The notes under the pieces were generated by a model. That model had not been told where the DNA came from and made no database searches. It was given only the letters and a program-made list of their open reading frames with translations. A stretch of 64,000 bases of DNA from Corynebacterium sp. SCR221107 (GTDB lineage Bacteria > Actinomycetota > Actinomycetes > Mycobacteriales > Mycobacteriaceae): assembly GCF_027886475.1 (NCBI RefSeq), contig NZ_CP115670.1:682001-746000 (forward strand), given 5' to 3'. The first letter of the stretch is position 1, and every line of letters starts with the position of its first letter. Positions 1 to 64,000 of the stretch are shown one piece after another. Position numbers and translations under genes: made by a program.

Positions 1-1
1 C

Positions 2-1168
2 GCAGAGAATCTCTCCGCACCGACCAGGCGCGCCACCGAGCTGATGGTTCGCGAACTCGATCGCTTCGAAGCTTTGCTCGCAGACTTGTTGGAAATCTCC
101 CGCCATGACGCAGGTGTGGCGGATCTCGCGGAATCCAATCTGGACCTGCGTACCTGTATTTCCGCAGCCTGGCAGCAGACCGAATACCTCGCCGACTCGC
201 TCGGGGTTCAGGTGCGCTTCATCAAGCCGGAGGAACCGGTGATGGTGGTAGGCGACTCGCGTCGCATCGAGCGCATCCTGCGCAACCTGTTGGCCAATGC
301 CATCGACCACTCGGAAGGCAAGCCAGTGGTGGTTCAGCTGGCCGAAACCACCCAGGCGGCGGCGATTACAGTCGTTGATCATGGCGTGGGTCTCAAGCCC
401 GGCCAGGAGGAGTTGGTCTTTAACCGCTTCTGGCGGGCAGATCCGTCTCGCGTGCGCCATTCCGGTGGCACGGGCCTAGGCCTTGCGATTAGCCATGAAG
501 ATGCTCGCCTGCACGGCGGCACCTTGGACGCCCTCGGCGAGGAGGGTGTGGGCACCATGTTCCGCTTGGTGCTGCCCAAGAAGCCGCATGAGCGCTATTC
601 GGTTGATCCTTTGCCTCTGGAAGTTCCCACGCCTGTGGATGAAGCCGGTATTTCCGCGCCCACTGGGGACATGGTGGTCGCGCTGGACGATGCCGCACGA
701 AAGGCATTGGTCGGGGGAGTTGCGGCCGTGGATAGCGCGCCGTTGGAACAAGAAACATTCACTGATGCGGCGCTGGGGGCGTCGGCAAGCAATGCAGCGA
801 CCGATTTCGAGGAGATTGCCAGCGGCGTGGGCAGCCTCGACGGTGCCAATAACGCCACGGGTGCCAAAATTTCCGACAGACTCGACAGCACAAGCGGTTC
901 CGATGACGCTATTGAGATGGACAATGTCGATGACGTGGAATGGGCCGGTTTCGATGACCCGGCGCACCCCCACTCAGGTAGGGTGACCAGCTACGACGAC
1001 CTCGTTGACCTCGAGGAATTAGAGAATTTCTATGACCCCGACTTCGAAGACACTGCGCATCCTCCGGCGCGGAAAGCAGGTAACAGTAATGGCGCAGCTG
1101 CTGACTCCGGGGATAAGGCAAAGGGTGAATACTCGGGTTCGCATCGGGCGGAGGAGGAAGAGCAGTGA
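2..1168 (+). CDS. mtrB: Sensor histidine kinase MtrB (5' end outside window)
   Basis: The reading frame is open from base 2, so the gene starts upstream. What remains is the end of the phosphoacceptor region (LLADLLEISRHDAG) and the complete HATPase domain: N box (NLLANAIDHSEG), G1 (DHGVGL), F box (FNRFWRADPS) and G2 (GGTGLGLAIS). MtrB is the membrane kinase of the MtrAB system, which controls cell-wall, osmotic and division genes in actinobacteria. After the catalytic domain comes a tail of about 190 residues rich in Asp, Glu, Ala and Ser with no recognisable domain. The stop codon overlaps the GTG start of lpqB by 4 bases, so the two are translationally coupled, as is usual for mtrA-mtrB-lpqB. 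Confidence 0.95.
   Translation, partial: AENLSAPTRRATELMVRELDRFEALLADLLEISRHDAGVADLAESNLDLRTCISAAWQQTEYLADSLGVQVRFIKPEEPVMVVGDSRRIERILRNLLANAIDHSEGKPVVVQLAETTQAAAITVVDHGVGLKPGQEELVFNRFWRADPSRVRHSGGTGLGLAISHEDARLHGGTLDALGEEGVGTMFRLVLPKKPHERYSVDPLPLEVPTPVDEAGISAPTGDMVVALDDAARKALVGGVAAVDSAPLEQETFTDAALGASASNAATDFEEIASGVGSLDGANNATGAKISDRLDSTSGSDDAIEMDNVDDVEWAGFDDPAHPHSGRVTSYDDLVDLEELENFYDPDFEDTAHPPARKAGNSNGAAADSGDKAKGEYSGSHRAEEEEQ
779..791 (+). repeat. 13-bp repeated word, exact (M=C)
   Basis: GCGTCGGCAAGCA on the plus strand, inside the unconserved acidic tail of MtrB. Confidence 0.8.
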
Positions 1169-3006
1169 TCAAACACGCAAAGGTGATGCTTGGTGTGCTC
1201 ATGGGCGCGAGCTTAGTTGCGGGCTGTTCGACGTTGCCTTCGCAGTCGGATCCGCAGGCGTTGCGTCCTTTCGAGGGAGCACAGGCCAGCCAGGCGCAGG
1301 GCCCCGAACCCGATCGGGCGCCAGACTTGCTCATCCGTGACTTCTACGCGGCCCTGGCACAGCCCAACCAGCAGTACCAGCTGGCGCGTACGTATCTGAC
1401 ACCGGATGCCTCAGCAGCCTGGAATCCGGACCTGACCATCAACGTGGTCGATCGCCTCGACGTCAACGTCGCGCAGCCCGGCGACCTTTCTTCGCCGACG
1501 GGCAGCGAAGAAATGAGCCCAGACATCAACGGCGACAATACGGCCACGCTCGCCGCCGCAGCCGCAGAATCCACGGCGGATGTGGCGCAATCGGAAAGTC
1601 AACTGGCACAGGCCACCTACCGGGTATCCGGGCTCATCGTCGGCCAGGTGGAAGTCGGTGGCGGGTACGTGCCCAACACCCAGTCGTTGAATGAAACCAT
1701 CGAACTGCAAAAGGTTGACGGGCAATGGCGGATCAGTTCCTTGCCGAACTCCATCGTCGTCGAGAAGACCGAGCTGCGCAACCGCTATTCCTCGCACAGT
1801 GTGTATTTCTTTGAACCGGGCGGCGGGACGCTCGTTAGCGACCGACGTTGGTTGTATTCTGGATCCAGCTCGTTGGATACGGCGTTGATTTCACTTATCG
1901 TGGAAGGACCTTCTCATACCCTCGCCCCCGGCGTGCTCAACGAGCTGCCTGCGGAGGCGGCGTTTGCGGGGATCACTAACGGCGTCTATCAGCTCACTGG
2001 CGTTGCCAAGCTTAACGACGATGCCCAGCGTCGCCTTGCCGCCCAGCTTGTCTGGACCCTTGCGCTTGCGGACATCCCGGGCCCCTATCACCTCGCCTTC
2101 GACGGTGCCAACGTGGTCTCCAAGGGCACGGGCTCCACTGACCTTACCGTGGACGATTTCGCCGAATTCAACCCCCAAGCGGCTACAAGCAGCATTGGTT
2201 CGCTTTTCGCCATCCGTGGAGGGCAGTTGGTGCAGGTCACCGGCAATCAAGCGACCCCAGTCGCCGGCGCGCTTGGCCAAATGACCTCCATCGAATCTGC
2301 AGACATTGCCTCTTCGACTGCTACTGTGGCGCTAGTGTCGGCAACCGGTGAGGATGAATCTAAGGACTCGCGCTTACTGCTGGCCGGTCAAGACGGTGCG
2401 ACCACTGAGATCCTCAAAGCCCGCACCTTGTCGCGCCCGACTTTCGAATACGGAGCCACCAGCGTGTGGACCGTCCTTGATGGGGAAACGGTGGTGCGTA
2501 TTTCTCGCTCGGCGGGCAGCGGCGACATCGCCCAGACCACGGTGGACACCACAGCATTGGGAGAGGATCCAAGCCCGATTGAATCGCTGCGCCTGTCGTA
2601 CACGGGAGTGCGCGCGGCCTTCATCATCGCCGGACGGGTCTTCGTGGCCACGGTGTCCCGGCCAAATGCCGGCGAGCGCAAGCTCACGAACGTCCAGCAA
2701 TATGCCGCCGACGCCGACCTCGAAGCCCGCACGCTTGACTGGCAACCCGATGGATCGCTGGTGGTGGGCACCTCCAATCCTGAGAGGCCAGTGTGGCGCA
2801 TCGAGCAGGACGGATCCAACTCCCAGACGATGCCCGCGGCAAATATCCAAGCACCTGTCGATGCCGTCGCTGCTACCTCGTCGAATGTCTACGTCACAGA
2901 TTCCCGTGCTGCACTCGAACTTTCCACCACCGGCACGAGCTCGACCTTCTGGCGTGAGGTTCAGGGGTTAGAAGGCGGGCGTAATATCCCTATCGTCTCG
3001 CGTTAG
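1165..3006 (+). CDS. lpqB: Lipoprotein LpqB, MtrAB-associated
   Basis: This 613-residue protein starts at GTG 1165, inside the end of mtrB. A short basic N-terminus, a hydrophobic stretch and the lipobox LVAGC (Cys21) mark an exported lipoprotein. A GerMN-like domain follows (around residues 190-330), then a C-terminal repeat region resembling a degenerate beta-propeller. In mycobacteria LpqB binds the MtrB sensor domain and affects MtrA phosphorylation. Both the position directly after mtrB and the length fit the family. Confidence 0.93.
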   Translation: MIKHAKVMLGVLMGASLVAGCSTLPSQSDPQALRPFEGAQASQAQGPEPDRAPDLLIRDFYAALAQPNQQYQLARTYLTPDASAAWNPDLTINVVDRLDVNVAQPGDLSSPTGSEEMSPDINGDNTATLAAAAAESTADVAQSESQLAQATYRVSGLIVGQVEVGGGYVPNTQSLNETIELQKVDGQWRISSLPNSIVVEKTELRNRYSSHSVYFFEPGGGTLVSDRRWLYSGSSSLDTALISLIVEGPSHTLAPGVLNELPAEAAFAGITNGVYQLTGVAKLNDDAQRRLAAQLVWTLALADIPGPYHLAFDGANVVSKGTGSTDLTVDDFAEFNPQAATSSIGSLFAIRGGQLVQVTGNQATPVAGALGQMTSIESADIASSTATVALVSATGEDESKDSRLLLAGQDGATTEILKARTLSRPTFEYGATSVWTVLDGETVVRISRSAGSGDIAQTTVDTTALGEDPSPIESLRLSYTGVRAAFIIAGRVFVATVSRPNAGERKLTNVQQYAADADLEARTLDWQPDGSLVVGTSNPERPVWRIEQDGSNSQTMPAANIQAPVDAVAATSSNVYVTDSRAALELSTTGTSSTFWREVQGLEGGRNIPIVSR

Positions 3007-3047
3007 CTGGGGAACCGACAGCTGCACCTGATTCGTCCAACGAGTTC

Positions 3048-3803
3048 ATGTTGGAAATCTTGCTGCCTCAATCGTGCATGGGGTGTGGGACGGCGGGGAC
3101 CCGCTGCTGTACAAAGTGTCTGCGCAGTCTGCGCACGCCTCCGCAAAGAATCACCACGAGGGTGGATCCGCACATGCCCGTCTGGGGCCTAGGTCCCTAC
3201 GGTGGCCCCCGGCGAAGGATGATTATCGGGATCAAAGAGCGTGGTAGAAGAGATGCCGTCGGTCCACTTGCTGTCATGACCACGGCGGCTATCGAATACC
3301 TCATTGCCCGCGGTGAGCTTGATTGGGACATCGTCATCGTGCCGGCACCTACCTTGCGCGCCTCAGCACGCAGGCGCGGCGGGGATCCAGTAACGCGTGT
3401 TGCCCGTGCCACCGGTTTCGATGTCGCGCCGCTGCTCGAGCACAGTCGCAGCGTCAAAGATCAGGTAGGGCTGGACGTGTCGGCTAGACGGTCTAACCTT
3501 TCCCAGGGCGTCACTATGGTCAAAAATTGGCAGCGCATCGCGGCAGACCGAGGCCTATTCCCGGAGCCAGGTAGGGGCGGGGCTTACGGTGCGGTAGGCG
3601 TCGGAAAGCACAGAGGAAATGTGACCTGTGCTATAACAGGCGGAATGTTGGTTGCGGAATCGATTGCAGCCTCGCGACCTGCGCGGGCGGTCATACTCCT
3701 CGATGACGTGATTACGACGGGGGCAACGATGGCGGCGTCTTCCGCCGTACTGACCAGCGCCGGACTAAAAATCAGGGGTGGATTGGGGTGGAGTAGCGCC
3801 TAA
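3048..3803 (+). CDS. ComF family phosphoribosyltransferase-like protein
   Basis: The 251-residue protein has an N-terminal Cys cluster (QSCMGCG and CCTKCL) typical of the ComF zinc finger. It also has the PRPP-binding loop VILLDDVITTGAT near the C-terminus and the conserved segment VPAPTLRASARRRGGDP. ComF proteins are linked to DNA uptake in competent bacteria, but in actinobacteria the role is unknown. Compared with the usual family pattern there is a poorly conserved segment before the PRPP loop, around residues 165-195, and the end is atypical (IRGGLGWSSA). One copy of the 13-bp repeated word lies in that segment. The gene sits 41 bases after lpqB and is probably cotranscribed. Confidence 0.8.
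   Translation: MLEILLPQSCMGCGTAGTRCCTKCLRSLRTPPQRITTRVDPHMPVWGLGPYGGPRRRMIIGIKERGRRDAVGPLAVMTTAAIEYLIARGELDWDIVIVPAPTLRASARRRGGDPVTRVARATGFDVAPLLEHSRSVKDQVGLDVSARRSNLSQGVTMVKNWQRIAADRGLFPEPGRGGAYGAVGVGKHRGNVTCAITGGMLVAESIAASRPARAVILLDDVITTGATMAASSAVLTSAGLKIRGGLGWSSA
3598..3610 (+). repeat. 13-bp repeated word, exact (M=A)
   Basis: GCGTCGGAAAGCA on the plus strand, inside the variable segment of the ComF gene. Confidence 0.8.
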
Positions 3804-3936
3804 GCGATAAAACAATGTGGCGCAAAGGTTATGACCAGAGGTATCCTTTGTGTGGAAGTTGATCCCGCCACTGAGGGACGTAGAGAGTAATCCCACTCAC
3901 AACATCCGTGGCGGCCGAACAGGAAGGTACGTGATT

Positions 3937-4611
3937 ATGACCACGCCTGCTGCTAGCAACGATTCCCTGAGCCCCGATGTCAAGGTGGCCATCACCGGAC
4001 GCAACGTTGAGGTTCCTGAGCACTTCGCCGAGCGCGTCAACGCGAAGCTCGCCAAGATCGCTCGCCTCGATCCCACGCTGACTTTCTTCCACGTTGAGCT
4101 CCAGCACGAGCCGAACCCGCGCCGCGCCGATGAGTCCGACCGCATCCAGATCACCGCCACCGGCAAGGGGCACATCGCCCGCGCAGAAGCAAAGGAAGAC
4201 AGCTTCTACGCGGCGCTGGAAACTGCGCTGGCTCGCATGGAGCGTTCCCTGCGTAAGGTCAAGGCTCGCCGTTCCATCTCGCTGTCCGGACACCGCGCCC
4301 CGCTGGGCACCGGCGAGGCCGCTGCCACCTTGGCCAAGGAAGCCGAGGATGCACGTGCGGAAAACAACTACGACGAGGATCCTTACGCAGACAAGGTGGA
4401 GGACGTCGTACCAGGGCAGATTGTTCGTACCAAGGAACACTCCTCTGTACCGATCACCGTTGACGAGGCACTCGGTGAAATGGAACTCGTCGGCCATGAC
4501 TTCTTCCTCTTTGTAAATAAGGAAAATGGTCGCCCTTCGGTTGTTTACCGTCGCCACGCCTTCGACTACGGCCTGATCACTCTGGCTGAAGAGTCAGCCG
4601 ACCAGGAGTAG
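3937..4611 (+). CDS. hpf: Ribosome hibernation promoting factor, long form
   Basis: The protein is 224 residues from ATG 3937, placed 9 bases after the Shine-Dalgarno AGGAAGG; a GTG six bases upstream is too close to it. The N-terminal HPF/RaiA domain (VKVAITGRNVEVPEHFAERV, about residues 15-110) binds the decoding centre of idle ribosomes. The C-terminal domain (about 165-215, with ITVDEALGEMELVGHDFFLF) dimerises 70S particles into 100S. The length matches long HPF. As in mycobacteria, it lies between the ComF gene and secA. Confidence 0.93.
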   Translation: MTTPAASNDSLSPDVKVAITGRNVEVPEHFAERVNAKLAKIARLDPTLTFFHVELQHEPNPRRADESDRIQITATGKGHIARAEAKEDSFYAALETALARMERSLRKVKARRSISLSGHRAPLGTGEAAATLAKEAEDARAENNYDEDPYADKVEDVVPGQIVRTKEHSSVPITVDEALGEMELVGHDFFLFVNKENGRPSVVYRRHAFDYGLITLAEESADQE

Positions 4612-4694
4612 GAATTCCCATTCGCGCTCTCTAGGAGTTGACATTAAGACTGGGCCCCAGAAATCCTCGATGAACCAGAGAATCTGAGGGGCAC

Positions 4695-4734
4695 CTGAAA
4701 CCCGGTAGTTGCATTCAGCAGTTACCGGGTTCAG
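4695..4734 (+). terminator. Hairpin between hpf and secA
   Basis: The arms CTGAAACCCGGTA and TACCGGGTTCAG pair with one bulged base. There is no T-run after the stem. It may be a weak terminator for hpf or a structure in the secA leader. Confidence 0.45.
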
Positions 4735-4811
4735 CCATGTGTGATAGTTGTGCGTACAATGGCGAGTTAGTAGTTTTGCCGTCGTATTTTCAAGGAAAAG
4801 GATTAGCGCAG

Positions 4812-7373
<2,562 letters not shown>

Positions 7374-7387
7374 AGGCCCAAAGGTCA

Positions 7388-7426
7388 CCCATCGACGACA
7401 CCCTCGGGTGCTCGTCGATGGGTTTT
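7388..7426 (+). terminator. Rho-independent terminator of secA
   Basis: A long stem pairs CCCATCGACGACACC with its near-complement around a short loop, and TTTT follows. It begins 15 bases after the secA stop. Confidence 0.85.
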
Positions 7427-7468
7427 CACTACCCCAACGGTGCTTGGAAGGAACGGCCTGAATGAGGA

Positions 7469-8026
7469 CTAGGCCACCCGCAAGGTTCGTACCCGTGCTG
7501 CACCGGTTTCGTCGAAGGTAACCTCGCTGCTAAACGCAAAGTGATGTTCGCGACAGGTTACGGTCCCGATGACATATATGCAGTCGGCTCCCGCCTCAAA
7601 GTGCGAGGAGTCGATTCTTATTGGGCCGTGAATTGATGCGTGTTTCGCGCGGTAATTGATTGATCGTGTGGCGTGTTCGGAAAAGAACCGCTGGGTGATG
7701 CTGGATAAAGGCTTGACCCGGAATGCGGCGGCCAAGCCAACGTTGATGAGCATGACTGCTTTGCGACGGTGGGCGCGTGGGATCTCATCGCCCGCTTTGA
7801 CCGCCGGTTGGTCAACAAGCGCAAGTAACATGCTCATTCCGGGGATGGGGCGCAAGCGTTGTTCGGACAACTGGTTATACTCCTTGAGGTGAAATACTCC
7901 AAGGCAGGCGTTTGATGTCACGGGGTGAACATGCCCCACCACGCGCGCTTGGGCTGCGCAGGTGGCAACTTGTGGGGCACAATAGAAAAGAATAAACGCT
8001 AGGTGTAGGCAGAAAGCATCAAGCAT
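7469..8026 (-). CDS. Rv3235-family (DUF6459-like) hypothetical protein
   Basis: The longest form is 185 residues, but the true start is unclear. The first 40-60 residues look unlike the family, and a start near the MSMLLALVDQ segment would give about 120 residues. The C-terminal two thirds (RSINYRAKHASIHGPIRI, then DCIYVIGTVTCREHHFAF) resemble the Rv3235/DUF6459 family of small actinobacterial proteins, whose relative lies near secA1 in mycobacteria. Function is unknown. The gene is convergent with secA and divergent from the HAD gene at 8095. Confidence 0.55.
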   Translation of the reverse strand: MLDAFCLHLAFILFYCAPQVATCAAQARVVGHVHPVTSNACLGVFHLKEYNQLSEQRLRPIPGMSMLLALVDQPAVKAGDEIPRAHRRKAVMLINVGLAAAFRVKPLSSITQRFFSEHATRSINYRAKHASIHGPIRIDSSHFEAGADCIYVIGTVTCREHHFAFSSEVTFDETGAARVRTLRVA

Positions 8027-8094
8027 CCGCAGGCGGGTGACTCGATAGCTTCCACTATGCCAGTAAATGACTAATCGTGAGGTGTAAGTAGGCC

Positions 8095-8505
8095 GTGCGT
8101 GGCTTGATCGTTGATTATGTAGGCGTCCTGGACGGGACCGATGAAGACCAGCGTCGCTGGCGGAACCTGTTCGCGGCCGCGCGCGCCAATGGCGTGGGTG
8201 TAGCCGTGCTTTCGAATGACCCAGGTGGGGCTGGGGCAGAGCCCATCCGTGTCTTGCAGACCCAGGGCATCGTCGATGCCGTCTTGCTCTCCGGCGAGAT
8301 TGGTGTGGAGAAGCCGGACGAGGCCGCGTTCCAGGCCGCCGCCGACGCCCTCGATCTGCCCATGCGCGACTGCGTGCTTGTCGACGATTCGATCCTCAAC
8401 GTTCGCGCTGCCGTCGAGGCAGGGCTTGTGGGCGTGTACTACCAGCAGTTCGATCGCGCAGTCGTGGAGATTACCGGCCTGTTCGGCCTGGATGGTGAAT
8501 TCTAA
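8095..8505 (+). CDS. HAD-like hydrolase, small
   Basis: The 136-residue protein starts at GTG 8095. It begins LIVDYVGVLDGT, a HAD motif I in the form seen in HAD-IA relatives, contains motif III (GVEKPDEAAF) and motif IV (CVLVDDSILNVRAA), and has no large cap domain. The likely activity is phosphatase or phosphoryl transfer, with unknown substrate. It is coupled to the next gene through TAATG (one shared base). Confidence 0.75.
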   Translation: MRGLIVDYVGVLDGTDEDQRRWRNLFAAARANGVGVAVLSNDPGGAGAEPIRVLQTQGIVDAVLLSGEIGVEKPDEAAFQAAADALDLPMRDCVLVDDSILNVRAAVEAGLVGVYYQQFDRAVVEITGLFGLDGEF

Positions 8506-9011
8506 TGCGCGTCTATCTCCCGGCGACTTTTTCCATTTTGCGTGAGCTCAACGACACGGGCGTGATTAATGCCCGTAACGGCTATGGCTTCGCGGTGACT
8601 CCGGCGCTTCGCGAGTGGTACACGGAAGGTGAGGAGGAGGACCTCGCCGAGATCGCCTTTGATGATGCGTCTTTGGCTTCCCTGCGCCTGCTTGGTGTGG
8701 GCGATGAGGAGGCCTTTCCGCACCGCCGGGTGGTTGTTTCAGTCGACGTATCCGATGACGTCGTGACCTTGGCTCCGGATCTCGGCGAGGCCGTGGTCAA
8801 GCTCAACCCGGCGCAGGTGCCGCTGGATGCCGTCGCGGCGATTCACGTGGATGTGGAGGTCAGCGAGGAAGCTACCGCCAAGGCCATCGAGGCCATCGAT
8901 GCCGCCGACCTTGGTGATGAGGATGCGGAGCTTATCGTGGGTGACGCCGTCGACAACTTCATGGCGTGGTACGACCCCACCGAACTGCCGGTGCTGGTGC
9001 AGCTACTCTAA
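8505..9011 (+). CDS. DUF6912 (Rv3231c-like) conserved protein
   Basis: This 168-residue acidic protein starts MRVYLPATFSILREL and ends in MAWYDPTELPVLVQLL. It matches the Rv3231c type of actinobacterial hypothetical proteins, which in mycobacteria also precedes the Rv3230c reductase and desaturase. No catalytic motif is visible and the function is unknown. It overlaps the HAD gene by one base and ends just before a clear terminator. Confidence 0.75.
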   Translation: MRVYLPATFSILRELNDTGVINARNGYGFAVTPALREWYTEGEEEDLAEIAFDDASLASLRLLGVGDEEAFPHRRVVVSVDVSDDVVTLAPDLGEAVVKLNPAQVPLDAVAAIHVDVEVSEEATAKAIEAIDAADLGDEDAELIVGDAVDNFMAWYDPTELPVLVQLL

Positions 9012-9025
9012 CATCGCTCATTGTC

Positions 9026-9053
9026 AACCCTGGCCTGACGGTCAGGGTTTTTT
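9026..9053 (+). terminator. Rho-independent terminator
   Basis: AACCCTG and CAGGGTT pair around a 10-base loop and six T follow. It closes the two-gene unit at 8095-9011. Confidence 0.85.
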
Positions 9054-9391
9054 ATTGCCTGCGGCCGGGCATGCACAGGACAAACGCGGAACCCACGGTT
9101 GGTGGTTGTTAGCGAGGCAGTGGTTTTCTTAAGTGAAAATCGGAGGTTGGATCAAAGCAGATCGACGAGGTACCGGGGCTGGAAAACTAGGGTGAGTTTG
9201 CTCATCGCGTCCATAGGACCCACGGGGTAAAGGAGAGTGGGGCCGGTGGATGCCTGGGGGCGTCGGAAAGCAGCAATCCGAGGGTGACAACCGCTAAAGG
9301 ATGGGCATCCACGGGTTGCTAAGAATTGCGCAGGGTCGGTGCGTGGGAAGCTGTATGGCACCCGCGCCCACCCTTCGGTCTGGACAAATAG
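9054..9391. other. Intergenic stretch without a recognisable gene
   Basis: I see no conserved coding sequence here. It holds one copy of the repeated 13-bp word (9260-9272) and leads into the operator upstream of the reductase. Confidence 0.6.
9260..9272 (+). repeat. 13-bp repeated word, exact (M=A)
   Basis: GCGTCGGAAAGCA in intergenic DNA, preceded by a run of G. Confidence 0.85.
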
Positions 9392-9421
9392 CCTACGTTA
9401 ACGTAAGCTACGTACCCGTAA
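9392..9421 (+). promoter_or_regulatory. Double-palindrome operator upstream of reductase-desaturase operon
   Basis: There are two adjacent dyads: CCTACGTTAACGTAAG (core TACGTTAACGTA) and TACGTACCCGTA. The site lies 35 bases before the GTG at 9457, where a promoter is expected. Nearly the same 30 bases occur upstream of fas (27437-27466), in opposite orientation relative to transcription. A TetR-type lipid regulator such as FasR is a natural candidate, but that is inference. Confidence 0.7.
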
Positions 9422-9456
9422 CTTTTTGAACCGAAACTTCTTCGAAGGGGGAATGA

Positions 9457-10515
9457 GTGCCTTCCGACAAGCTGGCAGCCGTTCGCGGCATCCTGAAAAG
9501 GTTCACCACACCGCTGCTCCCGGACGACTATTCCGCGCTGATCAACCCGCTGTGGTCCACGCGCGAGCTGCGGGGCAAGATCGTGCGCGTGCAACGCGAT
9601 TTAGAGGTCGTGCATCTCGACATCATCCCAGGCTGGGGTGTGCCCACCGATTTCCATGCGGGCCAGTACATTGGCATCGGGGTGCTTGTCGATGGCCGCT
9701 ACACCTGGCGCTCCTACTCGCTGACCAACGCACCCGGTCATGACCATGGAACCTTGAGCATTACGGTGCGCGCTGTGGAAAAGGGCAAGCTGTCGAATCA
9801 TCTGGTCGACAACGTCGTACCCGGTACCACGATCCGCCTCTTGGCGCCGGCGGGCGAATTTCACCTCACCGATCCGTTGCCGCCGGCGATCGCGTTCGTC
9901 ACCGCCGGTACGGGGCTGACCCCGGTGATCTCCATGCTGCGCACGATGGATGAGCGCGGCCAGTTCGAGGATACCGACGTTGTGCTCGTGCATTCGGCCC
10001 GTACCCAAGACGACGTCTTGTTCGCTAGCGAGCTGCGCAGGCTTGCCGACGCCCACCCCAGGCTGCATGTTCACACCCAAATCACGGGCGAACAAGGCCG
10101 CATCAGCCCGGCGCAGCTGCCCGAGCTCATCCCCGGAATCGGCGACCGAGTGGTCTATGCCTGCGGGCCCGCAGGAATGCTTGATGAGCTCGAGGACTGG
10201 GCCAAAGAAAACCGCGTTGAGCTGAAAACCGAGCGCTTCACACTAGAGCGCGAATCGGATGCGCAGGGCGGGACGATCACCTTCCCCGGGCGCGCCACCG
10301 TCGAGGTCGATGGCGCCACCACCATCCTCGAGGCTGGCGAGAAGGCCGGAGTCAACCTTCCGTTCGGGTGTCGCATGGGCGTGTGCCACACCTGCGTGCG
10401 CCCGCTGGTGGAGGGACATGCCCATAACCTGGTCACCGGCGAAGTCCACGAACCCGGTTCCCGGGTGCGCACCTGCGTCAGCGTGGCCGCGGGCGATCTG
10501 ACCATCGAACCTTAA
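9457..10515 (+). CDS. Ferredoxin-fused NAD(P)H oxidoreductase (Rv3230c type), desaturase partner
   Basis: The 352-residue flavoprotein starts at GTG 9457, just after a G-rich Shine-Dalgarno. The FAD-binding domain carries RSYSLTNAP (about residue 87), the NAD(P)-binding domain carries TAGTGLTPVISMLR (about 150) and YACGPAGMLDELEDW, and the C-terminal plant-type 2Fe-2S domain carries CRMGVCHTC with a distant fourth Cys (RTCVSV). In mycobacteria the related Rv3230c passes electrons to the stearoyl-CoA desaturase DesA3, and here too the desaturase follows directly. The two probably form one operon under the operator at 9392. Confidence 0.9.
   Translation: MPSDKLAAVRGILKRFTTPLLPDDYSALINPLWSTRELRGKIVRVQRDLEVVHLDIIPGWGVPTDFHAGQYIGIGVLVDGRYTWRSYSLTNAPGHDHGTLSITVRAVEKGKLSNHLVDNVVPGTTIRLLAPAGEFHLTDPLPPAIAFVTAGTGLTPVISMLRTMDERGQFEDTDVVLVHSARTQDDVLFASELRRLADAHPRLHVHTQITGEQGRISPAQLPELIPGIGDRVVYACGPAGMLDELEDWAKENRVELKTERFTLERESDAQGGTITFPGRATVEVDGATTILEAGEKAGVNLPFGCRMGVCHTCVRPLVEGHAHNLVTGEVHEPGSRVRTCVSVAAGDLTIEP
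10041..10052 (-). repeat. Repeated word, variant (12 of 13)
   Basis: GCGTCGGCAAGC on the minus strand, inside the reductase gene. The last base of the 13-mer differs. Confidence 0.6.
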
Positions 10516-10556
10516 AGTTTGTGGCCTCACAATGAACCTGCCGGAAGGAAAAACTC

Positions 10557-11825
10557 ATGGCAATCGATAACATCAAAGCCTATTCGCACCTGACCGACGA
10601 GGACATCGCCGAGATCGGTGCCCGCCTCGATCAGATCAAGAAAGAAGTTACGGATTCCCTCGGTCCCACAGACGTGGCCTACATCAAAAACCTCATCCGC
10701 GTCCAACGCAGCTTCGAGGTTGCCTCGCGCGTGGCGCTGCTATTTTCGGGGAACAAGAAGATGTGGTGGCTCGGTACCGGCCTGTTGTCTACGGCCAAGA
10801 TTCTGGAGAACCTGGAGATCGGCCACAATGTGCTGCACGGCCAGTGGGACTGGATGAATGATCCGACCATCCACTCCACCACCTGGGAGTGGGACATCGT
10901 CTGCCCGTCCTCGCAGTGGATGCACTCGCATAACTACGTCCACCACACCTACACCAACGTCCTCGGCATGGACAACGATGTCGGATACGGCATTCTGCGC
11001 GTGACCCGCGACCGCAGGTGGACACCCATGCACGCCTTCCAGCCGGTGATCAACACCGTGCTGGCCACCTTGTTCGAGTGGGCGGTGGGCTACTACGACG
11101 TGGAGCTGGGCCGCTACTTCGTCGGCCGCGCCACGTGGGACGAGACCAAGGAAAAATTCTGGGAGACCACCCGCAAGGCGGGAAGGCAGACCGGGCGCGA
11201 CTACCTTTTCTATCCGGCGCTTTCCGGCAAGAACTTCAGGCACACGCTCACCGCCAACCTCACCGCCAATCTAGTGCGATCCATCTGGGCTTACGCGGTG
11301 ATCTTCTGCGGGCACTTCCCGGATGAGGCGGAGACCTTTACCAAGGAGCAGTTCAAGAACGAAGACCACAACCAGTGGTACCTGCGTCAGATGCTGGGCT
11401 CGGCCAACTTCCGTGGCGGCAAGCTCCTGACGATCATGTCGGGCAACCTCAACTATCAGATCGAGCATCACTTGTTCCCGGACATGCCCTCGAACCGGCT
11501 GGCGGAGGTCGGTCGCAAGGTGGAGGCATTGTGTAAGGAATACGATCTGCCCTACAACGTGGATTCCTTCCCGGTCCAGCTGTTCAAGGTGCAAAAGACC
11601 CTGCTCAAGCTGGCCCTGCCGAATAAGTACCTGGTTGCCGATCCAGATAACGCGCCGGAGGTGCGTTCCAACCGGGCATTTAGCAAGAACCCGGCCGTGG
11701 AGGAGCAGCTGTGGGTGGGTGAGCGCGAGCATTCCCGCAAGGGTCTGCGCACCGGCCTGAAGCTGCTCAAGAAGCTGCGCCCCGGCGTCGGCGATGTGAT
11801 CAAGCACTACACCGGTCGTCGTTAG
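10557..11825 (+). CDS. Membrane fatty-acid desaturase, DesA3-like
   Basis: This 422-residue protein has the three histidine boxes of membrane acyl desaturases: HNVLH (about residue 91), HSHNYVHH (about 123) and QIEHHLFPDMP (about 302). These bind the di-iron centre that inserts a double bond, probably delta-9, into acyl-CoA. Hydrophobic segments lie between the boxes. It starts 41 bases after the reductase gene, preceded by GGAAGG. The family partner is the upstream reductase, and the product would be oleate-type fatty acid for membranes and mycolic acid precursors. Confidence 0.92.
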   Translation: MAIDNIKAYSHLTDEDIAEIGARLDQIKKEVTDSLGPTDVAYIKNLIRVQRSFEVASRVALLFSGNKKMWWLGTGLLSTAKILENLEIGHNVLHGQWDWMNDPTIHSTTWEWDIVCPSSQWMHSHNYVHHTYTNVLGMDNDVGYGILRVTRDRRWTPMHAFQPVINTVLATLFEWAVGYYDVELGRYFVGRATWDETKEKFWETTRKAGRQTGRDYLFYPALSGKNFRHTLTANLTANLVRSIWAYAVIFCGHFPDEAETFTKEQFKNEDHNQWYLRQMLGSANFRGGKLLTIMSGNLNYQIEHHLFPDMPSNRLAEVGRKVEALCKEYDLPYNVDSFPVQLFKVQKTLLKLALPNKYLVADPDNAPEVRSNRAFSKNPAVEEQLWVGEREHSRKGLRTGLKLLKKLRPGVGDVIKHYTGRR

Positions 11826-11852
11826 TAGGTAGCACGCATCGCTCGCCCTTGT

Positions 11853-11865
11853 TGCTTTCCGACGT
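11853..11865 (-). repeat. 13-bp repeated word, variant ACGTCGGAAAGCA
   Basis: Intergenic copy on the minus strand, 28 bases after the desaturase stop. Confidence 0.8.
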
Positions 11866-11919
11866 CCAAGCTCGCAAGGCACGCAGTTCAAGGACTGAAG
11901 CGAGGGGAAGAAGCCAATA

Positions 11920-11965
11920 ACACCTCACCCGGCATCACGCAGTGTGATCATGCCGGGTGAGGTGT
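11920..11965 (+). terminator. Strong hairpin after the desaturase gene
   Basis: A perfect 16-bp stem (ACACCTCACCCGGCAT with its complement) closes a 14-base loop. There is no clear T-run. It probably ends the reductase-desaturase transcript. Confidence 0.7.
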
Positions 11966-12288
11966 GCTCACTTCAGGCAGATCCCCCTACATCGACAGGA
12001 CCTACCGCGGGGCAGGGGAGTGCGGTTGGGATGGGTAGATCATGAAGGCTTCCAGCCTGAAGGCCATTGGCTCCCGCATGTTGTCCATGTCTGGGTGCAT
12101 TGGACTGCGAAGCCGTCGGCGCATGGAAGGAGCGGTCTCAGCGTAACCACCGGCGCGCGGTGGACGTCGGAAAGCACAAAGCGCGCCCTACACTATTGCC
12201 CAACCTACGGGATGGGTGTTGGGTGCTTGTGCCGTTTAATTCTCGCGAGTTGGGAATATTGTGCGCCGGGGGTGTTGTTGAACCACTC
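11966..12288. other. Intergenic stretch upstream of the Old Yellow Enzyme gene
   Basis: No conserved coding sequence is seen. An open frame continuous with the next gene runs through it from 12067, but its translation is unlike any OYE. It contains a copy of the 13-bp word at 12164-12176. Confidence 0.6.
12164..12176 (+). repeat. 13-bp repeated word, variant ACGTCGGAAAGCA
   Basis: Intergenic copy on the plus strand, facing the copy at 11853 across the desaturase terminator. Confidence 0.8.
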
Positions 12289-13362
12289 ATGACTTCCTTG
12301 TTTGAAAGTGCCCGCGCGGGCGAGATGAATCTGAGCAATCGCGTCACCATGGCGCCGCTGACGCGCAAGCGTGCCGAAGAAGATGGTGTGCCTGGTCAGC
12401 TGCATGTCGACTACTACTCGCAGCGTGCAAGCGCGGGCATCGTGGTCACCGAGGGGACCTTCCCCTCCTTCGTCAGCCGCGGCTTCGAAGGCCAGGCGGG
12501 CATCGTCAATGCCGACCAGCAGGCGGGCTGGCGCAAGGTGGCCGACGCCGTGCACGCGAAAGGTGGCACTCTAGTGATGCAGATCATGCACGCGGGACGA
12601 ATGACGCATCCCTCGATGAACCGTGGACAGGAGCCGGAGGCGCCGTCGGCGATCGCGCCGGGGGTCAGCGCCCATACCCCGGCGGGCAAGGTGGAACTAC
12701 CCACCCCGCGCGCGCTCGAGGCCAACGAGCTTTCCCGGGTGCGCGATGAGTTCGTCAGGGCTGCCCACCGGGCGGTGGACGCCGGCCTTGACGGCGTGGA
12801 ACTTCACGGCGCCAACGGCTACCTGTTGCATGAGTTCTTGGCGCCGTCGTCGAATACTCGTACCGACGCCCACGGTGGCTCGCCCGCAGGCCGCGCTCGC
12901 TTTGTCATCGAGGTGGTCCGCGCGGTGGCCGAGGAGATAGGTCCGGGTCGAGTGGGCCTGCGCATCTCCCCGGAGCACAACATCCAGGGCGTGATCGAAG
13001 ATAGCCGCGAGGATGTCATCGCCACCTATGATGCACTCATCGACGGCATCAAAGACCTGGGGCTTGCGTACCTTTCCATCCTGCACGCCGACTACAAGGG
13101 TGACTTCGTGGCTCACCTCAAGCAGCGCTTCGGCGGATTTGTCATCCTCAACTCCGGCTTCGGGGGCGTAACCGACCTCGAGGAGGCAAGGGAGATCGTC
13201 GAAGGTGGATACGCCGAGGCCGTGGCCGTGGGACGCGAGCTGATCGCCAACCCTGATCTCGTGCGTCGCTGGGAGGAGAGCTTGGAGTTAAACGCTATCC
13301 ATCCTGAGACCTTTTATACGCCAGGGGCTGAGGGATACACGGATTATCCCTTCGCTGAATAA
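12289..13362 (+). CDS. NADH:flavin oxidoreductase, Old Yellow Enzyme family
   Basis: Starting at ATG 12289 (MTSLFESARAGEMNLSNRVT) the protein is 357 residues, a normal length for an FMN-binding TIM-barrel ene-reductase. Typical segments are MAPLTRKRA near the start, MQIMHAGRMTHP, and HGANGYLLHEFLAPSSNTRT, where the HGAN motif contacts substrate and the SSNTR segment contacts FMN. The enzyme reduces activated C=C bonds; the natural substrate is unknown. No strong Shine-Dalgarno is seen, and the upstream in-frame extension is not conserved. Confidence 0.88.
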   Translation: MTSLFESARAGEMNLSNRVTMAPLTRKRAEEDGVPGQLHVDYYSQRASAGIVVTEGTFPSFVSRGFEGQAGIVNADQQAGWRKVADAVHAKGGTLVMQIMHAGRMTHPSMNRGQEPEAPSAIAPGVSAHTPAGKVELPTPRALEANELSRVRDEFVRAAHRAVDAGLDGVELHGANGYLLHEFLAPSSNTRTDAHGGSPAGRARFVIEVVRAVAEEIGPGRVGLRISPEHNIQGVIEDSREDVIATYDALIDGIKDLGLAYLSILHADYKGDFVAHLKQRFGGFVILNSGFGGVTDLEEAREIVEGGYAEAVAVGRELIANPDLVRRWEESLELNAIHPETFYTPGAEGYTDYPFAE

Positions 13363-13479
13363 GAATCACGTGCGCAGCACATGTTTGGTACTTAACCAAA
13401 GCCACGGTGGTTACTGATGCTTCTTGCCTGCGCGTGAAAGATTCTTCTGACGAGGCCTGAACCCAACCGATACGGTCTT

Positions 13480-13511
13480 GCCGCCGTACTCCGCAATTGG
13501 AGTGCGGCGGT
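13480..13511. terminator. Hairpin between convergent genes
   Basis: GCCGCCGTACTCC pairs with GGAGTGCGGCGGT (with G-U pairs) around a 6-base loop. It lies between the OYE gene and rsgA, which converge, and could serve both. Confidence 0.55.
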
Positions 13512-13581
13512 CTATTGCTATGGGTGCGCCGTTGTGCCAAGACTGACAAAATGCTGAACGGGAATCAGGAGAGAACCGAAA

Positions 13582-14604
13582 CTAGCTCTCCCAGTCCACG
13601 TTGGTGCGCAGCGCGCCGAGGAGCTTGCGTACTGCCTGCACGCGGCGCCCGGTGGCGGAGTCGGGGTCGAACTCGTCGAGCTTGCACTCGGGGTCGGCGG
13701 GAGGACCCATGTGGGTGCAGCCGCGCGGGCAGTCCTCGACGGCTTTGGCTAAATCCTCGAACACGCCGATGACGGTATCGGCGTCAACGTGGGCGAGGCC
13801 GAAAGAGCGGATGCCGGGGGTATCGATGATCCAGCCGCCATGCGGCAAGCGCAGCGCAACAGCCTGGGTGGAGGTGTGCCGCCCCTTGCCCACGCCGGAG
13901 ACCTCACCGGTCTCCCGGAAAGCATCGGGGACGAGGCGATTGACTAGGGTGGATTTGCCCACCCCGGAGTGGCCGATGAGCGCGGTGAGCGTGCCATCGA
14001 CGATCTCGTTAACTGGATCAAGGGGATCCTCGATGCCACAAACCACCACCGGCACATTCAAGGCGGCGAATTCGGCGGCGAACTCGGTGGGATCGGCGAG
14101 GTCTGACTTGGTCAGGCAGATAACAGGCTGCAAATTGCCCACGAACGCGGCGACGAGCGCGCGTTCCACAAAACCCGAGCGCGGCGGCGGGTCGGCCACG
14201 GCGCACACGATGAGTAGCTGGGAGGCGTTAGCCACCACGATGCGCTCATAGGGGTCGGTGTCGTCGGCGGTGCGGCGTAACACGGAGGTGCGTTCGGCGA
14301 GCTTGACGATGCGCGCCAGCGAGCCGGGACGCCCAGTAGTATCCCCGACAACACCCACGCGGTCGCCGACCTCAACGGGGGTGCGTCCCATCTCCCGCGC
14401 GCGCATGCACACCACCGGCTCCTCGCACCCGTCAAGCACGACCCCCCACCGGCCGCGGTCTTTGGTGACCACCATTCCAAACTCGGCGTCATCATGGGTG
14501 GGACGATCCTTCGTGCGCGGGCGCGAACCCTTGCCCGGTCGCACCTTCACATCGGATTCGTCGAAGCTGCCGCGCCCGCCGCGGTAGCGGGTGGAACGGG
14601 CCAT
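13582..14604 (-). CDS. rsgA: Ribosome small-subunit maturation GTPase RsgA
   Basis: This 340-residue protein has a circularly permuted GTPase domain: G4 (LTKSD) precedes G1 (GHSGVGKSTLVNRL) and G3 (DTPGIRSF). An N-terminal OB-fold precedes it, and a C-terminal zinc region has Cys and His (DCPRGCTHMGPPADPEC). RsgA checks late 30S assembly. The ATG shares one base with the aroA stop (TAATG), so it is translated from the aroA transcript, matching the mycobacterial pair Rv3227-Rv3228. Confidence 0.93.
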   Translation of the reverse strand: MARSTRYRGGRGSFDESDVKVRPGKGSRPRTKDRPTHDDAEFGMVVTKDRGRWGVVLDGCEEPVVCMRAREMGRTPVEVGDRVGVVGDTTGRPGSLARIVKLAERTSVLRRTADDTDPYERIVVANASQLLIVCAVADPPPRSGFVERALVAAFVGNLQPVICLTKSDLADPTEFAAEFAALNVPVVVCGIEDPLDPVNEIVDGTLTALIGHSGVGKSTLVNRLVPDAFRETGEVSGVGKGRHTSTQAVALRLPHGGWIIDTPGIRSFGLAHVDADTVIGVFEDLAKAVEDCPRGCTHMGPPADPECKLDEFDPDSATGRRVQAVRKLLGALRTNVDWES

Positions 14605-15941
14605 TAGTTCGCGTCCCCGAGATCCCCGGCGGCGCTGCTATCAAGCATGTTCGCCCACATGGTCTCAAAACCAGGCAGAGTCTTGGAGGTGGTCTGGATG
14701 TTTTCGACCTCCACGCCTGTGACCCTGAGGCCGATGATGGCGCCAGCGGTGGCCATGCGGTGGTCGGCATAGGAGCGCCAGTGGCCGCCGTGCAGGGTTG
14801 CGGGTTCGATGCGCAGTCCGTCGGCAAGCTCCGTGCATGAGCCACCTAGGTTGTTGATCTCGTGACTGAGTGCTGCCAGCCGGTCGGTCTCGTGCCCGCG
14901 CAGGTGCGCTATGCCGCTCAGCCGGGAAGGCGTAGTGGCCACTGCCGCCAGCGCGGCCACAGTGGGGGTCAGCTCGCCGATGTCGGACATGTCAAGGTCG
15001 AGTCCGCGCAGCGAACCGCCCTCCGGGCCGGTGACGCGAAGATTGTAGGTGCTGCCTGCGGCCATGAGCTCCACATCGCAGCCCATCGTGGCAAGAATCT
15101 CCCGGATGGCGTCGCCGGGTTGGGTGGTGCGAATCGGCCAGCCGGGGATGATGACCGTGCCACCGGTGACCGCAGCCGCCGCAAGGAAGGGGGTGGCGTT
15201 GGAAAGGTCAGGCTCGATGACCCACGTGCCGCCGCCGATGGGGCCGGGGTGCACGGTCCATTCATTCTCCACGCTGGTGTCGACCGTGACTCCGGCGCGG
15301 CGCAGCATGTCCACCGTCATTTCGATGTGCGGCAAGCTGGGCAGGCGCCCGCCGCGGTGGCGCACGGTCAGCCCCATTTCGTAGCGGGGTGCCGCCAGCA
15401 GCAGACCGGAGACGAATTGGGAGGATCCGGAGGCATCGATTTTTACGATGCCACCTTTCGGGTGCCCGTCGCCGTCGATTTCGAAGGGGAGGCCATCGCC
15501 CTTGACTTTCACGCCCGCTTCGCGCAGGCCTTCGAGGATCTGGTGCATGGGGCGTTTGCGGGCCTGTGGGTCACCGTCAAAGAACACGGAGCCCTCGGCC
15601 AAAGCCGCCACGGGCGGAACGAAGCGCATGACCGTGCCGGCCAGCCCGCAGTCCACAGCGCCGCCGTGGAGGGGAGCAGGGTGAACCTTGACGGTGATAG
15701 AGGCGGTGCCGTGGGTGGTGGAGGATTCCTGGAAGCCCACGCCCATCGCCGCCAGTGCGGCCATCATGAGGTCGGTATCACGTGAGCGCAGCGCGCCTTC
15801 GATGGTGGAGGAAGAAGATGCGATGGCGGCAAGAATGAAGGCTCGGTTGGTAATCGACTTGGATCCGGGGATGTTGACCGTTGCCTCGACCGGCGTGCCC
15901 GCGTACGGCGCCTGCCACAAGTTCGCACTTCGCTTTTCCAT
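14604..15941 (-). CDS. aroA: 3-phosphoshikimate 1-carboxyvinyltransferase (EPSP synthase)
   Basis: AroA joins shikimate-3-phosphate and PEP in aromatic amino-acid synthesis. The protein is 445 residues from the ATG of [18 protein letters not shown]. It shows [18 protein letters not shown] near the N-terminus (PEP/S3P site), [18 protein letters not shown] and a late [14 protein letters not shown]. Longer in-frame starts upstream run through the oppositely oriented SRAP gene and are not conserved. An ATG three codons earlier overlaps the probable -10 box, so the MEKRS start with a leaderless mRNA is preferred. Confidence 0.93.
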
Positions 15942-15947
15942 ATCCAC

Positions 15948-15954
15948 CATAATA
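15948..15954. promoter_or_regulatory. Shared -10 box of divergent leaderless promoters (aroA / SRAP)
   Basis: On the plus strand CATAAT (15948-15953) lies 6 bases before the SRAP ATG. On the minus strand TATTAT (15954-15949) lies 7 bases before the aroA ATG. The same AT-rich bases therefore can act as -10 in both directions, and both mRNAs would begin at or next to the start codon. No good -35 is seen on either side. Confidence 0.6.
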
Positions 15955-15959
15955 AAGGC

Positions 15960-16646
15960 ATGTGCGGAAGATTCGTATTGTTCAGCTCCGAGGAGTCCCT
16001 GTTGCGGGTACCCGGCTTTCAGGAGGTGCACGCCCCGGCGGGGCTGCCACCGGCGCGCTATAACGTCGCACCCACCCAGATCATTCCGATCCTGCGCCCG
16101 GGCACGACTCCCACCGAGGCCCTGGTCGAACCCGCGCGCTGGGGGTTGCTTCCGCATTGGAAGAAGGATGAGTCCGGGCCGCCGTTGTTTAACGCCCGCG
16201 CAGAAACCGTGACTGCCAAGCCAAGCTTCCGCGACGCGTTCAAACACAGTCGGTGCCTCATCCCGATGGATGGCTACTACGAATGGCACACCGACCCCGA
16301 GACGCGGGAGAAAACGCCGTATTGGATCTCGACCGGACAGCTCGTGTGGGTGGCCGGCCTGTGGGCTACCGGCCTCGACCGCCTTTCGGCGACCATGATT
16401 ACCACCGCCTCACGCCCGCCGCTGGATTGGGTACACGATCGGATGCCGCGTTTTTTGCTTCCCGACGAATACGCGACCTGGCTTTTCGGCACCCCCAACG
16501 AGGCAGCCACCCTGTTGCATCCGGTAGGCGAAGACCTGCTCAACAGCTTCAGCGTGAGGACCGCCGACAAGGCGGTAGGCAACGTGCGCAACGACTACCC
16601 CGAGCTCATCGCGGTCCAGGGCGAACCCGACGACGGTCAGGTTTAA
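15960..16646 (+). CDS. SRAP (HMCES/YedK) abasic-site processing protein
   Basis: The 228-residue protein starts MCGRFVLF; the catalytic Cys2 forms a stable link with abasic sites in single-stranded DNA after Met removal. Other family motifs are [13 protein letters not shown] ([14 protein letters not shown]), [18 protein letters not shown] (the catalytic Glu region) and the HDRMP segment. It protects stalled forks from abasic-site breakage. Its start is only 18 bases from the aroA start on the other strand, a very tight divergent arrangement. Confidence 0.93.
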
Positions 16647-16673
16647 CAACCGGTGGAAGTCCTTGGTAGTTGG

Positions 16674-17180
16674 CTATTCGGCCTCCACATCGACGAACGT
16701 CGCCCCCACCACCTGAGCTAGGTCGTCGGGGCTTAGCTCTACGTCGAGCCCACGACGCCCGCCGGAGACGAAGATGGTGTCCCAGAGCTGCGCGGTCTCG
16801 TCGATGACGGTGGGCAGTGGGTTCTTCTGACCGATGGGGGAGATCCCGCCGGGGATGTAGCCGGAGGACTTGGCCGCGTCATTTTGGTCAGCCATTGTGG
16901 CCTTGGAGGCACCAAAGGCCGCGGCCGCCTTCTTGAGGCTGAGCTTGGAGGTGACCGGCAGACAGCACACGGCGAGCTCGCGCTTGGGGCCTTTTCCTGC
17001 GGTCAGGTCGATGACCAGGGTCTTGAATATACGCTCGGGATCGACGTCGAGGGCTGCCGCCGCCTGATCGCCGAAGTGGTCGGTGCCGCCTTCAAAGGTG
17101 CTCACCGAATGCGCAATGCCTTCCTCCTCCAGGATCTTGAGGGCGGGGGTCGCCGCGTGTGGCTGCTTCTTCTTGCTCAT
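16674..17180 (-). CDS. Cys-tRNA(Pro) deacylase, YbaK/EbsC family
   Basis: Starting at the ATG of MSKKKQPHAATPALKILEEE the protein is 168 residues, the usual size. It carries the YbaK core with GYIPGGISPIGQK and an invariant Lys-rich helix (SKLSLKKAAAAFGASKATMA). The family hydrolyses mischarged Cys-tRNA(Pro) in trans. A longer open frame extends to 17495 but its extra residues are not conserved. In mycobacteria a YbaK gene also neighbours sigH. Confidence 0.88.
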   Translation of the reverse strand: MSKKKQPHAATPALKILEEEGIAHSVSTFEGGTDHFGDQAAAALDVDPERIFKTLVIDLTAGKGPKRELAVCCLPVTSKLSLKKAAAAFGASKATMADQNDAAKSSGYIPGGISPIGQKNPLPTVIDETAQLWDTIFVSGGRRGLDVELSPDDLAQVVGATFVDVEAE

Positions 17181-17485
17181 GAATATATGGGTACACGCTT
17201 TCTTGCCCGAGTGGACAATCCACGCTTCCGTTTCCTGTGGGTTATGTCCTGTTTCGTGGTCTGTCTCGGTTGAGGTGCTGACTGTCGGGCCGCGAACGTC
17301 CGATAGTCGAACGTGCAATAGTCTCGGTACCTGACAGTCCGACACCACGCGCCGGGCGGGTGAGGGCCGGATGTGGCCTAAGATGGAGGGAAGCTGAATC
17401 TTTCGGCCCCATGGCCGGGAAGGGGTTTCTCTTTTGGGAGAGGTCCTCACAGGGAAGTCATTTTCGAGAAAAGAGTGCGAAACAA
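17181..17485. promoter_or_regulatory. Divergent region between ybaK-type gene and sigH
   Basis: This region has no gene of its own. A likely housekeeping -10 (TAAGAT, 17379-17384) faces sigH. I did not find a convincing SigH-type GGAAT/GTT pair here, although SigH autoregulation is known in relatives. Confidence 0.45.
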
Positions 17486-18115
17486 GTGGTAGCAAAGACC
17501 CCGCCCGCGCCAGGTTCTGCCTTGGCCAAGCGGTTTGAGCAGGAAGCCCTGCCGCTTCTGGACCAGCTCTACGGTGGCGCCTTGCGCATGACCCGTAACC
17601 CGGCTGACGCCGAGGACCTCGTACAGGAAACGTACGTGAAGGCTTTCCAGGCCTTCGACTCCTTCAAGGAAGGTACCAACCTAAAGGCGTGGCTGTACCG
17701 AATCATGACCAACGCCTATATCAATACCTATCGCAAGAAGCAGCGTCAGCCCTACCAATCCTCCACCGAGGACGTGACGGACTATCAGCTGTTGGAGACG
17801 TCCTCGCACGAGTCGACCGGGCTGGAGTCAGCGGAGGTTGAAGCCCTAAAGAACCTCCCTGACCAGCAAATCGCCAACGCGATGAACGCCCTGTCGGACG
17901 AGTACCGCATGGTGGTCTACTACGCCGACGTGGAAGGTCTGCCCTACAAAGAGATCGCCGAAATCATGGGCACACCCCTGGGCACAGTCATGTCCCGCCT
18001 GCACCGCGGAAGAAAACAGCTGCGTGACGCGTTGAAAGGCGTAGCCCACGAACACGGGATCGGGTTAGGTACGAAGGCGTCCCCACGAGCGGAGAAAGCG
18101 AAGACTCATGACTAA
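17486..18115 (+). CDS. sigH: ECF sigma factor SigH
   Basis: From GTG 17486 the protein is 209 residues, matching SigH of relatives. Region 2 contains [20 protein letters not shown] and [17 protein letters not shown]; region 4 contains [20 protein letters not shown], the helix-turn-helix for the -35. SigH controls the thiol-oxidative and heat stress response (thioredoxin, Clp and Hsp70 genes in relatives). The coding frame is open further upstream to 17360, with an ATG at 17411, but those residues are not conserved. It overlaps rshA by 8 bases. Confidence 0.92.
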
Positions 18116-18377
18116 TGACGGTGCACAAAACTGCGGCTGTAACTGCGAGGAGCTGCACCTGCACATGTATGCCCTGCTCGACCGCGAGCTGACCGCAGAT
18201 GAGTGCTCGCGCCTGGAGCGCCACCTCGCCTCCTGCCCCGAGTGTCGTGCTCGCTTCGAGGCCGAGGCAGACTTGCGCAAGCTGCTCAAGAAGTGCTGTT
18301 GCGGCCCCGCCCCGACCACGCTGCGTGAGAAGATCACCTATTCCATCCGGCTGGAGGGTTTCATCGTCAGCGAGTGA
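18108..18377 (+). CDS. rshA: Anti-sigma factor RshA (ZAS family)
   Basis: The 89-residue protein holds the zinc anti-sigma motif HLASCPEC (HxxxCxxC) plus further Cys residues near the start (NCGCNCEE) and end (KKCCCG). Oxidation of these Cys releases SigH. Its ATG lies inside the end of sigH, so the ratio of the two proteins is set by coupled translation. Confidence 0.9.
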
Positions 18378-18437
18378 CGGTTCCTGTGGCTTCGTAGTCT
18401 CAGTCTTGCTTGCTTTTTAGGACCCGCCGATGCGAAT

Positions 18438-18483
18438 GAGGCTGGCCAAGTCCCATTTCAGGGCCTTGACCAGCCTCTTCTTT
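18438..18483 (+). terminator. Terminator of sigH-rshA
   Basis: GAGGCTGGCCAAG pairs with CTTGACCAGCCTC (one G-U pair) around a 14-base loop, followed by a T-rich stretch. It also faces the end of fas, which converges. Confidence 0.75.
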
Positions 18484-18491
18484 GGCGTGAG

Positions 18492-21400
18492 CTAACGTGC
18501 GCCGGGGTAGAAACCGTCGCTGCCTAGCCGTGAGGCGTCGGAAAGCAACATGGCAATCTCTGCTTCCTGGGTATCTACCTCAGGCAGTCGGCGATGCTCG
18601 GGAGCTTCGAACAAGGCTGCACGGCCGAGCATGCCCTTTTCCACGCGGGCGCGACCCTCATTGAGCCGACGGGTGGCTGCCGTGCGCCAGGTCTCACCCG
18701 CCACCGCGGCGAAGACGCCTGGGTGGGCGAGCACCACCACCGCGGAGACGTGTCCAAACCCCAGCGAGGTGAGCACACCAGCCTTGACCTCCCCAATCTT
18801 CAAGGGGGACTTGAGCCACACCATCGGTCCGGCCTTAGCCTCAAGCTCTTTGTCGACGTTGTCCAGGCTGATGTTGCCTGGAAGCCGGCCGTGGGCGAAG
18901 ATGTCCACGAGTCCGCCAATCTGGAACAGGGCCGCACCGCCTTTGGCGTGGCCAGTCAAAGACTTTTGAGAGACCACGAACAGTGGGTTATCGGCGTCGC
19001 GCCCCAGGTGCTCCCACAGCCGCGTGTGCAGTAGCGATTCATTGGGGTCGTTGGCGCTGGTGGAGGTGTCGTGCTTACTGACGACGCTGACGTCGTCGGG
19101 GGATAGTCCCAGAGCGCGCAGCGAACGGGCCAGCTGCGAATTCTCCCCGCCGCGGGCAGCCCCCAGCGCCCCCAAACCCGGTGCTGGAATCGAGCTGTGG
19201 GCACCGTCGCCATAAGACTGCGCATGCGCGACCACGGCCAGGACTGGAAGGCCGAGCTCCGCGGCCACGCTTCCGCGGGCGAGGATCACCGTGCCACCGC
19301 CCTCGGCCTCGAGGAAGCCACCGCGCCGGGAGTCATTGGCACGGGAGATGAACCGAGCATCGATGCCTCTGTCTAGCATGGCCTGGGTATCGGCGGTGGC
19401 GTTCATGGCACCGAAGCCCTCCAGTGACTCAACCTGAACATCGTCGATGCCTCCTGCCACAACCACGTCGGACTTTCCCAGTCGGATCTTGTCCACAGCC
19501 TCCTCAACGGAGACCGCCGCCGTCGCACAGGCTGCCACTGGGTGAATCATCTGACCGTAGCCACCGATATAGGACTGCATGACGTGCGCGGCAACCACGT
19601 TAGGCAAGGCCTCCTGCAAGATGTCGGATTGGCGATCCTCTCCGATGAACCGGCTGACGAATACCTTGTGCAGGCTCTCCATGCCGCCGATGCCGGTGCC
19701 CTGGGTCGAAGAGATAGCGCCCGGGTGGACTGCCTGCAAGAGTTCAGCAGGGCTAAAACCCGCGCTGAGGAAGGCATCGACGGCAGTGACGAGGTTCCAC
19801 GCCGCAATTCGATCGATCGATTCCGCCATCGCAGCCGGGATTCCCCAGCGTGTGGGGTCGAAACCGTCTGGCATCTGACCCGCGACGAATCGCGTCAGGG
19901 TGGCCTTGCGCGGGATCATCGCGCGGGCACCGGAGGCCTTGCGAACCTCCCACTCGCCGTCGGCAGTAGGCGAGATGGTGGTGCACTGCGGGTCGGCCTC
20001 CACATACTCGCGCGCCTGCGCTTCGCTATCGACCAGGAAGGAGATCGCATGGTCCAGGTAGACCGGCGCGACGTCCACGGAGCCGCGCCCGGTGAGGAAG
20101 TACTTGTCGGTCAGCTCTCGGATGCCGCAGTGGGCTATGACCTCGTCACGAAAACGATCGTAGATTTCCTCCTCCGGGACATGCTGGTCCTTCGCGTCGT
20201 ACCAGCCCGGTGTGGGATCCTCCTTCCATTGCACAAGCCGCATCATCCACGCCAACTCCAGCACCCCGGCGGCGCTCAAGTCCACGAAGCCATCGCGCTG
20301 AAGACCGTATTCAGCCTCGAAGCGGGTGCGGCCAGATCCCCAGGAGCTGACTTCGCCGAGGCCCACGATGACCACCATGTCCTCGAGGGATTGGGTGACC
20401 TCGCCGAGGTCGATCGCGCCGGGCTGTTCGCGCAGAACCGGGGTAGGAAGGGCCGGGATCCGTGTCGGCTCGTTCGCTACCTGCGCCTCGGCGGGCATCC
20501 CTGGCTCCGGCACAAAGGCGGCGAGGTCGATGTCGGCGTTGCCGAGCCCGCCGGTGAAGTCGGCTTCCAAGGGGCTCAACTTGGCGTGCGCCCGCGAACT
20601 GCGGCTGGCCAGGTCGACCAGCTTCTCGGCGATCTCTCCCGGTGTAAATACCGTGATGCCCGCTTCTTGCGCTTTGGGGACGAGCTGGTCGTTTCCTGCC
20701 ATCAGGTTGGTGCCCGCGACCCAGCCGATCTGTGCATGTGCCAGGGTGATCTTCTCCGGCCAGCCGCTTTCTACGTGCCACTTGTTGATGAGGGCGTCGA
20801 ACCCGGCCTTCACCTCTCCGTAGGCGCCGTCGCCTCCGAAAAGGCCTCGGTTGGGCGAACCGGGCAGCACCGCGTGGACGGTGGAGGACCGGTTGTACTG
20901 CGCCGCCGCGCTGATGAGGCGCTCGACGCTCCATAGCAGGACGCGGGCTTGGTTTTCCTGGACCGGTCCGGCGTCGGTCATCACGCCATGCACCTTGGGT
21001 GCGGCAAACGGGAACACCAGCGTTGGCTCGAGCGCAGGCTTGAGCACAATTGTCGTCCCACCCTGGGTCTGCTTGTCCTCGGTGCCCACCCAGTGCATCA
21101 GTGCGTCGATGTCGCGGTAGCTGGATAGGTTGGCGGGCACCAGCCACAGCCTTGCCGACGCCGAGGCATGCCTAGCGTAGAGCAGCCGTGCGAACTCCTT
21201 GCGCGATTGGTCGATGTGAGAGGCCGTCATGATGACGGTGGCGCCCTGCGCAAGCAGCTTCTCGACGATAGAGGCCGCAATCGAGTTGGGTGAGGCGCCG
21301 GTCACGATGGCCACGTCCTGAAGCATCGGCTCTGTCGCGGAAGCGAGGGCGGCCTGCTCAATTTGCGCGAGTAGGTGTGCGCGCTCCGGTCGGTGCTGTG

Positions 21401-24400
21401 CCCACCAACGTGCCTGTTTTCCTAGTTTTTCGCCGAAGCCGGTGAAGCGCGAGGGGTCCTCGACGGCCTGCCCGGTGGCAACGCGGGCGAGCAGCTCGCG
21501 GGCACTTGCCCAGATGTCGTCGAAGACGATGGCTCTTGCTGGATCGAACGCTGGGGTGACTAAACTGAGCCAGTCCGATCCGAGCTCGGCGTCCATGGCC
21601 TCGTAGATCGCGTGATCATCGACGGGAAGCTGCCTGTCTGGCTCCGCGAGCCCGAGCTGGGCCAGGATTCCTCGGGCGGTGGTAGCCAGGATGCCCTCCG
21701 GGCCGGTGATGGAGTCCGCAAATGCCGACAGTGCCGCGGAGTCCACCATGGCATCCGCGCTGTTCGACGATGCGGCCTGAGATAGGGACACGCCATGATC
21801 CTTAGCAACGGCGGCGACTGCCGCATCCACCAGTGCTTTCGCCTCGGCTACGGTAGTGACCGATCCTCTGAGTGAGCCGAGCTCGCCACCGCGCACGGAT
21901 TGTCCCTCACGGGTCTCCAGCAGCAGAGTCAGCTCGACATGGGGCATCCAGGATTCCGGGACACCCCAGGTGGCGGCGTGCTCCCTGACGAAAGCGGGCT
22001 TGCGCCCGCTGGCGCCGAGCAGCTGCCGCAACCGGGCGGTGATCGCCTCCCCGAGTACTGGGCCGAAGGCCTGATAAGTGGGGGCGGCGGCGACCACCTT
22101 GGGGCGCAGGGCGGACATCTCGGCATCGGCAGCACCGTCGATGGCTGCCACGCCCAGCTCTGCGGACAGATCCATGAGCAGCTGGTTGCGGCGCGAGGAC
22201 ACCCCAGAAGTGAGCACCTCGAGGGTGTCGGCGTCAGTAATCTGCTCGACGCGGAGCTTGTTCTCGTAGGCGAACAGTGCTTCCACAGCCGCTGCGGCGT
22301 CGAAGCTTAGCTCCGGCAGTGGGCCGTTGGATGCGGCGGGCTGTGCGACCGAGGGCGCTTTGGGCGCGTGCGCCTCGTTAGCTGCGCTCGGCGCCGGAGC
22401 GGACGCCGTGGTGGACACACCTGCGGCGTCGTTGGCTGGCACCGGAGTAGCTTCGTCCATTGCGGGGGCCGAGACGGCGTCCTCTAACTGGACCCGTTCC
22501 TGGTCGCGTTCGAGGTTGAGCACCTCCAATTCGAGGCCGAGCACCTTGAGGCTTCGCTGGGCCAGATTGGTCAGCGTCGGCGAGGCGGCTAGGCCCACCT
22601 CGATAACCTTGTCGACCTTCTCAAACAAGAGCTCCTGGGTTTCGATCCAGCGCACGGGGGAGGCGAATTGCCAGCTCAGAAGCTCGATTAGCAACAGGCG
22701 TGCCAGCGCCATTGGTTCGAGGTCGCAGGCGTGAATGCCCTCGAGTCTCGTGGATGGCACCACGGCGCGGATGGAGTCGATGAAGTCATCGTCGAGCGCA
22801 AAAGCTCGGGCGACGAGGTTGGGAACGTAGCGGCCGACCAGCGCCTCTAGGTCGATCTTCGTGGGCAGGAGTTCATCGAGCTTCTCGGCGAAGGCGGGCA
22901 CGCCGGGACGAAGTATCTCGGAGTGGAAGGGAACATCGATGCCGGGAATGAGCACGAAGGCCTTAGGGTGTGCGGCTGCGGCTTGGAGCGCAGCTAGGCC
23001 TGCCAGCGTACCCGCGACGGCATATTGCTGGCCTGCGATGTTGTGATTGACAATCTCCAAGAATTCGCCGCTGTCGGCGCGAACCTTGTCGACGAAGCCA
23101 GCAACCTCCTGTGCACCGAGTCCCAGGAGGTTGGGACGCAGCGCTGCGAGGCCATAATTGGAGCGTCCCAAATCGTCTCGGGGGACGAGGTTGTGCATGG
23201 CCTGCCCGCGGGCGAAGACGATGTCGATGACTGACTCCAGCCCAAAGAGGTTGCCCATGCAGGCTAGCGCGGTGTACTCGCCGAGGGAGTGCCCGGCAAA
23301 CATCCGCTGGCCACTTATGGCCCCGGCCTGCTCAAGGCGGGCCGACTGCGCGGCAGCCACCACAGCCAAGGCGACCTGCGTGAATTGGGTGAGGTTCAGT
23401 ATGCCCTGCGGGTGAGCATAGCGGGTAGCACCCACCTGGAGCTCGGTCGGGTTTTCGTCCACCACCTGCTGAATGGAAAAGCCCAGGGACTTTCGAGTGT
23501 GGGCGTCGGCACGGGCCCAGACCTGCCGCGCCGCGGCGCTGGCCTGGCGATCGCCCGAGCCCATGCCGCGGGACTGGATGCCCTGGCCGGGGAAGACGTA
23601 GGCGATGGTCGGCTCGGCAAGCAGGGCCTGCCCGCGCGAGACCACGGCGCCGCCGATCTTGCAGGTCACCTCCAGTGCGGCCTGCGTTCCGCAGCGACCC
23701 ACGCGCTCCACGGTGATGTCGACCCGGTCGCAGAGGTTGACCATGCCATACATGGAATAGGTCCATCCTACGACCCGGCCGCTGTGCCCGGCCAGCTGTT
23801 GGGCGGTAGCCGACAGCCACATTCCGTGCACCAGCGGTGCCTGGAGTCCGACAAGGGCGGCGGCGTTGGTAGAGGTGTGAATCGGGTTGTAGTCGCCGGT
23901 CACGGAGGCAAATGCGGTCATGTCCGTCGGCGCCTGTACTGTGTGGGAGGCGATAAACGCCCGTGGGGTGTCGGTGATCGATGCGGCCTGTTTCCCACCG
24001 CCGAAGGCCGGGGCGGGCGTGGGAGTGGACTTGCCTTGGGCGCGCCCGCGGATGGCAAAGCGCTCTCTCAGCGTGGCCACACGGCGTTCGGACGGTGCTC
24101 CCGCTCCATGCCCGGTGCTGGGGTGCTGAACCAAGTCGCCGTGCCCCTCGGCAGCGCGCAGCAGGGATAACTCGACGGTCACGATCCTGCCGGACGCGGA
24201 TTCCTCGATGCTTGCGCAGCGCCCCTCGACGCGGATGGCGTGGCCGTCGGCAAGCGAAGAAAGCGGAACCTCAAGGTCGATGGCGTGATCGAGATGAACG
24301 GCGTTGAGCAGCCCCTCAATCACTGGGAAGCCGTCGCCAAGGCGCCCGGTGCCCAGTGCGGTGTAGATGACGGGCCAGCATAGGCCGGCGAGCACGTCCG

Positions 24401-27400
24401 GGGTTACCTCGTCCGGGTTCCCGGAGGCCACGCCAGCATGCGTGCGCATGAGCTCAGCTGGGAGGGTGATCTCGTCGTGCACAATGCCGTCGATGACGTT
24501 CGGTAAAGCGCGGATCTTGGTGCCTGCGGCGTTGGTGGAGCCCACCCCCGCGACGCCGGCCAACAGCGTGAACATGGACTCCTGTAGGCGTTGCTCATCC
24601 ACAACGGGGCTTGCTCCGGTGTGGGCGTCCTCGGTCAGCTCAAGCGGGATGTCCACGTACTCGACGTAGTAGGGTCGCTCACCTGCGGGAAGCTCATCCC
24701 AATAGCTATCGGCGTGAACGCGCAGCGTGAAGTGGGTGGGGTCGACCTCGATGAGTTCGCAGGCCTCTTCTGAAAGCTGCCCGAGAGGGTTGTCGATGAG
24801 GTGCCCGTGCCAGAAAATCGTCGGCGCGGCCGCGATCACCTCGCGCGCGGTGGTGGCGTTGCGGGAAAACTGTGGGGTCGGCTGACCGGGGATGGCGTCC
24901 ACGCAGGCGCGCTCGAAGCGGCCGAGGATGCTGGCTACCGGCTCGTCGATGGTGTCGATGCCGCCCACGGAAATCGGGCCAGGAATCACGCGTACGGCTT
25001 GGGCGGGGTAGGAAGGATCCTGGGATTGCCACAGCGAGTCGAGGCCGAACCAGCGCTTGAGGTCTCCGTCGATGATGGGCACCCAGGGCATCGGCTTATG
25101 GTGCTTGCGGTTGAGCGCGATAAACCACGCAGCGTCTTGCGGCAGCACCTTCATCACGCCAGCCTGCGGATAGGCTGCTAGGAGCTTGCCGACGGCCACC
25201 GGTGCGTCCTCCACATCGGTGATATCGGAAAACAGGGTAGGCACCTCGCCATGGTCGGCCAGATTGAGCCTAGCCTCCACACGGTGCATCAGATCGAGGA
25301 AGCGGTCCGACCATGTGGGATCTGTAAAAGGGAATGCTAGTTCGACGAAGCGTCGAACCCATTGCTCGTACGTCATGTCTTCGATCTCGCCGAAGTAGGG
25401 CTTGGCCGTCTTATTGATCGCCGTGATGATCTCGTCTTTGTGGGCGGGGTATTCCTCGATGTCGAGGCTGGTGATCAGTCGAGAAGCGCGGGCAAAGTCG
25501 TTGTCGATCTCGTACATGTCTGCCAACAAGTGAGACTGACCTGAGGTCATGCCGCCCGCGCTACGCAGCCGTGGAACCCAGCCTTTGTCGATGCCGGGGG
25601 TCTTCTTCAGCAGCTGCTTGACCTGCGGGGAGGTGGCCGCCTCTTTGGCGGCCATGGCGGCAGTCCCCACCAGTACACCGTCGACGGGCATCGGGCGCCG
25701 ACCATGGGCGCCGGACCAAGAGCCGGTGATAAACTCCACCGCCCGCGCTGGGGTTCCGATACCGCCACCGACCACCAGCACCACGTTGTCGCGCATTCGG
25801 GTCTCGGCGTAGGTGGCAAGCAGGAGTTCCTCGAGGTCGACCCATGAATGGTGTCCACCTGCGTGCCCGTCCTCGACCTGCATGATGATCTCGGACCCAG
25901 GGTTGGCGTCGGCGATAGCGAGCACGTTGAGGATCTGCTCCACGGTGCCCGGTTTGAAGGCGACATAAGGGAAGCCTTCGGCATGAAGGCTTTCTAGCAG
26001 CGCGGTGGCCTCGTCGAGCTCCGGGATTCCAGCAGAAATGGTGACGCCGTTGATGGAAGCCCCACCAGCGCGGGCCTTGGACACGATCTTTCGCTGCCCG
26101 AACTGCAGGTTCCACATGTAGCGGTCGAAGAACATCGAGTTGAATTGGGCCGCGCGTCCCGGCGCCAGCAAGCGCTGGAGATTGCCCTGGTTATGCTCGA
26201 AGACTTCCTCGGAATACTGACCTCCACCAGCTAGCTCTGCCCAGTGCCCCGCGTTGGCAGCAGCGGCGACGATGGTGGCATCCACCGTGGTCGGGGTCAT
26301 CCCAGCCAGCAGGATGGGGGAGTAGCCGGTTAACTGGCTAAACTTCGTGCTTAGCACCTGTTGGCCGGTCGGCAGCGAGACGACTCGGGGCAGAAACGCC
26401 GAGTAGTCGAGTGGGGCTGGCAAGACGGTGCCCGGGGTCAGCAGCAGGTCGCGCTGGGCTGGTGAGGAGGCGTCAATGATGACGGCGTCGGATTGCCCGC
26501 CGGTGATCACGCCGAGCGTTTTGTCGAGGCTGAGCAGGTAGTCGTGTTCTCCAACACTCCACGTAAACGGATCGACGAGGATCGCCTCCGCCAGCTGGAA
26601 TGCTTGTACGTTCAGCCCGCAGGTCTGCGACCACTTCACTGTCTGCTTCACCGCCTCGCGCAGGCCTTCGTGGTGGAAGCCCGCCGCCACCCCGAGGTCC
26701 TCGATGACTGGGGTCAGGGCTTCGCCGCCGGTGAGTCGCTGTTCAATCCGCTCGTTGTACTCGGCGACTATAGCGGCGATCTGCCGGCGTGCCTGGCGCA
26801 GTTCCTCGTTGGACCCGCTGATCACGGCGCGGGTGGGGCCATTGATCACGCCCAGAGTCAATCCAGACTGCGCGAGTAGCTCGACCGGGATACCGCGGAC
26901 GGCCAGCATCCGACCGAAGTGAGCCTGGGAGGTGGCCGCGCCCAGCAGGATGGCGAAGGCAAGGTGGTCGACGACTCGCGGATCATCCCAGTCTCCGGCC
27001 GCAAGGTGGGCAACTTCGCAGGTGATGATGGCCTGGGAATGTGGATATAAGGTCGCGGCGGAGGTGTCGATCCCGGAGTCGTTGAGGCTGCGCAAAGCGG
27101 CGAGGTGTCCGACGGTGATAGCCGGCACCGATACGGCGGGTTCGGTATCGATGGCTGCCACGGGGGCGTCGTTCAAGATGGCCGCGACGCGTTCGCCGGC
27201 ACCCGGCACGATCGAGGCGACCTCGCGCGCCACGGGGGCGATGCGGTTTCGGGCGGAGTTGAGGGCAGCGAGGATGCGATCGCGCATGGGGCGGTCATCG
27301 CGGTATCCACGCAGGTCCTCGTACCAACCTGAGGCCTGTCCTCCGAGGAGGATGCCGAAATTTGAACTGTTAAGCACGTCGGTTGCGAGCCGTTGAAGCG

Positions 27401-27404
27401 ACAT
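18492..27404 (-). CDS. fas: Type I fatty-acid synthase
   Basis: One 2970-residue chain carries all fatty-acid synthesis activities, slightly shorter than mycobacterial FAS. Domains in order, with approximate residues: acyltransferase (1-320), enoyl reductase (from 365, LLAGMTPTTVDATIVAAAAN), hot-dog dehydratase (around 1170, GDYNPIHTS), malonyl/palmitoyl transferase (from 1265, FPGQGIQSRGMGSG and FAGHSLGEYTALA), ACP (around 1730, attachment Ser in SGVSSRRNQ), ketoreductase (from 2030, VAIVTGASPNSIA), ketosynthase (from 2430, active Cys in HPVAACATAAVSVEE, His in SKHDTSTSANDP and SLTGHAKGG). In the N-terminal transferase the nucleophile motif reads PHSQA where GHSQG is usual. No acpS-like gene lies next to it. 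It ends just past rshA, converging with it. Confidence 0.96.
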   Translation of the reverse strand: MSLQRLATDVLNSSNFGILLGGQASGWYEDLRGYRDDRPMRDRILAALNSARNRIAPVAREVASIVPGAGERVAAILNDAPVAAIDTEPAVSVPAITVGHLAALRSLNDSGIDTSAATLYPHSQAIITCEVAHLAAGDWDDPRVVDHLAFAILLGAATSQAHFGRMLAVRGIPVELLAQSGLTLGVINGPTRAVISGSNEELRQARRQIAAIVAEYNERIEQRLTGGEALTPVIEDLGVAAGFHHEGLREAVKQTVKWSQTCGLNVQAFQLAEAILVDPFTWSVGEHDYLLSLDKTLGVITGGQSDAVIIDASSPAQRDLLLTPGTVLPAPLDYSAFLPRVVSLPTGQQVLSTKFSQLTGYSPILLAGMTPTTVDATIVAAAANAGHWAELAGGGQYSEEVFEHNQGNLQRLLAPGRAAQFNSMFFDRYMWNLQFGQRKIVSKARAGGASINGVTISAGIPELDEATALLESLHAEGFPYVAFKPGTVEQILNVLAIADANPGSEIIMQVEDGHAGGHHSWVDLEELLLATYAETRMRDNVVLVVGGGIGTPARAVEFITGSWSGAHGRRPMPVDGVLVGTAAMAAKEAATSPQVKQLLKKTPGIDKGWVPRLRSAGGMTSGQSHLLADMYEIDNDFARASRLITSLDIEEYPAHKDEIITAINKTAKPYFGEIEDMTYEQWVRRFVELAFPFTDPTWSDRFLDLMHRVEARLNLADHGEVPTLFSDITDVEDAPVAVGKLLAAYPQAGVMKVLPQDAAWFIALNRKHHKPMPWVPIIDGDLKRWFGLDSLWQSQDPSYPAQAVRVIPGPISVGGIDTIDEPVASILGRFERACVDAIPGQPTPQFSRNATTAREVIAAAPTIFWHGHLIDNPLGQLSEEACELIEVDPTHFTLRVHADSYWDELPAGERPYYVEYVDIPLELTEDAHTGASPVVDEQRLQESMFTLLAGVAGVGSTNAAGTKIRALPNVIDGIVHDEITLPAELMRTHAGVASGNPDEVTPDVLAGLCWPVIYTALGTGRLGDGFPVIEGLLNAVHLDHAIDLEVPLSSLADGHAIRVEGRCASIEESASGRIVTVELSLLRAAEGHGDLVQHPSTGHGAGAPSERRVATLRERFAIRGRAQGKSTPTPAPAFGGGKQAASITDTPRAFIASHTVQAPTDMTAFASVTGDYNPIHTSTNAAALVGLQAPLVHGMWLSATAQQLAGHSGRVVGWTYSMYGMVNLCDRVDITVERVGRCGTQAALEVTCKIGGAVVSRGQALLAEPTIAYVFPGQGIQSRGMGSGDRQASAAARQVWARADAHTRKSLGFSIQQVVDENPTELQVGATRYAHPQGILNLTQFTQVALAVVAAAQSARLEQAGAISGQRMFAGHSLGEYTALACMGNLFGLESVIDIVFARGQAMHNLVPRDDLGRSNYGLAALRPNLLGLGAQEVAGFVDKVRADSGEFLEIVNHNIAGQQYAVAGTLAGLAALQAAAAHPKAFVLIPGIDVPFHSEILRPGVPAFAEKLDELLPTKIDLEALVGRYVPNLVARAFALDDDFIDSIRAVVPSTRLEGIHACDLEPMALARLLLIELLSWQFASPVRWIETQELLFEKVDKVIEVGLAASPTLTNLAQRSLKVLGLELEVLNLERDQERVQLEDAVSAPAMDEATPVPANDAAGVSTTASAPAPSAANEAHAPKAPSVAQPAASNGPLPELSFDAAAAVEALFAYENKLRVEQITDADTLEVLTSGVSSRRNQLLMDLSAELGVAAIDGAADAEMSALRPKVVAAAPTYQAFGPVLGEAITARLRQLLGASGRKPAFVREHAATWGVPESWMPHVELTLLLETREGQSVRGGELGSLRGSVTTVAEAKALVDAAVAAVAKDHGVSLSQAASSNSADAMVDSAALSAFADSITGPEGILATTARGILAQLGLAEPDRQLPVDDHAIYEAMDAELGSDWLSLVTPAFDPARAIVFDDIWASARELLARVATGQAVEDPSRFTGFGEKLGKQARWWAQHRPERAHLLAQIEQAALASATEPMLQDVAIVTGASPNSIAASIVEKLLAQGATVIMTASHIDQSRKEFARLLYARHASASARLWLVPANLSSYRDIDALMHWVGTEDKQTQGGTTIVLKPALEPTLVFPFAAPKVHGVMTDAGPVQENQARVLLWSVERLISAAAQYNRSSTVHAVLPGSPNRGLFGGDGAYGEVKAGFDALINKWHVESGWPEKITLAHAQIGWVAGTNLMAGNDQLVPKAQEAGITVFTPGEIAEKLVDLASRSSRAHAKLSPLEADFTGGLGNADIDLAAFVPEPGMPAEAQVANEPTRIPALPTPVLREQPGAIDLGEVTQSLEDMVVIVGLGEVSSWGSGRTRFEAEYGLQRDGFVDLSAAGVLELAWMMRLVQWKEDPTPGWYDAKDQHVPEEEIYDRFRDEVIAHCGIRELTDKYFLTGRGSVDVAPVYLDHAISFLVDSEAQAREYVEADPQCTTISPTADGEWEVRKASGARAMIPRKATLTRFVAGQMPDGFDPTRWGIPAAMAESIDRIAAWNLVTAVDAFLSAGFSPAELLQAVHPGAISSTQGTGIGGMESLHKVFVSRFIGEDRQSDILQEALPNVVAAHVMQSYIGGYGQMIHPVAACATAAVSVEEAVDKIRLGKSDVVVAGGIDDVQVESLEGFGAMNATADTQAMLDRGIDARFISRANDSRRGGFLEAEGGGTVILARGSVAAELGLPVLAVVAHAQSYGDGAHSSIPAPGLGALGAARGGENSQLARSLRALGLSPDDVSVVSKHDTSTSANDPNESLLHTRLWEHLGRDADNPLFVVSQKSLTGHAKGGAALFQIGGLVDIFAHGRLPGNISLDNVDKELEAKAGPMVWLKSPLKIGEVKAGVLTSLGFGHVSAVVVLAHPGVFAAVAGETWRTAATRRLNEGRARVEKGMLGRAALFEAPEHRRLPEVDTQEAEIAMLLSDASRLGSDGFYPGAR
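18535..18547 (+). repeat. 13-bp repeated word, exact (M=A)
   Basis: GCGTCGGAAAGCA on the plus strand, within the last codons of fas, where sequence is least constrained. Confidence 0.8.
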
Positions 27405-27436
27405 GTGACCTACTTTCGGAAAGGAAATGAAAAATA

Positions 27437-27466
27437 CCTACGTTAGCGTAGGTTACGGAACCGTAA
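27437..27466 (-). promoter_or_regulatory. Double-palindrome operator upstream of fas
   Basis: On the plus strand the first dyad is CCTACGTTAGCGTAGG (perfect 6-bp arms CCTACG/CGTAGG) and the second, directly adjoining, is TTACGGAACCGTAA (perfect 6-bp arms). It ends 32 bases upstream of the fas start codon. About 25 of 30 bases match the site at 9392. Confidence 0.75.
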
Positions 27467-27649
27467 TAATGGAAGAAACTATGTGCCACCTCACAGTGTG
27501 GGGTCGGTGTGGGACGACGGTGTCTCGCCTTGGTGGCCTGCATCGTCTCAGCGTGGTTGCACTGCTGGGCGTCGGTGTAAAAGCCGAGGGTGGGGGAGCC
27601 GGGTATGTTGTGCATTCAACAAAGGCCAGCGCTGGAGGGGGTGACTGAA

Positions 27650-27661
27650 TAGACTGACCTT
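27650..27661 (+). promoter_or_regulatory. Leaderless promoter -10 for the pirin gene
   Basis: TAGACT (27650-27655) lies 6 bases before the ATG at 27662 and no Shine-Dalgarno is present, so the mRNA probably starts at the ATG. Confidence 0.55.
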
Positions 27662-28780
27662 ATGAGCAATCTTGAGCGGAAGCCGGAGGAATTCCTCTGC
27701 CGATTGCATCCCGAAACTCTCGATCCCAAGGCTGATCGGTGTCCAGTGGAGATCATCACCTCCCGCCTTGTTCCCCTAGGCGGACCTCGCGCGATGAAGG
27801 TCAATCGGACCCTGCCGCAAAAGAAGCGTTCCCTGATCGGAGCCTGGTGCTTCGCGGACCACTACGGCCCCGATGACGTCTCGGTGACCGGCGGCATGGA
27901 TGTCGCCCCGCATCCGCACACCGGGCTGCAGACCGTCAGTTGGCTGTTCGAGGGGGAGATCGCCCATATCGATTCCGGCGGAAACCGGGGTATGGTCCGC
28001 CCCGGCGAGGTCAACCTCATGACAGCAGGCGGCGGCATCTGCCACTCGGAGACCACGACGGACACCGTCACCACCCTCCACGGCGTGCAGCTGTGGGTCG
28101 CACTTCCGGACTCCGTGCGCGCGAGTACCCCACGTAACTTCGAGCACTACCGCCCAGAACCCGTGACCTTTGAGGGAGGTAGTGCCATCGTGTTCCTGGG
28201 ATCGCTTCTGGGCGATACCTCGCCGGTGGCCACCTTCACCCCGCTACTGGGTGCCGAGATCCGGCTGGAACCCCACGCCAGCGTGAGCCTGGAGGTGGAC
28301 CCATCCTTCGAGCATGGGCTGCTCGTTGATAGCGGCGATGTCCGACTGGAGGGCGTGCGCGTCGAGTACGCGGCGATCGGCTATACCGGCATCGGGGCGA
28401 GGTATCTTCACATCGACAATGTCGGCGACGAACCTGCGCGCATGGTGCTCCTCGGCGGCACGCCCTTCGGTGAGGACATCGTGATGTGGTGGAACTTCGT
28501 CGGCCGCGATTCGGGGGAGATTGAGGCCTTCCGCAAAGAATGGCAGGAGCGCACCGAAAGATTCGGTCAGGTGGAGGGTTATGTCGGGCACGGCGGGCCG
28601 AATGCCAACATCTACGGGCAAAGCTGGTTGCCTGCGCCCGAGCTTCCCAAGGCCAGGATCCGCGCACGCAAAAACCCGGAGCCGGTGGCCCGCCCGGAGC
28701 TGCCCAACCCCGGCGACTACACCGAGACCGTCACCATCACAAAGGAAGGCTTCACCCGCGATGAGCACATTCAAGGATAA
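27662..28780 (+). CDS. Pirin family protein
   Basis: The 372-residue protein has a bicupin fold of the pirin type. The N-terminal cupin carries the metal ligands in VAPHPHTGLQTVSWL (HxH) and HSETTTDTVTTLHGVQLW (His and Glu). The C-terminal cupin ends with LLGGTPFGEDIVMWWNFVGR, a strong pirin signature. Pirins are iron proteins; some act as quercetinases or as redox-linked cofactors, and the role here is unknown. It overlaps the start of the truncated acetyltransferase by 20 bases. Confidence 0.88.
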   Translation: MSNLERKPEEFLCRLHPETLDPKADRCPVEIITSRLVPLGGPRAMKVNRTLPQKKRSLIGAWCFADHYGPDDVSVTGGMDVAPHPHTGLQTVSWLFEGEIAHIDSGGNRGMVRPGEVNLMTAGGGICHSETTTDTVTTLHGVQLWVALPDSVRASTPRNFEHYRPEPVTFEGGSAIVFLGSLLGDTSPVATFTPLLGAEIRLEPHASVSLEVDPSFEHGLLVDSGDVRLEGVRVEYAAIGYTGIGARYLHIDNVGDEPARMVLLGGTPFGEDIVMWWNFVGRDSGEIEAFRKEWQERTERFGQVEGYVGHGGPNANIYGQSWLPAPELPKARIRARKNPEPVARPELPNPGDYTETVTITKEGFTRDEHIQG

Positions 28781-29015
28781 GACCTGCGCGGAGGTTGAAG
28801 TCATCCGCGATGATGCGCTCGGTGCCTTTGCTATCAAGGATGTCGCAACCGGGCAGACGATGGGCCGCACCTTCTATGTGGATGTGGAAAACGGTGGGGC
28901 AACCGATCGAATCTACTTCCACACGGAGGTCCCCGAGGCTTTTGGCGGGCGCGGGCTAGCCACCATCCTCGTGGAGCAAGCACTGCGGCATCCTTTTGGC
29001 GGTTCCACAGGGTAA
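28761..29015 (+). pseudogene. GNAT-like N-acetyltransferase, C-terminus lost
   Basis: The start (MSTFKDKTCAEVEVIRDDAL) and the acetyl-CoA loop region (FHTEVPEAFGGRGLATILVEQAL) match short bacterial GNAT proteins of about 100 residues. Just after LVEQAL the sequence switches to the antisense of the neighbouring gene and stops after 11 unrelated residues. The final strand and helix of the fold are missing. A deletion joining this gene tail-to-tail to the beta-helix gene explains it. Confidence 0.75.
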
Positions 29016-29454
29016 GCCCGCCTTGGAGGACATCAACGTTATAGCCGTGGGGCCGCTCGACGCGGCCACGCACGTCAGCCTGCTGGACATGGACGCCGTC
29101 GACCTCGACGCGGACGGTGTCGAGCTCGTCCTCGGCAACGAGGTATATTTGGCCGATCGTGCGGACATTGACCAGGCGCAAGGTTCCGGCATTCGCGATC
29201 GAGGTGTCATTGTAGATGGCCACCTCATAGTCGGTGGTGGTCACAGTGAGGTTTTCCACCGTGTTGTCGGCGCTAAGCCGCAGACCCTTTGCCAGGAAGG
29301 CGAGGGTGGCGTCATCGCCGATACCGCGAATGGTGGTGCCCTTGGACAGGGTGACGGAGGGGGAGCCGGTGATGGTTCCGGAGACTTCAATAACCTTGTC
29401 CTGCTGCTCGATGGCGTGGGCGAGCTCGGCTGCTGTGGTGACGATGGCGGTCAT
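28996..29454 (-). pseudogene. Beta-helix/pectate-lyase-like protein, C-terminus lost
   Basis: From the ATG at 29454 about 153 residues read MTAIVTTAAELAHAIEQQDK and continue through GTTIRGIGDDATLAFLAKGL, a pattern of right-handed beta-helix (pectate-lyase-like) proteins. After GLTLWNRQKDA the frame runs into the antisense of the acetyltransferase gene until a stop at 28834. The expected remaining repeats are absent. No signal peptide is seen. Confidence 0.65.
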
Positions 29455-29868
29455 GATGTGCTCTTTGGGCAGATGACGTAGTGGTCTATTAAGTAATGTG
29501 TCCTAGAAAAATTCGGCGGTATGGGGTGAACCCCACCGAGGCTTTGTTGATATATCTACATATTCTAGCGCGGTGATATAGGAATGTATTCCCTATGGGA
29601 AAAGTGGCCTGTGTATGCACGGGGCATGCGGGCTTGTGGAATGTTAGTTCACCGAGGGGCGCTCCTTGTGTGAACGTGGTGGAAAAACCCTTGACCTTAT
29701 TGAGGTCCTTTGTTGGGTGAGTTCCTTTGGCTATCTTTCCACTCGTGCCGGGGGTGGGTGCGCATGGTGCTGACTCATCCGCATTTGTCAAAGCCTTCCA
29801 ACCCGATGCTTTACCCTGAAGGGTTGACTACGGTGTGGAAGGGGGATGATCGCGGCGGGAAAGAAAAA
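29455..29868. other. AT-richer intergenic stretch
   Basis: No conserved reading frame is seen. It should contain the promoter of the broken beta-helix gene. The base composition is clearly lower in GC than the neighbouring genes. Confidence 0.5.
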
Positions 29869-29905
29869 GGAAGGCGACTAACACCACGGGTGCTAGTCGC
29901 CTTCC
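29869..29905 (-). terminator. Terminator of the bL37 gene
   Basis: A perfect 12-bp stem (GGAAGGCGACTA with TAGTCGCCTTCC) surrounds a 13-base loop. On the minus strand it is followed by a T-run, 24 bases after the bL37 stop. Confidence 0.85.
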
Positions 29906-29929
29906 TAAAGTGAAGCGAAAAACGCTTGC

Positions 29930-30004
29930 TTATGCGTTTGGACGCTTACCGTGGTTAGCCTTCTTCTTACGGCGGTCCTTGCGCTTACGGCCTCGCTGGC
30001 TCAT
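29930..30004 (-). CDS. Ribosomal nanoprotein bL37 (24 residues)
   Basis: The frame encodes 24 residues starting MSQRGRKRKDRRKKKANHGK and ending RPNA. This strongly basic peptide matches bL37, a tiny large-subunit protein found only in actinobacteria (AURKAIP1/COX24-like). GAGGAG lies about 7 bases before the ATG, and a perfect terminator follows. It is downstream of whiB1 on the same strand and easily missed by gene finders because of its size. Confidence 0.9.
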   Translation of the reverse strand: MSQRGRKRKDRRKKKANHGKRPNA

Positions 30005-30124
30005 GGGGCACTCCTCATTAATTGGGGCAAATAACAGTCCTCCAGTCTAGTGCTAGAGGGAGGCTGAAAAGAAATTGGGTACCTGTAAACCCTTGACCCC
30101 GCGTAGGCGGAGGGGAAGGGGTTC

Positions 30125-30385
30125 TTAGATGGTGGTGCGTGCGCGGCCGCGACCGCGGTTCTTGCGGCGCTTGAGCGCGCGACGCTCGTCCTCGCTCATG
30201 CCGCCCCACACGCCGGCATCCTGGCCGGTCTCCAGCGCCCATGCCAGGCATTGAGAGGTAACCGGGCAACGGTTGCATACAACCTTAGCGGCAGCGATCT
30301 GGGCAAGGGCGGGGCCGGAGTTGCCAACTGGGAAGAACAGCTCAGGATCTTCGTCGCGGCAAACGGCTTCGTGGCGCCAATCCAT
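30125..30385 (-). CDS. whiB1: WhiB1-type iron-sulfur transcription regulator
   Basis: From the ATG of MDWRHEAVCRDEDPELFFPV the protein is 86 residues. It has the four cluster ligands Cys9, Cys37, Cys40 and Cys46, the GVWGGMSEDERRALKRR turn and a basic tail (NRGRGRARTTI). It is nearly identical to WhiB1, an essential NO-sensing 4Fe-4S protein that binds the primary sigma factor; the corynebacterial counterpart linked to sigH is often called WhcE. In relatives it lies next to sigH-rshA, but here the fas block separates them by 12 kb. Confidence 0.92.
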   Translation of the reverse strand: MDWRHEAVCRDEDPELFFPVGNSGPALAQIAAAKVVCNRCPVTSQCLAWALETGQDAGVWGGMSEDERRALKRRKNRGRGRARTTI

Positions 30386-31123
30386 CGTAACTCCTTCAAA
30401 AGTTTGTCTAAGTGGGTGTTCCTTGGTGAGCGCGCGCGTAGTAGCCCGAAAAATCGGGTGATACTTGAAAGAGGCGTTGGGCGCGGGCGTAGAAACATAC
30501 CCCACCCCGTCCGAGCGTGGGGTTTAGGAAATGTTTACTGTGCGGTTTCCCAAGGTTGGGCAAGCGTTTACTTCTTGCTTGCCGCGAAGTACTTAGAAAT
30601 AATGACATGTCCACCGGGTAAGCGCTAGACCTTAAGGTGAAAATGTTGTAAGTATCACACTTTTAGGGGAGATTTGAGAGCCGTCTCACGGGTGTGGCTT
30701 TCGGAATTCCTGTGGGGCGTAGGGATAAAAACTTAGTTACCTGCTGATTTTCTATAGAACGTTAAAAACTAGATGAGACCGCTAGGTCAAATCGGCGTAT
30801 CATCCCACGTGCCCTCGGTTGTCTGATGATCTCAGGAAAGGGTGCGTGAGGCCACTCAGCGCGGGGTAAACGTCGAGTTACATTCACGGTGCCGGGCAAG
30901 CGCGGGTATCGAATATACGGTAAACGAAAAGGCACACCTGAGTGAAGGTGACCTGGTGGCGTCGTCAAGCACGCGATGGATGCCGCACATGCGCGCACCG
31001 GATTGCAATGGTGCCGCGATCGATCGCAGGGCAGTGGTGTCACCGTCCTCAGCCCACCGCGAGCCCCCGTGGCGTGGCTAACCCCCGCTGCGTTTCGCCC
31101 GATCCTCGGCGCGCGCGGTGGGC
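30386..31123. other. Long non-coding stretch between divergent whiB1 and membrane-protein gene
   Basis: About 740 bases hold no conserved reading frame on either strand; short frames here have no family look. It must include the whiB1 promoter and leader. An AT-rich patch lies at about 30640-30770. Confidence 0.55.
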
Positions 31124-31129
31124 TAGACT
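31124..31129 (+). promoter_or_regulatory. Leaderless promoter -10 for membrane protein
   Basis: TAGACT lies 8 bases before the GTG start at 31138, without a Shine-Dalgarno in between. This fixes the start and suggests a leaderless mRNA. Confidence 0.5.
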
Positions 31130-31137
31130 TCTTGGAC

Positions 31138-31557
31138 GTGAATACTAAGCCACCAGCACCTGTGATGTGGGCGGGCGTGATCGCCCTTGCTCAGTCGGCC
31201 CTCGGCATCGGCTACGCGATCGTGCTCATCGTGCGCTCGTTCATGGGCAAAACCGATCCTTCGCTGTACTACGAGACCGAGAACGCAAACACCGCGGTCG
31301 GGCTGGGCACCGCCGCATTTTTGCTCATCGTCTTCGGCACCGTGATCGCCGGCGCGATCATGATGATGCGCGGCAAGCGGTGGGGCCGCGGCCCTGTCAT
31401 CATGCTGCAGATCCTCCTGCTGCTGATTTCCTATTACATGTTCAGCGGTGGGCAGCCGCTGTGGGGCGGGCTCACCGCCGTGACCTGCCTGGTTGGCCTG
31501 GGATGCTCATTTAGCCCGCTGGCCGTGCAATGGGCCGCCGCGCAATACAACCGATAG
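31138..31557 (+). CDS. Small integral membrane protein (Rv3217c-like)
   Basis: From GTG 31138 (V/MNTKPPAPVMWAGVIALAQS) the protein is 139 residues with four probable membrane segments, around residues 9-30, 52-76, 84-102 and 106-124. A basic loop (RGKRWGRG) lies between helices 2 and 3. It resembles the conserved actinobacterial membrane protein encoded near whiB1 in mycobacteria. Function is unknown. Confidence 0.75.
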   Translation: MNTKPPAPVMWAGVIALAQSALGIGYAIVLIVRSFMGKTDPSLYYETENANTAVGLGTAAFLLIVFGTVIAGAIMMMRGKRWGRGPVIMLQILLLLISYYMFSGGQPLWGGLTAVTCLVGLGCSFSPLAVQWAAAQYNR

Positions 31558-31665
31558 TCCCAGGCGCCCCGCGTTGGCGCCGGGGAGCGCCCATGTGGAA
31601 AACCCTTTTGCGGGCACCGGTTGTGTGCACGATAGCCGATGCCGGGATGGCTGAAGAAGGAAATC

Positions 31666-31708
31666 GCCCAACCACCACCGTCGTAAGGCGGTAGATGGTT
31701 GGGCTTTG
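31666..31708 (+). terminator. Terminator after the membrane-protein gene
   Basis: GCCCAACCA pairs with TGGTTGGGC, with further pairing inside, followed by TTTGCT. Confidence 0.7.
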
Positions 31709-31873
31709 CTCTGTGAAAACGAGCTTTCATGCTAGGTTTTTGCACATATCGGCGATGTCAGGCAAGCCTCTCTCATGTTTGACTCCTTTGATGTCAATAG
31801 GGCGATGGCGCGGTGGAGCGCTTGGGGGGTCAAACGCGCCCAGCGCGAACGTATGTTGCGAAAGGAGCGCTGC

Positions 31874-32656
31874 CTAGTAGGCCTGCCAGTCGGGCTTGTG
31901 GGAGTCGGTGAGTTGGTAGTACTCGCGATTGACTAGCAGGGAGGCTGCGGCCTCATCGACGATGACGGTGGCGTGGCGGTGCCACTGCAAGATCGAGGCC
32001 GGGCACATGGCGGATACCGGGCCTTCCACGGCCGCGCGAATGGCCTCGGCCTTGCCTTCGCCCGTAGCCAGCAATAGCAGGTGGCCTGCGCGCGAAATCG
32101 TGCCCAGGCCCTGGGTGAGCACGTGCAGGGGCACGTTGTCAGCGGAGTCGAAGAAACGGGAATTATCGCGGACGGTCTGTGGGTGCAGGGTCTTTACGCG
32201 GGTCAGCGAGCTCAGGGAGCTGGAGGGCTCGTTGAAGCCGATGTGGCCATTCGAACCGATGCCCAGCAGCTGGATGTCAATGCCGCCGGCTTCAACGATG
32301 GCGCGCTCGTAGGCTGCGGCGGCTTCGTCGGGACGGGCGGAATCATCGTCGCTGCCTGGGCTTTTAACCAACTCGTCGGGGATATCGATGTGGCTGGTGA
32401 ACTCCCGGCGGATGGTGGAATAGTAGCTTTGCTCGTGCGCACGGTCGAATTCGACGTACTCGTCGAGCAGGAAGGCGCGGCATTGCGCGAAGCTTAAGTC
32501 ATCTTCCTTATAGCGTCGGATGAGCTCAGCATAGGTGGCAACTGGTGTGGATCCGGTGGCCAGGCCGAGCGTGGCACCTTTCTTGGCATAGCCAGCCAGG
32601 ATATCTGCTGCCAGGACGGCGACCTCATTGGCGTTGGGACGGATGAGAATCTCCAT
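31874..32656 (-). CDS. nagB: Glucosamine-6-phosphate deaminase
   Basis: NagB converts glucosamine-6-phosphate to fructose-6-phosphate plus ammonia, the last step of amino-sugar breakdown. The 260-residue protein shows [20 protein letters not shown] (phosphate loop), [15 protein letters not shown] (catalytic Asp) and [15 protein letters not shown] (catalytic Asn-His segment). It follows nagA with a 66-base gap on the same strand and shares the divergent control region at 33956. Confidence 0.95.
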
Positions 32657-32722
32657 GGAATGCTCCTAGTGGGAAAAGACTGTGAATACGGGGTGATGAA
32701 GGGGCTGATCGACTGTGAGTGG

Positions 32723-33895
32723 CTAGCGAGTTGCTACTTCCTCGCCGTGGCGTAGGACGCGAACGGGGGTTGGAGTTCGATCAAGGCCCACTAGGTCGGC
32801 GTCGAAGCCTACATCGATGCGGCCGCGACGAAGACCAAGGCCTGCGACATCCGCGGCGACGGTGGAGGTAAATTCCACGGCCTCTTCGAGGCTGTGGCGG
32901 CTGGCAAAGCGGGAGAATTGCTGTGCGAGGGTGGAGGTGCCACCGGCAATTGCCGCGGGCTTTCCCGCCTCGTCGGTAATCCGGGCCACGCCGTCGATGA
33001 CGATGACATCCAGCTGGCCCAGACGATACATCCCGTCGGGCATGCCGGCGGCCTCCACGGCGTCGGTGACCGCGAAGGCGCCGAGTCCGGCGACCATGTC
33101 GACGGTGCCATCGTCGAGGTGGACGCCGTCGGCGACGAGTTCGACGTGGGCGAGCTGTGCCCGACCGGCGGTGATCAGGGCGGCCGCCGCGCCGGGGTCG
33201 CGATGGTGGATCTGCGGCATGGCATTAAACAGGTGCGTGGCGGTGACCGTCGCGCCGAGCTGACGGCCGTATTCGACCATCGCGAGGGTGGTGGCGAAGT
33301 CCGCATCGGTGTGGCCCAGGCTTGCGATGATGTTGTGTTTCGCGCACAGTTTCATCAGCTCTGTGGCATTGTCGGTCTCCGGCGCGAAGGTGATCGAGCG
33401 GAGGTGCCCGCGGGCGGCTTCGATCACGTCGGCGAAAAACTCCGGGTCGCCTTCGGTGATGCGGCTGGGGTCTTGGGCGCCGCATCGGCAGGCGGAGATG
33501 AAGGGGCCTTCCATGTGAATGCCGTGGATGAGGCCGCGCTCGGCGAGTCCAGCCAACAGCTCGGATTGGGAACATAGCTCGTCGCGGGTGCCGGAGACCA
33601 GACTGGCTAGCAAAGTGGTGGTGCCGTGGGCGAGGTGGAAGTTGGCTGCTCGTTCGCAGTCCTCGACGGTGCCGGTGGGGAAGGCCCCCTTGTTGCCGCC
33701 GTGGTTGTGCAGGTCGACGAAGCCGGGGACCCACGTGAGGTAGTCGTCGTGATCGCTGTGTGACGAAGCCGTCGCGATGTGCGTGCTGGCTCCTTGCTCT
33801 GAAACGGGCTCGATGGCGGTAATGATTCCGTCTTCGACGGTGATGGCCTGCGGGTTTTCTTGCCCAGGGAGGAATCCGAAAAGGGTGTTAGGCAT
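32723..33895 (-). CDS. nagA: N-acetylglucosamine-6-phosphate deacetylase
   Basis: NagA removes acetate from GlcNAc-6-phosphate, feeding NagB. The 390-residue amidohydrolase has VDLHNHGGNKGAFPTG (metal/structural HxH position), IHMEGPFISACRCGAQDP (metal Glu), SLGHTDADF (His) and the late catalytic Asp in FAVTDAVEAAGMPDG. It starts 222 bases from nanA on the other strand. Confidence 0.94.
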   Translation of the reverse strand: MPNTLFGFLPGQENPQAITVEDGIITAIEPVSEQGASTHIATASSHSDHDDYLTWVPGFVDLHNHGGNKGAFPTGTVEDCERAANFHLAHGTTTLLASLVSGTRDELCSQSELLAGLAERGLIHGIHMEGPFISACRCGAQDPSRITEGDPEFFADVIEAARGHLRSITFAPETDNATELMKLCAKHNIIASLGHTDADFATTLAMVEYGRQLGATVTATHLFNAMPQIHHRDPGAAAALITAGRAQLAHVELVADGVHLDDGTVDMVAGLGAFAVTDAVEAAGMPDGMYRLGQLDVIVIDGVARITDEAGKPAAIAGGTSTLAQQFSRFASRHSLEEAVEFTSTVAADVAGLGLRRGRIDVGFDADLVGLDRTPTPVRVLRHGEEVATR

Positions 33896-33955
33896 GTGAT
33901 TTCCCTAATGCTCGAGGTTTATTCAAGAAATATCCTATCCCAGAACACACATAAG

Positions 33956-33973
33956 ACGTAAGATGTCTGATGT
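33956..33973. promoter_or_regulatory. Candidate NanR operator in the nagA-nanA divergent region
   Basis: ACGTAAGATGTCTGATGT matches the perfect palindrome at 38367 at 16 of 18 positions. Its position between nagBA and nanAKE fits control of both units by the FadR-type regulator encoded at 37422. Confidence 0.65.
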
Positions 33974-34117
33974 TATCCGCGTTATGGCATTTCTTACGCC
34001 GCCAACGCTTCCCATATAGCCAACCGCACTCGCTGCACCGGTTGTATGGCTGGTTGCCACTTGCCGGTTGTACCTTCGTGCAATCCATGTGTCATCCACG
34101 TCGTATCCCCACAATGA

Positions 34118-35068
34118 ATGAAGGAGCATCCTCACCTGGCTAAGTCCTTTACTGGTGTCGTCCCGCCGGTTCTTACCCCTTTCACTGACGACTTTGAAGT
34201 TGACACCGCGACCCTGCGCAAGCAGGTCGATCGCCTCATCGCCGCTGGCGTGGATGCACTGTTTGCCCTCGGCTCCTCCGCGGAGACGGTCTTCCTCACC
34301 CGCGAACAGCGCAAGCTTGTCATCGAGACCATCGTCGATCGGGCCGCCGGTCGCGTTCCCGTCACTGCCGGCGTCATCGACACCACCTTGCCGCGCGTGC
34401 TACAGCTGGTAGCCGACGCCAAGGAAGCCGGTGCCCAGGGCTTGGTTGCCACCGCGCCGTTTTATGTGCGCACCCACGACAACGAGATCCGCGACCACTT
34501 CCGCCGCATCCACGAGGCCGCCCCGGACCTGCCCCTTTTCGCCTACAACATCCCGGTTTCCGTGCATGTGACCTTGTCCGTGCCACTGTTGATCGAACTG
34601 GCCAAGGAAGGCGTCCTGTCCGGTGTGAAGGATTCCGGCGGCGTTGATTCCTTCACCCGTTCTCTCGTCGAGGCGCGCAATGATGCCGGTATCGAGGACT
34701 TCACCATCCTCACCGGTTCCGAGACAACCGTGGACATGGCCTACCTCGGCGGCGTCGACGGCGTCGTTCCGGGCCTGGGCAATGTCGACCCTGTTTCCTA
34801 CGTGCGCCTGCATCGCCTGCTCGTCGCGGGCAGCTTCGCCGAGGCCGCCAAGCTGCAAACGGCCATCAACCGCCTGTTTGCCATCGTCTTCGTCGGCGAC
34901 GGCGCCCGCATGGGCGGCTCCTCGGCAGGCCTCGGCGGATTCAAGGCTGCCTTGCACCACCTGGGCGTGTTCCCGAACCACCTCATGGCCCCGACCCACC
35001 AGCCCCTCAACGATGACGAGCTCGCCCGCATCAATGCCATCGTCGACGCTGCAGGCATCGAGCTCTAA
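34118..35068 (+). CDS. nanA: N-acetylneuraminate lyase-type (DapA superfamily) aldolase
   Basis: The 316-residue protein belongs to the DHDPS/NAL family: FTGVVPPVLTPFTDDFEVD at the start, ALGSSAETVFLTREQRK, FAYNIPV (Tyr) and GVLSGVKDSGG with the Schiff-base Lys. Context makes it the lyase that splits sialic acid to ManNAc and pyruvate. The start is uncertain. The only good Shine-Dalgarno, GAAGGAG (34120-34126), lies inside an ATG start at 34118 and 9 bases before an in-frame CTG (34136) that would give (M)AKSFTGVV, the usual family start. Confidence 0.88.
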   Translation: MKEHPHLAKSFTGVVPPVLTPFTDDFEVDTATLRKQVDRLIAAGVDALFALGSSAETVFLTREQRKLVIETIVDRAAGRVPVTAGVIDTTLPRVLQLVADAKEAGAQGLVATAPFYVRTHDNEIRDHFRRIHEAAPDLPLFAYNIPVSVHVTLSVPLLIELAKEGVLSGVKDSGGVDSFTRSLVEARNDAGIEDFTILTGSETTVDMAYLGGVDGVVPGLGNVDPVSYVRLHRLLVAGSFAEAAKLQTAINRLFAIVFVGDGARMGGSSAGLGGFKAALHHLGVFPNHLMAPTHQPLNDDELARINAIVDAAGIEL

Positions 35069-35076
35069 CGAAAGGC

Positions 35077-35089
35077 TGCTTGCCGACGC
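35077..35089 (-). repeat. 13-bp repeated word, exact (M=C)
   Basis: GCGTCGGCAAGCA on the minus strand, 8 bases after the nanA stop, in the nanA-nanK gap. Confidence 0.85.
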
Positions 35090-35152
35090 CCACCAGGGCG
35101 TTTCCGCGCAGCGTTGCTCGTTCTGATACCACTTACCTAGTTAGTTTCTTCC

Positions 35153-36217
35153 ATGATGGGTGAAGCGATGACAGCACACGAAAGACCCCTCGCAAGCCAA
35201 CCCGGCCTAAGACCCGCCAGCCTCGTGTTGGATATCGGTGGCACGAAAATTGCCTATGGGTTAGTCCCCGATGACGAACCCACGGCGGTTCTCGGCGAAG
35301 GGCGTATACCCAGCCAGCCAGTCGGCGGGCGTATCCGCGATCAGGTCACCGCGGCGGCGCGCGAAGCGCTTGCGCAGGCCACGGGACTTGGGCTTGACGT
35401 CGTACGCGCGGGCATTGGGGCACCGGGGGTCGTCGACACCCACACCGGGACGATCGTCTACGCCGGCGCGACGATTCCCGGCTGGCAGTCCACCACCCTG
35501 GCCTCGCTCATCCCCGGCGATGGGCAGGCGACCGCGCTGCCCATCGCGGTGCACAACGACGTTCGCATTTGGGCCTTTGGCGAGCACCACCTCGGTGCGG
35601 GTAGGGCCATCAATGCTGGAAGTCGTGCCGAAGGAGCCAACGATCGCGGGAGGGTGCTCTACGTGTCCGTCGGAACCGGCATCGGCGGCGCCGTGATGAT
35701 CGATGGCCAGCTTGCCGACGGCCCCGCGGGTACTGCGGGCGAGCTCTCCGAACTCGTCGCCGCCGACTGCCGTGGCATGGCCGATCGAGTAGAAAACATC
35801 GCCTCTGAGCCTTCGCTGGTGCGCTACTACGAGGCACTTGAAAACGACCCTTCTGATCGCGCCCGGATCCCCTGGTCCGACCCGCGTGACGCGCACACCA
35901 CGCTCAAGGCGATCATCGAGCGCTATCGTGCTGGGGAAACCCTAGCCAAAGAGGTTAGTGACGGCAATCTCTATGGACTAGGCCGAAGTGTGAGCGCGCT
36001 GGTAACCGCCTTTGACCTTGAGGCGGTTGTCCTCGGCGGCGGCGTGGTGGGCATCGGCACGATCATCACCGATCCGATCATCCGCGGTATCGGCGACACC
36101 GCCCTTGCACCCAACAAACAGGTTGCGGTGCTCACGAGCACCCTCGAGGGCACCGCTCCACTCGTGGCTGCCGCGGCCTATGCCCGCGCGGTTCACAACA
36201 ACGAATCAATCAAGTAG
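35153..36217 (+). CDS. nanK: ROK-family N-acetylmannosamine kinase
   Basis: NanK phosphorylates ManNAc at C6. The 354-residue protein has the phosphate loop LVLDIGGTKIAYGLV, the catalytic Asp in HNDVRIWAFGEHHLG, and VSVGTGIGGAVMIDG. The ROK zinc site (normally CxCGxxGCxE) is replaced by DCRGMADRVENIAS, with only one Cys, so zinc is probably not bound there. An ATG five codons later (MTAHERPL) is an alternative start. It lies between nanA and nanE on the same strand. Confidence 0.88.
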   Translation: MMGEAMTAHERPLASQPGLRPASLVLDIGGTKIAYGLVPDDEPTAVLGEGRIPSQPVGGRIRDQVTAAAREALAQATGLGLDVVRAGIGAPGVVDTHTGTIVYAGATIPGWQSTTLASLIPGDGQATALPIAVHNDVRIWAFGEHHLGAGRAINAGSRAEGANDRGRVLYVSVGTGIGGAVMIDGQLADGPAGTAGELSELVAADCRGMADRVENIASEPSLVRYYEALENDPSDRARIPWSDPRDAHTTLKAIIERYRAGETLAKEVSDGNLYGLGRSVSALVTAFDLEAVVLGGGVVGIGTIITDPIIRGIGDTALAPNKQVAVLTSTLEGTAPLVAAAAYARAVHNNESIK

Positions 36218-36233
36218 AAACCCGGAATCAACC

Positions 36234-36956
36234 ATGACTTTTCAGTTTCAATCCAGCAACCTTGACGGCCGCCGCCAGGAGATCTTCGACCGCGTGCGGG
36301 GCCAGCTTATCGTTTCCGTTCAGGCGCCCGCCGGGCATGCCATGCGTGACACCCACACGCTGACCCGCGTCGCGATGGCCTGCGTCGACGGCGGCACCCC
36401 GGCCATTCGGTGCGGCGGCTATGGCGGGCTGGAGGACATCGCCTCCATCGCACAGGCCGTGGACGTACCGATCTTTGGCCTCACCAAGGAAGGCACCACC
36501 GGCGTCTACATCACCCCGACGAAGAAGTCGGTTGCCAACGTCGCACGCGCAGGTGCGGCCGTCGTGTGCGCGGATGCCACCTTCCGGACCCGCCCAGACG
36601 GTTCGGAGTTCGCCGACCTGGTCCAGGTGGCCCACGACGAGGGCGTTGTGATGATGGCCGATTGCGCCACCCCGGAGGAAATGGCCGCCGCCTACGAGGC
36701 CGGTGCAGATATCGTGTCCACCACTTTGGCCGGCTACACCGACCACCGCGCCAAGACCCACGGCCCGGACCTCGACTGCCTGCGTGCCGGGCGCAAGCTG
36801 GTCGGCCCGGACGCCTTCATCATCGGCGAGGGGCGCTTCCACGAGCCAGCTCATGTCGCTCATGGCCGCCTGGCTGGTGCCGACGCGGTGATCGTCGGCA
36901 CGGCAATTACCGCCCCCGACTGGATCACCGCACACTTCGCGGAACTGCTCAAGTAA
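36234..36956 (+). CDS. nanE: N-acetylmannosamine-6-phosphate 2-epimerase
   Basis: NanE turns ManNAc-6-phosphate into GlcNAc-6-phosphate, linking NanK to NagA. From the ATG of MTFQFQSSNLDGRRQEIFDR the TIM-barrel protein has 240 residues. Typical NanE segments are ACVDGGTPAIRCGGYGGLEDI, FGLTKEG, MADCATPEEM, STTLAGYTDHR (catalytic Lys follows shortly in RAKTHGPD context) and EGRFHEPAH. It follows nanK after 16 bases. Confidence 0.93.
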   Translation: MTFQFQSSNLDGRRQEIFDRVRGQLIVSVQAPAGHAMRDTHTLTRVAMACVDGGTPAIRCGGYGGLEDIASIAQAVDVPIFGLTKEGTTGVYITPTKKSVANVARAGAAVVCADATFRTRPDGSEFADLVQVAHDEGVVMMADCATPEEMAAAYEAGADIVSTTLAGYTDHRAKTHGPDLDCLRAGRKLVGPDAFIIGEGRFHEPAHVAHGRLAGADAVIVGTAITAPDWITAHFAELLK

Positions 36957-37131
36957 GCAGTCTTCCTTGGTGCCACCGCCCGCGTGGCTGCAAGTGTCCC
37001 CAGCGCTGCCGTCCCCGATTTCTCGAGGAGGGCGGCGCTTGTGCGCATTCGCCTTCAAAAAGTAGGCGTCCGCTTCCGCCGGCAGTGTCATTAATATGTA
37101 TCCAGTGGAAATTATTGACAAAAGGGAGTGA

Positions 37132-37262
37132 GCTTCAAGTTTGCGGTCGAAAGGAGTCGGTCGAAAGGAGTCTGCTTTCGACCCCGGGTTGCTGGCCGGG
37201 CCGCCATGTGCAGGCTTTTTTCTGTGGATGCTCGAGACTGAATTCGACCGCAAATCTGAAGC
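37132..37262. repeat. 131-bp inverted-repeat element downstream of nanE
   Basis: A 20-bp terminal inverted repeat (left GCTTCAAGTTTGCGGTCGAA; right its complement with 2 mismatches) encloses about 90 bases. No reading frame or transposase lies inside. It resembles a miniature inverted-repeat element or a long hairpin; no target duplication is obvious. Confidence 0.55.
37145..37172 (+). repeat. Perfect tandem duplication of 14 bp
   Basis: GGTCGAAAGGAGTC occurs twice head-to-tail, the first copy overlapping the left arm of the surrounding inverted repeat. Confidence 0.85.
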
Positions 37263-37421
37263 CCGCGGGAATTCTGGCCCCGTGTGCATAATTTCCGCTC
37301 GCCGTGCGGCGCGTGAGGGGTGCGGGCTCGAATGATGGGTGCGCGGCAAAGAAGAAGCGCCACCGAGCTTCGAGCGGGTATCGGCAGCGCTTGTGGCTGT
37401 GCGGTTGGCCGAGGTGGTGGC

Positions 37422-38150
37422 CTAGGTGGTGGGCTGTGACTCGGGAGCGGCGCTGATTTGGCGCGCGATGGAGCGTCGCAGCGGGGTGTAATGGGTGTCG
37501 ACGAGCTCGGAGAAGCGGGTGGCATCCCCGTCGTGGAGGGCGCGAATCATGGACTCGTGTGCGCCGAGGGTTATCTGGACATCTTCGGGCATGGAGAGTT
37601 TGACCAGGGGTAGGACCTCCATGTGGACCTGCCAGAAGGCGTCGGAAAGCTCTTTGATAAGCGGATTGGAGATGGGCGCGAGTAGGAGCCGGTGGAACTC
37701 GCGATCCTCCTCAGCGAAGTCCACGCCCTGGACATGCTTGGCGCGCATTTTGTCTACCACGGCCAGGATGGGGGAGATGTCCTGGCCTTTCCATCGCTCA
37801 GCAAGTTCGTCAGCGAGCGCGTGATCGAAGGCGGCGCGCAGGTCGACGACGTGTTCGAGGTCTTTGAGGGAGTCGTCCACATTGAGCATGACGCGTAGTA
37901 CCATGCCGCGCACCAATGGTTCAAGGGACATTCCGGAGACGTACGTGCCGTGCCCGTGGCGGACCTCGACGATATCGAGGGAGCTGAGGGTGCGCATGGC
38001 CTCTCTGACGGAGGAGCGCGAACAATCCAGCGTTTCGCACAGCTCGGTCTCGCTGGGCAATGCGTCCCCCGAATGGAGGTGGTTGGTGCGAATAAAGCGC
38101 ACAATTCCATCGACAGCCATGCTTGATGCGCTTTTCGGTTTGATGGCCAT
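37422..38150 (-). CDS. nanR: GntR/FadR-type regulator, probable NanR
   Basis: The 242-residue protein has an N-terminal winged helix (ALPSETELCETLDCSRSSVR, about residues 29-48) and a C-terminal FCD ligand domain (VVDLRAAFDHALADELAERW; EEDREFHRLLL; LGAHESMIRALHDGD with metal His). Its position inside the nan/nag cluster, and two matching palindromes at 33956 and 38367, suggest it represses sialic-acid genes until a pathway sugar such as GlcNAc-6-phosphate or GlcN-6-phosphate is present, as in C. glutamicum. Confidence 0.85.
   Translation of the reverse strand: MAIKPKSASSMAVDGIVRFIRTNHLHSGDALPSETELCETLDCSRSSVREAMRTLSSLDIVEVRHGHGTYVSGMSLEPLVRGMVLRVMLNVDDSLKDLEHVVDLRAAFDHALADELAERWKGQDISPILAVVDKMRAKHVQGVDFAEEDREFHRLLLAPISNPLIKELSDAFWQVHMEVLPLVKLSMPEDVQITLGAHESMIRALHDGDATRFSELVDTHYTPLRRSIARQISAAPESQPTT
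37639..37650 (+). repeat. Repeated word, variant (12 of 13)
   Basis: GCGTCGGAAAGC, plus strand, inside nanR; the last base is T. Confidence 0.6.
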
Positions 38151-38241
38151 GACCTACTCCTTCGGTGTGCAATCGGGCACAGGTGATAGAAAATAATACC
38201 CCAGAGGGTGCGAAAATCTATTTCACTTTTATCTCAACTCG

Positions 38242-38280
38242 CTCGTGGCTCGATTAAAAGGGGCAGGCCACGAGCTTTTT
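38242..38280 (+). terminator. Plus-strand terminator without an upstream plus-strand gene
   Basis: CTCGTGGC pairs with GCCACGAG, followed by CTTTTTATTT. It points along the plus strand although nanR, the gene to its left, is on the minus strand. Confidence 0.65.
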
Positions 38281-38366
38281 ATTTCTTGGGCTGCGATGAG
38301 GCATAGACCCAAAAGATGTCCCTTATGTGAACTACTACCAAATAATATTTGAATAAGTTCTGGCTA

Positions 38367-38384
38367 ACATCAGATGTCTGATGT
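38367..38384. promoter_or_regulatory. Candidate NanR operator upstream of the transporter remnant
   Basis: ACATCAGATGTCTGATGT has perfect 8-bp arms and a 2-base centre, the size and shape of FadR/GntR operators. A second small dyad, CAAATAATATTTG, lies at 38339-38351. The remaining bases of the 38151-38669 gap show no gene. Confidence 0.7.
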
Positions 38385-38669
38385 ACATTGTTGAGTGTAA
38401 CCCCCCTGAGGTCTTGTGGGGAACAAACTTGGAGCGGTTGTAGCCAACACGACACCAAGGCCAACTACATACCTCCCGCCCCGGGAAACTCTTGGTCCGT
38501 AGGCTTGCGGCACTTGGCTTCCACGCTGGTAGGGGCGGGAAAGCCTCACACACTTCACTGCTTTAGGTTGGGGTGCGCGCGGTTGAATACGCACATTTGG
38601 CGCCTACCACGCAGCACTTAGCACACGCCTCAGGCACCCTCCCAATATCCATGAGAAGAGGAGCCAGTC

Positions 38670-39009
38670 ATGGCAAATCTCTCCCGCCGCAACTTCCTAC
38701 GCATCACCGGTGTCTTGGGTGCTGCCGCCGGCCTCTCTGCCACCATCTCCGCCTGCGCACCTGACAAGCCGAACAACACCAGCAGCGGGGGAAGCACCGC
38801 AGCGGCTGGTTCGGAGAACAAGGACGGCACCATTAAGGCCGCCATCTCCTACGAGCTGGGCACCAACGGCTACGACCCGATGACCACCACCGCCGCGCTG
38901 ACCGTGGCCGTCAACTGGCACGTCCTCGAGGGTCTGACCGAGATGGATCCCGCCAGCGGCGAGACCTACGCCACGTTGGCCAAGACCCTGCCGTCGTCGG
39001 AAGGCACCA
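38670..39009 (+). pseudogene. Oligopeptide-type substrate-binding lipoprotein, N-terminal fragment
   Basis: About 110 residues remain: a twin-arginine start (SRRNFLRITG), a lipobox (TISAC), a Ser/Gly linker and the beginning of an SBP_bac_5 domain (AISYELGTNGYDPMTTTAAL). A full protein would be around 500 residues. After TLAKTLPS the sequence changes to ATPase gene sequence in another frame, and a stop follows at 39023. Context suggests it was the sialic-acid binding protein of an Opp-type ABC importer. Confidence 0.8.
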
Positions 39010-39549
39010 GCATCTCCGCATGAGCTTTCCGGTGGCCAGCGTCAGCGCGTGCTCATCGCCATGGCGCTGACTCGTAACCCGAAGCTGCTCATCGCCGACG
39101 AGCCGACCACCGCACTCGACGTCACCGTCCAACACCAGGTGGTGGAGCTGCTGACCGAGCTGCGCGACAAGCTGGGCTTCGCCATGATCTTCGTCTCCCA
39201 CGGCTTGGCACTGGTTGCCCGCCTGGTGCACAAGATCACGGTCATGTACGCCGGTCAGGTGGTCGAGGAGGGCAAGACCAAGGAGATCCTGTCCGATCCT
39301 CGCCACGAGTACACTTGCGGCCTGCTGGGCTCGGTGCTGTCCATCGAGGCCGGCGTCGACCGTCTCTACCAGGTGCCCGGCACCGTGCCCAGCCCGCGCG
39401 AGTTCGTCGATGGCGACCGCTTCGCGCCGCGCTCCCTGCACCCGACGGTGGGCCTGCACGAGAAGCCGAAGATGCGCCACATCGAAGGCACGACGCACTC
39501 TTATGCAGCAACCGATGAGTTGCTGGCCCTGATTGGAGAGAAGAAATGA
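39010..39549 (+). pseudogene. ABC transporter ATPase (OppD-like), C-terminal fragment
   Basis: The readable part begins at the signature motif SPHELSGGQRQR, then Walker B (LLIADEPTTALD), the switch His (VSHGLALVA) and the oligopeptide-type C-terminal extension. Walker A and the whole N-terminal half are missing, so it cannot bind ATP normally. The missing piece and presumably two permease genes were removed by the same deletion that cut the binding protein. Confidence 0.82.
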
Positions 39550-39860
39550 GCAAGGAACAGGCCATCATCGAAGGCCAGGTGCCCGTGGTGGAGCTGCGTG
39601 ACATCAACGTCATCCACAAGACCCGCACCGGCAAGCTCTTTGCCCCGGATACCGTCCACGCCAACAAGAACGTCAACTTTAAGGCCTTCCGGGATGACGT
39701 CCACGACATCAACACGGTGCGCTGCGTCTCCGACCGCATCTCCGTGATGCTGCGTGGCGAGATCATCGAGTCCAACACGACCGAGGAGATCTTCAATAAC
39801 CCGCAGCAGGAATATACCCGCACCTTGCTGGCCGCAACCCCAAGCCTGCTCGATAGCTAG
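39546..39860 (+). pseudogene. ABC transporter ATPase (OppF-like) with internal deletion
   Basis: The start (MSKEQAIIEGQVPVVELRDI) and end (VSDRISVMLRGEIIESNTTE) are those of an OppF-type ATPase. The middle jumps from VNFKAFRD straight to HDINTVRCVSDR, skipping Walker A, Q loop, signature and Walker B. The frame stays open, giving 104 residues instead of about 270. The ATG overlaps the previous stop by 4 bases, as in an intact operon. Confidence 0.82.
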
Positions 39861-39966
39861 CCGGGCCGAGCCCACCTGTGCCTTGAGGTCACGGGGAGAC
39901 ACTGCCGTCGACGTCGACCGCGCCATGTGCGCCAGGCGCCGATGGCAGTTTCTTGTTTCTTGTTTT

Positions 39967-39979
39967 TGCTTACCGACGC
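39967..39979 (-). repeat. 13-bp repeated word, variant GCGTCGGTAAGCA
   Basis: Intergenic copy on the minus strand between the transporter remnant and the Rv3212-like gene. Confidence 0.75.
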
Positions 39980-40028
39980 CCACAGGCCGCAGGCCTTGCC
40001 CAGCCCTGTGTGCCACCGGTGCCGCCGA

Positions 40029-41279
40029 TCAGGCAGGTTGCAAGGCCACGAGTTGCTCCCCGCGCTTTTCGATCACGGTGGCGCCAGCTAAGCCCAAGCT
40101 TATGGGGCCGGAATATCCCGCGCGATCGATGGCGATGGTGGATTCGGTCTCGCCGGTTTGCCAGTTATAGACTGCGATTCCTTCCGCGACCGGGACCAGG
40201 AGGCGATCAGCGACGACGGTGCCGGTGCCCAACGCGCCGTCGATGACACGCTCCACGGCGAGTGTATCGGGGCGCAGCAACAACAGGCGCTTGCCATCAA
40301 ACCAGGTCATGTGGTGCGGCATGTCAGCTGTTGCGGGGCCGAACACGCCCTCGTGATTGCTCACGATCGGCGCGGGATCCACGTCTTGAGAGGTGGTGAG
40401 GGTACCTGCGTCGTTGTAGACGTTTAAGGTGGTGCCGGAGGCGGAGGCGGCGTAGACGGCTGCCCCATTTTGGCTGATAGCAACCACCTGTGCTTCGGGG
40501 GACGCCAGGACGGTCTCGCCGATGATCTCCGGCTTGCGGGAGTCCTCCGGCGTGGCCTTGAGCATGCGCAGCCAGGATACGTTGCCGCATTGTTCGACCA
40601 CGGCGAGGAGCTCCTTGCGGGTCAGAGCCGAGCGGATGGTGCAGTCCTCGTTGGGCTGGTACCCGGCTTCCTGCTTGGCCTCCACGTCGCCATACTCGAC
40701 GGTGCGCACGAGGTCATTGCGCCACAACTCCACACGATCCTCGCCGACAATGCCCACGCGGTCATTGGAGGAAACCGGCACGGGATTGTCGCTGGCGATG
40801 GCGCTGCGCGTGCGCGCATAGGTGCCCTTCTGGGCGTCGATGGCCACGACATCGCCACAGCCCACGCCCGTGCGGAAGTCCACCACGGCCTTCTTCCAGG
40901 CCTGCCCCAAAGAACATAATTCCTCATCGCGAGAATATGTCCACAGGGCCTGGCCGGTGGACGGATTCACGCCCGTGATCACCGTCTTGGCCCCTGTGGA
41001 GCCGGAGGTATCGGCGGTGATGGCAACCCCGTCGGCGATGATCGGCTTGGTGTTGAAGGCGTCCGCAGGTCCGGTCCAACTGGGGGTAAGGCCAGCCGGT
41101 ATCGTGGTGGGAGCAGCCTGGGCCTGATACTGCTGCGTGGCCGGGCTGAGCTCCGCGTTGCGGATAGGTGCTGTAGCCCACGCCGCGGACACGGCGACCA
41201 CGCTTATCGCGGTGATAACCGAGGTGGCGATCCAATTCTTGCGGTTGCTGCCAACCGTGGCGGACAAAGAGGCGGACAT
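40029..41279 (-). CDS. Membrane-anchored Rv3212-like protein
   Basis: The 416-residue protein has one N-terminal membrane helix (WIATSVITAISVVAVSAAWA, about residues 16-35) and an extracytoplasmic domain of PQQ-like beta-propeller character (TVITGVNPSTGQALWTYSRD). It resembles mycobacterial Rv3212, which likewise lies next to the rhlE helicase gene. Cys pairs suggest disulfides outside the cell. Function is unknown. Confidence 0.75.
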   Translation of the reverse strand: MSASLSATVGSNRKNWIATSVITAISVVAVSAAWATAPIRNAELSPATQQYQAQAAPTTIPAGLTPSWTGPADAFNTKPIIADGVAITADTSGSTGAKTVITGVNPSTGQALWTYSRDEELCSLGQAWKKAVVDFRTGVGCGDVVAIDAQKGTYARTRSAIASDNPVPVSSNDRVGIVGEDRVELWRNDLVRTVEYGDVEAKQEAGYQPNEDCTIRSALTRKELLAVVEQCGNVSWLRMLKATPEDSRKPEIIGETVLASPEAQVVAISQNGAAVYAASASGTTLNVYNDAGTLTTSQDVDPAPIVSNHEGVFGPATADMPHHMTWFDGKRLLLLRPDTLAVERVIDGALGTGTVVADRLLVPVAEGIAVYNWQTGETESTIAIDRAGYSGPISLGLAGATVIEKRGEQLVALQPA

Positions 41280-41388
41280 GGTCTCCTATTGTGCTCGAAA
41301 GGTATAGCGCTGACAATTACGCCCCTTGACGGGCATGGAGGTCCCAAGACGGCGCTGAAGATAATACGGGAGATGATCCGGCGGCTGC

Positions 41389-42738
41389 TTAGTCGCCGCG
41401 GCGTCGTCCGCGACCGCGCGAGCTGCGCCCACGGGCACCACCGGTCCCACGCCCGGACCCTGAGCCTGCCGTGCGCGGGTTGCGGGCGCGATCGCGGGTA
41501 CCGCCGATGACTTTGCGTGCAGGGCCGATCTCCTCCGTGGCATCCTCCGGGATGTCCAAAGCCTCATACAGCTCCGGGGAGGTGCTAAACCACTGCGGCG
41601 GTACGGGCAGGTCGAGGCCGATCTCCTCGTTAATCAGCGACCACTTGGTCACCTCGTCGTATCCAACCAGCGTCACCGCGGTGCCGGAGTGTCCTGCACG
41701 CCCGGTGCGTCCGATGCGGTGGACATAGGTCATCGGATCGTCTGGGGTCTGGTAGTTGATGACGTGAGTGACATCGTCGATGTCGATGCCGCGGGCGGCC
41801 ACGTCGGTGGCTACCAGGATCTCCACCCGGCCGGTGCGGAAAGCATTCAGTGAGGTCTCGCGGGCAGCCTGGCCTAGATCGCCATGGACGGCGGCGACGG
41901 AAAAGCCACGCGCGGCGAGGTCGTCGGCAAGCTCGGCGGCGGTGCGCTTGGTGCGCGCGAAAATAATGGTCTTGCCACGGCCGCGTGCCTGGAGGATGCG
42001 GGCGGTGACTGCGGGCTTGTCCATGCGGTGGGCCTGGAAGATCACCTGCTTGGTGCTGGCGTGGGTCTGCGAGGCGCCCACGTCCTCGGCGCGGATGTGA
42101 ACCGGCTGGGTCATAAACGTGCGCGCCAATGTGAGCACCGGGCCGGGCATGGTTGCCGAGAACAGCATCGTCTGGTGCTCGTGGGTTAGTGCCTGCAGAA
42201 TCTTCTCAATATCGGGGAAAAAGCCAAGATCGAGCATCTCGTCGGCCTCGTCCAGCACCAAGATGGCCACCCGGTCAAGCGCAAGGTTGCCCCGCTTGAA
42301 CAGATCCAGCAGGCGGCCCGGGGTACCGACGACGACGTCGACGCCGCGCGCCAGCGCCTGGACCTGATCCTCGAAAGGATGCCCGCCATAGATGGTGGTC
42401 ACCCGCACCGGGGTGAGCTTGGCTGCGCGCACTAAGTCATCGCCTACTTGCTGCGCTAGCTCGCGGGTGGGCACCACCACCAAGGCGCGCGGGGTGCCGT
42501 CGAGCTCCTCGACGTCGGCGGAGTCGAAGACCCGGTCAAGCAGCGGGACGCCGAAACCGAGGGTCTTGCCCATGCCGGTGCGAGCCTGGCCGATGAGATC
42601 GCGACCGTCGAGGGCGATCGGCAAGGTGAGCTCCTGGATGGCAAAGGTATGGGTGATGCCTTGGGCCGCAAGAGCGTCGGTAAGCTCTACGGCGACGCCG
42701 AGCTGCGTGAAAGAGGGATGCGAATTTGGTGCTGACAC
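41389..42738 (-). CDS. rhlE: DEAD-box RNA helicase RhlE
   Basis: The 449-residue helicase has a Q motif (GITHTFAIQELTLP), Walker A (ARTGMGKT), VLDEADEMLD (DEAD), SAT (FSATMPG) and HRIGRTGRAG (motif VI), then a basic Arg/Gly tail (GRGTGGARGRSSRGRGRRRG) for RNA binding. It probably acts in RNA turnover or ribosome assembly. A TAGTAT box (42751-42746) sits 7 bases before the GTG start, indicating a leaderless mRNA. Confidence 0.92.
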   Translation of the reverse strand: MSAPNSHPSFTQLGVAVELTDALAAQGITHTFAIQELTLPIALDGRDLIGQARTGMGKTLGFGVPLLDRVFDSADVEELDGTPRALVVVPTRELAQQVGDDLVRAAKLTPVRVTTIYGGHPFEDQVQALARGVDVVVGTPGRLLDLFKRGNLALDRVAILVLDEADEMLDLGFFPDIEKILQALTHEHQTMLFSATMPGPVLTLARTFMTQPVHIRAEDVGASQTHASTKQVIFQAHRMDKPAVTARILQARGRGKTIIFARTKRTAAELADDLAARGFSVAAVHGDLGQAARETSLNAFRTGRVEILVATDVAARGIDIDDVTHVINYQTPDDPMTYVHRIGRTGRAGHSGTAVTLVGYDEVTKWSLINEEIGLDLPVPPQWFSTSPELYEALDIPEDATEEIGPARKVIGGTRDRARNPRTAGSGSGRGTGGARGRSSRGRGRRRGD

Positions 42739-42751
42739 AATCTCGATACTA
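42739..42751 (-). promoter_or_regulatory. Leaderless promoter -10 of rhlE
   Basis: On the minus strand TAGTAT is followed after 7 bases by the GTG start codon, with no Shine-Dalgarno. Confidence 0.5.
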
Positions 42752-42962
42752 ACTGTTGGCCGCTAAGATAAGTGAGGTTACGCGGCCAAGTTGCCCACAC
42801 GTTGGCAACGGTGTGAAACTTAAGCGGTTGTTTGAGCGTTGAAGCACATGCCCGCAAAAATAATTCCGCGCGTCAAGCCAGCGTTATCGGCGGGCAGCGC
42901 GCAAGGGGCGCGCCTTTAACAATCGAAACAAACACATAAACCTACAAGGAGTAGCCAACACT

Positions 42963-43190
42963 ATGGATATCAAGATCGGTTTCGCAGATTCCCCACGTGA
43001 GCTCGTCATTAACTCGCAGTCCTCGCAGGAGGAGATCGCGGCCCGCGTGTCCGAGGCGCTCGGCAACGATAGCGGCGTCCTCGATCTTTCCGACGAAAAG
43101 GGCAACCGTTACCTGATCCGTAATTCCCGCATCGCCTATGTCGAGGTGGGTACTCAAAACACCCGCACCGTTGGATTCGCGGGGGCCTAA
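42963..43190 (+). CDS. DUF3107 family protein
   Basis: This 75-residue protein starts MDIKIGFADSPRELVINSQS and matches the small actinobacterial DUF3107 family (Rv3208A/TB9.4 type), including the YLIRNSRIAYVEVG segment. AAGGAG precedes the ATG by about 11 bases. Function is unknown. It is five bases upstream of the DUF3152 gene. Confidence 0.88.
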   Translation: MDIKIGFADSPRELVINSQSSQEEIAARVSEALGNDSGVLDLSDEKGNRYLIRNSRIAYVEVGTQNTRTVGFAGA

Positions 43191-43195
43191 CATCG

Positions 43196-44080
43196 ATGTC
43201 TTCTGAGTCGGCGAATGAAAGCTTCCTTGTCCGCTTTGCCAAGGAATACGGTTGGCGTGCCTACGCCATCCCGGTCCTGACCGTCATCACGGTGTGGGTC
43301 TTGTACGACGTTTTCATTTCGCCGACCCCAGAGCCCATCGTCGCCACCTCCGGCACCCAGGCCGGGGAAGGATCCGGCCACGAAGAGCAGGAGGGCAACG
43401 TCGGGCCTGACCCGGCCGACCAGCCCGCGATCGCCATCGCGGCGGAGGAGCTGCCTGCAGGCGGCCCTTACACCGAAAAGGGCGATACCACCTACCGCCA
43501 GGTGGGCGTTGCTGGTGCCGCTGCGGGCGAAGGCAAGGAGAAGACCTTTACCTACGTGGTGGAGGTGGAAAACGGCGTGGACACCGCAGGTTATGGCGGC
43601 GATGACGCTTTTGCCACGATGATCGATGCGACGTTGACTAATCCCAAGAGCTGGATTGCCGATCCGGCCTTCCGCTTCGAGCACATCGCCGATCCGGAGC
43701 AGGCCGACTTGCGCATCCAGCTCACCTCGGTGGGCACAACCCACGAGCTGTGCGGGCATGACATCGCCATGGAGACCAGCTGTTTTTACAACGACGGCGG
43801 CCGTGTGGTGCTCAATGAGTCCCGCTGGGTGAGAGGGGCTACCCCCTTCAACGGCGACATTGGCGGTTACCGCCAGTACCTCATCAACCACGAGGTCGGC
43901 CATGGCATCGGCTATGCCGCACACGAGGCCTGCACCGAGGACCGTCAGCTCGCGCCGATCATGATGCAACAAACGCTGAGTCTTTCCAACGCGGAGTTGC
44001 ATGCCATCGACGCCACCGAGGTCTATGAGGACAACGGCAACGTGTGTCTGCCGAACCCCTGGCCTTATCCGCGCGCCTAG
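43196..44080 (+). CDS. DUF3152 membrane-anchored zinc-metallopeptidase-like protein
   Basis: The 294-residue protein has an N-terminal membrane anchor (AYAIPVLTVITVWVLYDVFI, about residues 22-41), a low-complexity linker, and an external domain with a metzincin-like zinc motif NHEVGHGIGYAAHEAC (HExxHxxxxxxH). Conserved Cys pairs (ELCGHD, TSCFYN, EACTED, NVCLPN) suggest disulfides. It matches Rv3207c/DUF3152. The substrate is unknown. Confidence 0.87.
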   Translation: MSSESANESFLVRFAKEYGWRAYAIPVLTVITVWVLYDVFISPTPEPIVATSGTQAGEGSGHEEQEGNVGPDPADQPAIAIAAEELPAGGPYTEKGDTTYRQVGVAGAAAGEGKEKTFTYVVEVENGVDTAGYGGDDAFATMIDATLTNPKSWIADPAFRFEHIADPEQADLRIQLTSVGTTHELCGHDIAMETSCFYNDGGRVVLNESRWVRGATPFNGDIGGYRQYLINHEVGHGIGYAAHEACTEDRQLAPIMMQQTLSLSNAELHAIDATEVYEDNGNVCLPNPWPYPRA

Positions 44081-44089
44081 TGTAACCCT

Positions 44090-44116
44090 AAAAGACCTGC
44101 TCAGACGGGTCTTTTT
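44090..44116 (+). terminator. Rho-independent terminator
   Basis: AAAAGACC pairs with GGGTCTTTT around a 9-base loop and the T-run continues. It closes the DUF3107-DUF3152 unit. Confidence 0.85.
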
Positions 44117-44163
44117 CGTATTCAGCCGCGGAGCGGGGAAGGGGGAAAAACACTTGCCCAAAG

Positions 44164-44202
44164 TTGTTGACGAATCAACAAACATGGCTTATGATGGCAT
44201 CA
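44164..44202 (+). promoter_or_regulatory. Sigma-70 promoter with RosR-type operator, leaderless
   Basis: TTGACG (44167-44172), a 17-base spacer and TATGAT (44190-44195) make a near-ideal promoter, with the start expected at the ATG (44202). Covering the -35 is TTGTTGACGAATCAACAA (44164-44181), which fits the inverted repeat reported for the oxidative-stress MarR regulator RosR of C. glutamicum at all but one position. Confidence 0.75.
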
Positions 44203-45335
44203 TGCAATTCGGAATTTTTACTATCGGCGACGTTACCACCGACCCCATCACCGGCAAGACCCCTAGCGAGCACGAGCGCATTCAGAACACGATTGCGATC
44301 GCGAAGAAGGCGGAGGAGGTTGGGCTGGATGTCTTTGCCACCGGCCAGCATCACAACCCGCCTTTTGCGGCACCGGCCAACCCGCCTATTTTGCTCTCTT
44401 ATCTGGCAGCGCAGACCGAAAAGATTATGTTCTCCACGGCCACCACCTTGATTACCACCACCGACCCGGTGCGGTTGGCAGAAGATTATGCCTACGCCCA
44501 GCACCTGGCCAACGGCCGGCTTGACCTCATGCTTGGCCGCGGCAACACCGGCCCGGTGTACCCGTGGTTCGGCAAAGACATTAGGAAGGGTATCCCGCTG
44601 GCGGTGGAGAACTACCACCTTTTGCGCACCCTGTGGCGCAAGGAGAATGTGACCTGGTCGGGCGAGTTCCGCACCCCGCTGCAGTCCTTTACCTCCACCC
44701 CGCGCCCGTTCGATGACACCCCGCCGTTTGTGTGGCACGGCTCCATCCGCTCGACCGAGGTCGCCGAGCAGGCGGCCTTCTACGGCGATGGCTTCTTCCA
44801 CAACCACATCTTCTGGAATATCGAGCACACCCAGGCGATGGTCAACCTCTACCGCCAGCGCTTCGAACACTATGGGCACGGCTCTGCCGACCAGGCGATC
44901 GTCGGACTCGGCGGCCAGGTCTTTATCGGGGAGACGGAGCGCAAGGCCAAGGACTTCTTCCGCCCTTACTTCGACAATGCGCCCGTGTATGGGCACGGTC
45001 CGTCGCTCGAGGAGTTTGAGCGCCTGACCCCGTTGACCGTAGGCACCGCGGAGCAGGTTATCGAGCGTTACCTCGGCTATGCCGACGCCGTTGGTGATTA
45101 CCAGCGGCAGCTGTTCCTCGTCGACCACGCCGGTTTGCCGCTGGAGGTCGTGCTCGAGCAGATTGAGATCCTGGGTACCGAGGTCGTACCGGTGCTGCGC
45201 AAGGCATTTGAGCTGCGCCGTCCGGCACATGTGCCATCCGACCCGCCGACCCATGCAACCCTGGTGGCGGCAGGCCCCGAGCACTACCACCACGAGATCC
45301 AGCCCGCGAGCGCGCTGGCGGCCAGTGCAAAGTAA
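44202..45335 (+). CDS. Luciferase-like FMN-dependent monooxygenase
   Basis: From ATG 44202 (MQFGIFTIGDVTTDPITGKT) the protein is 377 residues and belongs to the bacterial luciferase TIM-barrel family. Indicative segments are ATGQHHNPPFAAPANPPILL, TTTDPVRLAEDYAYAQHLANG and MLGRGNTGPVYPWFG. It would use reduced FMN supplied by the reductase encoded next. In C. glutamicum, RosR represses similar monooxygenase genes. The start is fixed by the promoter spacing. The substrate is unknown. Confidence 0.9.
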   Translation: MQFGIFTIGDVTTDPITGKTPSEHERIQNTIAIAKKAEEVGLDVFATGQHHNPPFAAPANPPILLSYLAAQTEKIMFSTATTLITTTDPVRLAEDYAYAQHLANGRLDLMLGRGNTGPVYPWFGKDIRKGIPLAVENYHLLRTLWRKENVTWSGEFRTPLQSFTSTPRPFDDTPPFVWHGSIRSTEVAEQAAFYGDGFFHNHIFWNIEHTQAMVNLYRQRFEHYGHGSADQAIVGLGGQVFIGETERKAKDFFRPYFDNAPVYGHGPSLEEFERLTPLTVGTAEQVIERYLGYADAVGDYQRQLFLVDHAGLPLEVVLEQIEILGTEVVPVLRKAFELRRPAHVPSDPPTHATLVAAGPEHYHHEIQPASALAASAK

Positions 45336-45364
45336 GAGACTAGAAACGAAGTGATGACACCACC

Positions 45365-46033
45365 ATGAAGACTCTTCTTGTTGTCCACGCCGGACTGTCG
45401 CACCCCTCGCACACTGCTACTGTCGCCCAGGACATCGCCGATGCCGTGGTCGCCCAGGTGAGCAAGCGAGGGGAGGGGCTGGAAGTTGCCACCATCTCCA
45501 TCGCGGAGTACATGCAAGACATTGCCACCTATTTCACCACCGGGGTGCCGACCCCGAAGCTGAGCGAGGTGCAGTCGCGCATTGCCGACGCCGACGCGAT
45601 GATCGCTGCAACCCCGGTGTTTACCGCGAGCTACTCCGGTCTGTTCAAGATGTTCTTCGACACCCTCGATCCGAAGCTCATCGTGGGCAAGCCCATGATC
45701 ATCGCCGCCACGGCCGGCACCCCGCGCCACAGCCTCGTGCTCGAGCATGCGGTGCGACCCCTGTTTGCCTATCTCAACGCCGTGGTGGTTCCCACGGGCA
45801 TCTTCGCCGCCACCGAGGACTTCGGCGAGGAAACCAACCTCAACGCACGCATCACCAGGGCCGCGACCGAGCTGGCCAAGCAGCTGGTAGATACCACGGG
45901 CGTGGTTGGCTTTGGCCCAGACTTTAATGACGGCGCTGCCGTACCGGAGCAGGCAAAGCCTGCGACAAACCCCTTCCTCAAGCCCTCGAGCAGCTTCGCG
46001 GACCTGCTGCGCGGGCATGACGGCGGCAACTAA
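45365..46033 (+). CDS. NAD(P)H-dependent FMN reductase (CE1759 family)
   Basis: This 222-residue flavodoxin-like protein starts MKTLLVVHAGLSHPSHTATV and contains the FMN phosphate loop and ATPVFTASYSGLFKMFFD, typical of this corynebacterial reductase family. It follows the monooxygenase by 29 bases and probably supplies it with reduced flavin. Confidence 0.88.
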   Translation: MKTLLVVHAGLSHPSHTATVAQDIADAVVAQVSKRGEGLEVATISIAEYMQDIATYFTTGVPTPKLSEVQSRIADADAMIAATPVFTASYSGLFKMFFDTLDPKLIVGKPMIIAATAGTPRHSLVLEHAVRPLFAYLNAVVVPTGIFAATEDFGEETNLNARITRAATELAKQLVDTTGVVGFGPDFNDGAAVPEQAKPATNPFLKPSSSFADLLRGHDGGN

Positions 46034-46075
46034 TCCGCCCGCTGCACAGCGTTGTGCAAGCGTCCATCGATTCCT

Positions 46076-46117
46076 TTTTCAAGCCCCGGTACCCGAGACG
46101 GTGCCGGGGCTTGAAAA
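46076..46117. terminator. Long symmetric hairpin
   Basis: CAAGCCCCGGTACC pairs with GGTGCCGGGGCTTG, extended by TTTT/AAAA, around a 6-base loop. It ends the monooxygenase-reductase unit. No T-run follows on either strand, since the T residues are part of the stem. Confidence 0.6.
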
Positions 46118-46130
46118 GACGCACCGGAAA

Positions 46131-46143
46131 ACGTCGGAAAGCA
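46131..46143 (+). repeat. 13-bp repeated word, variant ACGTCGGAAAGCA
   Basis: Intergenic copy 14 bases after the hairpin and 33 bases before the next start codon. Confidence 0.8.
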
Positions 46144-46176
46144 AGGCGCAGGCGGGGCGGACTAGAATCGACGTTC

Positions 46177-47016
46177 ATGGAATTTACTGCGTTGCCCGAT
46201 CACGTCCGCGATGCCTTTCACGCCTCAGATCACGAGGCCAAACAGCTAGGCCCCGCGTGGGACTACGGCTGGCGCGTGGGCACGATGGTCTTTAGCCAGG
46301 TCGCCCACCATGATCGCAGCGCTTGGTCGGCGCGCGTGCGCGAAAACCTACATCCGGCAGGCGTGCGCATCGTGCGCCCCATACGCTCGGCAGATGGCCG
46401 CTTCACCAACGCCGGGTGGCGGGCCAACACCTACGTCGCAGGCATCGTCACCAAGCGGGTCGACGAGACCGTGGCCGCGGCCTTGCGCCTCGACGAGGCA
46501 CTCGCCGAGCTGGAGATTCCGGATTCGTTCTACGAGGTGGACAACTCCGACCTCTTTTCCATCGCCGATCACTGGGCATGGTCGGACAACCCCTTTGCGC
46601 AATTAGAGTTCGACCGGGATATCCCCGCCCAGGAAACCAGCGCGGAACTGCTAGAAAAGATCTCCCGGCTGCTCGCCCCCATCGACGCGCCCGTGCAGGT
46701 CACCCACGCCGATATGTTTGGCACCACCATCTACGCAGGCTCTCAGGCCCCCACGGTCACCGACCTTGTGGGGGTAGCGCACCCCTATGGGTATACGGCG
46801 GCGCTGAGCATCATCGACGGGCTGGCCATCGGCGCCATCGATGAGGCCATCATCGACCGCTACAACCACATTCCCCACATTGACCAGCTCTTATTGCGCG
46901 CGTTGGCCTACCGGGTGTGCGTGCACGCGCTGCACCCACAGGCAACATCGAACACAGGTACGAATTTGAATTGGGTGGCGGGCGCAGTCATGTCGCGCGT
47001 TTCTGTCACACTCTAA
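46177..47016 (+). CDS. TIGR02569-type conserved actinobacterial protein (Rv3205c-like)
   Basis: From ATG 46177 (MEFTALPDHVRDAFHASDHE) the protein is 279 residues. It matches the actinobacterial TIGR02569 family found upstream of the AdnAB genes. A segment VTHADMFGTTIYAG followed by DLVGVAHPYGYTAAL resembles a kinase-like (APH fold) catalytic region, but key residues are not clear. A TAGAAT box (46164-46169) 7 bases before the ATG suggests a leaderless mRNA. Function is unknown. Confidence 0.72.
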   Translation: MEFTALPDHVRDAFHASDHEAKQLGPAWDYGWRVGTMVFSQVAHHDRSAWSARVRENLHPAGVRIVRPIRSADGRFTNAGWRANTYVAGIVTKRVDETVAAALRLDEALAELEIPDSFYEVDNSDLFSIADHWAWSDNPFAQLEFDRDIPAQETSAELLEKISRLLAPIDAPVQVTHADMFGTTIYAGSQAPTVTDLVGVAHPYGYTAALSIIDGLAIGAIDEAIIDRYNHIPHIDQLLLRALAYRVCVHALHPQATSNTGTNLNWVAGAVMSRVSVTL

Positions 47017-47019
47017 GGT

Positions 47020-50000
47020 ATGACTCCGCCACTACCACCCACACCCCGCGTCCGCCTCGTCGCCCCCGCCAACACCCATGTCTACCGGCACTGGGACAAT
47101 CCGCTCTTTGAAAAAGCACAGGGAAGCTGGCGGCTGACCGGACCTGCTGGCAGTGGTGTCACCAGCCTCGTGTGCGATGTGGTGGCAAAGCAGATTCGCA
47201 GTGGTGTCGATCCCTCCACCATCCTGGTGATAGCCACCTCCAAGGAGGCGGCAGCGCAGCTGCGCCGGGGGATCACCGACCGGCTGTCGGATTTTTCTTT
47301 TAGCTCGGCCACCACCATGGTCCGTTCCGTTCACTCGGTGGCCTTTGCCATCCTGCGCCAGACCATGGATGAGGGATTAAGGCTGATCACCGGCTCCGAA
47401 ATGGACGCCGTCATCCGCGAGCTGCTGGAGGGCAACGCCGCCGAGCGCACCGTGGCCTGGCCCGCGGATGCCACCGCCGCGCTGGAAATGGTGGGATTCG
47501 CCCGTGGCCTACGCGATTTTCTCCTGCGCGCCTTAGAGCGCGGCTTAGGGCCACAGGACCTCATCGAGCTGGGCTCGAGGTACAACCGTCCGCTGTGGAT
47601 GTCAGCGGGGCAGTTCCTGCGCGAGTATCAGGCGGTCATGGCGCTATCGGGAAGGCGCAGCCTTTCTGCCTCCGAGCTTGTCTCCGAGGTCTTGCTGCAC
47701 GAGATCCCAGACATCGGTGCCCGCACCGTCATCGTCGATGATGCACAGCACCTTGACCCCAAATCCGCGCAGCTGGTGGCCACTCTCGCCGAGCGGGCGG
47801 AGTTGTCCATCATCGCAGGCGATCCGGAACAAGCTGTTTTTCACTTCCGCGGCGCGGATCCGGACTTCCTGAGAAAGCACCCCGTCGAGCATGAGCTGCG
47901 CCTAGAAAAAAGCTTCCGTGCCCCGCATACCGCCGGCTACATTTTGCCTACCGACGGTGCCCAGTGGGAGTTCGTCGCCGATCGCCTGCGCCGCGAACAT
48001 CTGCTCGAGGGCGTGGCCTGGAAAGACATGGCGGTCATCGTGCGCTCCCAATCCCAGATCGCCCCCGCGCGCCGTGCCTTGTTGGCGGCGGGTGTGCCCG
48101 TCCACGTGGATCCAACAGATCTGGTGCTGTCCACCCAGCGCATCGTGTCCTCGCTGCTCCTTGCCGTGCGCGCGCTGCACGGAAAACTGACCGCGGCCGA
48201 AATAGAGGAGCTGGCCTTGGGCCCCATCGGTGGCGCCGACCCGGTGACCTTGCGCAGACTCTACCGGGGCTTGCGCCTGGCCGAGATTCGTCGCGGTGGG
48301 ACACGGCGGGCGGCACAGATGCTCGAACGCCTCATTATTCCCGATGCCCGCTTCGCCGACGAGCGCGCCGAGTTGGAGGCGGACGCGAAAGACGTCCTCA
48401 CCGATCGCGAGCAAGACATCCTCGACCGCGTGCGTGGGGTGCTCGACGCAGGTCGTGCGGCGATCGATGCCCACGGCAGCGTGGAGGAGGTTCTGTGGGA
48501 AATATGGCACGCCACCGGATTGTCGCAGCACCTGCAGGCGGTGAGCCTGCGCGGGGGTGCCGCAGGCTCCCAGGCCGATCGCGACCTCGACGCAGTGATG
48601 GCCTTGTTCGATGCCGCCGGTGACTTCGTGGAGCGGCGCCCGTCGGCGTCGGTAAGCGCCTTCGTGCGCCACATCGAGGAACAAGAACTCCCCACCGGCG
48701 TGCGCGACCGGCGCCTTGCCACCCCGGACGCCGTACATGTTTACAGCGCGCACGGTACCACCGGCAAGCAGTGGCACATCGTGGCCGTGGCGGGCGTACA
48801 AGAAGACGTGTGGCCGCAACTGGGGGAGACCGGCTCACTGTTCGGTCAGGAAGAGCTCGTTGACCTGCTCGATGAGGGGATTGTTCCCGGAACCCCAGTC
48901 TCACATGCCGCAGCGCGTCTGGCCGAGGAAAAGCGCCTGTTCCACCTGGCGTGCACTCGCGCTACAGGCACGTTGATTGTCACCGCCGTCGATGCCCCCG
49001 ACGCCGATGAGGTGCGCGAACCCTCCCGGTTTATGCGGGAGCTCGGGCGCGTGCATTACCTGCTGGACAGCGAGGCGGATGCGGGCAATTCGCCAGCCCA
49101 GGCAACAGAAGGCGACGCCTCCGCCACCGACGACGCCCTTGCGCTGGAATTCGCTGAGCCCGGTGCCGTAGCAGAGCCGACCTACGTGCGCCTGCTCAGT
49201 GTTCCGAGTATCGTCGGCGAGCTGCGCCGGGTCGTGGCATCCGGCGCGGATTCGCCATTCGATGCCGCTGACCGGGAGCAGGCGGCCCGTCAGCTGGCCC
49301 GCCTGGCCGCGGCCGGGGTGCCCGGTGCCGACCCCGCAACTTGGTGGGCCGCCGGTGGCAGGAGCGAGTCGGAAGAACTCGACGTGCGTGCCATTTCCCC
49401 CTCACTACTGGAGACGGGATTGGAATGCCCCCTGCGCGCCAGCCTGTCGCGGGTGCGCGTGGAATCGGAAAACACGGTGCCTATGATGCGCGGTACCTTG
49501 GTCCACGCCTTCGCCGAGGCGGTTGCCAACGGCGTGGATGCCCCCACCGCGCGCGGGTTGGTGCGCGCGGCCTACGAACAACTCATCGGGGTGCCCTCCT
49601 GGCTCGTGCCCTCCTCGATGCAGGCCTGGGACACGATGGTTTCCCGGCTGGAGAAATGGATGGTGGAAAACGCCGCCCGGTTCGAGCTCATCGGTACCGA
49701 AGTCCCCGTCAAGGTCGACGTCGGCCACGGGGTCACCATCGCCGGGCGCATCGACCGCCTTGAGCGATCCAAGGATGGCCTGCGCATCCTCGATCTGAAA
49801 ACCGCCAAGACCGCGATCACCAAGGCCCAGGCCGCCGAGCACAAGCAGCTCGCGGCCTACCAGTTAGCCCTGAGCAAGGGCGAGTTGCACACCGATGAGG
49901 AAGGCAAACCAGAGGTTAAAAGCGGCGGCGGCCTTGAGATCGACATGGCCCAGCTGGTCTACCCGGCCCCTGAGACCAAGGCCATGACCACCCGCGAGCA

Positions 50001-50169
50001 GGTGGCCAAGACGCAAGAAGAGCTCGATGAGCTCAACGCGCAGCTGCCCACCCTGCTGGCCCAATTGCGCGGGCCGGAGTTTATCGCGCGCATCAACCCC
50101 AACTGCCAATACTGCGACTTCCACACCATCTGCCCAGCTACCGCCACCGGAAGGATGACCCCACAATGA
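47020..50169 (+). CDS. adnA: AdnA-like helicase-nuclease subunit with degenerate ATP site
   Basis: The 1049-residue protein is an UvrD-like motor (residues 1-700) plus a C-terminal RecB-type nuclease with an iron-sulfur ring: one Cys in LECPLRA and three in NCQYCDFHTICP. Nuclease motifs are GRIDRLE, LDLKTAKT and QLAAYQLAL. With AdnB it forms the end-resection machine of actinobacterial double-strand break repair. Walker A reads GPAGSGVTS, with Val where the ATP-binding Lys should be, and Walker B reads VIVDDAQHL. This motor is therefore probably inactive. It overlaps adnB by 4 bases. Confidence 0.85.
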   Translation: MTPPLPPTPRVRLVAPANTHVYRHWDNPLFEKAQGSWRLTGPAGSGVTSLVCDVVAKQIRSGVDPSTILVIATSKEAAAQLRRGITDRLSDFSFSSATTMVRSVHSVAFAILRQTMDEGLRLITGSEMDAVIRELLEGNAAERTVAWPADATAALEMVGFARGLRDFLLRALERGLGPQDLIELGSRYNRPLWMSAGQFLREYQAVMALSGRRSLSASELVSEVLLHEIPDIGARTVIVDDAQHLDPKSAQLVATLAERAELSIIAGDPEQAVFHFRGADPDFLRKHPVEHELRLEKSFRAPHTAGYILPTDGAQWEFVADRLRREHLLEGVAWKDMAVIVRSQSQIAPARRALLAAGVPVHVDPTDLVLSTQRIVSSLLLAVRALHGKLTAAEIEELALGPIGGADPVTLRRLYRGLRLAEIRRGGTRRAAQMLERLIIPDARFADERAELEADAKDVLTDREQDILDRVRGVLDAGRAAIDAHGSVEEVLWEIWHATGLSQHLQAVSLRGGAAGSQADRDLDAVMALFDAAGDFVERRPSASVSAFVRHIEEQELPTGVRDRRLATPDAVHVYSAHGTTGKQWHIVAVAGVQEDVWPQLGETGSLFGQEELVDLLDEGIVPGTPVSHAAARLAEEKRLFHLACTRATGTLIVTAVDAPDADEVREPSRFMRELGRVHYLLDSEADAGNSPAQATEGDASATDDALALEFAEPGAVAEPTYVRLLSVPSIVGELRRVVASGADSPFDAADREQAARQLARLAAAGVPGADPATWWAAGGRSESEELDVRAISPSLLETGLECPLRASLSRVRVESENTVPMMRGTLVHAFAEAVANGVDAPTARGLVRAAYEQLIGVPSWLVPSSMQAWDTMVSRLEKWMVENAARFELIGTEVPVKVDVGHGVTIAGRIDRLERSKDGLRILDLKTAKTAITKAQAAEHKQLAAYQLALSKGELHTDEEGKPEVKSGGGLEIDMAQLVYPAPETKAMTTREQVAKTQEELDELNAQLPTLLAQLRGPEFIARINPNCQYCDFHTICPATATGRMTPQ
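48646..48657 (+). repeat. Repeated word, variant GCGTCGGTAAGC
   Basis: Coding copy inside adnA, with T at the variable position and G at the end. Confidence 0.4.
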
Positions 50170-53100
50170 CGAACCCAACAGCAGGTGAGCAGGTGCATGC
50201 ACCCGTAGTTGACCCCATCCAGCTGTCGGCCATGCTGGGACAGAAGTTTCCGCCCACCCCGCAACAGGCCAAGGTCATCGCCGCCGACCTTAGCCCCATG
50301 CTGGTGGTCGCCGGTGCGGGTGCCGGTAAGACCGAAACCATGGCCGCGCGCGTGGTGTGGCTGGTAGCCAATGGCTATATCACCCCAGATCAGGTATTGG
50401 GACTGACATTTACTCGCAAGGCCGCCCAGCAGCTAGGACAGCGCATCCGGCACCGCCTGGAGCAACTCGCAGGGATCGAGCAGCTGCGCGATCTCGATCC
50501 GACCGGGAAGTTGGCTCACACTTTGGAGGCTATTAGCCCCCAGGTGTCTACCTATGACTCCTTCGCGGGTAGCCTGCTGCGCGAGTTTGGGCTGCTGCTG
50601 CCGATGGAGCCCAGCTCCCGGCTGATCACCGAAACGGAGCTTTACCAGCGCGCACACCAGATCGTGAGCACCTATTCCGGCGAGCTTTCGGTGAGCAACT
50701 CGGTAGGCGATGTGGTGGGAAAGGTATTGGCCTTGTCCCAGGAGATGGATAACCACATGGTCAACCCGGCGGACATTGCCGAGGAGACCTTCCCGTTTGT
50801 GAGCCTATTCGACGAGCTTCCCAAAGCACCGCGGCAGCGCGACAGCCTCAACAAGGACATGACCAACTACCGAGACACGCAGCTTCACCGCCTGCAGTTC
50901 TTGGACCTTGTGCGCCTGCTGAAAGAGGACCTCAAGGACAACCACCTCATTACCTTCGGCGAGCAGATGTCGCTGGCGGCCCGGCTTGCCGAGGCGAACC
51001 CCTCCGTGGGGCAGCAGCTGCGCCGTCGCTTCAAGGTAATCATGCTCGACGAGTACCAAGACACCAGCCACGCCCAGCGCGTGTTACTGTCAAGCCTGTT
51101 CAAGGGGCAGGCGGTCACCGCCGTGGGCGATCCCATGCAGTCCATCTACGGTTGGCGCGGTGCGACGGCGGCCAACCTGGAAAGCTTCGTCACCGACTTC
51201 GCCGCCGATGATAAGCCCGCGCCGAAGATGGAACTGACCATCTCCTTCCGCAACCCCGCCGAAGTCCTCGACCTCGCCAACGCGGTGTCAGCGACGGTGC
51301 TGGAAAAGCCCGGCGGCGGCCCGCGCCCCGTGGCGCCGCTGTCACCGCGCCCCGGCGCAGGTCCCGGCAAGGTGGAGCTGGGCTTTTTCAAAACCCAGGA
51401 GGCAGAGCTGGACTTCGTGGCCGATGAATTGGCCGCAGAATACGCACTCGCCAAGCAGGAGGCCCGGCCGTTTACCGCCGCGGTGCTCGTGCGTAAGAAC
51501 CGACAGGCGCAGCCGATCGCGGATGCCCTGGCCGCGCGCGGCATCCCCTTTGAGATCGTGGGCACCGCCGGATTGGTGGACGTCCCGGAGATCCAGGACC
51601 TGATTGCAACCGCCACGATGCTGGTGCGCCCGTGGGACTCCCATGCGGCGATGCGCATGCTTTTCGGCCCGCGGGTAGGGTTGGGCATCAATGACGTGAA
51701 GGCCTTGGCCGAGCGCGCAGCCAACCTTGCGGGACGGTCCAACAAGAAGGTGGAGTACTCGATTGATCCACTCATCAAGCTGGAGCAGATCATCGCCGAA
51801 CAGTCCACCCAGGAACCGGAGACAGTGGTGGGGCTGGCCGACGCCCTGGCAGACCTCGGCGAGCCGGAGCGCTACTCCGCCGAGGGCTATCGGCGTCTCC
51901 AAGAATTTGCCTCCGTGCTGCGCTACCTGCGTACCTATGGGCTTAGCCAATCGCTGCCGGACCTGTTCACCGAGATCGACAACCAGCTTGGCCTGCGCAC
52001 GGAGGTACTTACGCGTCAGGACCCGCGCGAAGATGGCGCGGTGGGAACCACCCACCTGGAGCGCTTTGCAGATGTGGTCGCCCAGTTCGCTGCGGTGCCG
52101 GGCAACACGCTGCCGATGTTTTTGGACTATCTTGCATTGACCCGCGACCACGAGGGCGGGCTGACCCCGGGCGAGGTTCAGGTGCGCGCCGACCGGGTGC
52201 AGATTCTTACGGCCCACAAGGCCAAGGGATTGGAATGGGGTACCGTTTGCGTGCTCAACGCCGACGCGAGCACCTACGGGGGCAAGGCGGAGACCTGGCT
52301 GACCAGGGTAGAAAGGGTTCCCTCTACCCTGCGCGGTGACGCCAAGCACGATGCCGGATTGGGCAATGGCGCGCCGGTCCTCAACGTCGAAGACGTCACC
52401 AATCGCAAGGAGTTTGAGGAGGCGATCAAGGCCCACATCGATGACTTCCGCAACGATCTGGCCGAGGAGTCCACTCGTTTGTTCTATGTGGCGATGACCC
52501 GCTCCGAGCACCGGCTCATGATCACCGCGCACGCGCTCGACGGAACCATCAAGGGCGCCGAGCCCTATGAGAATTTTGAGCTACTCAAGCAGCGGCAGGA
52601 CATTCTCGCCCCGGAGACGGTGGTCTCCTGGTATGACCGCGCCGAGGACGCCGACGAGGCCGCCGCCAAGGCGCCGGTGGAGGCTATCTTCCAGTCCGGG
52701 TGGCGCCCGCGCGGAATGGCGGTGGTGGAAGAGGCGATGGCGTCCCTGCCGGAGCTCAGCCAAGACAAGGAGATCTACACCACCTGGGAAAAGGAGGTGG
52801 CTGCGCTGATCGAGGAGTACACCGCCGCCCAGACACCGGTGGTGGAGGTGGAGTTATCCCGTGAGCTCACCGCCACCGACATGGTCGCGCTGAAGGCGAA
52901 TCCGGAGCAGTTCGCCCGCCGCCAGCGCCGCCCGGTGCCCTTTAAGCCCAATAGCTATGCAAAGCGCGGTACGGCCTTCCACCAGTGGTTGGAGGATCGC
53001 GCCGGCGGGCAGGCGTTGCTCGATGTGGATGAGCTCCCCGGCATCGACGAGGAACTCACCGATGTGGATCTGGAGGCCTTGAAGCAGGCGTTCCTTTCTT

Positions 53101-53501
53101 CCGAGTGGGCCGACCGCATGCCGCGTTTCGTGGAGCAACCCTTCGAGGTTTCGATCGATGGCATCGTCTTGCGCGGGCGCATGGATGCGGTCTTTGAATC
53201 GAGCGACGGCCACTGGCAGATCATCGACTGGAAGACCGGCCATCGTCCCACCGCGGCGCAGATGGTGGCCACCCGCCTGCAGCTTGCGGTCTACCGCCTG
53301 GCATGGTCGCGCTTGAAGGGCATCGATGAGCAGGAAATCGAGGCCGCCTTCTATTACGTCATGGACGGCGAGCTCATCGCGCCGAAGGATCTGCCCGGCG
53401 AGGCGGAGCTGGCGAGGTTATTGCGGCAGGCGCAGGCACATGGTGCCTCGGATCTCTCGGATGGTTCCGGAGGAAAACCTATTCACATCTCGACCCAATA
53501 G
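50166..53501 (+). CDS. adnB: AdnB-like helicase-nuclease subunit
   Basis: The 1111-residue UvrD-family protein has an intact motor: Walker A (VVAGAGAGKTETMA), Walker B (IMLDEYQDTSHAQ), VGDPMQSIYGWRGA (motif III) and VAMTRSEHRLMITAHA (motif VI). The C-terminal RecB-like nuclease has GRMDAVFES, IIDWKTGH and LQLAVYRLAW. In mycobacterial AdnAB, AdnB is the leading motor, which agrees with only this subunit keeping a complete ATP site here. Confidence 0.9.
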   Translation: MTNPTAGEQVHAPVVDPIQLSAMLGQKFPPTPQQAKVIAADLSPMLVVAGAGAGKTETMAARVVWLVANGYITPDQVLGLTFTRKAAQQLGQRIRHRLEQLAGIEQLRDLDPTGKLAHTLEAISPQVSTYDSFAGSLLREFGLLLPMEPSSRLITETELYQRAHQIVSTYSGELSVSNSVGDVVGKVLALSQEMDNHMVNPADIAEETFPFVSLFDELPKAPRQRDSLNKDMTNYRDTQLHRLQFLDLVRLLKEDLKDNHLITFGEQMSLAARLAEANPSVGQQLRRRFKVIMLDEYQDTSHAQRVLLSSLFKGQAVTAVGDPMQSIYGWRGATAANLESFVTDFAADDKPAPKMELTISFRNPAEVLDLANAVSATVLEKPGGGPRPVAPLSPRPGAGPGKVELGFFKTQEAELDFVADELAAEYALAKQEARPFTAAVLVRKNRQAQPIADALAARGIPFEIVGTAGLVDVPEIQDLIATATMLVRPWDSHAAMRMLFGPRVGLGINDVKALAERAANLAGRSNKKVEYSIDPLIKLEQIIAEQSTQEPETVVGLADALADLGEPERYSAEGYRRLQEFASVLRYLRTYGLSQSLPDLFTEIDNQLGLRTEVLTRQDPREDGAVGTTHLERFADVVAQFAAVPGNTLPMFLDYLALTRDHEGGLTPGEVQVRADRVQILTAHKAKGLEWGTVCVLNADASTYGGKAETWLTRVERVPSTLRGDAKHDAGLGNGAPVLNVEDVTNRKEFEEAIKAHIDDFRNDLAEESTRLFYVAMTRSEHRLMITAHALDGTIKGAEPYENFELLKQRQDILAPETVVSWYDRAEDADEAAAKAPVEAIFQSGWRPRGMAVVEEAMASLPELSQDKEIYTTWEKEVAALIEEYTAAQTPVVEVELSRELTATDMVALKANPEQFARRQRRPVPFKPNSYAKRGTAFHQWLEDRAGGQALLDVDELPGIDEELTDVDLEALKQAFLSSEWADRMPRFVEQPFEVSIDGIVLRGRMDAVFESSDGHWQIIDWKTGHRPTAAQMVATRLQLAVYRLAWSRLKGIDEQEIEAAFYYVMDGELIAPKDLPGEAELARLLRQAQAHGASDLSDGSGGKPIHISTQ

Positions 53502-53754
53502 AGAAAACAATCCACATCGAAGCAAGAGATTTCCTATGCACGCTAGACCGAACCTTCCCCGCAACGGTGCTCGCCGAAAGCCTGCGTGCTGCGGGGCAAT
53601 AGAAAGAGGCGAGGGGTGTGGTCGTGGGAAGTGGCATTCCTAGGTTTGGTGTTTTGGATTGAGAAGTAGAATGGCAGAATACTGTGGGCTGCGTGTGCGG
53701 CCCACGCCGTTCTATTCCCTCAATTGATCAAAGTGTCTGGACTTGTGATGCGTC

Positions 53755-54828
53755 ATGGCTAACCGTTATTTCGAGCGCTTCCGCTCGGTGGACAAGCTTA
53801 CGGGCATGCCTGAGCACACCTTGTTGCATGTCATCGGGATGCCTGCGAAGCAGGTCGCCAGCCCGGTCAAGCTGATCTTGAGGCGTTTCGTTTACGCTTT
53901 GGGGCTGATTATTGCCGTGGCTTTGATCGTGTACTTCGACAAGGGCGGGTACACGGAGCCGCTGACCTTCATCGATGCGTTGTACTATTCGGCGGTGTCA
54001 CTGTCGACGACAGGTTATGGTGACATCACCCCGGTCACGCAGCAGGCGCGCCTGCTTAACATCATCATCATTACCCCGCTTCGCCTGTTGTTCGTCGTCC
54101 TCCTGGTCGGTACCACCTTGTCGGTGCTGACGGAGGAGTCGCGCAAGGCATGGCAGATTCAGCGCTGGAGGAAGAGATTGCGCAATCACACCGTGGTCAT
54201 CGGATACGGCACGAAGGGCCGTTCGGCGGTTGCCGCTTTGCTTGCCGACGGCGTACCGCCGAAGGACATCGTCGTCGTCGACACCGACCAGCATGCCTTA
54301 GAGCTAGCCGCAAGCGCTGGCCTGGTAACCGTGACTGGTACGGCCACCAAGTCGGATGTCTTGCGCCTGGCGGGCGTGCCCAAGGCGAAGGCCGTGGTCG
54401 TGGCTCCGAACCTGGATGACACGGCGGTGCTGGTGACCTTGAGCGTGCGCGAGCTTGCCCCCTCCGCGTGGATTGTGGCAAGCGTACGCGAGTCGGAGAA
54501 CCAGCATCTGCTAGAGCAGTCGGGCGCAGATTCGGTGGTGATCTCCTCCGAGACGGCCGGCCGCATGCTTGGCCTGGCAACGGTGACGCCGTCGGTGGTG
54601 GAAATGATGGAGGACCTTCTCTCACCCGATGAAGGCTTCTCCGTCGCCGAGCGCCTCGTGGCCGAGGATGAAGTGGGTGCCAACCCCCGGCACCTTGCAG
54701 ACATCGTGCTCGGCGTGGTGCGATCCGGCGAACTCTACCGCATCGACTCGCCGGAGGCCGAGACCGTCGAGCCGGGCGATCGCCTGCTGTACGTGCGCCG
54801 CGTCTTCGCCGACGATGGCCAGAACTAG
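53755..54828 (+). CDS. Two-helix potassium-channel-like protein with RCK domain
   Basis: The 357-residue protein has two membrane helices (about 41-61 and 103-123) around a pore with selectivity filter TTGYGD. A cytoplasmic RCK/TrkA-N domain follows (HTVVIGYGTKGRSAVAALLA, a Rossmann nucleotide site at about 144), then a TrkA-C-like end. It probably carries K+ under nucleotide control and matches Rv3200c. An intergenic stretch of about 250 bases precedes it, so it likely has its own promoter. Confidence 0.9.
   Translation: MANRYFERFRSVDKLTGMPEHTLLHVIGMPAKQVASPVKLILRRFVYALGLIIAVALIVYFDKGGYTEPLTFIDALYYSAVSLSTTGYGDITPVTQQARLLNIIIITPLRLLFVVLLVGTTLSVLTEESRKAWQIQRWRKRLRNHTVVIGYGTKGRSAVAALLADGVPPKDIVVVDTDQHALELAASAGLVTVTGTATKSDVLRLAGVPKAKAVVVAPNLDDTAVLVTLSVRELAPSAWIVASVRESENQHLLEQSGADSVVISSETAGRMLGLATVTPSVVEMMEDLLSPDEGFSVAERLVAEDEVGANPRHLADIVLGVVRSGELYRIDSPEAETVEPGDRLLYVRRVFADDGQN
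54239..54251 (-). repeat. 13-bp repeated word, variant CCGTCGGCAAGCA
   Basis: Coding copy on the minus strand, inside the channel gene. Confidence 0.6.
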
Positions 54829-54853
54829 TCCCCTGAGGTGAGCGTTTATTCAG

Positions 54854-55567
54854 ATGCATGAGGATTGCCTGCTTTTCGACGCCTACGGTCGCATCCAACA
54901 CGAAAACGGCACACCGAAACTGTCGCAAAGGGTGGCCTTATTGCCCGCCTTCCCGATAGGAGATGGCCTGTGGGTGCAGCGCCTAGGCCATAAGGGTGAG
55001 GGCCCACAGTGGCACAGGGCAAGCGATAAATTGGCCGTGTATGCCCTCGGCGTCTTGGGTTTTAGAGAGCGTACCCGCGTCGATCCCACCAGCGGTGACG
55101 AGCTGGATTTCCAGCATCCCACCGTCGGGCGCACCGAAGCTGGAAGGGAGGTGTTCCCGCGCATCGATCCGGCGGTCATCGGGATCATCGAGCTCGCTGG
55201 TCAACAGCGAATCCTCCTGGGCAAGAATCGGCTGCGCCCGAGTTTCTACTCGCTGGTGGCCGGCTACGTGGATCTGGGCGAGACCTTCGAGGCGGCTATG
55301 GTGCGCGAGGTCAAGGAGGAGACCGGGCGCCGCATCGAGGACGCAACGTATGTGGCCAGCCAGCCATGGCCGTATTCGGGTTCGGTGATGGTGGGCATGA
55401 AGGCCACCACCACCGACGAAGATCCCGTCACCCAGACTGACGGGGAACTCATCGACATCGTGTGGGCCAGCAGAAAAGACATCGACGACAAGGTGTATCC
55501 GCTTCCCACCACGGGCTCGCTTGCGGCACGGCTGATCGGGGAGTGGATGCGCCAGCCCCGCAGCTAA
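54854..55567 (+). CDS. nudC: NudC-type NADH pyrophosphatase/decapping enzyme
   Basis: This 237-residue Nudix protein has the box GYVDLGETFEAAMVREVKEE with the TG that completes it, followed by the NudC-specific SQPWPYSGSVMVG. The family splits NAD(H) to NMN and AMP and removes NAD caps from RNA. It is shorter than E. coli NudC, and the four-Cys zinc ribbon before the Nudix fold is absent. It lies between the channel gene and uvrD2, as in mycobacteria. Confidence 0.87.
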   Translation: MHEDCLLFDAYGRIQHENGTPKLSQRVALLPAFPIGDGLWVQRLGHKGEGPQWHRASDKLAVYALGVLGFRERTRVDPTSGDELDFQHPTVGRTEAGREVFPRIDPAVIGIIELAGQQRILLGKNRLRPSFYSLVAGYVDLGETFEAAMVREVKEETGRRIEDATYVASQPWPYSGSVMVGMKATTTDEDPVTQTDGELIDIVWASRKDIDDKVYPLPTTGSLAARLIGEWMRQPRS

Positions 55568-55666
55568 CAAGCACTTGTTCCACGGCTGCCTCACACTCAG
55601 CGGTGACGCGAAGGTTTGTCACAACTACATCAAGGATCCACATTCATCAAGGGGAAGGAATAGCAC

Positions 55667-57718
55667 GTGGGTGTAAACCTCGGCGATCTCGATTCCGATC
55701 AGCTTCAGGCGGCCACCGCCCCGCGGGGCCCGGTGGCGATCCTGGCCGGGGCGGGAACGGGTAAGACCCGCACGATCACCTACCGCATTGCCCACCTCAT
55801 CGATCAGGGGCTGGCCAGCCCCGGGCGCGTGCTGGCGGTGACGTTTACCAACCGCGCCGCCGGCGAGATGCGCCACCGCCTAGGGCTCATGGGCATCGGC
55901 GGGGTCCAGGCACGTACCTTCCACGCGGCAGCGCGCAGGCAGCTGCGCTATTTCTGGCCACAGGTGGCAGGGGATCTTCCGTGGCGGCTGGTCGACAACA
56001 AGTTCCCGCTGGTGGGACGCGCGGCCCGTTCGGTGGGGCTACAGACCGATACGGAAATGGTGCGCGACCTCCTCGGTGAAATCGAGTGGGCGAAGGCGAT
56101 GCTGATCGCCCCCGACGGCTACCTCGACCATGCGGGAAGTCGCAAGCCGCCGACGGCACCGGAGAAGGTGGCCGAGGTCTATCGCCGCTACGAGCAGATG
56201 AAGACCACTCCTGAGGGCATCCTCTTAGACTTCGATGACCTCTTGCTCCACACAGCGGGAGCCTTGGAGAATTCCTCCGCCATCGCCGAGGAGTTTAGGG
56301 AGCAGTACCGCACCTTCGTCGTCGACGAGTACCAGGACGTCACCCCCCTGCAGCAGCGGGTCCTCAACGCCTGGTTAGGCGAGCGCGATGATCTCACGGT
56401 GGTCGGCGATGCCAACCAGACCATCTATTCCTTCACGGGGGCAACCCCGGACTACCTGTTGAATTTCTCGCGCACCTACCCGCACGCCACGGTGGTCAAG
56501 CTGCAGCGTGACTACCGTTCCACCCCACAGGTCACCGACCTTGCTAACCGGGTCATCGGGCAGGCAACCGGCCGGGTGGCGGGCACCCGCCTCAAGCTGG
56601 AGGGCATGCGTCCGGCAGGTCCGGAGCCGACGTTTTTAACCTTCGAGGATGAGCCCAGCGAGGCCCGCGCGGTGGCGGGCCACATCAAGCAGCTGCTGGC
56701 CAAGGGCCTGCCCGCGCACGAGATCGCGGTGCTGTATCGCATCAACGCCCAGTCGGCGGCCTTCGAGCAGGCCCTGGCTGATGCGGGGATCATCTACCAG
56801 GTTCGCGGTGGCGAGGAGTTCTTCCAGCGCGCTGAGATCCGCCAGGCTATGAACCAGCTGGCGCGCGCCGGGCAGGTGGAGGATTATCTCGCCGCCACAG
56901 GTGAGCACCTGCAGTCGGTAGTAAAGGCCGCGCTGGCGCCACTGGGTTTGACGGACGCTGAGCCCGATGGCGCGCAGGCCCGTGAGCGTTGGCAATCGCT
57001 CAAGGCGCTGTCCGAGCTGTGCGAGGAACTGACCCGAGCCACCCCTGACCTTGATCTCGCTGGGTTGATCCGCACCTTGAATGAGCGCGCCAGTGCCAAG
57101 CACCCGCCGACGATGGAGGGCGTGACCCTGGCATCTTTGCATGCGGCTAAGGGGCTGGAGTGGGATGCGGTTTTCCTGGTGGGTTTGACCGAGGGCATGA
57201 TGCCGATCAGCCATGCCATCAAGGCGGGCGATACTCAGATAGAGGAGGAGCGTCGCCTGTTCTATGTGGGCATTACCCGCGCGCGCGAGTACCTATTTCA
57301 TTCCTGGGCGAAGGCGCGCCAGGAGGGCGGGCGTGCCACCCGCAAGCGTTCCCGCTTCCTCGACGGCATCGCCCCGGACGTGGATGCGATCACGATGGGG
57401 CGTCGCAGCAGGGTGCAGCGCTGCCGCGTGTGCGGCCGAACCCTGGAGACCGCTACGGCGAAGGTGTTGGGGCGTTGCGAGACTTGCCCGTCGGAGGCGG
57501 GCGAGGGCGTATTCGAGGCCCTGCGCACCTGGCGCCTGTCCGTGTGTACCCATCTGCAGCAGCCGGCCTACATGGTTTTTACCGACGCGACGCTCATGGC
57601 TCTGGCCGAGGCTATGCCCGAAACGGAAGCGGACCTGCTTGCGATCGCAGGCGTTGGCCCCGTCAAGGTGGAAAAGTTCGGGGCGGATGTTTTAGAGGTG
57701 CTTGAGCAGTTTCGTTAG
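55667..57718 (+). CDS. uvrD2: DNA helicase UvrD2 with tetracysteine and HRDC domains
   Basis: From GTG 55667, 12 bases after GGGGAAGGA, the protein has 683 residues. The motor includes Walker A (ILAGAGTGKTRTITYR), VDEYQDVTPLQQ, VGDANQTIYSFTGA and VGITRAREYLF. A zinc-type tetracysteine motif (CRVCGRTLE and CETCPS, about residues 585-607) links to a C-terminal HRDC domain (AIAGVGPVKVEKFG). This layout is specific to actinobacterial UvrD2, an essential 3'-5' helicase in mycobacteria. Confidence 0.94.
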   Translation: MGVNLGDLDSDQLQAATAPRGPVAILAGAGTGKTRTITYRIAHLIDQGLASPGRVLAVTFTNRAAGEMRHRLGLMGIGGVQARTFHAAARRQLRYFWPQVAGDLPWRLVDNKFPLVGRAARSVGLQTDTEMVRDLLGEIEWAKAMLIAPDGYLDHAGSRKPPTAPEKVAEVYRRYEQMKTTPEGILLDFDDLLLHTAGALENSSAIAEEFREQYRTFVVDEYQDVTPLQQRVLNAWLGERDDLTVVGDANQTIYSFTGATPDYLLNFSRTYPHATVVKLQRDYRSTPQVTDLANRVIGQATGRVAGTRLKLEGMRPAGPEPTFLTFEDEPSEARAVAGHIKQLLAKGLPAHEIAVLYRINAQSAAFEQALADAGIIYQVRGGEEFFQRAEIRQAMNQLARAGQVEDYLAATGEHLQSVVKAALAPLGLTDAEPDGAQARERWQSLKALSELCEELTRATPDLDLAGLIRTLNERASAKHPPTMEGVTLASLHAAKGLEWDAVFLVGLTEGMMPISHAIKAGDTQIEEERRLFYVGITRAREYLFHSWAKARQEGGRATRKRSRFLDGIAPDVDAITMGRRSRVQRCRVCGRTLETATAKVLGRCETCPSEAGEGVFEALRTWRLSVCTHLQQPAYMVFTDATLMALAEAMPETEADLLAIAGVGPVKVEKFGADVLEVLEQFR

Positions 57719-57884
57719 CCCAGCTAGTCAGGCTAAGCGGGGATCCTGGCGAACGGCTGGGCCCCGCACCGTTCGACCGAGATGAGGGACATCATCTTAA
57801 GGTGTCGGATCGATGACCGCAGCTTATGATGTGAAAACGTCGAGGGGTAATTCAAGGCCGGCGCGCAATCACCCGCGTCGAGTC

Positions 57885-59135
57885 TCACGCGGTGGCGCCG
57901 CGGCCTGCTTCGCATTCGGCGCCGTAGCAGGCGGTGCCGTCAGGTTCCCTGCTGTCATTGCACCTGCTGTCACATGCACAGCCTTCATTTTCTTCGCCGT
58001 TGCACCCACACCCGGAGTGCTTTCCGACGTCGCGGGCCTCGCCTTCGATCCAGGTTTCCACGCCCGGCACGCTTGACAGGCCCCTGCAGGCGGGGCTTTC
58101 TAAGCTGTCGAGGGCCTCGAGGTCTTCGGTTGTTACGATGGCGGGCCTAGCAGGCGGGTAGCGCAGTTTGTTCTTGAGGTCCTTGGCGTCGCGGTGCGCG
58201 AGCACTTCCGCGTCGAGCAGCGGTGGCAGTTTTCCTTCGGGGTGCTCGCACAGCGGGCACAGTTTCAGCCTTTCCATAACACCCACGCTCACCTCGTCGC
58301 GGTAGGGACTCATGCGCACCACCTGGCCCGGTTCCGGCCTTTCAACCTGCATCCCGGGGCCGGGAAGAGGCTCGGTGAGGTTGTGCAGGATCGCGGCCAC
58401 CCGGGATGCCAGCATGTGCTCGCACAGGGGGTCAAAGCGCATGGCCGCGCTGAGCTGGCTGCGCAGGATGCGGGCCTGCGGGTCGGCGCGCAATTCGTGA
58501 AGGTCGATGCAAAATGGGCACGGCCCGTCACCGTCGATACGCAAGGGGCCGATGATCACCTCCCCGTCCACGATGCGGGCGGGAATGATGGTTCTTCGGC
58601 GCGCAAGCAGCGCGGATCGCGCCGAGAGCAGGTGGCGGAAGCCGATATCGATGGCGGGGATGGATTCGCTGATGCGAAGCAAGAAGCTGCCCTCGGACTC
58701 GTCGCGCTGCGGCAGGCGTGGCTTCATGCCTGTCTCGGTGAGGATGTCGGCGACGAGGGAGGCGGTGTGCGAGCGGCCGAGGATGGCGACCTCCCTGTCG
58801 GGGACGAAGACAGTGAGCACACCGTGGGCCAAGAGATCGCTAATCAGGTTGCGGCTGGGGATTATCCCCAGGCCGGTGTTGCGCAGCTGCCTCGGTAGGG
58901 TCAGGGTGGGGCGTCGACAGGCGGCGAGCACGCCTGCCACCTTGGCGATGAGATGCTCGGGCAGCGCGACGATGCCCGCGCGTTCCGGGTCGGTGCCACA
59001 CTGCAACCCGGTCGGCGGGCGCAGGATGATGTGGGCATTGCGGCTTAACACCAGCGGGGCGGCGGTGGTGTCGATATTGTCCAAGGCGCGTACCTTTCGT
59101 CGGGCTCGAATACGGGGCCGTGCCTCAACGAGCAT
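57885..59135 (-). CDS. Cyclodehydratase-partner-like (TOMM E1-like) protein, Rv3196 type
   Basis: The conserved part begins near ALDNIDTTAAPLVLSRNAHI; the ATG at 59135 gives 416 residues, but a TTG at the LDNI segment is also possible. A segment GPCPFCIDLHELRADP (about residue 205) and a second pair CPLCEHPEGKL (about 290) form the two CxxC zinc pairs typical of the E1-like cyclodehydratase partner of YcaO enzymes in thiazole/oxazole peptide synthesis. No YcaO gene or precursor peptide is visible nearby. The last 45 residues are Cys-rich (GCGCNGEENEGCACDSRC, then two more Cys). Function is unknown. Confidence 0.6.
   Translation of the reverse strand: MLVEARPRIRARRKVRALDNIDTTAAPLVLSRNAHIILRPPTGLQCGTDPERAGIVALPEHLIAKVAGVLAACRRPTLTLPRQLRNTGLGIIPSRNLISDLLAHGVLTVFVPDREVAILGRSHTASLVADILTETGMKPRLPQRDESEGSFLLRISESIPAIDIGFRHLLSARSALLARRRTIIPARIVDGEVIIGPLRIDGDGPCPFCIDLHELRADPQARILRSQLSAAMRFDPLCEHMLASRVAAILHNLTEPLPGPGMQVERPEPGQVVRMSPYRDEVSVGVMERLKLCPLCEHPEGKLPPLLDAEVLAHRDAKDLKNKLRYPPARPAIVTTEDLEALDSLESPACRGLSSVPGVETWIEGEARDVGKHSGCGCNGEENEGCACDSRCNDSREPDGTACYGAECEAGRGATA
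58018..58030 (-). repeat. 13-bp repeated word, variant ACGTCGGAAAGCA
   Basis: Coding copy on the minus strand, in the variable linker before the Cys-rich tail of the cyclodehydratase-like protein. Confidence 0.75.
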
Positions 59136-59202
59136 GCGACGGGGAAACCTTTCCCTCCAGCCGTCGGTGCGGTTGGCGGGTGGTTGGCTAAGGTTGTCTA
59201 CT

Positions 59203-59724
59203 ATGCAAGACCACGTAGAGCCCGCAACGGATTTCGCCGTTGAGGTGATTCGTTCTGCTCGTCGCAAGAAGTCGATCGCGGCAAAGCTGGTAGACGATAA
59301 ACTTATCGTCCGCGTTCCCGATTGGCTTTCGCCGACGGAGGAGGCCGAGGCGGTGGCGCAGATGGTGGCCAAGGTCAAGGCCAAGAAAACCTCCCATGGA
59401 CTAGGCGACGATGACCTCGCCACCCGTGCCCAGCGCCTCAACGAGCAGGTCCTCGACGGACGCGCCCGGTTTGAGTCGATCCGCTGGGTGACTAATCAGA
59501 ACACTCGCTGGGGAAGTTGTACCCCCGCGACTGGGACGATCCGGATTTCGCACCTTTTGCAGCAGGTGCCGTCCTACGTCCTCGACTCCGTGATCGTCCA
59601 CGAGCTGGTCCATACCTTTACTAAAGGAGGTCACAGCGATGAGTTTTGGTTCTGGGCCGACAAGGCCCCCAAGGCCGAGCGCGCGAAGGGATATCTCGAG
59701 GCCTATTCCCGCTTTGGGCGTTGA
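59203..59724 (+). CDS. YgjP-like (M48/WLM) metallopeptidase-family protein
   Basis: From ATG 59203 (MQDHVEPATDFAVEVIRSAR) the protein has 173 residues. It contains NTRWGSCTPATGTIRISHLL and the zinc motif VIVHELVHTFTKGGHSDEFW (HExxH plus a later His), the hallmark of the YgjP/DUF45 family. A TAAGGT box (59189-59194) suggests a leaderless transcript. It diverges from the cyclodehydratase-like gene. Confidence 0.87.
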   Translation: MQDHVEPATDFAVEVIRSARRKKSIAAKLVDDKLIVRVPDWLSPTEEAEAVAQMVAKVKAKKTSHGLGDDDLATRAQRLNEQVLDGRARFESIRWVTNQNTRWGSCTPATGTIRISHLLQQVPSYVLDSVIVHELVHTFTKGGHSDEFWFWADKAPKAERAKGYLEAYSRFGR

Positions 59725-59841
59725 TGGCGGCCGATTCCCAGTGATACCGCCTGATATCGCTTGTTTCCGCCACAGCGCTCATCTCCGCCGTGGAATACAC
59801 GTGGCTGCCGTGAAAACACTGGTGGCTTTAAGGCATACAAA

Positions 59842-59882
59842 ACCCCGGGTCACCACGCACGCTGTGGTGGATCACGCGGGGT
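59842..59882. terminator. Hairpin between convergent genes
   Basis: ACCCCG pairs with CGGGGT, with interrupted pairing of GGTCACCAC to GTGGTGGATC inside. It lies between the YgjP-like gene and the convergent Zincin_2-family gene. Confidence 0.5.
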
Positions 59883-59911
59883 AAACAGCCTTTGACGAAG
59901 CCGTCTACGGC

Positions 59912-61372
59912 TTAGGACGACTTGTCGTCGGTGCCAGCATCGGTGTCATCGCCGTTGTCGGTAGCGTCAGTGTCTTTCGTGTCTTCAGCGTTTTCTTTCC
60001 CCTCGGCACTGTCGGCCCCGTCAGCCTTCGCGGCATCCGGCTTATCTGCATTGGCTTGGTTGGCAAGCATCTCCTCGAGCGCGTTGATCTCGGCGATGGG
60101 GTCGAAGCCGTCGATGTCGGCGGAATCGAGCAGGGAGTCGATGAACTCGGCGGAGTTGCCCAGATCCTCGGCTGAGGGGAGGAAATCCGGGTGATCCCAG
60201 ATGTGATCGCGGCGGTTGACGTCCACCGCCACGGTCACGCGGCGCCACAGCTCCTGAGCCTCGGCGACCTTAGGGGCACCGAACTCGATGCCCACCACGG
60301 CAGAAAACGCCTTCTCCGCGGAACCACCGGTGGCACGGCGGCGGCGCCACGCCTCGCTTAGTGCCTGGGTGTTGGGGATGCGATCGGACATGCAGTCGAG
60401 GACCACGTTTTCCACCCAGCCCTCGATGAGTGCGAGCAAAGTCTCCAAACGGGAGACGGCGGCGGCGTTGCGGGAGCTAATACGCGGAGACATGTCCAGT
60501 CCCTGCAGGCGCTGCATAGCATCCTGAATGGCTGCCGGGTCGCCGGATTCAAGGTTGAGCTCCCGCATGGCCTCCTCGATGTGCGAGGTATCGATCACAA
60601 GACCTGCGGCGTATTCCTCCACGGAGGAAACCAGGGTCTCCAACAGCCACGGGACATGCTTAAACAGGCGCTGGCGAGCGGCTTCGCGGGCGGCGAGGTA
60701 AACGAGCGCATCCTGCCGCGGCACCTTGAGGTCGCCGGAGATGCGCGCGAGGTTGCGCGGCAAGATCGCGGTAACGCCAGTCGGCGCCACGGGCACGCCG
60801 AAGTCGGAGCCGGTCAGCGTCTGTGAGGCCAGGTCGCCGAGGGCATTTCCCAGCTGCATGCCGAAGTTCATGCCCGACATTTGGTTCATCATGTTCAGCA
60901 TGGGGCCGACCATCTCGCGGGCTTCCTCGGGCAGCGACTGCATCTGAGCCTCGTTCATGTGCTCGGCTACCGGGGTGACCATGCGTTTCCACATGGGCAG
61001 GGTGCCATTGAGCCACTGCTCCTCGTTCCACACCTCGACCTTGTTGCCCGAAACCGGCAAGATGGTGGCATCGTCGAGCCACATCTCCGCTAGCTGCACC
61101 GCGGCGGTGACGGCCGACTCATCCTCCGGTCCCAGCGGGGTGGGAGTGCCGATCTGCTGGCGGGCGATGCGCTCGGCGAGGGCATAATTAACGGGGCCTT
61201 GCCCATCGGGGGAGTTCATTGACGATCCCATCCCAGACAGCATCTGCCCGAATTGATTGAGCATGTCTCCTAAACCGCCGGCACCAAAGGGGTTGGGGCC
61301 GCGGTTAGCGCCGTTATCGTCATCGTCGTTGCCGCCGAAGTTAAAGGAAAAGCCAAATCCGTTAGAGTTCAT
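59912..61372 (-). CDS. Zincin_2-family (DUF2342, Rv3195-like) protein
   Basis: The 486-residue protein has a Gly/Asn/Asp-rich start (MNSNGFGFSFNFGGNDDDDN), the family core with VNYALAERIARQQIG and LVYLAAREAARQRLFKHVPW, and an acidic C-terminal tail. In relatives annotated as zinc metallopeptidases the last segment carries an HExxH motif; here the pattern is REAAR, with Glu kept and both His lost, so peptidase activity is doubtful. It diverges from the PDZ protease gene at 61605. Confidence 0.85.
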   Translation of the reverse strand: MNSNGFGFSFNFGGNDDDDNGANRGPNPFGAGGLGDMLNQFGQMLSGMGSSMNSPDGQGPVNYALAERIARQQIGTPTPLGPEDESAVTAAVQLAEMWLDDATILPVSGNKVEVWNEEQWLNGTLPMWKRMVTPVAEHMNEAQMQSLPEEAREMVGPMLNMMNQMSGMNFGMQLGNALGDLASQTLTGSDFGVPVAPTGVTAILPRNLARISGDLKVPRQDALVYLAAREAARQRLFKHVPWLLETLVSSVEEYAAGLVIDTSHIEEAMRELNLESGDPAAIQDAMQRLQGLDMSPRISSRNAAAVSRLETLLALIEGWVENVVLDCMSDRIPNTQALSEAWRRRRATGGSAEKAFSAVVGIEFGAPKVAEAQELWRRVTVAVDVNRRDHIWDHPDFLPSAEDLGNSAEFIDSLLDSADIDGFDPIAEINALEEMLANQANADKPDAAKADGADSAEGKENAEDTKDTDATDNGDDTDAGTDDKSS

Positions 61373-61494
61373 GCCCTAAACCTACCTGCCTTCGTGCCGA
61401 TATGGCCATGATTATGCACGTATTGCGCAACGCTCTTAGCGAACACCGTGCGCTTGGCATTTAGGTTGCGATACGGCGCGTGTTCGCGAGGCCC

Positions 61495-61507
61495 TGCTTG
61501 CCGACGC
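61495..61507 (-). repeat. 13-bp repeated word, exact (M=C)
   Basis: GCGTCGGCAAGCA on the minus strand, in the divergent promoter region between the Rv3195- and Rv3194c-like genes. Confidence 0.85.
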
Positions 61508-61604
61508 CTCACGGTGGGAAAACTCCTTGTTTGCGTTCGGCGCACGCGAGCTCCCCAGTGGTGGGGGAGCATGCCGGCCACCGCGGGATGTACCCTTATA
61601 AACC

Positions 61605-62654
61605 GTGAATCGACAACTGCGCACCATCGCTTTGGGGGCTGTGCCCCTGGTCTTGCTTTCCTGCCTGGTTACCTTCGACCGCATCCCCGGAACAGACATT
61701 AGCCTCACGGTGCCCTACGCCGCCGAAGGTCCAGGACCTACTTTTAATACCCTCGGCGAGTACGACGGGGAGCCGGTGGTGGACATCCAGGGCGCCGACC
61801 TGGATGAGACCAGCGGCAACCTGAACATGACCACGGTGTCGGTGCGCTCAAACATGACGCTCCTGCAGGCCATGACCCGCTGGCTGCTCTATGGCGACAC
61901 GCTGGTGCCCATCGAACAGATCTTCCCGCAGGATCAAACCGAAGAAGAGGTCAACCAAGCCAACGAGGAGGCCTTCTCTGTCTCCGAGGCCTCGGCGACC
62001 ATCGCCGCGATGAACTACCTCGAACTTCCGGTCAGCACCCGGGTTGCTCAGACCACCGACGCCTCCCCCGCCAAGGACGTGCTGCAAGAAGGTGACATCA
62101 TCCTCAGCGTTGACGGCGAGGATAAGACTAGCCCCTCCCAGGTTCGTGATGCAGTGCAGGCCAAGAAGCCGGGCGATGAGCTCACCATCGGCTACGAGCG
62201 CGAGGGCATCAAGCAGGAGGCAACGGTCACCCTAGCCGCGCATCCGCACGATGATTCCGTGGCCTTTCTCGGCGTGTCGATGGAGGCCATCCCCGCCGGT
62301 GGCATCAGCGTGAATTACAACCTCGAGGACGTCGGCGGGCCGAGTGCCGGCATGATGTTTAGCCTGGCGGTGATCGACAAGCTTTCCCCGGGGGAGCTGA
62401 CCGGAGGCAAGTTCGTGGCCGGCACCGGCACAATCGATGACGAAGGCACCGTGGGACCAATTGGCGGCATTACCCACAAGATTCAGGCGGCCAAGGACGC
62501 CGGCGCGGAGGTGTTCTTGGCCCCTGCGGACAACTGCGCCGAAGCCGCGAGCGAGGACGACGGCATCACCGTGTTGAAGGTCACCTCCATCGACGATGCC
62601 ATCAGCCAGTTGGAGGCCTACAGCGCCGGCAAGGACGTGGTCACCTGCGACTAG
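61605..62654 (+). CDS. PDZ domain protein with Lon-type (S16) protease domain
   Basis: The 349-residue protein starts at GTG 61605, with a TACCCT box 8 bases upstream that suggests a leaderless mRNA. It has an N-terminal signal/anchor, a PDZ domain (about 150-225, VLQEGDIILSVDGED) and a Lon proteolytic domain with the catalytic Ser in GGPSAGMMFSLAVID and Lys in GPIGGITHKIQAAKDAG. It is probably a cell-envelope Ser-Lys protease related to Rv3194c and to YlbL of Bacillus. Confidence 0.91.
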   Translation: MNRQLRTIALGAVPLVLLSCLVTFDRIPGTDISLTVPYAAEGPGPTFNTLGEYDGEPVVDIQGADLDETSGNLNMTTVSVRSNMTLLQAMTRWLLYGDTLVPIEQIFPQDQTEEEVNQANEEAFSVSEASATIAAMNYLELPVSTRVAQTTDASPAKDVLQEGDIILSVDGEDKTSPSQVRDAVQAKKPGDELTIGYEREGIKQEATVTLAAHPHDDSVAFLGVSMEAIPAGGISVNYNLEDVGGPSAGMMFSLAVIDKLSPGELTGGKFVAGTGTIDDEGTVGPIGGITHKIQAAKDAGAEVFLAPADNCAEAASEDDGITVLKVTSIDDAISQLEAYSAGKDVVTCD

Positions 62655-62661
62655 CGTGGCG

Positions 62662-63372
62662 CTAGGCGTCTTCCTTCGCGGTCTCGTCGGCATCCGGCTC
62701 GTCGGTAGCTGAGGCGGGCTGGTCTGCTAGGCCCAGCTCGTAGATCCGCTCGGCCGGATCATACTCGTCGCTCGAGACCATGTGCTGCAGGATCAATCCC
62801 TTGTCATTGTCCACCACGGTGATCACGGCGATGCTGCCGAGTGTGGACCAACCCACAACCTTTGTGCCCGTATCCTCCACCACGCGTGAGGAACGCAGCT
62901 CGGTGAGCAATTGTGTGGTCGAGGCGGCCTTCGCATCCGAGGCATAGAACTGGAACTGGCCTACTTCGTCGCCATCGCAGGCCACCGAGTCCTGCACTCC
63001 GTTGGGGGCGCAGGAGTCAAACTGGTCGAAGAGGGAATCCGGGGCCAGCGAGCCGAACTTTTTCCGCGCATCCTCGATGGCTTTTTGTTTTTCGCCGCTG
63101 GCGGAGGTGACAGAGCCGGTTGGGCGCGGTTTCGACGAGGTTGCGGTCGCCTCAGTGCGGGCATCGTTGCTTTCCGACGGTTCCTGGGTGCGGCTAGGAG
63201 AAGGCGTCGCGCTGGTGGTCTCCGGGGCCTGCGCAGGGGCCTGAACCTGAGTCTCGCCTTCGGGGGCGGCCTCGGATTGGTCACCGCCGCCGCACGCCAC
63301 CAGCGTCAAGGCGCAGCCCGCGACAACAGCCGCCCGGGTGGCCTTCACGGAAACTCTCAAGGTAAAGCGCAC
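62662..63372 (-). CDS. Putative lipoprotein of unknown function
   Basis: The 236-residue protein starts at a GTG (MRFTLRVSVK) with a signal peptide and lipobox LVACGGG. A Pro/Thr/Ser/Glu-rich linker follows (about residues 30-90), then a folded domain of about 120 residues with two Cys (FDSCAPNGVQDSVACDGDEV) that may form a disulfide. An acidic tail follows. I do not recognise the family. It converges with the PDZ protease gene with only 7 bases between them. Confidence 0.72.
   Translation of the reverse strand: MRFTLRVSVKATRAAVVAGCALTLVACGGGDQSEAAPEGETQVQAPAQAPETTSATPSPSRTQEPSESNDARTEATATSSKPRPTGSVTSASGEKQKAIEDARKKFGSLAPDSLFDQFDSCAPNGVQDSVACDGDEVGQFQFYASDAKAASTTQLLTELRSSRVVEDTGTKVVGWSTLGSIAVITVVDNDKGLILQHMVSSDEYDPAERIYELGLADQPASATDEPDADETAKEDA
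63168..63180 (-). repeat. 13-bp repeated word, variant CCGTCGGAAAGCA
   Basis: Coding copy on the minus strand, in the low-complexity linker of the lipoprotein. Confidence 0.7.
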
Positions 63373-63445
63373 GGTGTGCCAAGCCCTTCCGCCGAAATAA
63401 AAAATAAAAAACTTAAGTCAACACCCATCCTAAACGCATGTGCGA

Positions 63446-63997
63446 TTAGAGCGTCCCCAACCCATCATCAAACTCATCAAAGGAGTTATCAAAAGTCGCC
63501 TTCAACGCCAAGATGACACCCGGTGCAACACCTGGGCCACCGCGCAGCTCCACCTTGTCCTCAGCAAAAGGACCCAGCGCAGCCAGTTCCTCCTCGGAAC
63601 GCCGCAGCTGCAACAAGGTCAGCTCCGCATCTGAGCGCAACACCCCGGAAAACAGGCGCGCCGGGCGGGGGGTGGGATCTGTCGAGGAGGTATCGCGGAA
63701 CATGATCTCCTGAGCCAAGATCGCCCCCACCACCTGCGGTGGCCAGGCGATGCGGGAGATATAGTCACCCAATTCCTCCGAGCCGGGCAGGATGGTCTCC
63801 GGTAGGTTGTCTTGGACCACCAGGGTCAAAGGAGCGGTGTCTTCTTCGAGCAGCGCCGGGGAGGCGTCGGCAAGCAAAGAAGCAGGAACCAGCGCAAACA
63901 AGGTGGGGGAGGCGTCCCAGCCCTCGGCGTGGATAAAGTCGACCGCTTCCAACATGGCCTTATTTAATGCCTGGGGGGAAAGCTCGGGAGGGGTCAT
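63446..63997 (-). CDS. PPA1309 family protein
   Basis: The 183-residue protein starts MTPPELSPQALNKAMLEAVD, with its ATG at the window's right edge. The pattern TLFALVPASLLADASPALLE followed later by ISRIAWPPQVVGAILAQEIM is that of the actinobacterial PPA1309 family, whose gene usually lies beside the PDZ protease gene. Function is unknown. An upstream in-frame start cannot be excluded because the window ends. Confidence 0.82.
   Translation of the reverse strand: MTPPELSPQALNKAMLEAVDFIHAEGWDASPTLFALVPASLLADASPALLEEDTAPLTLVVQDNLPETILPGSEELGDYISRIAWPPQVVGAILAQEIMFRDTSSTDPTPRPARLFSGVLRSDAELTLLQLRRSEEELAALGPFAEDKVELRGGPGVAPGVILALKATFDNSFDEFDDGLGTL
63864..63876 (+). repeat. 13-bp repeated word, exact (M=C)
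   Basis: GCGTCGGCAAGCA on the plus strand, inside the PPA1309-family gene. Confidence 0.75.
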
Positions 63998-64000
63998 CCG

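Follow-up and report, generated by a model that had tools for sequence, protein, structure and literature searches.

A dispersed word with species dialects in Corynebacterium genomes, probably a DNA uptake sequence

The window (the whole 64-kb stretch of DNA that was analysed) contains, among its called genes, a FAS-I gene and an AdnAB-like UvrD-helicase/PDDEXK pair (47020-53501), and a short word recurs across it on both strands, within genes and between them. The first-pass annotation described this word as a dispersed 13-mer with seven exact, nine near and seven further core copies, all of which were located (the one placed at 10041 starts at 10040 as a 13-mer), and the equal orientation claimed for the 16 main copies was recovered on recounting (8/8). 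Fewer than one copy had been predicted by chance; the window has 23 copies of the core CGTCGGHAAGC against 0.14 expected (mean of 100 shuffles; shuffle maximum 2). The 13-mer with up to two mismatches occurs 36 times against 6.2 expected, and with the first spacer base left free (CGTCGNHAAGC) there are 30 copies. The earlier observation of a dispersed word is correct, and the phenomenon is bigger than first claimed. The copies are listed below by position; called genes are those of our own gene caller, and some called gaps contain open frames that the caller missed.

779..791, +, exact 13-mer copy, sense in called gene 2-1168, reads ASASN
2010..2020, -, spacer variant CGTCGTTAAGC, antisense, reads KLNDD
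3598..3610, +, exact 13-mer copy, between called genes, under the unaccepted open frame 3048-3803
6959..6969, -, spacer variant CGTCGATAAGC, antisense, reads ELIDG
7025..7035, -, spacer variant CGTCGTCAAGC, antisense, reads LLDDA
7758..7768, -, spacer variant CGTCGCAAAGC, between called genes, under open frame 7469-8026
8376..8386, -, spacer variant CGTCGACAAGC, antisense, reads VLVDD
9260..9272, +, exact 13-mer copy, between called genes
10040..10052, -, core copy CGTCGGCAAGC, antisense in called gene 9457-10515, reads RLADA
11853..11865, -, core copy, between called genes
12164..12176, +, core copy, between called genes
14819..14829, +, core copy, antisense in called gene 14604-15950, reads ELADG
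18535..18547, +, exact 13-mer copy, antisense in the FAS-I gene, reads LLSDA
24245..24255, +, core copy, antisense in the FAS-I gene, reads SLADG
25184..25194, -, core copy, sense in the FAS-I gene, reads AVGKL
30960..30970, +, spacer variant CGTCGTCAAGC, between called genes
35077..35089, -, exact 13-mer copy, between called genes
35710..35720, -, core copy, antisense, reads QLADG
37639..37651, +, core copy, antisense, reads ELSDA
39967..39979, -, core copy with spacer GT, between called genes
41922..41932, +, core copy, antisense, reads ELADD
42675..42685, +, core copy with spacer GT, antisense, reads ELTDA
46131..46143, +, core copy, between called genes
48647..48657, +, core copy with spacer GT, sense in the first AdnAB-like gene, reads ASVSA
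54239..54251, -, core copy, antisense, reads LLADG
54871..54881, -, spacer variant CGTCGAAAAGC, antisense, reads LLFDA
58018..58030, -, core copy, sense, reads DVGKH
61495..61507, -, exact 13-mer copy, between called genes
63168..63180, -, core copy, sense, reads PSESN
63864..63876, +, exact 13-mer copy, antisense, reads LLADA

Across the whole genome from which the window was taken, CGTCGGHAAGC occurs 942 times (461 and 481 on the two strands) and the reversed word, which served as control, 20 times, an enrichment of approximately 47-fold. The consensus between genes is wider than the 13-mer, at about ccTGTGGG-CGTCGGMAAGC-AAAAA. The two bases between CGTCG and AAGC are the changeable part of the core; most other single-substitution neighbours were found at about chance level in a 464-kb sample of the genome, the main departures being an A in place of G at the second base (6 and 4 copies) and, in the C-spacer form, replacement of the second A of AAGC by C or G (8 and 5 copies). 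A multi-copy mobile element was rejected as the source of the copies, given that their flanks show no relatedness outside the extended consensus.

Although 80% of the sample was called coding, 71 of the 144 sampled copies lie between called genes. The remaining 73 are mostly antisense (55 copies, with 18 sense), and 53 of the 55 antisense copies share one frame, which reads x-L-[S/A/T]-D-x. Such clustering in a single frame might arise if the word merely followed from base composition, codon usage or a single protein motif, outcomes that the first-pass annotation had itself named as refuting its reading. Synonymous shuffling of the sample, however, yields only 3.4 genic copies against the 73 observed, and outside called genes the 71 copies compare with 0.19 expected, an excess too large for missed open frames to account for. 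Taken with the genome count of 942 against 20, these results show that composition does not account for the word and that the excess stands beyond any one protein motif; the chance that it is a by-product is negligible.

Within gaps shorter than 600 bases, copies are least dense between divergent genes (0.38/kb, versus 1.15 in codirectional and 1.17 in convergent gaps), and a transcription-factor or promoter site was rejected for this lack of concentration in divergent gaps. Terminator hairpins formed by inverted pairs were likewise rejected, as only 3 of 184 neighbouring pairs are opposite with starts no more than 60 bases apart. The absence of strand bias claimed for the window extends to the genome, where copies also show no replication-strand bias (98 versus 107, by the sign of GC skew in each sampled stretch), and the strand totals over 188 genomes (ratio of at least 4, at least 150 copies) are 86,444 and 86,379. 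All 23 sampled 20-kb pieces carry copies, from 1 to 20 per piece, and the numbers per 20 kb are over-dispersed (variance/mean 1.76). Sites were retained at orthologous places in 8/12, 9/10, 6/9 and 6/7 cases against a background of 36-41%, in four directed comparisons that come from two species pairs and are thus not independent (P of 0.06, 0.002, 0.06 and 0.01).

The comparison with related species showed that the word or a dialect of it is widespread in the genus: CRTCGNHAAGC reached at least 4 times the control in 191 of 242 Corynebacterium genomes and stayed below 3 times the control in the other 51. Upstream of AAGC the species use the dialects CGTCGGM, CGTCGW and CATCGG, which were first obtained from word counts with no preset word and then counted genome-wide. 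These dialects follow phylogeny imperfectly: when 53 genomes are placed on a ComEC+HolA tree, CATCGG turns up twice within one supported clade. An alignment scan of genome contigs for Tad ATPase gave 80 loci, two of them from Corynebacterium: a Corynebacterium MAG with 16 copies of CGTCGNHAAGC in 21 kb, and C. urealyticum with none in 7 kb. The other 78 loci together held 18 copies in 1.38 Mb.

Some of the species without the main word may use other words. These were sought in 100 kb from each of seven genomes (G347, G308, G217, G054, G138, G292 and G280). One of the 51, G347, has a private word, CGCGRCGTCAT, present in 644 copies and in at most 35 in each other of the 53 genomes. Three sampled species of the main clade lacking the main word show weaker dispersed excesses built on GGCGTCG, namely GTGGCGTCG in G138 (15 copies versus 2.4 expected), GGCGTCGGAT in G292 (10 versus 0.5) and GGGGCGTCG in G280 (17 versus 1.5); these words were selected from the very 100-kb samples used for counting and serve as a lead only. 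The 100-kb sample of G217 gave a weak candidate, AACGATAAGCAA (5 copies of the 12-mer), and word counts gave nothing clear in the 100-kb samples of G054 and G308. This main clade is hence without the main word rather than wordless, and complete absence of any word is established for few of these species.

Alternatively, the word might be bound by a protein that organises or segregates the chromosome, whether as a KOPS-, matS- or parS-like site or by a nucleoid-associated protein. Such a site would also be spread over the whole genome, and the orthologous retention (6/9 to 9/10 over the 36-41% background, in comparisons that are not independent) would suit it. Yet origin-to-terminus polarity is absent, the copies found in all 23 pieces show no concentration at the terminus, CRTCGNHAAGC is without clear excess in 51 of 242 genomes of a single genus, and there are several dialects plus one private word. 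We consider such a site improbable.

The word is scarce in the prophages examined, yet this scarcity is not absolute. Two prophage stretches in one genome (G367) carry 3 copies in 40 kb, against 21.6 expected at the rate of the host, an integrated element in the window's genome has none, and phage Poushou has none in 40 kb. The qualification is needed because phage Juicebox is an exception, with 4 copies of CGTCGNHAAGC in 41 kb, and because the 10 kb adjoining one of the G367 prophage stretches carries 3 copies. Scarcity in prophages is what would be expected of a self-mark by which a defence or modification system spares tagged DNA. Usual modification motifs, however, look different from this non-palindromic 11-mer and its flanks, and strong enrichment such as the word's approximately 47-fold excess over the reversed control is unusual for protection motifs, making a self-mark very unlikely.

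Genes for DNA uptake are common in the genomes tested. ComEC (PF03772) and a T2SSE/Tad-type ATPase were found in 53 of 53 genomes tested, the Flp pilin PF14029 above cut-off in 52 and TIGR03816 above cut-off in 49; the window's genome has ComEA-ComEC and a seven-gene tad cluster. ComEC, the Tad-type ATPase and pilins occur in species both with and without the main word, so that com/tad gene presence does not by itself tell the two groups apart; some of the species without it use, or may use, other words. The Tad-ATPase match is limited to the later part of the profile in 7 of the 9 species of the main clade without the main word, and as these species are one clade, they represent one event at most. 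ComEC length or its C-terminal tail was rejected as a discriminator, since it did not separate the species. Loss of Tad pilins in G383, where the word is eroded, was rejected as support because those genes fall at the ends of contigs (4,120 and 32,288 bases long).

A further alternative is a Chi-like site that alters a recombination helicase-nuclease, with the effect that the cell repairs its own DNA and degrades foreign DNA. The AdnAB-like pair lies within the window itself, PDDEXK_1 matches occur in 53 of 53 genomes, and a site of this type would likewise be expected to be scarce in phages. Those matches, however, come from genomes with and without the main word, and the word replacement in G347 would demand a new recognition. 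Chi is read on one strand and is typically biased, whereas the element shows no replication-strand bias (98 versus 107); it is moreover enriched between genes and wider than Chi sites. A Chi-like role is improbable, at about the same level as a segregation site.

The genus probably uses the word, in its dialects, as a DNA uptake sequence that serves transformation through a Tad pilus and ComEC. The likeness to the uptake sequences of Neisseria and Haemophilus proposed in the first-pass annotation gains support from the hundreds of copies, the strand balance and the intergenic excess, and further from the one preferred frame, the dialects, the scarcity in prophages and the presence of com/tad genes; the other option named there, a nucleoid or methyl-directed system, is less likely. 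Other dispersed, over-represented short words include Chi, KOPS and HIP1. Chi and KOPS are strand-polar and HIP1 is described as palindromic, whereas the Corynebacterium word is neither.

DNA uptake sequences (DUS) of the Neisseriaceae are reported to occur in dialects (PMC3630211), and they share with the Corynebacterium word many short non-palindromic copies and dialects specific to species. The Neisseria uptake sequence given in PMC6370729, GCCGTCTGAA, equals the Corynebacterium GGCGTCGGAA at 8 of 10 bases, which we take as coincidence. The Neisseriaceae sequences belong to another phylum, and the pilus locus examined in Corynebacterium is Tad/Flp. The Corynebacterium dialects vary among themselves mainly at the internal two-base spacer and one core base, one species (G347) has a wholly different word, and close inverted pairs are rare (3/184). 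Uptake has been demonstrated for the Neisseriaceae sequences and is predicted for the Corynebacterium word.

The uptake signal sequences (USS) of the Pasteurellaceae have a weaker extension around their core, as has the Corynebacterium word. Both also have a short core with a favoured orientation in reading frames, a preference that PMC2346458 reports for known uptake sequences; they differ in sequence and phylum. For the USS receptor, too, there is only a prediction, namely the minor pilin ComN/PpdA (PMC12616744). In Micrococcus luteus, transformation requires tad genes and ComEA/ComEC (PMC4322843 and PMC8467076). This species shares with Corynebacterium one phylum (actinobacteria) and like gene classes (a tad cluster and ComEA/ComEC); the term "uptake sequence" is absent from the main texts of both papers.

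From the words, their distribution, the dialects, the phage scarcity and the machinery genes, we infer recognition at uptake, a receptor, and biased uptake as the cause. A receptor of the uptake machine, most likely a Tad/Flp minor pilin or the ComEA side of ComEA/ComEC, would prefer DNA with its own dialect of C[G/A]TCG-NN-AAGC and flanks. Tagged fragments would be imported more often and then recombined into the chromosome, and the word would accumulate where it is harmless, either in intergenic DNA or where a reading frame tolerates it, as in tripeptides of the L-S/A-D kind. It would remain rare in phage DNA that has not passed through the uptake filter, and a shift in receptor preference could let a new dialect or word take over.

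More broadly, we lean towards the view that the Corynebacterium Tad/Flp machine reads a self word that has drifted into dialects, with one replacement, and that these dialects may act as barriers to gene flow. If so, we know of no earlier uptake-sequence system from beyond the Proteobacteria. Among the matches listed in a search of titles and abstract starts of open-licence PMC papers (preprints excluded), there was no description of an uptake sequence in Corynebacterium. If the DNA uptake reading is true, natural transformation, of which we know no demonstration in Corynebacterium, would be common across this large genus, and the kind of DNA accepted by each species could be read directly from its genome. 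It would also follow that uptake sequences arose independently in an actinobacterial lineage, which would offer a new setting for testing the effect of biased uptake on genomes. With 191 main-word genomes, the dialects and one word replacement, coevolution of receptor and word becomes testable, and tagged DNA might ease the transformation of laboratory strains.

The word CGTCGGHAAGC occurs 461 times forward and 481 times in reverse in the genome of Corynebacterium sp. SCR221107 (G000; 3.04 Mb, one contig, with the window at 682001-746000), compared to 13 and 7 times for the same pattern read backwards, our control. All copies of the 13-mer and its core listed by the first-pass annotation are present in the window, and its estimate of well under one chance copy of CGTCGGHAAGC holds (23 observed versus 0.14 in shuffles). 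With up to two mismatches, the 13-mer was found 36 times (6.2 expected), and the word topped the 9-, 10- and 12-mers ranked by excess over third-order Markov expectation in 100 kb of G000 stretches. In the core, the pair of bases separating CGTCG from AAGC tolerated single substitutions, and changes elsewhere mostly gave counts near chance. Chief exceptions were CATCGGM (6 and 4 copies) and, for the C-spacer form, replacement of the second A of AAGC by C or G (8 and 5 copies). The core is therefore CGTCG-NN-AAGC, which occurs 30 times in the window with a second spacer base other than G. The window is also enriched in the palindromes TGAGCTCA (14 versus 2.3 expected) and TTGGCCAA (10 versus 1.8), where counting both strands registers each occurrence twice.

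A sample of G000 comprising the window and 20 stretches of 20 kb (464 kb) contained 144 copies. Of these, 73 (18 sense and 55 antisense) were located in 360 called genes (373.5 kb), where 100 rounds of synonymous codon shuffling, done gene by gene, gave a mean of 3.4 and a maximum of 10. The remaining 71 were in 90.7 kb outside called genes (0.19 expected under a second-order Markov model), although this intergenic share is probably somewhat overestimated, as our own gene caller, which called 80% of the sample coding, omits some open frames (e.g., window 3048-3803 and 7469-8026). The excess thus survives the comparison with codon and base composition proposed at first pass, and the shuffles argue strongly against a by-product of composition. 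Antisense genic copies used a single reading frame in 53 of 55 cases, commonly encoding x-L-[S/A/T]-D-x. Copies outside called genes share an extended element, ~ccTGTGGG-CGTCGGMAAGC-AAAAA, whose flanks are weaker in genic copies. One gene on the minus strand of the window, for a 2970 aa type I fatty acid synthase (18492-27404), contains three CGTCGGHAAGC copies.

Using the sign of GC skew per stretch as a guide, CGTCGNHAAGC was found 98 times on the G-rich strand and 107 times on the other, and hence has no replication polarity, in agreement with the earlier remark that it is not strand-biased like Chi or KOPS. This balance is left unexplained by a KOPS signal, and equally by a Chi-like site acting on an AdnAB-like helicase-nuclease. 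Neighboring plus-strand genes for such a pair, with UvrD-helicase and PDDEXK nuclease, do lie in the window (47020-50169 and 50166-53501), and the nuclease family is present in 53/53 genus genomes; the pair leaves a Chi-like role a small probability. A promoter-bound factor, which would enrich divergent gaps, was rejected because the opposite was seen: among gaps shorter than 600 bases, where 50 of the 71 intergenic copies lie, divergent gaps had 0.38 copies per kb (5 copies), versus 1.15 in codirectional (34) and 1.17 in convergent gaps (11). Genic density was ~0.2 per kb. Copies per 20 kb exceeded Poisson spread (variance/mean 1.76). The poorest G000 stretch (L046, 1 copy) includes an integrated element free of the word (~2137-9511), adjoining a probable glmS and carrying integrase-, excisionase- and primase-like genes (all identities by eye).

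The prophages examined were likewise poor in the word. TerL matches were obtained in four of 53 genomes, and prophages were located from these in G367. Its prophage-bearing stretches (L291 and L293, 40 kb) held 3 CGTCGNHAAGC copies versus 21.6 predicted from the 0.54 per kb of five further G367 stretches, and the trimmed phage part (33.8 kb) held none versus 18.3 (P ~1e-8, with ends chosen after the sites were seen). A 10 kb stretch beside the prophage (L292) had 3 copies. The 20 kb around TerL in G208 had 4, with zero across the middle 11 kb. Of two complete Corynebacterium phages, counted irrespective of host dialect, Poushou has 0 CGTCGNHAAGC and 1 CATCGNHAAGC, and Corynebacterium xerosis phage Juicebox, which shares 78% TerL identity with G367, has 4 and 2.

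We surveyed 401 genomes of the family, 53 from the genus and 348 from 30 other genera. CGTCGGHAAGC ranged from 4 to 942 per genome within the genus, and outside it reached, as we read the counts, at most 117, no more than ~4.5 times the genome's own control. Across 242 genus genomes, CRTCGNHAAGC reached at least 4 times the control in 191 and stayed below 3 times in the other 51, leaving the interval from 3 to 4 empty; the 188 richest totaled 86,444 forward and 86,379 reverse copies. Counting words in 100 kb from each of 12 other species uncovered dialects: CGTCGGC/CGTCGGA (G000, G367 and G261), CGTCGAT/AC/TT (G351) and CATCG-NN-AAGC (G355 and G189). CATCGGHAAGC exceeded 200 copies in only four of 53 genomes (G189, G233, G355 and G303). 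Summing the three patterns gave at least 234 copies in 39 of the 53 and at most 51 in 12, with G383 (93) and G308 (73) intermediate. The word is thinner (234-256 copies) in G159, G225 and G338. A Corynebacterium sp. MAG stretch (L171) has 16 copies in 21 kb, most commonly CGTCGAAAAG (7 copies), a further spacer flavor.

In a tree of ComEC and HolA from the 53 genomes (two represented without HolA, which was missing or excluded), which is a guide only, as it is based on one neighborhood that includes a competence gene, the main word was found on either side of the midpoint root, and CATCGG in two places inside one supported clade. Nine of the species that lack the main word group together in a single clade (support 100); others (G347, G054 and G217) fall elsewhere. 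G347, one of the 12 genomes with at most 51 copies, instead carries CGCGRCGTCAT at 315 forward and 329 reverse copies (control 6), a word that does not exceed 35 copies in any of the remaining 52 genomes. A tandem repeat in G347 (L115, ~13344-13750), built of 30- and 39-base units and containing TCGTAGGAGGC 13 times, is distinct from this dispersed word. In three sampled species of the nine-species clade (stretches L136-L150), dispersed excesses are based on GGCGTCG, which is the left half of the G000 element: GTGGCGTCG in G138 (15 versus 2.4), GGCGTCGGAT in G292 (10 versus 0.5) and GGGGCGTCG in G280 (17 versus 1.5), these being sample counts rather than genome-wide ones, of words picked from the same samples. 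GTGGCGTCG was also raised in 20-kb stretches of the two closest relatives of G138 (G126, 4 versus 0.3; G298, 3 versus 0.5), but G240 and G286 had no GGCGTCG excess. These results suggest weaker dialects rather than plain loss. Between two species pairs (88% identity), directed comparisons showed 8/12, 9/10, 6/9 and 6/7 sites kept, against 36-41% for all 11-base windows.

ComEC and a Tad-type ATPase were detected in 53/53 genus genomes, and the pilin families PF14029 and TIGR03816 passed their cut-offs in 52 and 49. Being near-universal, these genes fail to separate carriers of the main word from non-carriers. G000 encodes ComEA-ComEC, and the seven genes of its tad cluster specify a CpaE/TadZ homologue, TadA, two T2SSF proteins (one barely above the Pfam cut-off), a DUF4244 Flp pilin, a TadE-like pilin slightly below its NCBIfam cut-off (38.1 versus 40 bits) and a TIGR03816 TadE-like protein. 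In the tad loci of G159, G225 and G338, TIGR03816 matches the TadE-like pilin in two separate pieces (178-188 aa frames). In the clade without the main word, seven of the nine species had Tad-ATPase matches beginning at profile position 60-100, versus 2-13 in others. The best Tad-ATPase match among named genomes was a Corynebacterium MAG, which, taken with the TerL identity between G367 and Juicebox, supports the genus assignment. The G000 ComEC (L077, 1432-2838) is short (468 aa, 22 residues beyond the Competence domain); over the 53 genomes the tail is 0 to 267 residues long, and its length did not track with the word. Transformation of Micrococcus luteus is reported to require tad genes and ComEA/ComEC (PMC4322843, PMC8467076).

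Taken together, the measurements fit a candidate uptake sequence, spread via biased uptake and recombination, and every rival fails at least one of them. The first-pass annotation knew of no such element in Corynebacterium, and no uptake sequence for the genus was among the matches listed from open-licence PMC literature (subscription papers and preprints lie outside this set). We propose that the word works like the DNA uptake sequences of Neisseriaceae (DUS) and Pasteurellaceae (USS), although it occurs in another phylum, presumably with another pilus, and is a member of neither named family. A drifting recognizer preference and dialects are described for Neisseriaceae DUS (PMC3630211). The dialects and word replacement in Corynebacterium point to a putative recognizer whose preference may have drifted among species.
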